Assembly (NCBI GenBank): GCA_016218065.1
Contig: JACRFA010000122.1
Coordinates: 1-42,625 of the forward strand
Direction: 5' to 3'
Source: Ignavibacteriota bacterium
GTDB taxonomy: Bacteria > Bacteroidota > Ignavibacteria > UBA10030 > UBA6906
DNA length: 42,625 nt
Positions 1-42,625 of this stretch are shown here, piece after piece. The notes beneath the pieces are model-generated. The model was not told where the DNA came from, did no database searches, and saw only the letters and a list, made by a program, of their open reading frames with translations. A program made the position numbers and the translations under genes. Position 1 is the stretch's first letter. Each line of letters opens with the position of its first letter.

Positions 1-1
1 A

Positions 2-274
2 TTGATGCAGAACTATCCGAATCCGTTTAATCCAACGACAGAGATCAGATATCTAGTGCCAGAGGTCAGAGATCGGAGGTCAGACGTCAGCAGAGTTACG
101 CTGAGTGTCTACGACCTTCTTGGTCGCGAGGTAGCAACTTTGGTGAATGAAGACAAATTGCCGGGCACGTATTCGGTCAGTTTCGATGCGACGCGGTTGC
201 CAAGCGGTGTGTACATCTACCGGCTCACGGCGGGAACATATTCGCAAACACGCAAGATGATTCTCGCAAAATAG
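2..274 (+). CDS. C-terminal end of a T9SS cargo protein (partial)
   Basis: This is the 3' end of a gene whose start lies outside the window. The 90 visible residues are one type A T9SS C-terminal sorting domain: a QNYPNPFNP motif, a beta strand, a YDLLGREVATL strand, a GTYSVSFDA strand, GVYIYRL and a lysine-containing terminus (RKMILAK). In this family the domain directs the exported protein through the T9SS outer-membrane translocon and is usually cleaved on attachment or release. The passenger cannot be identified. The domain is closest to that of the last array gene (24178-28197), with the same SGVY-YRL and YSQT-KM-L ending, and unlike the four between them. About nine extra residues (EVRDRRSDV) sit between the first two strands, encoded by a heptanucleotide tandem repeat. 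No clear terminator follows the TAG stop. Confidence 0.9.
   Translation: MMQNYPNPFNPTTEIRYLVPEVRDRRSDVSRVTLSVYDLLGREVATLVNEDKLPGTYSVSFDATRLPSGVYIYRLTAGTYSQTRKMILAK
63..90 (+). repeat. Heptanucleotide tandem repeat inside a coding region
   Basis: Four consecutive 7-bp units are visible: AGGTCAG, AGATCGG, AGGTCAG, ACGTCAG. They lie in the sorting-domain coding sequence and encode the extra charged residues VRDRRSDV. The reading frame continues through them to the normal end of the domain. Confidence 0.7.
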
Positions 275-312
275 CGAGGCGGAAAAATATTTCGCTCTAC
301 GACGAATCGCGA

Positions 313-341
313 TTGACTTTTCCGCTGAGGATTCAGATAAT
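313..341 (+). promoter_or_regulatory. Promoter of the first complete T9SS cargo gene
   Basis: TTGACT (313-318), a 17-nt spacer and GATAAT (336-341) make a good -35/-10 pair. Transcription would begin near 348, leaving a leader of about 130 nt before the ATG at 478. The same TTGAC(A/T)-N17 arrangement precedes the other four complete array genes. Confidence 0.6.
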
Positions 342-477
342 GTGGGTGATGAATTCGACCTGCCCATTCCACCCGAGGGGAACCATCGGCAGCAGGCGAT
401 GACTGACGCAAGTGTTCAAGTACGCACATCCCCTCACGCCCAATCAACAGTACCAACAATCATAGCAAGGAGGCATA

Positions 478-3400
478 ATGCCTAATCGACTACTGCTGTT
501 CTTGTGTTTCGTGGCGGTAATATCTTTGCCACTTTCGTCAATAGCACAAGAGAGACCAGACGATCCTCGCTGGAACATTCGTTCTTCTACGCTGCTACAA
601 ACCGGCGAGACGTCAACTCCGGCGCAACAACATCCGGCGTTTGTTCCAAACACGAAGTCGCGACGGTACGACACACCTCTCGGAACGATGCTTGTCGAAC
701 CAAACGTTCGGCCACGGGCAAACACGGGTTACCATCAATCCGAAGTCAACATTGCGACGCATCCGCTGAACCGCAATATCATGTTCGGCGCGTCGCACAA
801 CATCACGACGGTGAGTCCGCTGAAGATCAACGTCGCGACGTTCATCACAACAAATGCGGGACAAACGTGGTATGGATTTGACACGCTGGCGGATTACAAC
901 ACGCAGCGCGGCGATCCGGCGCCGATGATCGACAAGGATGGCGTGTTTATTTATGGACATCTCAACAGCACGGCAAACTTCGGCTCAGTGACGGGCATGG
1001 GCATGAACCGGTCGACGAACATGGGCATCACGTTCGAGCCAACAATCCCGATCACGAATGCGGGCGGCAGCGACGCCGATAAGAACGCGCTCGGCACTGA
1101 TGACATACCGACAAGCGCGCACTATGGCAACTCCTATATGGCATGGACGAAGTTCACTGCCGGCAACACGCCCGCAGTCATCCTTGTTACGCGCACAACT
1201 GATCACGGCGTGAGCTGGTCATCGGCAACGCAAGTCAACACTGCGGCCTCGGGAACCTTCTCTCAAGGGACCGATGTTGCGGTCGGAACAAACGGCGACG
1301 CCTACATCTGCTGGGTGGAAGAAAGCACAACGTCGCCTTATCCGTCGCGCTTCATCGGCTTTGCAAAATCAACTGATGGCGGCGTGACATGGACGTACAC
1401 CAACACGGCCTATGCGACCAGCGGCATGCGCAGCTCATCGTACAACGGCTGGGCAGTGCGTGTGAACGACTTCCCGCGCATGGCAATTGACAAGAGCGGC
1501 GGTGGACGACGCGGGTGGATCTACGTTGTCGCGGCGGAACAAAACCTCGCCCCTGCGGGAACCGACGCAGACATCGTCATGCACATTTCAACCGATGGCG
1601 GAACGACGTGGGGCGCGGGCATTCGCGTCAATCAAGATCCGCTCAACAATGGCAAGAAACAGTTCTTCCCCTCTATTTGTGTTGATCAAGGCGGCGGAAT
1701 CAACGTTGCCTACTACGACAACCGCGATTACGCAGCGTCAGGCGACTCATGTGAAGTCTGGATGTCGCGCTCGATCGATGGCGGCCTCACATGGACTGAC
1801 ATTCAGGCCAGCGATCATGCCTTCCGTCCGAAGAATGTTCCGGGCGTGAATTCCATGGGCGACTACATGGGCATCACGGCGGGCAACGGCAAAGTGTGGC
1901 CGATGTGGATGGATGATCGTTCAGGGTTCTATGATATATGGACTGCAGGAATTAGCGTCGCGGATCCGATTGATCCGATGCCTCCCGGCTCTGTGAGCGC
2001 ATTCAGTGATTACTCGACTCCAACATCAATGCGGCTGAATTGGACGCGCCCGACAACGCTCGTCAACGGCGATCCGATTGGACCCTACGTCATGCGCATC
2101 AAACGCAACGGCGTGCAAATCGCCGAGCGTCCCTCGACCGATTCAACATTTATCGACACGGGACTTACGGATGGAACGACCTACACCTACGTGTTCCAGA
2201 CGCGCCTGACTGCGAACGACAGCTTGAGCAACGAGATGCAAGTGATCTGGGTTGCCGGCGGAGCAAAGACATCTGCCTCGCCCACCAATCTTGCAGTCAC
2301 TGGAACAAGCGCGTCGGGCTACAAACTGAAATGGAAGAATCCGTCCCGACAAACGGACGGTACGCGGCTCGATGACTTCGTGGGCATCAGAATCTATCGC
2401 GACGGCTCATTGGTCAGCACACTCACAAGAACTGTTGCCGACACGGCTCGCAACGATAGCACAACAGATTCACCGGCGGCAGGATTCCATACGTTTCAAG
2501 TTACAGCGATTGACAACGAGAATCCGGTCAACGAAAGCGGTTTGAGCAACACCGGTCAGACTCCGCTTGACCTTCCATTCAACGACGCGTTTGCGACAGC
2601 AGGTGCGCCGGATGTGAACCGATGGGTCGCGACGGGAGTTGACATCAATGACCTCGGACAGAACGAACCGAGCAGCCCCTACTCGCTCAACTTGAACGGC
2701 AGTCCGACGAGCAACACCGACAACATCGATTCTCGTCCGTTTGATCTGACCGGCCGTCAAGGTCAGGGACTCGCGATTTCTTATCTCTATCAACCCGGCG
2801 GAACAAGTGATCGTCCTGAGGTTGCTGATAGTTTGATTCTTGAATTCCAAAACAGCAACGGCGTCTGGGTGACAGTCAGAAAATATCCCGGCATCGCATC
2901 GACCACACCAATTCCTGATTTTGCCTTTGAAGCAGTTGGAGTTGATGGCATCGATCCGCAGGGCGGCTCGTTCTTCTTTAACGGATTTAAGTTCCGATTC
3001 CGCAGCCGTGGAACTGCCGGTACATCCGATGACGATTGGTTTGTTGATGATGTGTTCTTCGGCATCCCAACCGGCTCCGCGAATCTCGCGGCGACGGGCG
3101 TTATCTCGCCTGCGGGTCAAGTCTCGAACAACGTTGCTCTCAATCCGGTTATTCGCGTTCTGAACGCGAGCGCGGTTCAAGCCGGCGTGTACACAGTGAA
3201 TGTGAACATCACCGGCCCGGGGACGACGTACAATGCGACACAGACAGACAGCAATCTCGCTGCAGGAGCAACGCGCAACGTTCCTGTCTCAACCGCATTC
3301 ACGCCGAATGCAGTCGGGCAGTGGAATGTCAAAGCATGGACACGATTGACCGGCGATCCGAATCCGGCAAACGACACGACAACATCGACGTTCTACGCTG

Positions 3401-5373
3401 TCAACCCGCTGACGATGCCGGTGCAAGAGGCGTGGCCGGATAGTGGGTTGCTCAATCCGTTGAAGTGGACCAATGTCAATGCGCGAGTGAACGCAGATGC
3501 AACGGGCGAGCCGAGTGAGCCGTTTGCGCTCAACCTCTCCGGCAATCCCACTGCAGCAGGTCTCGACACAGTCACATCACTGACCATCAATCTCTCGGGA
3601 CGCGCTGGACAGAACGTGACGCTTGCGTACTGGCAACAGCCGCAAGGTACAGGCGAAGTCCCCGATGCAGCAGACAGTCTCGTGACTGAAGCACTAAATG
3701 ATCAGGGTGGTTGGGTAGTGTTAGGAAAACTCCCCGGTGCAGCGGTTCGACCGTTTGCATTCGTGCGCTTCAATCTCGACAGCGTCAGCGCCGGTGGCGG
3801 ATCATTCTTCCATAGCGGATTCAAATTCCGCTTCCGCAGCAGATCGTCGTCAACGACAACGACGAGACAGGACGACTGGTTTGTGGATGATATCTTCTTA
3901 GGCATCCCCAACACCATTCCGCTGATGGTTGTGTCGCCTCAGACAGTAGCGGATACCGTTCTCGTCGGGCAGGTTGACTCGACATCGTACGTCTTCAACA
4001 TTCTCAACAACAATCCGTTCGCAACAGGATTGAGTTACACGATCGCCGAGACTCCCGCGGTGAACTGGCTCGCGGCTTCTCCCGCGTCAGGTTCGGTGAA
4101 CGGCGGCACAACGTCGCTCATTCATGTTGCGGTAAACTTCACGGGACAGACTGCGGGCAACTACACAACACGATTGCTCGTGAGCGGCAACGATCCGGGC
4201 AACGCAGTGGATACGGTGACGGTGAACTTCCGCGTCAACCAGGCGCCGGTCGTCAGCACCAATCCCGATTCATTCTTCTTTGTGCGCAACAGCGGAGATA
4301 GCGCCACTGCACAGCTCAAGGTTCGTAACACCGGACTTGGACCGTTGACTTACTCAACCACGATTAGCGGCGCGTACGCGGGATATGCAGAGACGAATAT
4401 CGGCGCAGCGACAACAAGTCTCGCGACAAGTTCTGCACTCATGCGCGGCGGCGTTGTTGATGTAACGAGCACGGTACAGCTCAACGAAATTCGGAGCTGG
4501 CTCACAATTACTATCGAACGAGAGCTACGCTGGGTCGTCTATGAGAATACGAGCGGAACGAGCTACACGAAAATCTTCGAATCTGTCACGGCAAGCTCCG
4601 GCACCGGCGGACCTCTGTGGTACTCATCGGGTCCGGTCAACCTCGTTCTGCAAGCAGGAAAGAAGTACGCCATTGGCGTTGATTGGCCTGCGGTGACGGG
4701 ATCCGGACTTACATACCACTACCGGGTGAGCAGCCCTGTTCCGGAGCCGATTTCATTCGGCAACATCACCGGCGGACTCGCGCTCTCAGCATTCCCGCCC
4801 GCTCCGACCATATCGGTCTCGCAGACAAACACGTTGTACTACACGCAGCTTGTTACATCGAGCGGCAAATGGCTCAGCATTACTTCGAACCAGAGCGGCA
4901 CAGTCGCGCCCGGCGATAGCGCGGCAATTGGCTTCAAAGTCAATTCGACCGGACTTGTGCAGGGGACAAACCTCGGTGCACTGGCGATCAGCAGTAACGA
5001 TCCAGTCAAGCCGATCGTGAGTGTCCCGGTGCGGCTCGATGTGTTGACGGGCGTCGATGAGTTGGAGACGGGTATTCCTCTGGAGTTCTCACTCGCTCAG
5101 AACTATCCGAATCCGTTCAATCCATCGACGACGATTCGCTTCGGATTGCCTGAGCAAGCAACTGTGAGCCTGAAAATCTACAACTTGCTCGGTCAGCAAA
5201 TTGCGACACTTGCTGAAGGCGAAATGCCGGCTGCATATCATCGCGTTGTGTGGAACGGTAGAAACAGCGCGGGCGCGCAGGTCGCGACGGGCATGTATTT
5301 CTATCGCTTCGAAGCAACCGGTGCGTCAGGTGAGAAGTTCAACAGCTTGAAGAAGCTGATTCTGCTTAAATAA
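478..5373 (+). CDS. T9SS cargo protein with Asp-box propeller, FN3 and jelly-roll repeats
   Basis: A 1631-aa exported protein. The ATG has an AAGGAGG Shine-Dalgarno 4 nt upstream. Residues 1-24 are a signal peptide. Residues ~27-490 form a sialidase-like propeller with repeated Asp boxes (STDGGVTW, STDGGTTW, SIDGGLTW). I do not see an FRIP motif, so glycosidase activity is not supported. Two FN3-like domains follow (~503-700), then two copies of a ~165-aa module with FKFRFRSR and DDWFVDD motifs (~699-865 and ~978-1150) around a CARDB-like domain. Ig-like/BACON-like segments lead to a type A sorting domain (~1539-1631). The propeller is a close paralog of the one in the next gene, and the sorting domain is also closest to that gene's. 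Function is probably an extracellular or cell-surface structural, adhesive or binding role. A strong terminator follows directly. Confidence 0.9.
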   Translation: MPNRLLLFLCFVAVISLPLSSIAQERPDDPRWNIRSSTLLQTGETSTPAQQHPAFVPNTKSRRYDTPLGTMLVEPNVRPRANTGYHQSEVNIATHPLNRNIMFGASHNITTVSPLKINVATFITTNAGQTWYGFDTLADYNTQRGDPAPMIDKDGVFIYGHLNSTANFGSVTGMGMNRSTNMGITFEPTIPITNAGGSDADKNALGTDDIPTSAHYGNSYMAWTKFTAGNTPAVILVTRTTDHGVSWSSATQVNTAASGTFSQGTDVAVGTNGDAYICWVEESTTSPYPSRFIGFAKSTDGGVTWTYTNTAYATSGMRSSSYNGWAVRVNDFPRMAIDKSGGGRRGWIYVVAAEQNLAPAGTDADIVMHISTDGGTTWGAGIRVNQDPLNNGKKQFFPSICVDQGGGINVAYYDNRDYAASGDSCEVWMSRSIDGGLTWTDIQASDHAFRPKNVPGVNSMGDYMGITAGNGKVWPMWMDDRSGFYDIWTAGISVADPIDPMPPGSVSAFSDYSTPTSMRLNWTRPTTLVNGDPIGPYVMRIKRNGVQIAERPSTDSTFIDTGLTDGTTYTYVFQTRLTANDSLSNEMQVIWVAGGAKTSASPTNLAVTGTSASGYKLKWKNPSRQTDGTRLDDFVGIRIYRDGSLVSTLTRTVADTARNDSTTDSPAAGFHTFQVTAIDNENPVNESGLSNTGQTPLDLPFNDAFATAGAPDVNRWVATGVDINDLGQNEPSSPYSLNLNGSPTSNTDNIDSRPFDLTGRQGQGLAISYLYQPGGTSDRPEVADSLILEFQNSNGVWVTVRKYPGIASTTPIPDFAFEAVGVDGIDPQGGSFFFNGFKFRFRSRGTAGTSDDDWFVDDVFFGIPTGSANLAATGVISPAGQVSNNVALNPVIRVLNASAVQAGVYTVNVNITGPGTTYNATQTDSNLAAGATRNVPVSTAFTPNAVGQWNVKAWTRLTGDPNPANDTTTSTFYAVNPLTMPVQEAWPDSGLLNPLKWTNVNARVNADATGEPSEPFALNLSGNPTAAGLDTVTSLTINLSGRAGQNVTLAYWQQPQGTGEVPDAADSLVTEALNDQGGWVVLGKLPGAAVRPFAFVRFNLDSVSAGGGSFFHSGFKFRFRSRSSSTTTTRQDDWFVDDIFLGIPNTIPLMVVSPQTVADTVLVGQVDSTSYVFNILNNNPFATGLSYTIAETPAVNWLAASPASGSVNGGTTSLIHVAVNFTGQTAGNYTTRLLVSGNDPGNAVDTVTVNFRVNQAPVVSTNPDSFFFVRNSGDSATAQLKVRNTGLGPLTYSTTISGAYAGYAETNIGAATTSLATSSALMRGGVVDVTSTVQLNEIRSWLTITIERELRWVVYENTSGTSYTKIFESVTASSGTGGPLWYSSGPVNLVLQAGKKYAIGVDWPAVTGSGLTYHYRVSSPVPEPISFGNITGGLALSAFPPAPTISVSQTNTLYYTQLVTSSGKWLSITSNQSGTVAPGDSAAIGFKVNSTGLVQGTNLGALAISSNDPVKPIVSVPVRLDVLTGVDELETGIPLEFSLAQNYPNPFNPSTTIRFGLPEQATVSLKIYNLLGQQIATLAEGEMPAAYHRVVWNGRNSAGAQVATGMYFYRFEATGASGEKFNSLKKLILLK

Positions 5374-5425
5374 GTAACCGGAAAAATGTCCTAACAGTGG
5401 ACAACAACGTCTCAGCGACGGAACC

Positions 5426-5464
5426 AACGCCTTCCGATGGAAACATCGGGAGGCGTTTCTTTTC
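5426..5464 (+). terminator. Intrinsic terminator of the first complete cargo gene
   Basis: A 14-bp stem (5426-5439 with 5444-5457, one T-G wobble) closed by a GAAA tetraloop is followed by TCTTTTC. It lies about 50 nt after the stop codon. Confidence 0.85.
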
Positions 5465-5476
5465 GTTGTCAATGAA

Positions 5477-5530
5477 TTGTTGGTCGGGACTCCCGTCCCG
5501 ACATTGACGAGTCGGAGACTCGTCCAACAA
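5477..5530. repeat. Palindromic element with a possible three-way junction
   Basis: An outer 7-bp stem, TTGTTGG (5477-5483) with CCAACAA (5524-5530), encloses two perfect hairpins: TCGGGAC-tccc-GTCCCGA (5484-5501) and ACGAGTC-gga-GACTCGT (5507-5523). Only CATTG separates the inner hairpins. It sits between two intrinsic terminators. The compact layout resembles REP-type or small mobile intergenic elements, but no second full copy is in this window. Confidence 0.65.
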
Positions 5531-5535
5531 TCGCT

Positions 5536-5576
5536 GAAAACGTCTCTCGTGCAAGCGGGAGACGTTTTCGTTTTTT
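5536..5576 (+). terminator. Second intrinsic terminator in tandem
   Basis: A 14-bp stem (5536-5549 with 5556-5569, one T-G wobble), a 6-nt loop TGCAAG and the tail GTTTTTT. It follows the palindromic element and insulates the next promoter, which begins 29 nt later. Confidence 0.8.
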
Positions 5577-5604
5577 GTGTTAGAAGAAAAAATGTCCAAA
5601 CTGT

Positions 5605-5633
5605 TTGACATTCCGGTTGCCAATTCGCATATT
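5605..5633 (+). promoter_or_regulatory. Promoter of the 2537-aa cargo gene
   Basis: Consensus TTGACA (5605-5610), a 17-nt spacer and CATATT (5628-5633). Transcription would begin near 5640. This argues against starting the protein upstream of 5892, even though the frame stays open from 5577. Confidence 0.5.
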
Positions 5634-5639
5634 GAATCA

Positions 5640-5891
5640 GCAACTTTCCTGGTCAATCTGGACAAATCGGATTCTTCTTCCGATCACTCGTTGGGGGGAT
5701 GTTCGTTCGCCGGTCACGGTTCCCTTCATCACCAAAAAAATCACAAGCGATCTCATATCAAGAAGCACTCTGTTTTGTATTCACGCATTGAGCTGTTGGC
5801 TGAGTTCCTTTCCCCCTGTACCCCAGGATTCATTCGTCCTGACTACCCTAATCCATCTCATTCAATCACAACATCAAAACAAGGAGGCTCC
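5640..5891 (+). other. Long 5' leader of the 2537-aa cargo gene
   Basis: About 250 nt between the predicted transcription start and the ATG. It has no coding character of its own. The last 60 nt are rich in C and A, poor in G and probably unstructured until the AAGGAGG at 5881-5887. No recognised riboswitch is visible. Confidence 0.45.
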
Positions 5892-8800
5892 ATGTCTCAG
5901 CGATCACTGCTTGTTTTTTCGGCGTTACTCGCGCTGGTGTTTAGTTTTCGGGCGATAGCGCAGGAAAGACCAGAGGATCCACAATGGAACGTCCGTTCAT
6001 CCGTTCAGATGAAGACTGCTGAAACGTCAGCACCTGCACGATTGAACACCGACTTCCGACCGAACACAACTCCACGCGTTGCGAACACACCGCAGGGAGT
6101 GATGGTGGTGGAACCGAACGTTCGACCGAGGCCGAACACGACCTACCATCAGTCCGAAGTGAATATTGCCGCGCAGGCATCGAACAGAAATATCATGTTC
6201 GGCGCTTCGCACAATATTCGCTCCAGCGCGATCAACGTCGCGACGTTCATTACCACGAACGGCGGTCAGACGTGGTATGGCGGCGACACGCTCGCCGATT
6301 ACAATACGCAGCGTGGTGATCCGGCCCCGATCATCGACTACAGTGGCATCTTCATCTACGGCCATCTCAACAGCACGGCGAACTTCGGTTCGGTAACGGG
6401 CATGGGCATGAATCGCTCCACCAACAAGGGCATCACGTGGGAAGCGACAATTCCCATCACGAATGCAGGCGGCAGCGACGCTGACAAGAACGCAGTCGGC
6501 ACGGATGACAGTCCTGCCAGTCCCTTCTTTGGCAATACGTATATGGCGTGGACGAAATTCACTGCGGGAAACGTGCCTGCAGTTATTCTCGTGACACGTA
6601 CAACCGATCATGGCGCATCGTGGTCAACAGCGGCGCAGGTGAACACCGCCGCAGCCACAACGTTCTCCCAAGGCACTGATGTTGCAGTTGCTCCGAATGG
6701 CGATGCCTACATCTGCTGGGTGGAAGAAAGTACAACATCACCCTATCCTTCACGATCAGTCGGGTTCGCAAAGTCGACCAATGGCGGCGTGAACTGGACA
6801 TTCAACAACACTGCATACGCCACAAGCGGCATGCGCAGCTCTTCATACAACGGCTGGGCAGTTCGTGTGAACGACTTCCCGCGCATGGCGGTCGATAAGA
6901 CCGGCGGCGGTCGCAGTGGCTGGATTTACATTGTCGAGGCAGAGCAAGGTCTCGCTCCTGCCGGCACCGACGCAGACATCATCTTCCACCGTTCAACTGA
7001 CGGCGGCACGACGTGGTCGGCTGGCATCCGCGCCAACCAAGATGCGTTGAACAACGGCAAGAAACAATTCTTCCCCTCTGTTTGTGTCGATGCAGGCGGC
7101 GGTATCAACGTTGCGTACTACGACAACCGCAATTACGCATCGACTGGAGACTCCTGCGAAATCTACATGTCGCGTTCACTCGACGGCGGCAACACGTGGG
7201 TCGATGTGAAAGTGAGCGACCATGCGTTCAAGCCGAAGAATGTTCCGGGCGTGAACTCCATGGGCGACTATATGGGCATCGCGGCCGGCAACGGCAAAGT
7301 GTGGCCCATGTGGATGGATGATCGTTCAGGCTTCTACGATGTGTGGACCTCCGGCATTCTCACGACCGAAAGTTTTGGTTGGGTCAAGGGAATAGTCACC
7401 AACACATCGGGCGGCGGGGCAGTGAGCGGAGCGAACATCGATTTCGTTCAGACGATTCCGCAAGTACAGACAATCACCAATGCAACAGGCAATTATCTTG
7501 CCGGTGCACGCGTCGATACACCAGGTACAACGGCCAACCTTACGCTTCGCGCAAGGTTGTTCGGGTTCCGCGATACGACCATTGCCGTAACACTGACGCG
7601 CAATGATACGTTGACGCGCAACTTCCAGATGACGCCTGCAGCAGGCGGCACGCTTGCTATTCATGCGTATCGCGCGCCGAACGTCGGCATGCGGGCAGCA
7701 GTGACGGTGAACTTCAACGGTACGCCGGTGATAAATAACTTCACCGACTCACTGACCGGTAACTTTTCAGCGCCACTTCCCACCGGCACGTATCAAGTGA
7801 TTGTGAATCCAGCATCACCTTATGCAACGCGAACATTCAACGGCGTTGTGATCAATGCAGGTCAGACGACGAATGTGGATGCTCTGCTCCGCTCGGTGGT
7901 TGAATTCAACCCAACGGCCGTGCGCGACACGCTTCCTGTCGGCGGCTCGCATGTCAAGACGCTTGCCATGACGAACACGACGACGGACACCGTGCGATTC
8001 CGCATTACGGATGACAATGCACTCGCACGTGTAAAAAGAAACCGTGTGATTGTGCCCGAACCTGCGGTTCAGGTTCCGGCAGTCGAGCGTCCGAAGGGCG
8101 CACCGGATACTGAGTTCGGTCAGACGCCTGATGGTCGCGGGGGACCGGATGCATTTGGCTATTCGTGGATCGACTCCGATGAACCGGGCGGACCTGCAGT
8201 ACAGTACTACGATATTCGTTCCGTCGGTACACAAATCACGACTATGACGTCGGGTTCGCTGGATGACGGCTATGCCACGATTACGTTGCCCTGGTCGTTC
8301 GTACACTATGGCAACACGTACACTTCGATGAACGTCGGCACGAACGGTTTCGTCAACTTCGGAACTGGTTCGACGTCGCTCTCGAACGGCGCGATTCCTT
8401 CAGTTGCTGCGCCCAACAACGCGATCTATGCATTCTGGGATGATCTCGATTTGCGAACGCGCGGCAAACTGTTCTATTACAATGATGTCGCGAACAGCCG
8501 ATTCATTGTTCAGTGGGATAGCATTCCACGCTACAACTCCGGCGGCGCGGCTGCCGAGCATGACACGCTTGAAATCCAGATCGTATTCAAACCGAACGGC
8601 GAGTACTTGCTGAATTACCGGAAAATCTACACCGAAGTCCCGGGCGATCTCGCGACGCACACGATCGGTGTTGAGAACGCAGCCGGAACGGTTGGCTTGC
8701 AGGTCGTGAATAATGCGGCCTATCTCCATAGCAACCTGACCATCCGCGTGTTCTTGCCGGATGCCCCGTGGCTTTCGGAGAACCCGACACTCGGCGCAAT

Positions 8801-11800
8801 TCCGCCAAGCGGCACACAGAACGTGCAAGTAACGTTCGACGCAACGGGCCTGACGCCCGGTACGACGTACAATGCGAACATGTTTGTTGAAGCAACGCAT
8901 CCGGACGTTACAACGCCTTACACCGTTCCGGCAAGCCTGCTCACGCAAACGGCGACCAATCCGTTGATCGTGCTCAACAAGACGAGCATCACCTTCCCCA
9001 CCGTTGCGATCGGACAGTTCCGACGTGATACTATCACAGCGCGCAACGTGGGCGGACAGGTACTCAACATTACATCGATCACGCGGACGAACACCGACTT
9101 CGCCGTAACACCGTCGAGCGCGAATGTCAATCCGAATGACTCGGTGAAGATCATCGTGACATACACCCCGACTGTACCTGCGGGAGCAGACACGGGCCGT
9201 GTCACGATCGTCAGCAACTCCTCTGTGAATCCAACCGCCGTGGTAACACTGAGCGCTAACTCAATAGGCGTTCCGGTGTTCAGAGCTCGCGTCGACTCAC
9301 TGACGAAGACTCTGCAGGCGCGCAACGTTGATTCAACGCTGTTCTACGTTCGCAACACAGGAACGATGAGCGGCAACTTCAACGCACGCGCAGTGATGTA
9401 CCCGCGAACAGAGGCGGGCGACAATAGCGAGCCAATCATTATCCCGATGAACATTGAGAAAGCCGCAGCAACGCCGCGGACTTCTTCAGTGAACGATCAG
9501 GATCGCGCACCTTCTCTTGCACACAATTCGCCTCTCGCTCTGGGCGATACGTTGTTCTCTGCGCCGTTGTACACGAGCGCAAACAACGTGAACCAGCAGG
9601 GCATCGAGTACGCGAACGGATTCTTCTGGACTACGAACAGAGGTCCGAATCCGAGTGTGGGAACGAACTACACATTGAAGTTCACATTCAATCCCACAAC
9701 GAAACGATTCACAATCGTTGACTCGGTTCTGCAGCAGAGCACAAGTGAATTCGGCTATCGCGATCTCGCGTTTGACGGCACATACCTCTACGGAAGTGAA
9801 GGTTTGAGCCTGAAGCAGATCAATGCGACGACCGGCGTTGAGACGGGTGTCTCTATCAACGTGACAGGCGCCGGCACGATTGCCGTGTTGCGCGCTCTTG
9901 CGTATGATCCGGTAGGCGATCTCTTCTACGCAGCCGATTTCGGTTCATCGATCATTGCTTTCAACCGAAGCGGAGTTGTGACTCGTACGATTCCCAATCC
10001 TGGATCACCAGCTTGGGCATTCTACGGCTTCGCGTGGGATAGCTGGTCAACAGGCGGCCCGTACCTCTGGGGCTACGTGCAAAACGGAACTCCGGCCATC
10101 TCGCTGGTGAAGATTCTCGTGTCCAGCGGAGCCGTCGTTCAGTCATGGCAGGGATTCACGCCTGGCCCGACAACTGACGTTGCAGGCGGAGCGACGATCG
10201 TTCCCGGACTCCTTCCGGGCAAACTGGTCTTCGTTGGCGTGAACCAATCGACCTCGGTGACTGCATACGATGCAGGACCGTACTCAGGTGGCGGCGGTAC
10301 CGGCCCATGGCTGGCGATTGCTCCTCCAACCGGAACGATTGCAGTCAACGATTCCGTGCAGATGAAGGCAACGTTCGATGCACGCGATCTCGAGATCGTG
10401 AACAACCCCGGCACGTATCGCGGCCGAGTTGAGATCACAGCAACGAATTCTGCTTTGGCAGACAGCTTGAATATTCCGGTTCGCTTCACCGTCACGCCGA
10501 TCACCGGCGCGGCGTTGCTTGCGACTCCTGATTCGATCGGCTTCGGCAACGTCGCCATTGGCGTTACCGACTCATCGAAGACATTCCTTGTGAAGAACAT
10601 CGGAACGTCGACGTTGAACGTCACCAACATTACGAGCAGCAATGCGGCGTTCTCCGTGAACCGCACGAGCTTCACGCTCAGCACGAATGATACAACCCGT
10701 ATTCGTGTTCGGTTTACTGCACCGACGCCTGCTGGTTTGAGAACAGCGAATCTCACATTCGTCTCGAACGACGCGGGCGCACGTCCGGTGAAGGTGACCG
10801 GAACATCCATCGGTCAGGCGAACATCGTTGTCTCGCCAGACTCCTTCAGCTTTGCGCTGAATCGCAGCGCCGACACAACTCGTGCGACATTGAAGATCAA
10901 GAACACGGGCACGGATACACTTCGCTTCAACATCAACGAAGTGTTGAATGCCAACGACAATCTTGATCCTCAGCCGATCGTCGTCCATGAGCACTACGAT
11001 CTGCCGAAGGGCGCGATCGATACACACACGCCATACTCGTCGCCTGATGGTCAAGGTGGTCCGGATGCATTCGGCTACCGTTGGATCGACAGCGATGAAC
11101 CGGGCGGACCCGTGTACAACTGGGTCGATATCACCTCGACCGGAACACCGCTCGATTCAGGCAGCGCGTGGGTTGCAACAGGAACGTTCACGCCGTACGA
11201 TGAAGGGTACTACCCTGTTCGATTGCCCTTCACATTCAATTACTACGGCGTAGCCAAAGACTCCATCTTCATCGGAACAAATGGTTACGTTTCATTCCAG
11301 CGACCGTCGGCCAATGCGTTCAGCAACACGCAGTTCCCAACGGCAGGCGGCCCGCTCGACAACGTTCTTGGCCCATGGTGGGATGATCTGGAAGTTAGCC
11401 AGACCGCCAAGATTTATTACGGCACGAACAGCGGCGACTTTGTCATTCTCTTTAAGGACATTCGCATCTACACATCGGCACACTCGGGACCGGCGGACTA
11501 TACGTTCCAGGTTATCTTGAGTCCGAGCGGCGTGATCAAGTTCCAGTACCAGGCAATGGGTATCAGCTCCGGTACATTGATTTCGTCATCCATCGGACAA
11601 GAGAACGCGACCGGCACAGTCGGGCTTTCAGTAGCCTTTAATGCCGCGTATATGCACAACAATCTCGCGATCATCCTCTCAAGCGACCTCGTGCCCTGGC
11701 TCTCTGTTGACAGAACCAGCGGAACGATTCGTCCGGGAGACAGCACGAACGTCCAGTTGCGCATTGTGCCCAACATCGCTCAGGGCGTTTACATCGGACG

Positions 11801-13505
11801 CGAGCGAATTTCGGGCAACACACCCGTTGTGAAGGTTGTTCCTGTTCGCCTGGCAGTGACAGATACAGGATCAGCCAGCGTCGCGGTGACTGCGCCGAAT
11901 GGCGGCGAGAACTGGACCATCGGTTCGGTCCGGCAAATCACCTGGAATCACGTTCGTGTTGATACCGTGAAGATCGAGTACTCGACCAACAACGGCACGA
12001 ACTGGATTCAGATCACGCCCGGCGTGCCCGCTCGTCCAGACCCGATCGTTCATCCGAAGTCAGCCGCAGGCTTCATCGGCGGCGGCATCAGTGATGATCC
12101 GATGGGCACATACAGCTGGACAGTTCCGGCCCCGGCATCGACAACATGCTTGGTCAGAGTGTCGCAGAAGTCAAACGCTTCGGTCTTTGATGTGAGCAAT
12201 GCAGTCTTCACAATCTCGACCGGAACAACTCCTGCCGATACGAGCTGGGCAATTCAGCCTTCGGGCAGCACGGCAGCGTTCTACACTGTGAAAGCTGTCG
12301 ATCAGAACATCGTGTGGGTTGGCGGAACAGGCGGTACGGTTCTCCGCACAACCAACGGTGGAACAAACTGGACTTCGGTCGGCGGAGGCGCGCTCGGTAC
12401 AGCTGATGTCTATGCCATCGAAGCACGCGATGCGAACAATGCGTGGTGTACAACAACGCCAAGTGCAACGTTCATCTATCGTACGACCAACGGCGGTGCG
12501 TTGTGGACGCAAGTTTACACACTTGCGACGCCGGGCTTCATTGATGGTATCATCATGACAAGTGCAACGAATGGTTATGCAGTCGGCGATCCTGTTCCCA
12601 ATCCGGGAGGCAACTGGACATTACTCAAGACGACAGACGCTGGCGCGACATGGGCAGCCATGACGCCGGCACTGCCGCAAGTGGGAACCGAAGCTGGATG
12701 GAACAACTCCTTCCAGATCATCGGCAACAACATGTGGTTTGGCACCAACCTGAGCAAGGTCTATCGCTCGACGAATCTTGGTGGAGCGTGGACCGGTGTT
12801 GCAACTCCTTCGCTCAATAGCTACTCGGTCTGGTTCAACAATGCCACGACCGGTATTTTGGGCGGAGCATCGGGCGCAGTCAACAAATCCACCAACGGTG
12901 GTGCAACGTGGACTGCAGCCACAGCAGCCGGCACAGGGAACGTCCTTGGTTCAGGCGGCGTGAATGGCTTTGAGTTCTGGGCCACGAGCGGCAACAACGT
13001 TTTCTACACGACGAACCACGGAACATCGTGGACCTCGGCAGCCAAGAACGGTTACACAGGCGCAATTGCTTTGAACGCATTGGCAATGATACCGGGAATT
13101 TCAGGATCGACGTGGGGCTGGGCAGTTGGTGGAGTTGCAGGAACCAACTCGACAATCGTCCGCTATCGCCGCATGCCGACAAGCATTACCGATGGCGCGA
13201 GCGAGATTCCGACTGTCTTTGCGTTGGATCAGAACTATCCGAACCCATTCAACCCGACAACGACGATTCGCTTCGCATTGCCTGAGCAGGCAACGGTCAG
13301 CTTGAAGATCTACAACTTGCTCGGACAACAAGTGACGACGCTGGCCGAAGGTGAAATGGATGCGGCGTTCCATAATGTTGTGTGGAACGGACGCAACGCT
13401 AACGGCGCGCAGGTTGCAACAGGCATGTACTTCTACCGCATGACTGCAACAGGCGCTTCGGGCGAGACGTTCACGAGCTTGAAGAAACTCATTCTCATTA
13501 AGTAA
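5892..13505 (+). CDS. Giant T9SS cargo protein, multi-module with two propeller types
   Basis: A 2537-aa exported protein. The start at 5892 is chosen because AAGGAGG precedes it and a signal peptide (residues 1-24, ending in AIAQ) follows; the frame is open upstream, but a promoter and terminator lie there. Modules in order: Asp-box propeller ~28-490 (paralog of the preceding gene); carboxypeptidase-regulatory-like domain ~496-590; a ~240-aa module starting PDAFGYSWIDSDEPGGP ~736-970; ASH-like domain ~1022-1126; propeller ~1216-1466; BACON-like segment; second ASH-like domain ~1537-1640; second copy of the PDAFGY module ~1704-1950; a PNGGENW Kre9/KNH-like domain ~1995-2110; Ycf48-like propeller with RTTNGG motifs ~2117-2430; type A sorting domain ~2444-2537. 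No catalytic site was recognised. Likely a large surface or secreted binding protein. Confidence 0.9.
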   Translation: MSQRSLLVFSALLALVFSFRAIAQERPEDPQWNVRSSVQMKTAETSAPARLNTDFRPNTTPRVANTPQGVMVVEPNVRPRPNTTYHQSEVNIAAQASNRNIMFGASHNIRSSAINVATFITTNGGQTWYGGDTLADYNTQRGDPAPIIDYSGIFIYGHLNSTANFGSVTGMGMNRSTNKGITWEATIPITNAGGSDADKNAVGTDDSPASPFFGNTYMAWTKFTAGNVPAVILVTRTTDHGASWSTAAQVNTAAATTFSQGTDVAVAPNGDAYICWVEESTTSPYPSRSVGFAKSTNGGVNWTFNNTAYATSGMRSSSYNGWAVRVNDFPRMAVDKTGGGRSGWIYIVEAEQGLAPAGTDADIIFHRSTDGGTTWSAGIRANQDALNNGKKQFFPSVCVDAGGGINVAYYDNRNYASTGDSCEIYMSRSLDGGNTWVDVKVSDHAFKPKNVPGVNSMGDYMGIAAGNGKVWPMWMDDRSGFYDVWTSGILTTESFGWVKGIVTNTSGGGAVSGANIDFVQTIPQVQTITNATGNYLAGARVDTPGTTANLTLRARLFGFRDTTIAVTLTRNDTLTRNFQMTPAAGGTLAIHAYRAPNVGMRAAVTVNFNGTPVINNFTDSLTGNFSAPLPTGTYQVIVNPASPYATRTFNGVVINAGQTTNVDALLRSVVEFNPTAVRDTLPVGGSHVKTLAMTNTTTDTVRFRITDDNALARVKRNRVIVPEPAVQVPAVERPKGAPDTEFGQTPDGRGGPDAFGYSWIDSDEPGGPAVQYYDIRSVGTQITTMTSGSLDDGYATITLPWSFVHYGNTYTSMNVGTNGFVNFGTGSTSLSNGAIPSVAAPNNAIYAFWDDLDLRTRGKLFYYNDVANSRFIVQWDSIPRYNSGGAAAEHDTLEIQIVFKPNGEYLLNYRKIYTEVPGDLATHTIGVENAAGTVGLQVVNNAAYLHSNLTIRVFLPDAPWLSENPTLGAIPPSGTQNVQVTFDATGLTPGTTYNANMFVEATHPDVTTPYTVPASLLTQTATNPLIVLNKTSITFPTVAIGQFRRDTITARNVGGQVLNITSITRTNTDFAVTPSSANVNPNDSVKIIVTYTPTVPAGADTGRVTIVSNSSVNPTAVVTLSANSIGVPVFRARVDSLTKTLQARNVDSTLFYVRNTGTMSGNFNARAVMYPRTEAGDNSEPIIIPMNIEKAAATPRTSSVNDQDRAPSLAHNSPLALGDTLFSAPLYTSANNVNQQGIEYANGFFWTTNRGPNPSVGTNYTLKFTFNPTTKRFTIVDSVLQQSTSEFGYRDLAFDGTYLYGSEGLSLKQINATTGVETGVSINVTGAGTIAVLRALAYDPVGDLFYAADFGSSIIAFNRSGVVTRTIPNPGSPAWAFYGFAWDSWSTGGPYLWGYVQNGTPAISLVKILVSSGAVVQSWQGFTPGPTTDVAGGATIVPGLLPGKLVFVGVNQSTSVTAYDAGPYSGGGGTGPWLAIAPPTGTIAVNDSVQMKATFDARDLEIVNNPGTYRGRVEITATNSALADSLNIPVRFTVTPITGAALLATPDSIGFGNVAIGVTDSSKTFLVKNIGTSTLNVTNITSSNAAFSVNRTSFTLSTNDTTRIRVRFTAPTPAGLRTANLTFVSNDAGARPVKVTGTSIGQANIVVSPDSFSFALNRSADTTRATLKIKNTGTDTLRFNINEVLNANDNLDPQPIVVHEHYDLPKGAIDTHTPYSSPDGQGGPDAFGYRWIDSDEPGGPVYNWVDITSTGTPLDSGSAWVATGTFTPYDEGYYPVRLPFTFNYYGVAKDSIFIGTNGYVSFQRPSANAFSNTQFPTAGGPLDNVLGPWWDDLEVSQTAKIYYGTNSGDFVILFKDIRIYTSAHSGPADYTFQVILSPSGVIKFQYQAMGISSGTLISSSIGQENATGTVGLSVAFNAAYMHNNLAIILSSDLVPWLSVDRTSGTIRPGDSTNVQLRIVPNIAQGVYIGRERISGNTPVVKVVPVRLAVTDTGSASVAVTAPNGGENWTIGSVRQITWNHVRVDTVKIEYSTNNGTNWIQITPGVPARPDPIVHPKSAAGFIGGGISDDPMGTYSWTVPAPASTTCLVRVSQKSNASVFDVSNAVFTISTGTTPADTSWAIQPSGSTAAFYTVKAVDQNIVWVGGTGGTVLRTTNGGTNWTSVGGGALGTADVYAIEARDANNAWCTTTPSATFIYRTTNGGALWTQVYTLATPGFIDGIIMTSATNGYAVGDPVPNPGGNWTLLKTTDAGATWAAMTPALPQVGTEAGWNNSFQIIGNNMWFGTNLSKVYRSTNLGGAWTGVATPSLNSYSVWFNNATTGILGGASGAVNKSTNGGATWTAATAAGTGNVLGSGGVNGFEFWATSGNNVFYTTNHGTSWTSAAKNGYTGAIALNALAMIPGISGSTWGWAVGGVAGTNSTIVRYRRMPTSITDGASEIPTVFALDQNYPNPFNPTTTIRFALPEQATVSLKIYNLLGQQVTTLAEGEMDAAFHNVVWNGRNANGAQVATGMYFYRMTATGASGETFTSLKKLILIK

Positions 13506-13525
13506 CAAAATGATCGCGAATGAGT

Positions 13526-13598
13526 CCCGCCGTGGTTTGGCGGGGCATATCCTCATCAAGTAGCGTGACCCGTCACGACTGAAAGACAGTTCTCAGTC
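13526..13598. repeat. Three adjacent hairpins downstream of the giant gene
   Basis: CCCGCC-gtggttt-GGCGGG (13526-13544), CGTGAC-CC-GTCACG (13564-13577) and GACTGA-N10-TCAGTC (13577-13598, sharing one base with the second) come before the terminator. None has its own T-run. They may protect the transcript 3' end or be decayed palindromic elements. Confidence 0.4.
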
Positions 13599-13601
13599 GC
13601 C

Positions 13602-13640
13602 ACCGCCTCCCGGTTTTCAATCGGGAGGCGGTTTTGTTTA
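13602..13640 (+). terminator. Intrinsic terminator of the giant cargo gene
   Basis: A perfect 11-bp stem (13602-13612 with 13622-13632), a 9-nt loop and the tail TTTGTTTA, about 100 nt after the stop codon. Confidence 0.85.
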
Positions 13641-13690
13641 TGTGAATCCTGGAATTCTCAAAAAAACTCCACAATAAGTCATTCGCGCTC

Positions 13691-13719
13691 TTGACTCTCT
13701 CCCACACCTTTGTTATCAT
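13691..13719 (+). promoter_or_regulatory. Promoter of the beta-helix cargo gene
   Basis: TTGACT (13691-13696), a 17-nt spacer and TATCAT (13714-13719). Predicted start near 13726, giving a leader of about 180 nt to the ATG at 13905. Confidence 0.6.
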
Positions 13720-13725
13720 CTTTCC

Positions 13726-13904
13726 AGTTCGGTGCAGAGATTTTCAGCCGACGCCTCTCATACAAACTCACGCTATTTCTCAATTCAAGAACCGCGGGAA
13801 GTATCTGTTTATGCGATGTCCTAAGTCATTCGGTCTCGAACAAAGCAGATAGAAGCGACGATCACCTAATCCACATTTCACTACAAAGCAATAGAGGAGG
13901 CATC
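13726..13904 (+). other. 5' leader of the beta-helix cargo gene
   Basis: About 180 nt with no recognised structure or gene. It ends in a G-poor stretch before the GAGGAGG Shine-Dalgarno (13894-13900). The frame happens to be open here, but the promoter and the signal peptide at 13905 argue against coding. Confidence 0.4.
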
Positions 13905-16900
13905 ATGCTACATCCAACTACTGTTTGGCGGAGAACTGTCTTTGCCGTAGCGGTACTGTTGAGTCTGGGTCTTCTGACCACACGCGACGGGCGCGCTCAG
14001 ACAAAACAGGAAATTCTCGCGAGGGAGAAGGCCGAGGCGAAGCCGCTGACCGCGGCAGAGAAGCGCGAGCGCGCGCTGGAGCAATCGGCAATTCACAAGC
14101 AGATCTATCGTACAACGGGAAACACCGTGACCTTCACGCGCAGACCGGGCACACCGATCCGCGACAACACCATCAGCTACGACACGCTCGTTACGCCGGC
14201 GCTGAGCAACTTGAACTATGTCTCCGTTCGCATCGACACGCTGTATCACACGTATGTCGGCGACATTAACATCCGGATCTGGGGACCCAACGGCGCAGCA
14301 GCCGCGCTTACGCTTCGGCGCGGAAGCTCGGGTGATCACTTCATTGGAACGGCATTCACAGATTTTGCCTATTTGCCCATCAGCTCAGTTGTTGCGGCGG
14401 ATAGCCCGTTCACAAATTTCTACCGACCCGACAGCACGCTCGCCCGATTCCAGGGCGCATCAATGCCCGCGGGAAATTGGATTCTCGTGTTGAGCGACTC
14501 GGCTGGCGGTGATACGGGGCGCGTTGTTCAATGGTCGCTCGTCGTCGAGTCGAACGAAATCGTTCCGCCGCGGATCGTTCACACACGATTGGCGGATTCA
14601 CTGTTGATCACCGATCGCGTCGTGCAAGCTACAATTACCGACACGTCCGGAGTGGCCAGCGGCGTCAATGGGCCAAAACTTTGGTGGCGACTCAGCACAA
14701 GCCCGACGTACACGTCCGCTAATCCGGATTCTACTTCAGGCGCCACTTACTATTTCAAGATTCCGGGTCAGGCTGCGGGATCGGTCGTTCAGTACTACAT
14801 CTCGGCGCAAGACCTTTCACCGACAAACAACTCCGGCACGTTACCATTCGGAGGCACCGCATTAATTGCTCCACCTCGTCCCTTCTCTTACAAAGTCGGC
14901 AATACACTCGCCGCGGGAACTTACACCGTTGGTGTTGGAGGATTTTTCCCCACACTTGATTCGGCATTTGCGCGGTTGGCCGTCGGTATCAAAGGTAACA
15001 TCACACTCAATCTCATCGACACAGTTTACTCAGCGCCTGATCGTCCGCGAGTTGGCGGTGCGCGGTTCGTTCCGGATGTGATGCTGGAAAATGGAGTCCA
15101 GGCAAAACAACGCTTCGACAATCCCGACACAGTTGGCCAGATGACGCTTCAGGGACCGATTTTCGGTTCCGGACCAGCGGCGAGAATTACGATTCGCCCG
15201 CTTGCAGCGCGCAAAGTCCGGCTGATTGGCCGCGGCGCGGCGGTCATCCGCTTGCTCGACGCAAGCTACGTGACAATCGACGGGCAGTCCATCAGCCCCA
15301 CGGGAACGCTCTCGCTCACGATCAGCGACACGGCAACGAACTCAGCCGGCATTCTGCTTGAAGGCAATTGCGACTTCAACATCATTTCGCGCGTGTTCAT
15401 CAATATGCCACAGAGCAAGGGCACTGCCGGTATCTACCTCGCCTCGTCGGCGACGGGCGCACCCGATGATAACCGCATCGGCGGCACTGGTACAACCACC
15501 GGCAACGTTATTACGTCCGCGACGGATGGCATTCTCATCATTGGAAATGCGACGCAGTTCCCGATGAGAAACAATGTTGCGTACAATGCAATTGGTTCTG
15601 CTACCGATTCGCTTGGCGAGCTTGGCATCTACAATCAACAGGCGCTCGAAACGCAGATCAACAACAATGTCATCCAGAATGTCCGCGCAGTCGGCACGTT
15701 CAACGTGGCGGGCATTTGGGTTGCGACGAAGCACCTCAACACGAAAATCTGGAACAACGTGATCAAGAACGTAAAGGTACCCGCAACTTCGACCGCGGCT
15801 GCATTCGCGGCGGGTATGTACCTTTTCGGAACCTCTACCGACATCACGAGCGGCAACTACTGGAATAACGCTATCTACGATCTTGAGAATCTTTCATCGA
15901 GCGCGACCGCAACGGTTCGCGGTCTTTATGCCTCGACGGGACAGCAAGACACGATTGCGTACAATACCGTGTGGATTGCCGGAACTGCGACAACTGCGAA
16001 GCAATCGGCTGCGCTCTGGAGCCAAACACATGTCGGACAGGTCTGGCGCAACAATATTGGTATCAACAACCGTGTCGAGACCGGAACCGGATTTGCGGTT
16101 GCGTTCTACAAAGGTTCTACCGCTTCAACAATAACCTCGAACAACAACGACCTCTACGTGCCAACGCAAGCATTGAGTTACATCGGACGCGTTGGTACGA
16201 CAAACTATACGACACTCGCCGACTGGCGAACGCAGACGTATGACCTGGCAAGCGTGAGCTGGAATCAGGCGTTCCGCGCCGGCACCGATCTGCGCATCGA
16301 CACACTGGTCGCAACGCCGGTCAACAATATCGGCGTGATGCTTTCAGGCTTCGAGCGCGACATCGACAACCAGCTGCGCAGCACCACCACGCCGGATCCT
16401 GGCGTCGATGAATTCAATGCACCAGCGTTCAATGTTCATGACATCGGCGTCACATCGCTTGTTCGCACTGCAGCCAATGATGCACCGCTGGTTCGCAGTG
16501 AAGACATCGATGTACCAGACATTTCCGATGTCATTGAGCTGACATCAGGAGAGAACATCACGTTCGTCGCGATGGCAGATACTGCGCGGTTCCGGGCGAT
16601 TGCTCTGAACTACGGTTCATTCCCCGAGACCACGTATCAGGTGCGCTTCACGGTTGATGGGAATACCATCTCTACGCTCAACAACACGCGTATTCTCGCG
16701 GCAGGCGGACGAGACACGTTCAACCTCGTGTGGAACGCCGGAACTCCGGGCGCGCATGTTGCCCGTGCATTCACCATTCTTGCGACCGAAGCAAATCGGG
16801 CGAACGATACATCATCGGTGAACTTCACGATCAGCGGCGGACAGCCGTTACCGGGCGACACGCTGTATTCGTTCGTCATCCCCAATCAACTTCTGCTTGG

Positions 16901-18869
16901 CGTCGCGAAAATTCCGACCAACAAGCTCGTCTTCACCAGCGGCGGACAGAGCAACACGCTGACCACGGACAACAAGTGGATTCTCACGAGCATGAACGGA
17001 ACAATCCTCGATACCACCAAACTTCAAATCGGCAACACGGCGGGTCAAGGATTTGGATTCCGTGATCTTGCATGGGATGGTCGCTGGCTGCTCACGTCAG
17101 ACAACGCGGCTCTTCGCCGAGTTGACACCACAACATACACCGAAGGCCGACCTCAGATCACCGGACCCGGCACGCTGCAACGCGGCGTTGCGTGGGAAAT
17201 GTCAAACCGGATCTGGAAGTCGAACTTCACGAGCGATCCTGTCGTCAAGTTCGATACTACCGGCGCGACGGTCAAGTCGCTTGGCGTTCCAACAGTTGCG
17301 CCGTATGGAATTGCCTTCGACAAGTGGACGTCGGCGAATCGCGGCTACCTCTGGTACGCTCAGCCTTCGACCACGGGTCTGTATAGACTGTCGAAGGTTG
17401 ATACTGCCACAGGCGCGATCCTTACGACCTACGATTACTCCACCATGTTCACGACCGGTGGTTCAAGCGGCGGTCTCGACATCACCAACAGCCATCCGAA
17501 TTATCCGGGACGCGTTGTTGCATTCATGGTAATTCAGCTTGGTGTTCCGGCGGGAGGTATTGTTGTTGCAATCGACCTCGGGCCCGACTCGTCGGTCGCA
17601 CAACCAACTCCAGGCTGGACTGCCCGCACCTCAGGCACAACTGTTCTTCTGCAGTCGGTTAAGCAAGTAAACCAGAATGTCATCTGGGCTGCAGGAAACG
17701 GCGCGACCGTCCGCAAGAGTGTTAATGGCGGCGCAACCTGGACCGATGGCAACTCCACTCCGGGCGTCATCACGGGCGATATCTACAACATCGAAGCACG
17801 CGACGCAAACACTGCGTGGTGTACCACGAGTCCTGCCGGCACTCGGTTGTATCGCACAACCAACGGCGGCACGACCTGGGTGCAGGTGTTTACCGATGCC
17901 ACCGCCGCGGCATTCCTTAACGCAATCAGGATGTACGATGCGAACAATGGTATTGCCACAGGCGATCCGGTTGGCGGCAAGTTCATGATTCTGAAGACGA
18001 CCGATGGCGGAGCGACGTGGGCGCGTATTGCCACTGAGCCAACACCAAACCCGGCAACGGAAACAGGCTTGAACAACTCGCTGTCAACCGTTGGCACAAC
18101 GCACATTTGGTTCGGCAGCAGCACGGGACCCGTGTGGCGTTCAAGCGACGCCGGCGCAACATGGAATCGCTTTGCAACAACATTCACCGGCAACAACCTT
18201 GAAGTCCACTTCAACAACACGTTGAATGGCGTCACGGGAAGCAATGCCGGTGTGGCAAATCGAACGACCGATGGCGGCTTGACATGGACCGCGGTGACTG
18301 TTCCCGGCACGGGAAATCTGAACGGCATTTCTGGTGCAGGCTATGAATTCTTCGCAAACCGGGGTGTCACCGTAGTGCGAAGTACGGATCGCGGCGCCAC
18401 GTGGGCGGTCTCGTACACAGGAACTGTCGGCACACTGTCGCATCTGGATTTCTTCGCGACTAGCCCGACCATTGGCGGCAACTTCTACGGCACGGCGGTA
18501 AGCCAGACTGGCGGCATCGCCACGGCTTACTTCCCGCTTGTCACCGGAGTGGACGACAAGGCTAACGAGTTGCCAACATCGTTTGATCTCGCGCAGAACT
18601 ATCCGAACCCGTTCAACCCAACGACGACAATTCGGTATGCGTTGCCGGAAGCTGCGCGTGTGAATCTGAGCATCTACAATGTGCTCGGTCAGCGTGTCGC
18701 CGAACTCACGAATGAAATCCAGAACGCAGGCTTCTACAATGTGATCTGGAACGGACGTAATGAAGCCGGTGCGCAAGTTGCAACGGGCGTGTACTTCTAT
18801 CGCATCGAAGCAACACCCAACGGCGGTTCACCGTTCGTGAGCTTGAAGAAGGCGTTGCTGTTGAAGTAA
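13905..18869 (+). CDS. T9SS cargo protein with P-domain, beta-helix and Ycf48-like propeller
   Basis: A 1654-aa exported protein. The ATG at 13905 has GAGGAGG 4 nt upstream and a signal peptide of about 31 residues. Modules: a proprotein-convertase P-domain-like jelly roll ~75-218 (VGDINIRIWGPNG, MPAGNWILVLSD); a region opening like parallel beta-helix proteins, with many N-N-V-I turns (INNNVIQNV, IWNNVIKNV), ~338-838; a CARDB-like domain ~842-980; a propeller starting GDTLYSF ~984-1228; a Ycf48-like propeller with RTTNGG and SDAGATW motifs ~1234-1545; a type A sorting domain ~1561-1654. A P-domain usually accompanies a protease, but no catalytic domain is present. The CARDB-plus-propeller part is nearly the same as in the gene at 24178, whereas the Ycf48 part and sorting domain match the gene at 19518. 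Confidence 0.9.
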   Translation: MLHPTTVWRRTVFAVAVLLSLGLLTTRDGRAQTKQEILAREKAEAKPLTAAEKRERALEQSAIHKQIYRTTGNTVTFTRRPGTPIRDNTISYDTLVTPALSNLNYVSVRIDTLYHTYVGDINIRIWGPNGAAAALTLRRGSSGDHFIGTAFTDFAYLPISSVVAADSPFTNFYRPDSTLARFQGASMPAGNWILVLSDSAGGDTGRVVQWSLVVESNEIVPPRIVHTRLADSLLITDRVVQATITDTSGVASGVNGPKLWWRLSTSPTYTSANPDSTSGATYYFKIPGQAAGSVVQYYISAQDLSPTNNSGTLPFGGTALIAPPRPFSYKVGNTLAAGTYTVGVGGFFPTLDSAFARLAVGIKGNITLNLIDTVYSAPDRPRVGGARFVPDVMLENGVQAKQRFDNPDTVGQMTLQGPIFGSGPAARITIRPLAARKVRLIGRGAAVIRLLDASYVTIDGQSISPTGTLSLTISDTATNSAGILLEGNCDFNIISRVFINMPQSKGTAGIYLASSATGAPDDNRIGGTGTTTGNVITSATDGILIIGNATQFPMRNNVAYNAIGSATDSLGELGIYNQQALETQINNNVIQNVRAVGTFNVAGIWVATKHLNTKIWNNVIKNVKVPATSTAAAFAAGMYLFGTSTDITSGNYWNNAIYDLENLSSSATATVRGLYASTGQQDTIAYNTVWIAGTATTAKQSAALWSQTHVGQVWRNNIGINNRVETGTGFAVAFYKGSTASTITSNNNDLYVPTQALSYIGRVGTTNYTTLADWRTQTYDLASVSWNQAFRAGTDLRIDTLVATPVNNIGVMLSGFERDIDNQLRSTTTPDPGVDEFNAPAFNVHDIGVTSLVRTAANDAPLVRSEDIDVPDISDVIELTSGENITFVAMADTARFRAIALNYGSFPETTYQVRFTVDGNTISTLNNTRILAAGGRDTFNLVWNAGTPGAHVARAFTILATEANRANDTSSVNFTISGGQPLPGDTLYSFVIPNQLLLGVAKIPTNKLVFTSGGQSNTLTTDNKWILTSMNGTILDTTKLQIGNTAGQGFGFRDLAWDGRWLLTSDNAALRRVDTTTYTEGRPQITGPGTLQRGVAWEMSNRIWKSNFTSDPVVKFDTTGATVKSLGVPTVAPYGIAFDKWTSANRGYLWYAQPSTTGLYRLSKVDTATGAILTTYDYSTMFTTGGSSGGLDITNSHPNYPGRVVAFMVIQLGVPAGGIVVAIDLGPDSSVAQPTPGWTARTSGTTVLLQSVKQVNQNVIWAAGNGATVRKSVNGGATWTDGNSTPGVITGDIYNIEARDANTAWCTTSPAGTRLYRTTNGGTTWVQVFTDATAAAFLNAIRMYDANNGIATGDPVGGKFMILKTTDGGATWARIATEPTPNPATETGLNNSLSTVGTTHIWFGSSTGPVWRSSDAGATWNRFATTFTGNNLEVHFNNTLNGVTGSNAGVANRTTDGGLTWTAVTVPGTGNLNGISGAGYEFFANRGVTVVRSTDRGATWAVSYTGTVGTLSHLDFFATSPTIGGNFYGTAVSQTGGIATAYFPLVTGVDDKANELPTSFDLAQNYPNPFNPTTTIRYALPEAARVNLSIYNVLGQRVAELTNEIQNAGFYNVIWNGRNEAGAQVATGVYFYRIEATPNGGSPFVSLKKALLLK

Positions 18870-18910
18870 GGCCCTTATGAGGATTGTTGGAGGGTTGGAG
18901 TAATGTCTGT

Positions 18911-18949
18911 CCGCCTGCATCCCGACGGTTTGTGTCGGGACGCAGGCGG
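18911..18949. repeat. Hairpin element with GGTTTGT loop, copy 1
   Basis: CCGCCTGC-a-TCCCGAC, the loop GGTTTGT, then GTCGGGA-c-GCAGGCGG: a 15-bp stem with a single A/C mismatch. It lies between the stop codon and the terminator. A related element with the same loop occupies the same place after the next gene. Confidence 0.7.
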
Positions 18950-18964
18950 GAGTTTTGGAAGATG

Positions 18965-19000
18965 AATGGGCGAGTCGATTTGGCTCGCCCATTTTGTTTT
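18965..19000 (+). terminator. Intrinsic terminator of the beta-helix cargo gene
   Basis: A 10-bp stem AATGGGCGAG (18965-18974) with CTCGCCCATT (18984-18993), a 9-nt loop and the tail TTGTTTT. The stem sequence recurs in the terminator at 23594. Confidence 0.85.
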
Positions 19001-19126
19001 GTAGATATTTGTTTTGATGGATTGGAGCCCTGCGAGGATTTGCTTGCTAGGCGAATCCATTGCGACTGGGAAACACGATGCGGACGACCTTCGCACCGAG
19101 GCGCTGCATTCTTTTCAAAAATTTTC

Positions 19127-19155
19127 TTGACTTTGGTCGCTTCCTTTGATACGTT
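19127..19155 (+). promoter_or_regulatory. Promoter of the double Ycf48-like cargo gene
   Basis: TTGACT (19127-19132), a 17-nt spacer and TACGTT (19150-19155). The -10 is weak, but the -35 and spacing match the other array promoters. Predicted start near 19162. Confidence 0.45.
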
Positions 19156-19161
19156 CATTCG

Positions 19162-19517
19162 TAGAAGAGATCCTTTCTTCGAGCACCACACGTTCCTTTC
19201 CGATCTTTCAGATACAACCGAGTCCCGCCGCACTGCGTGGGCATGAACGCGCTTCCATGCGCTAAACGCCCCAAAGCGTGTCGGCTTTTCCGGTCTTCAC
19301 ATCCGCGATGGGACGGCAAAGAATATTGACGCAAGCACAATGCGAAGTCATCTTATCAAACCTCGATCTGACCGACAATCGACTATCCCCATCAATACAA
19401 ATCCATAATCAACTCACATGAGTAAGGAGATGCTTATGAAATAACACCACACGTGCACGAATGGGTCTGATGAGTGCGGAGAACACTAATTGACAAACTC
19501 TTTCATAAGGAGGATTT
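19162..19517 (+). other. Long 5' leader containing a minimal ORF
   Basis: The longest leader of the array, about 355 nt. Most of it has no recognised feature. Near its end is a complete translation start followed almost at once by a stop codon (19418-19444). The real start of the next gene lies about 80 nt further on. Confidence 0.45.
19418..19444 (+). other. Minimal upstream ORF or relic translation start
   Basis: AAGGAG (19424-19429) is spaced 6 nt from ATG AAA TAA (19436-19444). Two further in-frame ATGs (19418, 19430) give at most eight codons. The initiation region resembles the true start of the gene at 19518 (TAAGGAGGATTTATGAA). It may be a duplicated initiation region, the remnant of a deleted gene or a regulatory leader peptide. 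Confidence 0.4.
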
Positions 19518-22500
19518 ATGAACTCTGCTCTGAAGGCTTTTGCAGTTGCCTCGACTATCTTCATATTAGCCGCGTTCTCTGCTTATGCAGAGATACTCCC
19601 TGCCAATCCCGGGCCTTCCAACAATGGAGGCGCAACGGGATATGCGATCTTCATGGACTTCATCGGGGGTCCAATCCCCATCGACATAACAAACATGAGA
19701 ACCGCCAACACTGCGGCGGCGGCCGCGTCATTCACTGTCGAAGTGTTGACGCGCGATGGCACTTCACTTGGCGGACCGGTTGGTTCGGGCGCGGGAAGTT
19801 CTATGGCGGGCTGGACCTCACGCGGCACCGTGCCTGTCGTGCAGGGTCCGACAGGCAGCGGAATTTCCGAAGTCTTTGCCATTCCCACAATATCGATTAC
19901 ACCGGGCGACACCGTCGGCGTCGCTCTGCGATTCACCGGCGCGGGGCCGCGCTACTTCGGCACAGGCACTCCTCCCTACACCACCTACACCGATGGCAAC
20001 CTCACACTCATAACAGGCGACTCGCGATCGGCTCCCTTCACGACGACAGGCTCGTTCTTCACGTCACGCGCTCTTGTCGGTGAAGTGCATTATGCTCGCG
20101 GCGGCACACCCGGCTGGAGCCTGCAAACTTCCGGCATCACTACTGCTCTCTACAGCGTGAAAGCTGTGAATGGTCAGATTGTCTGGGCGGCGGGTGCAGG
20201 CGGAAAAGTGCTGCGTACAACAAACGCAGGCGTCGCATGGACAAGCGTGGGCGGCGGCAACATTGGTACGATGGACTTGTACAACATCGCAGCAACGAGC
20301 GCGACCGCTGCACTCACAACAGGAACGCCGTCGACGACTTCATTCATCTTCCGTACAACCAACGGCGGAACATCCTGGGATACTGTGTATGTGCAGGCAG
20401 GAGGATTCATCAATGCAATTCACATGTTCGATGCGACCAATGGAATCGCTCAGGGCGATCCGGTTGGCGGTAAGTGGACAATCGTTCGAACGACAAACGG
20501 CGGAGCGACGTGGGTGCGCGACACAACGAACGCTCCGGTTCAAGTCGGAACTGAGGCAGGATCGAACAACGGATTCGCGGCGCTTGGCTCGACGCACATC
20601 TGGTTCACATCGAACAGCTCGCCGCCGAAAGTCTATCGGACAACAAACGGCGGGACGACCTGGGCATCGGGCAATCTTCCCGGCGCAGCCACGTTCACTG
20701 CTGGACTGGCGTTCCTGAGTACCCAGTACGGTGTTGCCGGAGGAAATAACGGCAACGCTGCGCGCTCAACAGATGGAGGCGCCACATGGGCCGCTGTCAC
20801 CGTCGGGACGACCGGCGCCATCTACAGTGCGGCGGCGGCGGGCACGCTTGACTTCTGGGCAACACGAGGCACCACCATTCAGACGAGCAACAATCTCGGC
20901 GCGACGTGGCATCAGGATTTCACCGACACAGCCACCGGCACGTTTCAACACATGAGTTTCGTAACGTCCGGCAGGATCGCGAATGGATGGGCGGTCAGTT
21001 CCAACGGCAAGATCTTCACCTACTTCAATCCTGTTAGCTTACACGACATTGGCGTCGCATCACTCGCAAAGACTTTCTCGACAAGTCTGCTTCCGCAACC
21101 AACACCATTAGTTGATCCGAAAACAGTTGATGTTGCCTCGACGGCGACGAACCTCAACGATGATGGCTCGCCGAGCGTGGCACTTGAGCCAATGAAGAAC
21201 TCGTTCATGCTTGCAGATACTGTTCGACTTCGGGCAATCGTCAAGAACTTTGGCACGCTTCCGGAATCAACTTACCAGATCGCTTGGCAAGTTAATGGCG
21301 TCGGTCAAACACCGATCAGCAATCCGCGACCGTTGCCTGCGGGCGCCAATGATACGTTGACGCTGCAATGGAATCAGGCAGTCAACGGCATTCATACCGC
21401 AAAGGCATGGACGGTTCTTGCATCGGATAATAATCGAGCGAACGACACTGCAGCCACTTCTTTCTCCGTTGGATTGATACCGGGCGACACGTTGTACACG
21501 TTCGTCGTCCCCAATCATATTATTCTCGGCGTTTCAAGAATTGGAGAATCAAAGAAACTCGCATTCACGAGCGGCGGCCAAAGCAGTGCCGTTACCACCG
21601 ACAATAAATGGATTGTCACTGATTTGCGCGGAGCTCTTCTCGACACCACGCATGCCCAACTCAATCCCACAAGTACCGGTGGAAGTCCAGGATTCGGATT
21701 CCGTGATTTGACCTGGGATGGTCGCTGGTTACTGACCTCGGATGACAATCGCATTCGTCGCGTCGATACGACGACGTTCACAGAGATTGCAACTCCCATT
21801 ACGTTCGGTACAGCAACATCATTGCATCGTGGCTTGGGCTTTGAAAAGGTGAACAAGATTTGGAAGTCCAATTTCACGACCGAGCCTGTTATCGGTGTTG
21901 ACACAACGGGAGCCACGGTGAGAACTCTTGGCACACCACCAGTTGCACCTTACGGCATCGCCTTTGACAAGTGGACATCGTCAAACAGGGGATGGCTTTG
22001 GTACTCCGAACCTTCAGCGACAGGCGGTCCGGTCCGGTTATCAAAAATCGATACCGCAACAGGAGCAATCGTGCAGACGTTCAACTATCCGTTTACCGGG
22101 ACCGGAGTATCCGGTGGACTGGATATCTTCGTGGGTCATCCTGACTACCCAGGTCGGGTGATTGCGGCGCTTGTGGTACAGGGTTTCCCCGCCAGCCGCT
22201 GCATCATCATCAATCTCGGCCCCGACTCTACTGCAACGCAACCCACTCCCGGATGGACGGTACAGACTTCGGGAACGACTCAAGCATTGCGTTGCGTGAA
22301 GGCGCTCGACCGATTCAACGGCTGGATTGGCGGAGCGGGAGGAACAGTGCTGCGAACGACAAACGGCGGAACGACGTGGACTTCTGTTGGCGGCGGACCG
22401 ATGGGAACAAACACCGTGTACGCGATTGATGCGCTAAGTGCGACAACAGCGTTCACGACAACAAGTCCGTCCGGATGGTCACACATCTTCCGTACGACAA

Positions 22501-23489
22501 ACGGAGGCACGTCGTGGGATACTGTGTACTCGCAAGCCAACGGCTTTATCGATGCCATCAAGATGTACGATGCATCAAACGGCATAGCTGTTGGCGATCC
22601 TGTTGATACGAAGTGGACCATTGTCAAGACCACGAACGGCGGCTCCACGTGGGCGCGCATCGCGACAGAGCCGGCGCAGGTAGGCACGGAGGCCGGCTAC
22701 AACACATCGATGTCAACCGTCGGTACAACGCATGTGTGGTTCGGCACCGACAACAGCCGCGTCTATTACACCACCAATGGAGGCACCACATGGAGCTTCA
22801 CAGCAACCGCGTTCAGCGCAAGCGTGGGCGTCGGGTTCCTTGACGCCAACTATGGCGTCGCAGGAGGAAGCAGCAGCAACAACGCGGCAGCACGATCGAC
22901 AAACGGCGGAACAACATGGGTTCCTGTCACGATGCCTGGCACGGGTTCAATCTACGGCATAATCGGTCGAGGCGTAGATTTCTGGGCGGGACGAGGCACG
23001 CTTGTGCTTCACAGCGGCAACCGTGGCGCCACGTGGGACACGTCGTACGCAACAAACATCGGAGCGTATAGGCACCTTGATTTCGCGTGGCAAGGCGCCA
23101 ACGTCTATGGTTGGGCTGGCACAGCAACAGGCGGCATCGCGTATTTTGTCGGGACACTGACGGATGTCGATGATACGCCGCGTGAAGGAGTGCCACAGAC
23201 CTTTGCGCTGCAGCAGAACTATCCGAACCCGTTCAATCCGACAACGACAATTCTGTATGCGTTGCCTGAAGCAGCACGCGTGAACCTGAGCATCTACAAC
23301 GTGCTCGGCCAGCGTGTTGCTGAATTGAAGAACGAAGTTCAGAATGCAGGATTCTATAATGCAATCTGGAACGGGCGCAACGACGCCGGCGCTCAGGTTG
23401 CGACGGGCGTGTACTTCTATCGCCTCGAAGCAACACCATCGAGCGGCGCGACGTTCGTGAGCATGAAGAAGGCGTTGCTGTTGAAGTAA
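19518..23489 (+). CDS. T9SS cargo protein with two Ycf48-like propellers
   Basis: A 1323-aa exported protein. The ATG has TAAGGAGG upstream at 6-7 nt. The signal peptide ends near residue 24 (AYAE). An N-terminal beta-rich domain (~25-195) is not recognised. It is followed by a Ycf48-like propeller (~196-500; RTTNGG, STDGGATW), a CARDB-like domain (~505-650), a propeller starting GDTLYTF (~655-905), a second Ycf48-like propeller (~910-1220) and a type A sorting domain (~1229-1323). The order propeller-CARDB-propeller-propeller suggests an internal duplication or insertion of the CARDB-plus-GDTLY unit between two Ycf48-like units. Its 3' end and downstream element are nearly the same as those of the preceding gene, so the two genes share a duplicated tail. 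No enzymatic motif was seen; extracellular binding or adhesion is most likely. Confidence 0.9.
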   Translation: MNSALKAFAVASTIFILAAFSAYAEILPANPGPSNNGGATGYAIFMDFIGGPIPIDITNMRTANTAAAAASFTVEVLTRDGTSLGGPVGSGAGSSMAGWTSRGTVPVVQGPTGSGISEVFAIPTISITPGDTVGVALRFTGAGPRYFGTGTPPYTTYTDGNLTLITGDSRSAPFTTTGSFFTSRALVGEVHYARGGTPGWSLQTSGITTALYSVKAVNGQIVWAAGAGGKVLRTTNAGVAWTSVGGGNIGTMDLYNIAATSATAALTTGTPSTTSFIFRTTNGGTSWDTVYVQAGGFINAIHMFDATNGIAQGDPVGGKWTIVRTTNGGATWVRDTTNAPVQVGTEAGSNNGFAALGSTHIWFTSNSSPPKVYRTTNGGTTWASGNLPGAATFTAGLAFLSTQYGVAGGNNGNAARSTDGGATWAAVTVGTTGAIYSAAAAGTLDFWATRGTTIQTSNNLGATWHQDFTDTATGTFQHMSFVTSGRIANGWAVSSNGKIFTYFNPVSLHDIGVASLAKTFSTSLLPQPTPLVDPKTVDVASTATNLNDDGSPSVALEPMKNSFMLADTVRLRAIVKNFGTLPESTYQIAWQVNGVGQTPISNPRPLPAGANDTLTLQWNQAVNGIHTAKAWTVLASDNNRANDTAATSFSVGLIPGDTLYTFVVPNHIILGVSRIGESKKLAFTSGGQSSAVTTDNKWIVTDLRGALLDTTHAQLNPTSTGGSPGFGFRDLTWDGRWLLTSDDNRIRRVDTTTFTEIATPITFGTATSLHRGLGFEKVNKIWKSNFTTEPVIGVDTTGATVRTLGTPPVAPYGIAFDKWTSSNRGWLWYSEPSATGGPVRLSKIDTATGAIVQTFNYPFTGTGVSGGLDIFVGHPDYPGRVIAALVVQGFPASRCIIINLGPDSTATQPTPGWTVQTSGTTQALRCVKALDRFNGWIGGAGGTVLRTTNGGTTWTSVGGGPMGTNTVYAIDALSATTAFTTTSPSGWSHIFRTTNGGTSWDTVYSQANGFIDAIKMYDASNGIAVGDPVDTKWTIVKTTNGGSTWARIATEPAQVGTEAGYNTSMSTVGTTHVWFGTDNSRVYYTTNGGTTWSFTATAFSASVGVGFLDANYGVAGGSSSNNAAARSTNGGTTWVPVTMPGTGSIYGIIGRGVDFWAGRGTLVLHSGNRGATWDTSYATNIGAYRHLDFAWQGANVYGWAGTATGGIAYFVGTLTDVDDTPREGVPQTFALQQNYPNPFNPTTTILYALPEAARVNLSIYNVLGQRVAELKNEVQNAGFYNAIWNGRNDAGAQVATGVYFYRLEATPSSGATFVSMKKALLLK

Positions 23490-23527
23490 GGCCTCAGGGG
23501 TTGTTGGAGCAATGCCTGCTCACCGAA

Positions 23528-23569
23528 GTCCTGACGGTTTGTGTCAGGACGCAGGCGGGCCTGCCCGCC
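23528..23569. repeat. Hairpin element with GGTTTGT loop, copy 2
   Basis: GTCCTGAC (23528-23535), the loop GGTTTGT and GTCAGGAC (23543-23550), followed by GCAGGCGG and the palindrome GGCGGGC-ct-GCCCGCC (23554-23569). The loop and the GCAGGCGG arm match the element at 18911. The stem differs at one compensated base pair, which supports selection on structure. Confidence 0.7.
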
Positions 23570-23593
23570 GAAGTGTTTTGTACGCAGGCGGGG

Positions 23594-23630
23594 ATGGGCG
23601 AGTCATGTTTTGGCTCGCCCATTTTTTTTT
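23594..23630 (+). terminator. Intrinsic terminator of the double-propeller cargo gene
   Basis: A 9-bp stem ATGGGCGAG (23594-23602) with CTCGCCCAT (23614-23622), an 11-nt loop and an uninterrupted T-run. It is homologous to the terminator at 18965. Confidence 0.9.
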
Positions 23631-23647
23631 CCGGGAAACGCGGTCCT

Positions 23648-23703
23648 TTCACGGAATACCGTGAATGGTATTCCTGGCCGACCAAATCGTCCTAAAGGAC
23701 GAT
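23648..23703. repeat. Overlapping palindromes downstream of the terminator
   Basis: TTCACGG-aata-CCGTGAA (23648-23665) overlaps GGAATACC-gtgaat-GGTATTCC (23653-23674), so the two hairpins exclude each other. ATCGTCC-taaa-GGACGAT (23686-23703) follows. There is no coding character. Confidence 0.55.
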
Positions 23704-23854
23704 CCAATTTCCCTTTGTCCGCGAGCCCTCAGATATATTTCGATGAGCCCGACGTCTCGCAGCGCCGTCGTCGCGGGCAGGCATTCAGAATGATAATGCA
23801 ATAACATGTCATCACAATGAACAACAGCGGCAACGCCTCCAGAAGGCCTCAGAG

Positions 23855-23938
23855 TGAAACCAGGAAATGATGCTTGACATTGTAGTTACACTTTGCTAAG
23901 TTGGTTCGGAGAGAATTAACTCTCCTGGTTTCATTTCC
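23855..23938. repeat. Inverted repeat flanking the promoter of the Kelch cargo gene
   Basis: TGAAACCAGGA (23855-23865) is the exact reverse complement of TCCTGGTTTCA (23923-23933). In the same arms GGAAATGA (23863-23870) is the exact reverse complement of TCATTTCC (23931-23938). Each arm therefore reads as a permutation of one 13-bp unit. The promoter and a GGAGAG-N6-CTCTCC hairpin (23908-23925) lie between or within the arms. Confidence 0.55.
23874..23902 (+). promoter_or_regulatory. Promoter of the Kelch cargo gene
   Basis: Consensus TTGACA (23874-23879), a 17-nt spacer and a weak -10, TAAGTT (23897-23902). Predicted start near 23909, inside the flanking inverted repeat. Confidence 0.5.
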
Positions 23939-24177
23939 AATCTGATCTACATTCTTCAACTCTCTTTTCGTTTCGCTGTAGCTGAGCCTCTGGCTTAGAT
24001 TGTTCTCTTCACAACGATCAACACCAACTTCTTCTTCCTCAGTCTCACTGTCTGAAAGGAAAAGCCACTCGACGCCATAACATGTCTTGATGTTCGCGGC
24101 ACAGTTTCGTGAAGCACACCGTTCGTGCAATCTCCAAACATCTCAATCACAATCACTACACCAAAAGGAGGGTAACC
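23909..24177 (+). other. Long 5' leader of the Kelch cargo gene
   Basis: About 270 nt. It contains the GGAGAG hairpin, a small CTGAGCC-tct-GGCTTAG hairpin (23982-23998) and a pyrimidine-rich tract, and ends in a C/A-rich stretch before AAGGAGGG. No recognised riboswitch class. Confidence 0.4.
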
Positions 24178-27100
24178 ATGATTCAAAAAGTACTCTTTGC
24201 GCTGGTTCTGACTATCCTTGTGAGTGGGCTTCTGTGGGGTGCGACTGATGGAAAGAAACAGATCTCAACACTGCTCCCAGCCAATCCCGATACGAGCGCG
24301 CCGGACGCGTGGGGATATACGTGGGTGAAGAGCACCGAGCCGGGAGGCCCGACATTCCGATGGGTCGATATCGCGACACGCGGAACGCGCGTCACCGGAC
24401 TGACTGACGACAACGTTGTTGGACCGTTCAACATGCTCTGGGACTTCTCCTACTACTGGTACTCATCCAACAGGTTCAAGGTTGGCTCTAACGGGTACAT
24501 CACGTTCGACAACACGACGACCGCATTTGCGCCGTCGTTCGCGCAATTGCCCGCGACATCGCTGCCAAACGACCTGATGGCAATCTGCGTTGGCGACCTG
24601 GTGTTCTCAGGGCAGGCGGGCGCGGCAGGTGATTGCTTCTACTGGACGAACGGCACCGACTCACTCGTCGTCAGCTTCATCAACGTTACCGAGTGGGAAC
24701 AGACAATCAACCCAAACACAAAGCACACATTCCAGGTGATTCTCTCGAAATCCGACAGCTCCATCACCTATCAGTACGGCTTGCAGCAAGGCAGGTACAA
24801 TTCAACCAACAACACGCGTCTTTGCATCGGCATGGAGAATGCAACGGGCCAGATTGGTTTGAATTATGTTTACTCAACAGCTCCTCCACATGCCCTTTTA
24901 CCCGACAGCGGACTCGTTATCAAGTTTAAGAGAACGAGAAACACCGGCCTCCAGGTAACCGATGGTGGTATTGTTGGCGGCTTCAACTCCGCAAACCTAG
25001 CAAAGATGGTAAAGGTTGGCGTTGCTGATACGATTAAGTGTCTCATAAAGAATTTTGGGACCGCTGCTATCACCAACGCGTCAGTGCGCTATGCAATCTC
25101 GCGAACGGGTCAGACTACCGTTTATGATACAGTCGTTGTACCATCGCTCGCCCCTTCCCAAGAAATGACTGTAACATTCCCACGCCTGTTCACTCCGGCG
25201 CTGACAGGATCATATACATCACTGTTCACGATTGTCGTGACAGGCGACGTTGGGCCCGGCAACAACACGAAGACGGCCGAGATCAGGTCTCTTGATTTCG
25301 GAACGACTGGCTCGCGAACCCAACTCGCTTTTGAAAACGGCACGCAAACCAGCAGCACATCATGGATCGGCGGCGGCGGATACGGTTATGCTTTCGATCT
25401 GCCGGCGGATGTGTATCCGGTTTATGTTGAGACTGTTTATGTGAACATTGCATCGATTACTGCCAATCCGATGATCGTTCAGATCATGGATGGTTCGACG
25501 GGAATTCCAGGCACCATTCTCGCGGAAAAAACAAATGTCACGGCAGTAGTTGGTTGGAATGCGATTCCATTCACCTCTGACAGTGTGCGGGTCAACGGTG
25601 GACGATTCTTCGTCGGGGCGCGAGGAAACATGGCATTCTATTATGAAGGAACCGCGCCACTCTCGTATCGCACGTGGGAATACACAGGCGGTTGGGCGCC
25701 ATATCGAAGCGCTGATCTGCAGGATCTTCACGTCCGTGCAACGGTGCGTCGGCCTGGAGTTGTCATTCCCGGTCACGACATTGGCGTGAGTTCGCTTGTG
25801 CGTACCGCCGCGAACGATGCGCCGGCAGTGCTCAACCCAACCATCGACGTTCCTGACATTGCGAACGTTGTTGATCTTTCGTCGGGCGAGCATATCACGT
25901 ACGTTGCGATGGCTGATACGGCCCGCTTCCGCGCCATCGTGCAGAACTTCGGTACGTTCCCCGAAACGACGTATCAGGTTCGCTTCACGGTGAACGGCAA
26001 TACGATTTCCACAGTGAACAACGGCAGAATTCTCGCGGTTGGCGGCAGAGATACATTCAATCTCGCGTGGAATGCCGGAACGCCGGGCACGCATCTCGCC
26101 AAAGCCTTCACGATTCTCGGCGCCGATAACAATCGCGCAAACGATACTTCCAGCGCGAGCTTTACTATCACGTCGCCGGGCGCACAGCCGGGCGATACGC
26201 TCTACTCGTTCAGAATCACGAATCAGCTGCTGCTCGGCGTCGCGAAGATTCCCAGCAACAAGCTCGTCTTCACCAGCGGTGGACAAAGCAACACGCTGAC
26301 GACAGACAACAAGTGGATCGCCACGACAATGCGCGGAACGATCCTCGACACGACGAAGCTTCAGATCAACAACACGTCGGGTCAGGGATTTGGCTTCCGC
26401 GACCTCGCGTGGGATGGCCGTTCGCTGCTCACATCAGACAACGCGCAATTGCGTCGGGTCGATACTGTAACCTACACGGAGCTTCTCCCGCGTATCACCG
26501 GGCCAGGCGCACTGCAGCGCGGCGTTGCATGGGAAATGTCGAACCGCATCTGGAAGTCGAACTTCACGAGCGATCCCGTTGTCAAGTTCGATACGACAGG
26601 CGCGACGATCAAGACGCTTGGCGTTCCGACTGTTGCGCCGTACGGAATTGCCTTCGACAAATGGACATCGCGTAATCGCGGGTACCTCTGGTACGCGCAG
26701 CCCTCGACAACAGGCTTGTACAGATTGTCGAAGGTTGATACCGCCACCGGAGCAATCCTGACGACATACGATTACTCGACGATGTTTACGACAGGCGGCT
26801 CAAGCGGCGGCCTTGATATCACGAACAGCCATCCTGATTATCCGGGACGCGTTGTTGCGTTCATGGTAATTCAGCTTGGTGTTCCGGCGGGAGGTATTGT
26901 CGTTGCGATTGATCTCGGACGCGACTCGTCGCAAACCTCAACTACTTGCAACACGTTCGCGTCACAGTGGTCACCTCCCGGAAGATTCCCTGATACTCCG
27001 GACACAACGTACTTCCAGGCTGCAGCATGGTTAGGCGATACTCTCTACGTGCACGCGCCGACAAGTGCTGGAGCGGGTTCAACGCGAGTTTGGAAGTACA

Positions 27101-28197
27101 CATACAATGGGGCTTGGTCAACCGGCGTACCACTTCCATCAACCAAGACCGGAGGTACTCTCACTGCGTGTGCCGGCAAGTTGTACTACATCGGTGGCGG
27201 CGTCACTGCCATCAATGGCACAGCTTCAAGTGAGGTCGTGGAATTCAATCCTGCAACGCAGGCGTGGACTATCAAGGCGCCAATGCCGGTTGCGCTCGCA
27301 GGTCACGGCGCAGTTAACTGGGGCGATAGCGTGATCTTCGTGGTAGGCGGACCTTATTCCGGCTCCGGCACGAATCTCAATGTTCAGGTATATCGGCCTG
27401 CTTCCAATTCGTGGAGCACAATTGCAGCGTCGTTGCCAAGTGCACAGGGACGACGAACATTTGCCCTTGGCATTTCAGGCAACAAGATCATCATGTCCGG
27501 CGGATTCAATACGGCATTCCTGAAAACGACTTGGGTTGGCACTATCAACTCCGCGTCTTCAATTACGTGGGCAGCGGCACCGGATGTTCCCACAATCTAT
27601 GCCGGACTCAGTCGCCCGGGCGGAATCGCATACGGAGACAAGTTCTTTATCGTTTGCGGTGAACGCGCTGGAGCTGGCGGTTACTACGACACAACGCACG
27701 TCTACTCCGTTTCACTAAACTCCTGGATAGCAATCATACGCAACAAGCCGATTAGGATGTCGAACATCTTCAATGCTGTTACGGCGAAGTGCATTAACGA
27801 CACCGTGCGTGTGTTTGTTCCAGGCGGTTATGGTAACGCGACAGGACCGACGCCGGGATTTGGCCAGAGGGTCTTCGATGTGATCAACGGTGGAAGCTTG
27901 ACGGCAGTACCCGAGTTGATCTCGAATCTGCCGCAGGCTTTCAATCTCGAGCAGAATTACCCGAACCCATTCAATCCTATGACGACAATGCGGTTCACGC
28001 TGCCGCAGGCAGGCTTTGCAACGTTGACCGTGTACAACATACTCGGCCAGCGTGTTGCAGCGGTTGCTGAAGGTCAGTATGAAGCAGGAACCTACAAAGT
28101 CCAATGGGATGCGTCGCGATTTGCTTCCGGCGTGTATCTGTACCGATTGGAGTTGGGCAACTACTCGCAGACAAAGAAGATGATGCTACTCAAGTAA
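24178..28197 (+). CDS. T9SS cargo protein with PDAWGY module, propeller and Kelch repeats
   Basis: A 1339-aa exported protein. The ATG at 24178 has AAGGAGGG upstream and a signal peptide of about 20 residues; the open frame upstream of it is leader. Modules: a PDAWGYTW...EPGGP domain (~41-250), also found twice in the 2537-aa protein; a CARDB-like domain (~255-375); an unrecognised beta-rich domain (~376-530); a second CARDB-like domain (~532-670); a propeller starting GDTLYSF (~668-917), nearly identical to that of the gene at 13905; Kelch-type repeats (~930-1238; KLYYIGGG, VIFVVGG, KIIMSGG, KFFIVCG); a type A sorting domain (~1257-1339). The sorting domain ends SQTKKMMLLK like the partial protein at the window start and unlike its propeller partner. 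No enzyme motif was seen. Confidence 0.9.
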   Translation: MIQKVLFALVLTILVSGLLWGATDGKKQISTLLPANPDTSAPDAWGYTWVKSTEPGGPTFRWVDIATRGTRVTGLTDDNVVGPFNMLWDFSYYWYSSNRFKVGSNGYITFDNTTTAFAPSFAQLPATSLPNDLMAICVGDLVFSGQAGAAGDCFYWTNGTDSLVVSFINVTEWEQTINPNTKHTFQVILSKSDSSITYQYGLQQGRYNSTNNTRLCIGMENATGQIGLNYVYSTAPPHALLPDSGLVIKFKRTRNTGLQVTDGGIVGGFNSANLAKMVKVGVADTIKCLIKNFGTAAITNASVRYAISRTGQTTVYDTVVVPSLAPSQEMTVTFPRLFTPALTGSYTSLFTIVVTGDVGPGNNTKTAEIRSLDFGTTGSRTQLAFENGTQTSSTSWIGGGGYGYAFDLPADVYPVYVETVYVNIASITANPMIVQIMDGSTGIPGTILAEKTNVTAVVGWNAIPFTSDSVRVNGGRFFVGARGNMAFYYEGTAPLSYRTWEYTGGWAPYRSADLQDLHVRATVRRPGVVIPGHDIGVSSLVRTAANDAPAVLNPTIDVPDIANVVDLSSGEHITYVAMADTARFRAIVQNFGTFPETTYQVRFTVNGNTISTVNNGRILAVGGRDTFNLAWNAGTPGTHLAKAFTILGADNNRANDTSSASFTITSPGAQPGDTLYSFRITNQLLLGVAKIPSNKLVFTSGGQSNTLTTDNKWIATTMRGTILDTTKLQINNTSGQGFGFRDLAWDGRSLLTSDNAQLRRVDTVTYTELLPRITGPGALQRGVAWEMSNRIWKSNFTSDPVVKFDTTGATIKTLGVPTVAPYGIAFDKWTSRNRGYLWYAQPSTTGLYRLSKVDTATGAILTTYDYSTMFTTGGSSGGLDITNSHPDYPGRVVAFMVIQLGVPAGGIVVAIDLGRDSSQTSTTCNTFASQWSPPGRFPDTPDTTYFQAAAWLGDTLYVHAPTSAGAGSTRVWKYTYNGAWSTGVPLPSTKTGGTLTACAGKLYYIGGGVTAINGTASSEVVEFNPATQAWTIKAPMPVALAGHGAVNWGDSVIFVVGGPYSGSGTNLNVQVYRPASNSWSTIAASLPSAQGRRTFALGISGNKIIMSGGFNTAFLKTTWVGTINSASSITWAAAPDVPTIYAGLSRPGGIAYGDKFFIVCGERAGAGGYYDTTHVYSVSLNSWIAIIRNKPIRMSNIFNAVTAKCINDTVRVFVPGGYGNATGPTPGFGQRVFDVINGGSLTAVPELISNLPQAFNLEQNYPNPFNPMTTMRFTLPQAGFATLTVYNILGQRVAAVAEGQYEAGTYKVQWDASRFASGVYLYRLELGNYSQTKKMMLLK

Positions 28198-28203
28198 GCT
28201 CTG

Positions 28204-28223
28204 ACTCTTCTGCAAAGAAGAGT
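28204..28223. repeat. Perfect hairpin after the Kelch cargo gene
   Basis: ACTCTTCT-gcaa-AGAAGAGT, an 8-bp stem with a GCAA tetraloop, 6 nt after the stop. There is no T-run, so it is not itself a terminator; a true one follows at 28240. Confidence 0.5.
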
Positions 28224-28239
28224 TGACTCGCGGTAACGA

Positions 28240-28280
28240 AAGAGGCTCTGTCCATTCGTGGACAGAGCCTCTTCTTTTTT
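28240..28280 (+). terminator. Intrinsic terminator between convergent genes
   Basis: A perfect 14-bp stem (28240-28253 with 28260-28273), loop ATTCGT and tail CTTTTTT. It ends the T9SS array on the + strand. In the other direction the tail is poor in T, so termination of lat here is less certain. Confidence 0.9.
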
Positions 28281-28300
28281 GGGAATCTGGAAGGATGAAG

Positions 28301-29644
28301 TCAGCTTTCCTTCACCGCTTGTCTAATGATCGAAAGGCCGAGATCGATCTCCTCCTTCGTTACGTTCAGCGGCGGACGGAAGCGGATGGAGAGTTCGCCG
28401 CTCGGAAGAATGATGAGTCCTTTCTGCATGCTCAGCTGGCGGATCTTTGTCCGGCGTTCGGGCGTAACAACATCAAACGCAGCAAAGAGTCCGAGACCGC
28501 GAGCGTTCGAAATCACCGTCGGAAACTCAACAGCAAGCCCGTTCAATCCCTCCACCAAATGCTCGCCGACAACCCGCGCATTCTCCACGAGGTTCTCTTC
28601 TTCGATCACCTCCAGATAACGCTGCGCACGCACCATGTCGATCAGATTGCCGCCCCACGTCGAGTTGATGCGGCTTGGCACTTTGAACACGTTGTCCTTC
28701 ACCTCATCGATCCTCGCGCTGCAGAGGAATCCGCAGACCTGCATCTTCTTGCCGAACGCAATCATATCCGGCTGGATATAGTGCTGGTGTGCCCACATCT
28801 TTCCTGTGAGTCCGATCCCCGTCTGCACTTCATCGATGATCAGCATCGCATCATTCTCATCGGCGAGCTGACGCAGCGCATGGAAGAACTCGGCGCGGAA
28901 ATGATTGTCGCCCCCTTCTCCCTGCACGGCTTCGATGATGATCGCCGCGATGTCGTCCTGGTTCTGCTTGAATGCATCCTTGATCTGGTTGATCGCGATC
29001 TCTTCTTCACGAATCACGCGGGCAAGGTTGGCGCCGTTGAGCGGGAACGTCATCTTCGGATTGAGGATGCGCGGCCACTTGAACTTCGGGTAGAGGTCGG
29101 TCTTCACCGGATCCGTGTTCGTGAGCGAGAGCGTGTAGCCCGATCGTCCGTGGAAGCATTGCTTGAAATGAATGACCTGCGTGCCGCGCTCGGTGGTGTA
29201 GCCTTTCGCGAAGTTCTTTCTGATTTTCCAATCGAACGCCGCCTTCAACGCATTCTCGATGCCGAGCGCCCCACCCTCGATAAAGAACGTGTACGGAAGA
29301 TACGACGGCATTGCGACCCGCTCAAACACTTCGAGGAACTCAGCTTGCTCGGCGGTGTAGATATCCGAATTGGAGGGCTTGTTGACGGCAACGTACGCGA
29401 GCTTCTCGAGGAACTCAGGCGTGGTCAGTTTCGGATGGTTCATGCCGAGCGGCAATGAGGCGACAAACGTGAAAAAATCCAGATAGCGCTTGCCGTCTTT
29501 CGCATCGACGATGTAGGAACCCTGGCTCTTCTTCAGGTCAATGACGATTTCGAAGCCGTCGACCAACATGTGCTTCGCGAGCGATGGAAGCACACGGTCC
29601 GCGGAAATGTTCTTGTGCCCTGAAGTCATTGTTACTACTGACAT
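28301..29644 (-). CDS. lat: L-lysine 6-aminotransferase
   Basis: A 447-aa PLP-dependent class III aminotransferase that moves the epsilon-amino group of L-lysine to 2-oxoglutarate, giving 2-aminoadipate 6-semialdehyde (cyclising to piperideine-6-carboxylate) and glutamate. Length and sequence fit the Lat family. Lys300 in AFGKKMQ is the expected Schiff-base lysine, DEVQTG at 271-276 holds the PLP-ring aspartate, Glu243 in QGEGGDN fits the substrate-selecting glutamate, and Arg421 in SIRFRP is near the expected carboxylate-binding arginine. The ATG at 29644 is chosen because AAGGAG precedes it; a longer frame exists upstream. It lies 148 nt downstream of an aldehyde dehydrogenase on the same strand, the pairing known from lysine-to-2-aminoadipate pathways. 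Confidence 0.9.
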   Translation of the reverse strand: MSVVTMTSGHKNISADRVLPSLAKHMLVDGFEIVIDLKKSQGSYIVDAKDGKRYLDFFTFVASLPLGMNHPKLTTPEFLEKLAYVAVNKPSNSDIYTAEQAEFLEVFERVAMPSYLPYTFFIEGGALGIENALKAAFDWKIRKNFAKGYTTERGTQVIHFKQCFHGRSGYTLSLTNTDPVKTDLYPKFKWPRILNPKMTFPLNGANLARVIREEEIAINQIKDAFKQNQDDIAAIIIEAVQGEGGDNHFRAEFFHALRQLADENDAMLIIDEVQTGIGLTGKMWAHQHYIQPDMIAFGKKMQVCGFLCSARIDEVKDNVFKVPSRINSTWGGNLIDMVRAQRYLEVIEEENLVENARVVGEHLVEGLNGLAVEFPTVISNARGLGLFAAFDVVTPERRTKIRQLSMQKGLIILPSGELSIRFRPPLNVTKEEIDLGLSIIRQAVKES

Positions 29645-29792
29645 AGGAATTCTCCTTATGTAAAAAATGAATGTGAACTGTGATGTCTGTCGTCTTCCGA
29701 CGATCACACTTCAGCATTTCAGAAGAATTCGTTATGCTCGAACAAGCAAATCAATATGGCTTCATGGTTTCGCATGGCTGCAATCTACGCGA

Positions 29793-31280
29793 TCAATAGT
29801 TATCGATTTGTGCGCGCTGCAACCCGCCGCTGTAATCGATGTACACGGTCTTCCACTCAGAGAAGAAGTCGTACACCGCCCAACCGCCTTCGCGGTGACC
29901 GTTGCCCGTCTGCTTGACGCCGCCAAACGGCATGTGCGCTTCGGCGCCAATCGTCGGCGCGTTGATGTACGTAATGCCCGCTTTGATATCGCGGATGGCG
30001 CGGAACGCTCCATTGACATCACGCGTGTACAGTGACGAGGACAATCCGTAAATCGTATCATTCAGAATCTGAATCGCATGATCGAGCGACTTTGCTTTGA
30101 GCACCGAGAGGACAGGCCCGAAGATTTCTTCCTTCGCAATGCGATGCTCGGGCTTCACGTTCGTAAACACAGTCGGACGATAGAACCAGCCCTTCTTGAA
30201 GTTGGAATCCTTCGGAATTTCTCCGCCGGCAACAATCTTTGCTCCTTGCTCCAATCCAATCTCAACATACGATTGAACAGTCTTTCGCTGATCTTCGTTC
30301 ACACACGGACCGACATCAACGCCTTTCTTCAAGCCGTCGCCGAGTTTCAGGTTCTCAACACGCTTCACAAGCATCTTTACAAACTCGTCGTGAATCTTCT
30401 CATGGAGAATCAACCGGCTTGTTGCGGTGCAGCGTTGTCCCGTTGTGCCGAACGCTCCCCAGAGAACGCCTTCGAGTGCGAGTTCCATATCGGCATCGGG
30501 CATGACGATCTGCGCGTTCTTGCCGCCGAGTTCGAGCGAGACGCGCTTGAGTGTTTCGCTTGCCATCACGGAAATTTTCTTTCCCACACCCGTCGAGCCG
30601 GTGAAGCTGATCAGATCGACATCGGGGTGGCCGACAATCGCGTTGCCCACTTCCCCGCCGCCGCCATGCACAATGTTCACGACGCCTTCAGGCACGCCGG
30701 CTTCAATCAGAATCTCGACGAGCGATGTTGCCGTGGCAGGCGTATCCGACGCGGGCTTGAACACAATGGTGTTGCCGCAAAGCAATGCCGGGAAGATCTT
30801 CCATGTCGGGATCGCCATGGGGAAATTCCACGGCGTCACAATGCCGGCAACACCAATCGGAACTCGGATTGCCATATTGAATTTGTTCGACAGCTCTGAA
30901 GGCGCTGTGTGTCCGAACAATCTGCGCCCCTCGGTCCCGGCGTAGTAAGCAGTGTCAATTCCCTCCTGCACGTCGCCGCGGGTTTCGGCAAGCACCTTTC
31001 CCATTTCTTTCGTCATCTGGCGCGAGAGTTCTTCTTTCTTCGCGACCATGAGGTCGCCGACTTTGCGCAGGATATCGCCGCGCTTCGGCGCGGGCGTGAG
31101 TCGCCACGCTTCGAACGCCTTTCGCGCCGACTTCACCGCGTCGTTTACATCTTCCTTGCTCGATTTCGGAAAAACGCCGATCACCTCATCCCAGTTTGCC
31201 GGATTGCGATTCTCAAACGTCTGTCCCGACAGCGCATCTACCCATTTCCCGTTGATGTAGTTTCTGAATTTCTTTGCCAT
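29793..31280 (-). CDS. NAD(P)-dependent aldehyde dehydrogenase, likely for aminoadipate semialdehyde
   Basis: A 495-aa cytosolic aldehyde dehydrogenase. Asn152 in TPWNFP, Glu250 in SLELGGKN and the nucleophile Cys284 in GQRCTA are all present, as is the cofactor-binding FTGSTGVG (226-233). The C-terminal PFGGVKQTGNG is typical of the superfamily. The ATG at 31280 has an AAGGAAG Shine-Dalgarno. The substrate cannot be read from sequence. The lat gene just downstream suggests oxidation of 2-aminoadipate 6-semialdehyde to 2-aminoadipate, although overall resemblance is to general semialdehyde dehydrogenases rather than clearly to the ALDH7 type. It starts 16 nt after the toxin gene, so it is probably transcribed with the toxin-antitoxin pair and purB. 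Confidence 0.9.
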   Translation of the reverse strand: MAKKFRNYINGKWVDALSGQTFENRNPANWDEVIGVFPKSSKEDVNDAVKSARKAFEAWRLTPAPKRGDILRKVGDLMVAKKEELSRQMTKEMGKVLAETRGDVQEGIDTAYYAGTEGRRLFGHTAPSELSNKFNMAIRVPIGVAGIVTPWNFPMAIPTWKIFPALLCGNTIVFKPASDTPATATSLVEILIEAGVPEGVVNIVHGGGGEVGNAIVGHPDVDLISFTGSTGVGKKISVMASETLKRVSLELGGKNAQIVMPDADMELALEGVLWGAFGTTGQRCTATSRLILHEKIHDEFVKMLVKRVENLKLGDGLKKGVDVGPCVNEDQRKTVQSYVEIGLEQGAKIVAGGEIPKDSNFKKGWFYRPTVFTNVKPEHRIAKEEIFGPVLSVLKAKSLDHAIQILNDTIYGLSSSLYTRDVNGAFRAIRDIKAGITYINAPTIGAEAHMPFGGVKQTGNGHREGGWAVYDFFSEWKTVYIDYSGGLQRAQIDNY

Positions 31281-31296
31281 GAATCTTCCTTTGTCG

Positions 31297-31569
31297 TTAT
31301 CGTTCTTTATAGATCTTGCTTCGATGTGCAATCTGCCTTACAGTTACTGATCGATCTGAGTGCGAGACAAGATAAACAACTCGAAAATCACCGACTCGCA
31401 GTTTGTAATGATGCCTGTACTCTTTTCCCCTAAGCGCTTGATGTTTCATCCCACTTGCCTTCAATGCCATCGCTTCAATCTTGCGCTGAATCCTACCAAG
31501 TACTGCTCTATCAATTCCTTTCGTCTGCTCTTCGATGGAGCCTTCATACATGATAGAGTAACCGTTCAT
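31297..31569 (-). CDS. RelE/ParE-superfamily toxin
   Basis: A 90-aa basic protein with the RelE/ParE fold pattern: an N-terminal strand, a helical pair with IQRKIEAM, then the strands HHYKLRVGDFRVVYLV and VRQIAHRSKIY. RelE-type members cleave mRNA on the ribosome and ParE-type members poison gyrase. The R-V-G-D-F-R-V-V-Y motif and the C-terminal H-R-S-K-I-Y favour the mRNA-interferase side, but this is an inference. Its ATG overlaps the antitoxin stop (ATGA, 31566-31569), so the two are translationally coupled, and the aldehyde dehydrogenase gene starts 16 nt downstream. Confidence 0.8.
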   Translation of the reverse strand: MNGYSIMYEGSIEEQTKGIDRAVLGRIQRKIEAMALKASGMKHQALRGKEYRHHYKLRVGDFRVVYLVSHSDRSVTVRQIAHRSKIYKER

Positions 31570-31802
31570 CTGAGAACTCTCGACCAGAACTCCTTGTGGC
31601 TTAGAAGCCGCTTCTTATCAACAGGTTTTTTGAGTCGCTTCGCAACTTCTGGCCGTAACTCCAGACCTTCATCAGGGTCAAACAGGAATTGCTCAAGCGC
31701 CCACTCAACCAATTGTGATTGAGTCTTTTCTCTTTCTTTCGACTCTTTGGCTAGACGCTTTGCCACCCGATCGGTTACTCTTGCTGTTATGGTCTTTGCC
31801 AT
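31566..31802 (-). CDS. CopG/ribbon-helix-helix-like antitoxin
   Basis: A 78-aa protein. The N-terminal ITARVTDRVAKRLAKESKE followed by a helix with SQLVEWALEQFL fits a ribbon-helix-helix DNA-binding domain. The C-terminal third (~45-78), rich in Lys, Leu and Trp, would wrap the toxin. Such antitoxins repress their own operon together with the toxin. A GGAGAG Shine-Dalgarno precedes the ATG by about 6 nt. It begins 16 nt downstream of the purB stop, so an own promoter would have to lie inside purB; none was identified. Confidence 0.75.
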   Translation of the reverse strand: MAKTITARVTDRVAKRLAKESKEREKTQSQLVEWALEQFLFDPDEGLELRPEVAKRLKKPVDKKRLLSHKEFWSRVLR

Positions 31803-31818
31803 GTTTCACTCTCCACTA

Positions 31819-33114
31819 TTATGCAAGTCCAACTCGATCAAAAATGTAATCCACATTCCGGATGCTCTTCTTCAGATCAAAGAGCTCTTCAATCTGTGCG
31901 CGATTAAGCACGTGTAGAATCTCTTCGTTGGCAAGGAGCAATTCTCTGAAACTCTTGCCGGATTGCCATACTTCCATCGCCGCGGCTTGCACAACGCGGT
32001 AGGCATCTTCGCGCTTCATTTCCTTTTTGGTCAGGGCAAGCAACACCGACTGCGAGAAGATCAGGCCGTGCGTGCGTTCGAGATTCTTCATCATGTTGTC
32101 GGGATAGACGAGCAGCGTATCGAGTACATCGGTCATAATGCTCATCATGTAATCGAGCAGAATACAGCTGTCAGGAATCACCACCCGCTCAACCGACGAA
32201 TGCGTGATATCGCGTTCGTGCCAGAGCGAGACATTCTCCATCGCCGCCAGCGCATTGCCACGCAACACTCGAGACAAGCCGGCAACTCGTTCGCACGTGA
32301 TTGGGTTGCGCTTGTGCGGCATTGCCGATGAACCCTTCTGCCCTTTTGAAAAATATTCCTCCGCTTCCAGAACTTCGGTCTTTTGCAGATGACGAATTTC
32401 CGTGGCGAATTTTTCGAGCGAGCTGCCAGTCACCGCCAGCACCGACATGAACTCCGCATGTCTATCGCGCTGAAGAATCTGCGTGGACACCGGGGCTGGT
32501 TTGAGTCCGAGTTTCTCACAGACATGCTCTTCAACTTTGGGGCTCAGGTGTTCGAATGTTCCCACAGCGCCAGAGATTTGTCCAACCGAAATGCGCTCGA
32601 TTGCGGATTGCAAGCGGGCGATGTTCCGCCGCGTTTCATCGTACCAGAGCGCAAGCTTCAGCCCGAAGGTCGTCGGCTCAGCGTGAATCCCGTGTGTCCT
32701 GCCGACCATGATCGTGTATTTGAATTCCTTCGCCCGCCGGGCCAGGACTTCAGCCAGCTTTTTCAAATCATCCAGCAGCAGCTCGCCGGATTGCTTCATC
32801 TGCACGGCAAGGCACGTGTCAAGCACATCGGATGAGGTCATGCCGAGATGCATGAACCTCGCTTCCGGTCCGACGTACTCGCCAACGTTCGTGAGAAACG
32901 CGATCACATCATGCTTCACTTCGCGCTCGATCTCATCGATGCGCGAGACATTGAATGACGCCTTCTCTCTCATCACGCGAACCGCGTCCTTTGGAACCAC
33001 GCCGAGTTCCGCTTGGGCTTCCGACGCAAGCAGTTCAATCTCCAGCCAGATTCTGAACTTGTTTTCGTCTTCCCATATTTTGCCCATTGCGGGGCGTGTG
33101 TACCGCGATATCAT
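31819..33114 (-). CDS. purB: Adenylosuccinate lyase
   Basis: A 431-aa cytosolic enzyme that releases fumarate from SAICAR and from adenylosuccinate in purine synthesis. Length and residues match the short bacterial type: His68 (VKHDV), His89 ([10 protein letters not shown]), His141 (RTHGIHAEP) and the mobile-loop serines 262-263 in the signature [11 protein letters not shown] (261-271). It is expected to be a homotetramer. The ATG at 33114 is used because the family begins just before the RYTRPAM segment; the Shine-Dalgarno is weak. Downstream genes (antitoxin, toxin, dehydrogenase) follow so closely that they are probably cotranscribed. Confidence 0.95.
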
Positions 33115-33237
33115 GCAAACCTAAGGAACGTGCGTGAGGATGGAAGGCAATCTACTTTTTTCGCTGACTTAATGTAAGCAAAATGGGGCTGAAAAGGAAT
33201 GAAGGAGCGTTGCCCGAATTCGGACATCCTTGTGCTA

Positions 33238-33264
33238 CCAGAATCCAGAATCGAGAATCAGAAC
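33238..33264. repeat. Heptanucleotide tandem repeat, intergenic
   Basis: CCAGAAT, CCAGAAT, CGAGAAT, CAGAAC: three and a half 7-bp units in the 180-nt gap between purB and the outer-membrane-protein gene. No other feature is evident in the gap apart from a CCGAATTCGG palindrome near 33215. Confidence 0.6.
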
Positions 33265-33294
33265 CTGGACTCTGCAATTCAGGCGCGTGCGGGT

Positions 33295-33846
33295 TTAGTA
33301 TCCGACCGCGAGGCCTGCGCCAAATCCGAAGTATCGTGATGGAACGCCGGGTGTGTACGTAACATTGTACGAGCCGGTGAGAAGAATGCCAACCGGGCCG
33401 GCGATGTGTATCCCAACTCCGATCTCAGGAGAGAATCCGAACTTCAACTCACTCCGATCAACAAAGATGGGAAGCAGAGAACCGGCAGGCACGCCGCGTA
33501 CGCGCAGATAGTCCATGCCCAGATCGATTCCGATATGCGGAGAGACGACGCCTTTCGAAAGTAAGAATGTTGCGCCGAGATGAACGGGGATGATAACAAC
33601 TTTATAGTCATTAAATGGTTGTGCGCTCGTACGGGAATCAAATTGCACATGGCCGGCAGTTCCACTGATTGCAAGCTGACGGCTCATAAAGTGGAGGTAT
33701 CTCACCTTCACTCCGAACCCGGTGTTGGTACTTGTCCGAAAGTTCTCTGTCGGCTCGACAACCTGCCATTGAACGCCAACGAAATTCTGACTGCGTGCAC
33801 TACCGAGCAGCGCCGCGAAACAGATCGCCACAAACACTTTTCTCAT
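33295..33846 (-). CDS. Small outer-membrane beta-barrel protein
   Basis: A 183-aa protein with a signal peptide (residues 1-19, cleavage near ARSQ) and alternating amphipathic strands (FGVKVRYLHF, LAISGTAGHVQF, VVIIPVHLGATFLL, GFSPEIGVGIHI, GILLTGSYNVTY). It ends in an aromatic residue after a hydrophobic strand (FGAGLAVGY), as expected for BAM-assembled porin-like barrels. An eight-stranded OmpX/OmpW-like barrel would fit the size. GGGAGGG precedes the ATG. Function is unknown. It is downstream of the htrA-type gene with a 138-nt gap, so it may or may not be cotranscribed. Confidence 0.8.
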   Translation of the reverse strand: MRKVFVAICFAALLGSARSQNFVGVQWQVVEPTENFRTSTNTGFGVKVRYLHFMSRQLAISGTAGHVQFDSRTSAQPFNDYKVVIIPVHLGATFLLSKGVVSPHIGIDLGMDYLRVRGVPAGSLLPIFVDRSELKFGFSPEIGVGIHIAGPVGILLTGSYNVTYTPGVPSRYFGFGAGLAVGY

Positions 33847-33984
33847 ACAACCCTCCCAAACATCTTATCATGAAATAGGCGCGCCACAGTTGGTACATCA
33901 GAAGAACTCGTGCCCTCTTACCATCCTTTCTTACAACAAAGGGACCCGAATCCAACACTCATCATTGTTGCCCAGAGACCGCCA

Positions 33985-35178
33985 CTACGTTGATCTCTTT
34001 TCCAGCTTGAGGCTCAGTGTAATTGTCTTTCGGTCCCTGATGATTTTGAACTTCACCGAGTCGCCGATCTTTGCTTCTTCCAGAATGGAAAGTAGTGTCG
34101 ATTGGTCAGCGACTCGCTCTCCCTTGGCTTCGACGATAATATCGCCGGGCCTGAATCCTGCCTGCTCGGCCGGACTGCGACGATACACGTTGCTGACGAT
34201 GACGCCTTCCGCTCTCTCCAAACCAAAATATCGCGCAACACGCTCATCAACATCTTGCACTTCCATCCCGGTGTAGAACTCGCGCTCGATCTTTCCACTG
34301 CGCTTCAGTTCAGCGATGATCGTCTTTACACGATTCACCGGGATCGCAAACCCCAATCCAATGTTTCCTTGATTCGGCGAGTAGATGACGGAGTTCACGC
34401 CGATCACTTCACCCAAACTGTTGACAAGCGGCCCGCCGCTGTTGCCCGCGTTGATCGCCGCGTCGGTTTGAATCATGCCGCGGTAAGTTCGTCCCTCTTG
34501 CGCTCTGAGATTCATGTTGATCGAACTGACGACGCCAACCGTAACAGTCGGCTTGTTGTTGACGTCGAATAATCCAAACGGATTGCCGAACGCGATCACC
34601 CACTCGCCAATGAGTACGTCATCAGAGTTGCCGAGCATCAGAGAAGGAAGATCCTTTGCATTGATTTTCAGCAACGCAAGATCAGTGACCTGATCTGTGC
34701 CGACCAATTCGGCTTTGTACTTTTCGCCATTCGTCATGGTCACGGTGATCTCTTTCGCGTTGCCCGCGACGTGATCGTTCGTGATGACGTAGCCGTCGGA
34801 AGAGATGATGAAACCGGAGCCAAGCTCCTGAAGTTGTTGCGTGTACACCTGATCGGGAAAGAAGTGTCGGAAGAACGGATCGTCGCCCCATGGACTGCGA
34901 TAGCGCAACTGTCGGACTTCGATGACGTTGATGCCGACGACTGCGGGATTGCAGCGAGCGACGGTGCGCGTGATTGCGTTTTGTCGTGTTGCTGTGATCG
35001 CACCAGAAACCGAATCCCTCACTTGAGGAGTCTCTGACGCCTCCTTGAACGGAGCATCCGCGTACTCTTGTTTGGCAGACGTCGCTTCGTTCGGCGCATG
35101 TCCGATGCCATACCCGATGAGTCCCCCGACAAGAAGCGGCACAGCGAATATTCCTACCATGGTAACCTTATTGTTCAT
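33985..35178 (-). CDS. htrA: HtrA/Deg-family periplasmic serine protease with one PDZ domain
   Basis: A 397-aa trypsin-fold protease for envelope quality control. The catalytic triad is visible: His136 (TNDHVAG), Asp166 (VTDLALL) and Ser247 (NAGNSGGP). One PDZ domain follows (~305-397; EGVIVSNVYRRSPAEQAGFRPGDII). Residues ~5-26 form a hydrophobic segment that may stay uncleaved as an anchor, giving a DegS-like layout (anchor, protease, single PDZ) rather than the two-PDZ DegP/DegQ form. The ATG at 35178 is chosen because a purine-rich AAGGGGGAA lies upstream; the frame extends to 35262 but would then overlap plsY. It is 52 nt downstream of plsY on the same strand. Confidence 0.9.
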   Translation of the reverse strand: MNNKVTMVGIFAVPLLVGGLIGYGIGHAPNEATSAKQEYADAPFKEASETPQVRDSVSGAITATRQNAITRTVARCNPAVVGINVIEVRQLRYRSPWGDDPFFRHFFPDQVYTQQLQELGSGFIISSDGYVITNDHVAGNAKEITVTMTNGEKYKAELVGTDQVTDLALLKINAKDLPSLMLGNSDDVLIGEWVIAFGNPFGLFDVNNKPTVTVGVVSSINMNLRAQEGRTYRGMIQTDAAINAGNSGGPLVNSLGEVIGVNSVIYSPNQGNIGLGFAIPVNRVKTIIAELKRSGKIEREFYTGMEVQDVDERVARYFGLERAEGVIVSNVYRRSPAEQAGFRPGDIIVEAKGERVADQSTLLSILEEAKIGDSVKFKIIRDRKTITLSLKLEKRST

Positions 35179-35230
35179 TAAGCAAAATTCCCCCTTCTTT
35201 ACGAAAGATCGAAAGCAAGGGTTCACCAAT

Positions 35231-35839
35231 CTAATTTGAAAAAAATGCTCGCACAGGTTCAACGAGTTTTGTCATAATCACAATGACAAGCACTGCAACG
35301 AAGAGAAGAAACTCGACACCCTGGACTCCCTGCGGAGTTATGGAGACCAGAAGCGAAGCCGGAGCGACAACAACGAGCAGCAGCAACGCAAGTGTCGCAA
35401 AAGCATTCCCGACATTTATATCATGCGAGATCTTCTTCCCGACGAACCAGAGCAACATCCACAGGACGACCAGAAACCAACTCACCGCGAGCATTACACC
35501 CGCAGCGGTCGCCAAGCCCCTGCCCCCTTTGAAACGCAACCAAATCGGAAAGTCATGCCCCAACACTGCACACACTCCAGTAAGCGCTTGAGGGACGAAT
35601 TCAGTTCCCGTTATCTGCTTGATGAAAAGAACAGCCAGCAGTCCCTTCACGACATCAATCACCAAAACAATGGCGCCCACAAATCTGGAGTTGGTGACCT
35701 GGTAGCTGTTCAATGTGCCCACGTTGCCGCTTCCTGCCGTGCGAATATCAATTTGGGATTTCCACTTGACGACAAGGTAGGCTGTTGGAAATGAACCAAT
35801 GAGGTACCCGACAACGCCAGCAAGCATGTAAGAAAGCAC
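35231..35839 (-). CDS. plsY: Glycerol-3-phosphate acyltransferase PlsY
   Basis: A 202-aa inner-membrane enzyme that transfers an acyl group from acyl-phosphate to glycerol 3-phosphate, the first step of phospholipid synthesis. PlsY motifs are visible: GSFPTAYLV at the N-terminus, GSGNVGTLN (family GxGNxGATN, here slightly altered) and FKGGRGLATAAG (family KGGKGxAT). Five or more hydrophobic segments are present. The GTG at 35839 is the longest start; an ATG at 35827 gives an equally plausible N-terminus (MLAGVVGYL). Neither has a clear Shine-Dalgarno. It is divergent from larB, and the htrA-like gene follows. Confidence 0.9.
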   Translation of the reverse strand: MLSYMLAGVVGYLIGSFPTAYLVVKWKSQIDIRTAGSGNVGTLNSYQVTNSRFVGAIVLVIDVVKGLLAVLFIKQITGTEFVPQALTGVCAVLGHDFPIWLRFKGGRGLATAAGVMLAVSWFLVVLWMLLWFVGKKISHDINVGNAFATLALLLLVVVAPASLLVSITPQGVQGVEFLLFVAVLVIVIMTKLVEPVRAFFSN

Positions 35840-35867
35840 GATGCAATTCGTTTACGATGTCGAAAAT

Positions 35868-35896
35868 AGAATAACCAAAATCCTTAGGAGAATCAA
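35868..35896 (-). promoter_or_regulatory. Promoter reading toward plsY
   Basis: On the minus strand TTGATT (35896-35891), a 17-nt spacer and TATTCT (35873-35868). Predicted start near 35861, about 22 nt before the GTG of plsY. Confidence 0.5.
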
Positions 35897-35903
35897 CCAT
35901 TTC

Positions 35904-35932
35904 TTGATTCCAGTAAGCGAAACGGGTATATT
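35904..35932 (+). promoter_or_regulatory. Promoter reading toward larB
   Basis: TTGATT (35904-35909), a 17-nt spacer and TATATT (35927-35932). The two back-to-back -35 boxes form a dyad AATCAA-N7-TTGATT (35891-35909), which could also be an operator. Confidence 0.5.
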
Positions 35933-35981
35933 GGCGGAGCATTTTTTCGACGCAACGTTCACTCTCGCCGAATTCGGATTC

Positions 35982-36737
35982 GTGATTACGCCAGAAACAA
36001 AAAAGCTACTCCGTGCATACAAACTTGGAAAGGCGACGGAGGAGGAACTACTTCATGTTCTTTCCTCTTCGATGGTCGAGGATCTTGGTTATGCAACGGT
36101 TGATCATCATCGCAAGATGCGTCAGGGTTTTCCCGAGGTGATTTTTTGTGAAGGAAAGACTGAACTGCAAGTTGCCGGGATTGCGACGAAGATTGTCAAG
36201 CGCGGAAATCTCTTGCTGGCAACGCGGGCAACGCGAAAGCAATTTGCTGCCGTCAAGAAAGTTGTGGGGTCGGCGCGCTTCAACGCGCTGGGGAGATGCA
36301 TCGTCGCCAACGAGCGTCAGACACAGCGCAGCGGGCGAGGTATGATTCTCATCGTTACAGCGGGCACGTCGGATCTGCCGGTCGCAGAAGAAGCGTATGA
36401 GACCGCGAAGATCATGGGAAATGACGTCGATCGTTTGACCGATGTCGGCGTCGCCGGCATTCACAGAATCCTGACTCAGAACAACAAACTTCGTTCAGCT
36501 TCCGTCATCATCGTCGTCGCGGGAATGGATGGAGCGTTGCCGAGCGTCGTGGGAGGATTGGTGGATGTTCCGGTGATTGGCGTGCCTACTTCGGTTGGGT
36601 ACGGCGCGAACTTTCGCGGCGTTGCACCTCTGCTGACAATGCTCAACTCCTGCGCGGCGGGGGTCTTGGTCGTCAACATCGACAACGGATTCGGCGCGGG
36701 GTTCGCTGCGAGCACAATCAATCGGCTGCGACATTAG
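35982..36737 (+). CDS. larB: Nickel-pincer cofactor biosynthesis protein LarB
   Basis: LarB carboxylates and hydrolyses nicotinic acid adenine dinucleotide to pyridinium-3,5-biscarboxylate mononucleotide, the first step toward the nickel-pincer cofactor of lactate racemase and related enzymes. The sequence shows the LarB pattern: DLGYATVDHHRKMRQGFPEVIF near the N-terminus, then an AIR-carboxylase-like domain with VTAGTSDLPVAEEA, VAGMDGALPSVVGG and PTSVGYG. The frame is open from an ATG at 35841 (298 aa), but that stretch does not look like the family and contains a likely promoter. The GTG at 35982 gives about 251 aa, the usual length; no good Shine-Dalgarno marks it, so the start is uncertain. 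larC, larE and a racemase gene are not in the window. Confidence 0.88.
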   Translation: MITPETKKLLRAYKLGKATEEELLHVLSSSMVEDLGYATVDHHRKMRQGFPEVIFCEGKTELQVAGIATKIVKRGNLLLATRATRKQFAAVKKVVGSARFNALGRCIVANERQTQRSGRGMILIVTAGTSDLPVAEEAYETAKIMGNDVDRLTDVGVAGIHRILTQNNKLRSASVIIVVAGMDGALPSVVGGLVDVPVIGVPTSVGYGANFRGVAPLLTMLNSCAAGVLVVNIDNGFGAGFAASTINRLRH

Positions 36738-36826
36738 CTCCGTCTGATTTGTTACACTAGATGTACACCGGCATTGAGCCGGAAATGTTCATTGAAAATA
36801 AGAGTTCACTCATTCGTCAGGAGCGT

Positions 36827-38215
36827 ATGGCAAGCGACATCTCGAAGGTCTGTTACTATGACAACATCCTTCAAACAATCGGACGAACACCTCTCGTCAG
36901 ACTGAACAACGTCACAAAAGGATTGAAGGGGCTGATACTCGCAAAAGTGGAATCCTTCAATCCCGGCGGCTCCGTGAAGGATAGAATCGGCGTCACGATC
37001 GTCGAAGAAGCGGAACGCGATGGACGGCTGAAACCCGGCGGAACGATTGTCGAATCGACTTCGGGGAACACGGGGATGGGCCTTGCGCTCGTCGCTGCCG
37101 TGAAAGGATACAAGACGGTCTTCACGCTGCCCGACAAGATGAGCATGGAAAAAATCCGGTTGCTGCGCGCGTTCGGCGCCGAAGTGATTGTCACGCCGAC
37201 TGCCGTTCCGCACGAGTCGCCGGAGAGCTACACCGAAGTGGCCAAGCGAGTTGTTCGAGAGACTCCGAATTCCATTCTTGCCAATCAGTACTACAATCCC
37301 CGCAACCCTGAGGCACACTACAACACCACTGGACCGGAGATCTGGGAACAAACGGGCGGACAGATTGATTACTTTGTCTGCGGCATTGGAACCGGCGGCA
37401 CGATCACCGGAACAGGCAAGTACCTCAAAGAAAAAAATCCGAACATCAAAGTTATTGGCGTCGATCCCAAAGGCTCGGCGCTCCGCGAGTACTACTATAC
37501 GAAGAAGATCACTCCCCTGCTGAAGACGTACAAAGTTGAAGGCATCGGACAAGACTACGTTCCGGGCACGCTTGATTTCGCATACATCGATGAGATGATC
37601 GAGGCGGATGATCGCGAATCGTTCATCACGGCGCGGCGGCTGACGCGTGAGGAGGGCTTGATGGTCGGCGGATCATCAGGCACGGCAGTCGCAGGAATGA
37701 TGAAGATCGGCCATCGCTTCACCGAGCATGATGTTGTTGTTGTGTTGCTGCCCGACCTCGGCGAGCGCTATCTTAGCAAAATCTACAACGACGATTGGAT
37801 GAAGGAGCACGGCTTCCTGACGCCGGAGCGAGTTACGTCGCGCTACATCCTGGAATCGAAGAAGAAGCTCGATCAGATCGTATCGGTCGATCCGATGACG
37901 AACGTGCGCAAGACGCTTGAGTTGATGCGTCAGAATGATATCTCGCAGATTCCCGTGCTCGATCGGGGCAAGTCGGTCGGCGCCATTCACGATTCGGAGT
38001 TGATGGCAATGATCATCGAGAAGCCGACTCTGATGGACTCGCCTGTCGGCTCTGCTATGTCAGCGCCATTCCCGACGATGAACATCGACGCGCTTATCGA
38101 AGATGTTCTTCGCTCCATGAAGACAAAGCGGAACAGCGCGGTGCTCATCGAAGATCAACAGCGCATCTGCGGCATTCTTACGCGGTACGATGTGATTGAG
38201 TTCATGGGAAAGTGA
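36827..38215 (+). CDS. cbs: Cystathionine beta-synthase with C-terminal CBS domain pair
   Basis: A 462-aa PLP fold-type II enzyme that joins homocysteine and serine (or acetylserine) to cystathionine. Lys51 in NPGGSVKDR is the PLP lysine, STSGNTG binds the cofactor phosphate side and GTGGTITG lies further on. Residues ~335-460 form two CBS domains (SVDPMTNVRKTLELM...IPVLDRG and MSAPFPTMNID...GILTRYDVIEF), which in this family can bind adenosyl ligands. That architecture separates it from plain cysteine synthases. The ATG at 36827 has AGGAG closely upstream and gives the typical MASDISKVCYYDNIL start; an earlier ATG at 36761 is open. The gene for the next pathway step follows 73 nt downstream. 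Confidence 0.9.
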   Translation: MASDISKVCYYDNILQTIGRTPLVRLNNVTKGLKGLILAKVESFNPGGSVKDRIGVTIVEEAERDGRLKPGGTIVESTSGNTGMGLALVAAVKGYKTVFTLPDKMSMEKIRLLRAFGAEVIVTPTAVPHESPESYTEVAKRVVRETPNSILANQYYNPRNPEAHYNTTGPEIWEQTGGQIDYFVCGIGTGGTITGTGKYLKEKNPNIKVIGVDPKGSALREYYYTKKITPLLKTYKVEGIGQDYVPGTLDFAYIDEMIEADDRESFITARRLTREEGLMVGGSSGTAVAGMMKIGHRFTEHDVVVVLLPDLGERYLSKIYNDDWMKEHGFLTPERVTSRYILESKKKLDQIVSVDPMTNVRKTLELMRQNDISQIPVLDRGKSVGAIHDSELMAMIIEKPTLMDSPVGSAMSAPFPTMNIDALIEDVLRSMKTKRNSAVLIEDQQRICGILTRYDVIEFMGK

Positions 38216-38247
38216 GAAAATCGAGTTTCGAGTTTGTAAAGTTTATA

Positions 38248-38270
38248 GAGTTCATGGAGTTCATGGAGTT
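38248..38270. repeat. GAGTTCATG tandem repeat between the two transsulfuration genes
   Basis: GAGTTCATG (38248-38256), GAGTTCATG (38257-38265) and GAGTT. The same 10-mer GAGTTCATGG also encodes the Glu-Phe-Met-Gly near the end of the preceding protein (38198-38207). Further GAGTT-like fragments occupy the rest of the gap. Confidence 0.6.
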
Positions 38271-38288
38271 AAGAACACGGAAACGTTT

Positions 38289-39437
38289 ATGAGCAAGCAC
38301 GGTTTCTCTACGAAAGCAATTCATGCAGGCCAGCCTGCCGAGCCGATAACCGGCGCGATCATGACGCCGGTCTTTCTTACATCGACGTATGTGCAAGAAG
38401 AACTCGGAAAGCACAAAGGCTACGAGTATTCGCGTGTTTCAAATCCTACGCGAACGGCGCTCGAGATGAATATTGCCGCGCTCGAAAACGGTAAGCACGG
38501 CCTGGCATTCGGATCGGGAACCGCTGCGGTCGATGCGATTCTGCATCTGCTCAAGCCGGGCGACCACGTGATCATGTCGTGGAATGTGTATGGGGGAACT
38601 TATCGCATCGCGAAGATGATCTGGGAAGAGTTCGGGTTGCAGTTTGATTTCGTCGATACGACGAACCTGCAAAACGTAGAGCGTGTTCTCAGACCCAGCA
38701 CAAAAATGCTGTTCATTGAGACGCCGACAAATCCCACAATGGAAATCACCGATCTTTCGGCCGCAGCATCGCTTGCAAAGAAGCATCGATTGATTTCTGT
38801 CGTCGATAATACATTCGCAACGCCGTATTTGCAGCAGCCGCTCGATCACGGCTTCGACATCGTCGTGCACAGTCTGACAAAATACCTGAACGGTCACAGC
38901 GATATGCTCGGCGGCTTGATTGTGACAAACGTCGATGCACATAACGAGCGACTCCGGTTCATGCAAAAGGCGGTTGGAGGAATCCTGAGTCCGTTCGACT
39001 CGTGGTTGTGTTTGCGAGGAACGAAGACGCTCGTCGTTCGCATCCGGCAGCACTGCGAAAGTGCGATGAGGGTCGCTCAGTGGTTGCACGGCCAGAAGAA
39101 AGTGAAGAAAGTCTATTATCCCGGTCTTGACGATCACCCGCAACATGCGCTCGCAAAGAAGCAGATGCGTGCATTCGGCGGCATGATCTCGTTCGAGTTG
39201 GGAAGTCTGGCCGTTGCCGCTGCGTTTCTCAAGAATGTCCGTCTCTGCGCGCTGGCAGAGAGTCTGGGCGGCGTCGAGACTATCATCACGCACCCGGCGA
39301 CCATGACGCATGCGTCGATACCTCCCGATCAGCGCGCTCGCATCGGCGTGACAGACGGATTGGTTCGCATCTCCGTCGGCATAGAAGATGTCGAAGACAT
39401 TCTCGCCGACATCGAAAATGCACTCGACACCATCTGA
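38289..39437 (+). CDS. Cystathionine gamma-lyase / gamma-synthase family enzyme
   Basis: A 382-aa PLP fold-type I enzyme of the Cys/Met metabolism family. Lys198 in HSLTKYLNGHSD is the cofactor lysine, and YEYSRVSNPTR, GSGTAAVDAI, ETPTNPT and the C-terminal SLGGVETIITHPATMTHAS are all diagnostic. The family includes gamma-synthase, gamma-lyase and methionine gamma-lyase, and sequence alone does not fix the reaction. Directly after a cystathionine beta-synthase, cleavage of cystathionine to cysteine (gamma-lyase) is the most economical role. The ATG at 38289 is chosen because the family starts with HGFSTKAIHAG; the open frame before it runs through a simple repeat. Confidence 0.9.
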   Translation: MSKHGFSTKAIHAGQPAEPITGAIMTPVFLTSTYVQEELGKHKGYEYSRVSNPTRTALEMNIAALENGKHGLAFGSGTAAVDAILHLLKPGDHVIMSWNVYGGTYRIAKMIWEEFGLQFDFVDTTNLQNVERVLRPSTKMLFIETPTNPTMEITDLSAAASLAKKHRLISVVDNTFATPYLQQPLDHGFDIVVHSLTKYLNGHSDMLGGLIVTNVDAHNERLRFMQKAVGGILSPFDSWLCLRGTKTLVVRIRQHCESAMRVAQWLHGQKKVKKVYYPGLDDHPQHALAKKQMRAFGGMISFELGSLAVAAAFLKNVRLCALAESLGGVETIITHPATMTHASIPPDQRARIGVTDGLVRISVGIEDVEDILADIENALDTI

Positions 39438-39486
39438 GCAAGGAACTGTCGGCGACCTTTCGCGGCAGCGTTCGCGTGAGCAGGCG

Positions 39487-39517
39487 TTGTATTCAAGACG
39501 AGCTTTTGTTATCTTTG
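39487..39517 (+). promoter_or_regulatory. Bacteroidota-type promoter of the sugar-nucleotide gene
   Basis: TTG (39487-39489), 20 nt, then TATCTTTG (39510-39517), an exact fit to the -7 consensus TAnnTTTG with the usual 19-21-nt spacing. Predicted start near 39523, about 47 nt before the ATG. This differs from the TTGAC-N17 promoters of the T9SS genes. Confidence 0.65.
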
Positions 39518-39569
39518 CACCGTCGATGCGCCATTACTACTTACCTTTCATACAAAGCACAACCGAACG

Positions 39570-42080
39570 ATGAAAGCTATTATCATGGCTGGCGGGTTCG
39601 GGACGCGACTGCGCCCTCTGACGTGCAATACTCCGAAACCGATGGCTCCGGTGATGAACAAGCCGATGATGCACCACATTGTCGAGTTGCTCAAGCATCA
39701 CGGCATTACCGATATGCTGGCAACGCTGTTCTATTCTCCCGACGTCATTACGAACTACTTCGGCGATGGTTCACGCCTCGGCGTCAAGATGTCGTATGTC
39801 AAAGCCGATGCCGACTATGGAACTGCAGGCAGCGTACGCAACGCGACGAAAGGCATGAACGAGCGCGTCCTGATTATCAGCGGCGATGTGCTCACCGATT
39901 TTGATCTTACCGCTGCAATCCAGTACCACGAAGAGAAAAAAGCCAAAGCCACAATCGTGCTGACGCACGCGAAGAATCCACTTGCGTTCGGCGTCGTGAT
40001 CACATCCGCCGACGGAAAGATCACGCGGTTTCTCGAAAAGCCGTCATGGGGCGAAGTGTTCAGCGATACCATCAACACCGGCATTTACATTCTTGAGCCG
40101 GATGTGCTGGAACTTGTTCCGTACCGCGAAGAATACGACTTCAGCAAGAATCTCTTCCCTCACTTGCAGCGCAACGATCTCGGATTGTACGGCTACATTG
40201 CAGAAGGATACTGGCGCGACATCGGCAATCTCAACGAGTATCAGGACGCACACATCGACGCACTGAACGGCAATGTGCATATCAATATCGAAGGAACGAA
40301 AGAAGGAGGTCTCTATTACGGCGAAGGCTGCTCGTTCCAGCCGGATCGAGTGCACATCAGCGGCACCGTGTTGCTCGGCAAGAACGTTACGGTCGGTGAT
40401 GAAGTCCATCTCTCCAACGCCGTTGTCGGCGACAACTGTGTCATTGGTCCCGGATCGACGCTGAGGAATGTGATACTCTGGAACGACGTCGTGATTGGTC
40501 ATAGCACAGAACTCTCAACCGACGTCGTGTGTTCGCGCTGCTCGCTGGGCGAGAAGGTTGTTGTGTCGGAGAATGTCTTCATCGGCGACGCCTGCTGGAT
40601 TGGCCGCAAGGCGCAGCTTGCATCGAACATCAAACTGTGGCCCGAGAAAGTTGTTGAAGAGGGCGCTATCCTCACGCGCAGTCTGGTGTGGGAAGACAAA
40701 TGGCTTCGCGAGTTGTTTGCCGATGCACGCGTGACAGGCTTGTCGAATATCGAGATGAACCCCGAGTTCGGGGCGAAGCTCGGCGCTGCGTTTGGGGCGT
40801 TTGTTGGCGAGGGCAAGACAGTTGTCATGTGCCGCGATTCGGATAACGTGTCGCGTATGATGAACCGCGCGCTCATCTGCGGATTGATCTCCGCGGGCGC
40901 CAACACCGCCGACCTGCGAGCGATGTCGATACCGTTGCTCCGTCATGAACTGAGCAGCGGAAAAGAGGCCGGCGGCATTCATGTACGGCGTTCTCCGTTT
41001 GACAAGAATCTGACGGACATCATTTTCTTCGACGCCAACGGGAAAGATCTTCCCTCCGGCAAGACAAAAAATATCGAGCGTTTGTTTTTTGGTGAAGATT
41101 TCCCGCGCGCGCCCCGCGACAAGGTGGGCAACATTTTCTTCCCCGAACGCACGACGGAAGCATACCGGGGAAGTTTTCTTTCATCGATCAACATTGATGC
41201 GGTCAGCAAGCGCAAGTTCAACATGGTGATCGACTACTCGAACGGCGTGGCGTCCACCGTTTTCCCGGTTATCCTCGGTTCGTTCGATTGTCAGGTGATT
41301 GCAACGAATGCCCATCTTGATCCGAAACGCCTGACCCGCGACCAGCATGAGTTCGATAGCTCCGTCAAGCAGCTTTCACACATCGTTACATCGCTCAAGT
41401 ATGATATCGGATGTTTGATTGATGCGGGCGGCGAGAAAATCTTCGTCGTCGATGAAAACGGCATTGCCATTCACAGCGACCGGCTGCTCACGATCGTGAC
41501 GGAGCTGGTGCTGCTCACCAAGCCTGATGTAAAGACTGTCGCCGTGCCTATCACGTCTTCAGGCGACATCGACCTCATCTGTGCGAAGCGCGGCGTCAAG
41601 GTCATCAAGACGCGGGACAGCCATCTGGCAATGATGGAAGCCGCAACGACGAAGGAGGCGCAGTTCGTCGGGGGCAACAAGGGCGGCTTCATCTTCACCG
41701 ATTTCTTCTTCGCAACAGACGCAATGTACTCGTTCGCTCGCATCCTCGAGATGATGGCGCTGACGGGCAAACGACTCGGCGAGGTCAACGCTTCACTTCC
41801 GCACATGTACATGTCGAAACGGAACGTGAACTGCTCGTGGGAACACAAAGGGAAAGTGATGCGCAATATCATGCGCGATTCTGAGGGGCGACATCGCGAT
41901 CTGGTCGATGGCGTCAAGATTCATTTTGAACATAATGGCCGACCGACCTCTGTGCTGCTGTTGCCGGACAAGGAGCGGCCGCTCTTTCACATCAATGCCG
42001 AGGCCGCAGACAAAGCAGCAGCGGATCAATTGGCAAATCAATACGAGCGCAAAGTCATACAATGGCGCGATGAACCATAG
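39570..42080 (+). CDS. NDP-sugar pyrophosphorylase fused to a degenerate phosphomannomutase domain
   Basis: An 836-aa cytosolic protein. Residues 1-~235 are a nucleotidyltransferase (AGGFGTRLRPLT at 7-18, then KPM; GDVLTDFD), of the type that makes GDP-mannose or related NDP-sugars. Residues ~250-375 form a left-handed beta-helix with hexapeptide repeats (VHISGTVLLGKNVTVG, NAVVGDNCVIG). The C-terminal half (~385-836) aligns with phosphomannomutase/phosphoglucomutase, but the catalytic loops are altered: where TASHNP is expected there is HVRRSPFDK (471-479), and the metal loop DGDGDR is replaced by DAGGEK (618-623). The mutase part is therefore probably inactive or regulatory. No clear Shine-Dalgarno is visible. 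Likely role: precursor supply for polysaccharide or glycoprotein synthesis. The next gene starts 14 nt downstream. Confidence 0.88.
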   Translation: MKAIIMAGGFGTRLRPLTCNTPKPMAPVMNKPMMHHIVELLKHHGITDMLATLFYSPDVITNYFGDGSRLGVKMSYVKADADYGTAGSVRNATKGMNERVLIISGDVLTDFDLTAAIQYHEEKKAKATIVLTHAKNPLAFGVVITSADGKITRFLEKPSWGEVFSDTINTGIYILEPDVLELVPYREEYDFSKNLFPHLQRNDLGLYGYIAEGYWRDIGNLNEYQDAHIDALNGNVHINIEGTKEGGLYYGEGCSFQPDRVHISGTVLLGKNVTVGDEVHLSNAVVGDNCVIGPGSTLRNVILWNDVVIGHSTELSTDVVCSRCSLGEKVVVSENVFIGDACWIGRKAQLASNIKLWPEKVVEEGAILTRSLVWEDKWLRELFADARVTGLSNIEMNPEFGAKLGAAFGAFVGEGKTVVMCRDSDNVSRMMNRALICGLISAGANTADLRAMSIPLLRHELSSGKEAGGIHVRRSPFDKNLTDIIFFDANGKDLPSGKTKNIERLFFGEDFPRAPRDKVGNIFFPERTTEAYRGSFLSSINIDAVSKRKFNMVIDYSNGVASTVFPVILGSFDCQVIATNAHLDPKRLTRDQHEFDSSVKQLSHIVTSLKYDIGCLIDAGGEKIFVVDENGIAIHSDRLLTIVTELVLLTKPDVKTVAVPITSSGDIDLICAKRGVKVIKTRDSHLAMMEAATTKEAQFVGGNKGGFIFTDFFFATDAMYSFARILEMMALTGKRLGEVNASLPHMYMSKRNVNCSWEHKGKVMRNIMRDSEGRHRDLVDGVKIHFEHNGRPTSVLLLPDKERPLFHINAEAADKAAADQLANQYERKVIQWRDEP

Positions 42081-42094
42081 GAGTACTGGAACGA

Positions 42095-42565
42095 ATGAAG
42101 ATTAGCGACCTCCTCACCGAGGATCTGGTTATCACTCACCTGGATGGAAATTCCAAAGACGATGTCATTAACGCGATTGTTGATATCGTGGCGTCATCGC
42201 CTAAAGTCCTCGACAAGGAGAAGGTTCGCTCCGCCGTGTTCGAGCGCGAGCAGATCATGTCCACCGGCGTCGGCGACGGTTTCGCGATCCCGCACGGGAA
42301 GACCGATGCAGTCTCCGATATCGTCGGCGCTTTCGCCGTGACCGCAGAATCCATCGATTATGAATCGCTTGATGAGAAGCCTGTCCGGCTCGTGTTTCTC
42401 CTCGTGAGCAAGGCAAACATGGTCGGGCCACACATCAAGTTGTTGAGCAAAATCTCACGTCTCATGAACAAAGCCGACTTCCGCAACAAGCTTCTCGAAG
42501 TTGACTCTCCCAAAGAGATTATTGAAATGTTCCGACAGGAAGAAGCGACCTACTTCGAAGGGTAG
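42095..42565 (+). CDS. ptsN: PTS EIIA-type (PtsN-like) phosphotransfer protein
   Basis: A 156-aa protein of the fructose/nitrogen-type EIIA family. His67 in GFAIPHGKT is the phospho-accepting histidine, preceded by REQIMSTGVGDG, and the C-terminal PHIKLLSKISRLM helix is typical. Length matches a single EIIA domain, so it is not fused to transport domains, and no EIIB or EIIC gene is nearby. A regulatory role like EIIA-Ntr is more likely than sugar uptake. It follows the sugar-nucleotide gene by 14 nt with AGGAG at 42079-42083, so it is probably in the same operon. Confidence 0.88.
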   Translation: MKISDLLTEDLVITHLDGNSKDDVINAIVDIVASSPKVLDKEKVRSAVFEREQIMSTGVGDGFAIPHGKTDAVSDIVGAFAVTAESIDYESLDEKPVRLVFLLVSKANMVGPHIKLLSKISRLMNKADFRNKLLEVDSPKEIIEMFRQEEATYFEG

Positions 42566-42575
42566 GTTCTTATCT

Positions 42576-42625
42576 ATGGCAAAAGTGAAGAGAGTCGAGG
42601 AGTTTGAATACCGGCTGACGCTCGC
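42576..42625 (+). CDS. 5' end of an unidentified gene (partial)
   Basis: An ATG 10 nt after the EIIA stop opens a frame that runs off the window: MAKVKRVEEFEYRLTL and onward. An AGG lies about 10 nt upstream. Sixteen residues are too few to identify a family. The close spacing suggests it belongs to the same operon. Confidence 0.5.
   Translation, partial: MAKVKRVEEFEYRLTL

Follow-up and report, generated by a model that had tools for sequence, protein, structure and literature searches.

The type IX secretion (T9SS) cargo genes described here most probably form a tandem array in which paralogous cargo genes have been reshaped by duplication, gene conversion, and insertion of modules at domain borders, a reading to which we assign a probability of about 80%. 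The window, i.e., the whole stretch of 42,625 nucleotides that was analyzed, is the entire contig C46 of the source genome, G000, a draft of 5.17 Mb in 319 contigs. It had been predicted that the sorting domains and the passenger modules of these genes have different nearest relatives, as recombination at module borders would produce. The mosaic is confirmed: separate trees of the modules are incongruent (p=5e-66 for the CARDB-propeller cassette and p=2e-144 for the BNR propeller), the breakpoints lie at domain borders, and sites that are empty in congeneric genomes add evidence beyond the data on which the original prediction was made. Non-orthologous modules within orthologous genes, one empty cassette site, and sharp borders are seen directly, and the synonymous divergence of the shared modules is lower than that of orthologs from the same genus. 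Recombination itself is deduced from the comparison of sequences rather than from events observed directly; exchange at module borders is supported by trees and orthologs for the cassette and the BNR propeller, and by contrasts in DNA similarity together with a genome-wide neighbor test for the sorting domains.

Positions 2–28197 of the window read as one cut T9SS cargo gene followed by five complete ones, all running in the same direction. The contig begins within the cut gene, of which only the 3′ end with the sorting domain is present (2–274; PF18962 match at C46:14-262). All coordinates of cargo genes and their domains in the window refer to the plus strand. Judged by their sequence, g478, g5892, g13905, g19518, and g24178 are T9SS cargo genes with a type A sorting domain: the TIGR04183 profile matches the C-terminus of all five complete proteins (25.1, 32.1, 31.6, 33.1, and 44.9 bits; cut-off 23), and a hydrophobic stretch can be made out by eye in the translated N-termini. 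Such genes are numerous in G000: of 311 candidates from a profile search, 150 were scored and every one of these exceeded the Pfam cut-off, so that the genome has at least 150 sorting domains.

The cargo genes are followed by a housekeeping flank (28301–42565) that encodes lysine 6-aminotransferase, ALDH, PurB, HtrA, PlsY, LarB, CBS, CGL, and a sugar-nucleotide enzyme. This flank is collinear in two congeners with the same locus, G001 and G002, each the only genome of its species in the comparison; most of the encoded proteins are 74–89% identical, two are 53–56% identical, and one is 70–75% identical. For this reason, the cargo locus can be set against its orthologous counterparts in these genomes. 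The G001 assembly is far more contiguous than that of G000 (50 contigs), and its contig C7 is identical in sequence to CAADGV010000007.1 of the uncultured Chlorobi bacterium CHB1. The final 1551 bases of a locus on a public contig, JABWBC010000026.1 (“Phycisphaerales bacterium MAG_20”), are 100% identical to this genome; the remainder reads as unrelated to it, so the public contig appears chimeric.

The first line of evidence is the CARDB-propeller cassette. In g24178 (24178–28197), it occupies positions 25774–26931, after a PDAFGY unit (24253–24942), a CARDB-like domain (24961–25287), and a region X (25288–25767), and before Kelch repeats (26965–27912) and the sorting domain (27949–28197). 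The copy in g13905 (16437–17594) is 79% identical to it in DNA over 1165 nt, which bears out the predicted pairing of these two genes by CARDB and the GDTLYSF propeller; the prediction overlooked, however, that g19518 also carries a CARDB-propeller (aa 509–898, 56% aa identity to that of g13905). In 60-base windows, identity between the cassettes of g13905 and g24178 is 55–93% inside and about 20–21% outside at both ends; in g13905, the low values belong to windows upstream of 16436 or downstream of 17636. Their pairing in the cassette tree has support 100/100, and a tree that forces g13905 to group with g19518, its partner by sorting domain, is rejected by the AU test at the level given above.

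The gene g24178 is single-copy in G000, and so is its ortholog in each congener (G001:C33:248753-251638 and G002:C2:165171-168065; 67–68% aa identity over the first three modules). The alignment is collinear over the PDAFGY unit, the CARDB-like domain, and X, and then over Kelch; between X and Kelch, G000 has 386 extra residues, i.e., the cassette site is empty in both congeners. A related gene of another family (G021:C13, 637 aa) lacks the cassette and leaves no space for Kelch. The propeller part of the g13905 and g24178 cassettes has a synonymous divergence (pS) of 0.50, compared with 0.73–0.79 for orthologs of the same genus, indicating that the cassette was copied after the split from G001 and G002. 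The difference between the CARDB part (pS 0.68) and the propeller part (0.50) was considered as a sign of two conversion episodes within the cassette and set aside, the change point being non-significant (p=0.11); a cassette model from AlphaFold, with a mean pLDDT of 48.8, was likewise not used. Moreover, the congeners hold the g24178 ortholog at another locus, beside a gene that reads as carboxylase-like. At the corresponding place in G000 (G000:C211:1175-1302) there is only a 127-base gap where G001 and G002 hold two sorting-domain genes, one of which is the g24178 ortholog; thus, the entire gene has also changed place.

The second line of evidence concerns the N-terminal BNR propeller of g5892. 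This gene (5892–13505) consists of the BNR propeller (5955–7361), a CarboxypepD-like part (7362–8096), the first PDAFGY unit (8109–8981), a propeller that is absent from its orthologs (about 9609–10481), the second PDAFGY unit (11004–11891), a Ycf48 unit (12294–13196), and the sorting domain (13227–13505). The PDAFGY module is thus shared with g24178, as predicted. The orthologs (G002:C1:11192-17518 and G001:C4:146352-152678, 2108 residues) correspond to g5892 at residues ~540–1140 and from ~1621 to the end, with the BNR propeller excepted: identity rises from 26–47% to 51–76% past residue ~540. In the BNR tree, g5892 groups with g478, its sister, and with a set of small BNR proteins, whereas the BNR propellers of its full-length orthologs belong to another clade. 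Forcing g5892 to group with these orthologs is rejected (AU p=2e-144), and also when g478 is allowed into the group (p=2e-6). The swap may have gone in either direction. In another genus (G006:C281), the BNR type of the G001 and G002 orthologs sits on a middle of the g478 type, and in another family (G025:C40), the g5892 body carries a BNR propeller nearer to the g5892 type; because of the latter, the change may have taken place in the lineage of G001 and G002.

Related architectures occur elsewhere. In G021:C26:9041-13657, from another family, a body of the g5892 type (CarboxypepD-like part, PDAFGY units, sorting domain) follows an N-terminus that reads by eye as a subtilase. At G000:C30:44448-53126, two tandem genes encode proteins of 1646 and 968 aa with BNR propellers that are 76% alike in aa and sorting domains of different classes; the 1646-aa gene combines the BNR propeller of its tandem neighbor with a C-terminal half like that of g5892.

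The relationship between g478 and g5892 is simpler than was predicted. The gene g478 (478–5373) is composed of a BNR propeller (541–1947), an fn3/jellyroll part (1975–3957; 63% aa identity to G006:C281 of another genus), a BACON/HYDIN-type part (3970–5037; 60% to G002:C16), and a sorting domain (5095–5373). Its sorting domain does pair with that of g5892 (77% DNA identity, among the closest pairs inside the window), but the N-terminal BNR propeller is shared as well (also 77% DNA), so that the pair is congruent at both ends. The synonymous divergence of the BNR propellers and of the sorting domains is equal (pS 0.61 and 0.63), and only the middles differ. Since the shared ends are equally diverged, a single duplication followed by replacement of the middle suffices, and exchange of the sorting domain is not needed to explain this pair.

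The sorting domains of g13905 and g19518, also among the closest pairs inside the window, show a different pattern. In g13905 (13905–18869), a P-domain (14112–14579) and a part that reads as beta-helix-like (14892–16424) precede the cassette, which is followed by a Ycf48 unit (17622–18539) and the sorting domain (18591–18869). In g19518 (19518–23489), an N-terminus of its own (19590–20102) is followed by Ycf48 unit a (20109–21035), the CARDB-propeller (21042–22211), Ycf48 unit b (22239–23159), and the sorting domain (23211–23489). Similarity between the ends of the two genes (18591–19000 and 23211–23630; 78% DNA identity over 430 nt) reaches about 130 nt beyond the stop codon, and this common 3′ region includes a terminator-like hairpin (18964–18994 in the g13905 copy). 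The sorting domains themselves are 84% identical in DNA, with a pS of 0.46 vs 0.67–0.72 in the adjoining part; just 5′ of them, DNA identity is only 56% (pS 0.67). We consider that this pair may be an older and weaker case of conversion. The g19518 orthologs (G002:C1:30488-33688, 1066 residues, and a 1055-aa protein on G001:C7; 65% aa identity over aa 165–905, with orthology to the G002 protein from residue ~200 on) have a different N-terminus and no counterpart of Ycf48 unit b. Ycf48-like units are indeed present in g5892, g13905, and g19518, as predicted, and a Ycf48 tree in which the sorting-domain grouping is enforced gives a borderline result (p=0.05).

The tree of sorting domains is in itself not decisive: with 93 columns, it is too short to be resolved, and AU values shift with sampling. 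Thus, the grouping of g19518 with its own orthologs gives p=0.003 with 46 rows and p=0.17 with 53 rows, and AU tests of sorting domains were dropped as sole proof. The prediction that g24178 pairs by sorting domain with the cut gene at position 2 is not borne out: about 100 other sorting domains of G000 score higher against that of g24178, and the grouping, though not rejected (AU p=0.53), has no positive support. Genome-wide, the nearest sorting domains lie outside the window. The sorting domain nearest to that of g13905 is found on C234 (89% aa identity, compared with 88% for g19518), and one on C30 is 85% identical in aa to that of g5892, equal to g478. Sorting domains that seemed to be identical in G002:C41 and in G001:C23 were not used; the true C23 pair has 84% aa identity. 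The evidence for exchange of sorting domains comes from the DNA contrast with the adjoining module and from the neighbor test.

The neighbor test drew on 44 stretches of G000 that were picked for their dense sorting domains and supplied 137 sorting-domain genes; the shuffles keep the layout. For 37 of the 137 genes, the sorting domain nearest in sequence lies within 20 kb (mean of 3.1 and maximum of 10 in shuffles); when homologous passengers are left out, this holds for 24 of the 137 (3.4 and 10). The test gave a similar picture in G001, with 15 of 68 genes (1.9 and 7) and, homologous passengers left out, 9 of 68 (2.0 and 7). Neighboring genes with unrelated passengers thus have sorting domains that resemble each other much more often than expected by chance.

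Individual pairs outside the window point to a mechanism. Tracts of low pS with abrupt borders in an otherwise diverged gene pair are present at C125 and C282. In the adjacent C125 pair (genes 7263 and 8812, minus strand), the sorting domains are 99% identical in DNA (pS 0.03) and the passengers 47% identical in aa (pS 0.78); the border of similarity lies about 30 bases 5′ of the sorting domain, and similarity stops at the stop codon. This is most economically read as a recent conversion tract. In the C282 pair (genes 12256 and 13977, plus strand), about 115 codons before the sorting domain are 97% identical in DNA (pS 0.09 vs 0.56) and the sorting domain itself only 84%, suggesting conversion that spared the sorting domain. 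Gene conversion is the most economical mechanism for both pairs and may extend to the older cases. In a trio on C1, DNA identity of 86–89% begins within 3 nt of the sorting domain, with little or undetectable homology of passengers; on C257, the contrast of the sorting domain with the passenger is small. The conserved YPNPFNP motif was considered as a recombination handle at the DNA level and rejected: its codon bias has a match in the codon context of the passengers, and its 27-base stretch occurs in 123 variants in the 137 genes. In the sorting-domain genes of G000, those at window positions 2–28197 included, the residue that follows has a strong influence on codon choice: Tyr is mostly TAT when Pro comes next, though TAC is the commoner codon overall, and Gln is mostly CAG when Asn comes next.

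The strongest alternative, which we consider improbable as a general account, is tandem duplication after which the middle modules were lost, were replaced, or diverged very rapidly, the shared ends being remnants and the sorting domains never copied. The equally diverged ends of g478 and g5892 agree with it, as does the existence of near pairs with homologous passengers. It is disfavored at C125, where synonymous sites of the passengers are saturated and those of the sorting domain nearly unchanged, and for the cassette, which entered a pre-existing ortholog. Somewhat less probable still is that mosaic genes or modules were acquired ready-made by horizontal transfer from other lineages instead of being exchanged inside the genome. 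This would fit the middle of g478, which resembles a gene of another genus and is mostly absent from both congeners, and the different location of g24178 in the congeners, a locus that is empty in G000. However, each shared module usually has its closest relative in the same genome, often within 20 kb, and the full CARDB-propeller cassette is confined to this genus among the 31 genomes searched. That all modules are ancestral, with incongruence produced by unequal rates and differential loss, is very improbable: some alignments are short, as for the sorting domain, and some branches long, but the AU tests refute this account for the BNR propeller and the cassette under the models used, and abrupt identity borders and synonymous contrasts within one gene pair speak against it as well. 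Assembly chimeras, conceivable in a draft metagenome-derived assembly of many contigs and with one chimeric public contig found for a congener, can be dismissed almost entirely, as the shared window segments are only 77–84% identical with unbroken reading frames, two other genomes show synteny over the flank, and the pattern recurs in the 50-contig G001.

The reading that we prefer, duplication combined with gene conversion and module insertion, would proceed as follows. Paralogous cargo genes, mostly close together, would duplicate, and the duplicates would then exchange segments one-way by gene conversion or acquire an entire module at the border between domains. The units exchanged would include the sorting domain, sometimes together with its adjoining 3′ region, as well as the CARDB-propeller cassette, the BNR N-terminus, and the Ycf48 unit. 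The machinery is presumably that of ordinary homologous recombination, the donor and the direction assumed for any one transfer are equally presumptive, and the outcome would be secreted surface proteins with new combinations of passengers. A further proposal, that the sorting domain evolves locally in concert as an exchangeable cassette, with neighbors that have unrelated passengers repeatedly copying the export tag from one another, is in our opinion about evenly balanced.

The nearest precedent that we found is the Porphyromonas gingivalis rgpA, kgp, and hagA genes, in which cleaved-adhesin and DUF2436 domains are rearranged between strains and gene conversion was proposed (PMC5266723). As in that system, the T9SS cargo proteins are large, their C-terminal signal is conserved, and their paralogs differ in the combination of modules; the same kind of process appears to act here on other modules. 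The gingipain/HagA groupings clash with strain phylogeny, and the modules described here clash with gene or species history. Whereas the gingipain units are cleaved-adhesin and DUF2436 domains, neither of which has a Pfam match in the window proteins, those described here are the CARDB-propeller, BNR, Ycf48, and the sorting domain itself; moreover, the variation is between species, in a genome rich in sorting domains, rather than between strains. The polymorphic toxin systems of Bacteroidota (PMC7073777) also involve large modular secreted proteins; domain scans of the window revealed no toxin-tip/immunity arrangement, the variable modules being propellers, Ig-like domains, and Kelch. The TIGR04183 and PF18962 family entries describe the domain and not exchange between neighboring genes, and no paper joining type IX secretion with domain shuffling was found in the literature searched. 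Domain shuffling as such is known; frequent copying of the export tag between neighbors with unrelated passengers appears to be undescribed in that literature.

For the exchange of modules in secreted surface proteins, these results offer cases at base-level resolution with empty sites in orthologs; they also show that an export signal can evolve apart from its passenger protein. Trees and annotations that rest on the sorting domain or on a single passenger domain will mislead. The origin of new surface proteins in bacteria with hundreds of T9SS cargoes becomes testable, and, if local concerted evolution of sorting domains is true, a genome with a very large cargo repertoire could freely re-tag and recombine its passengers.
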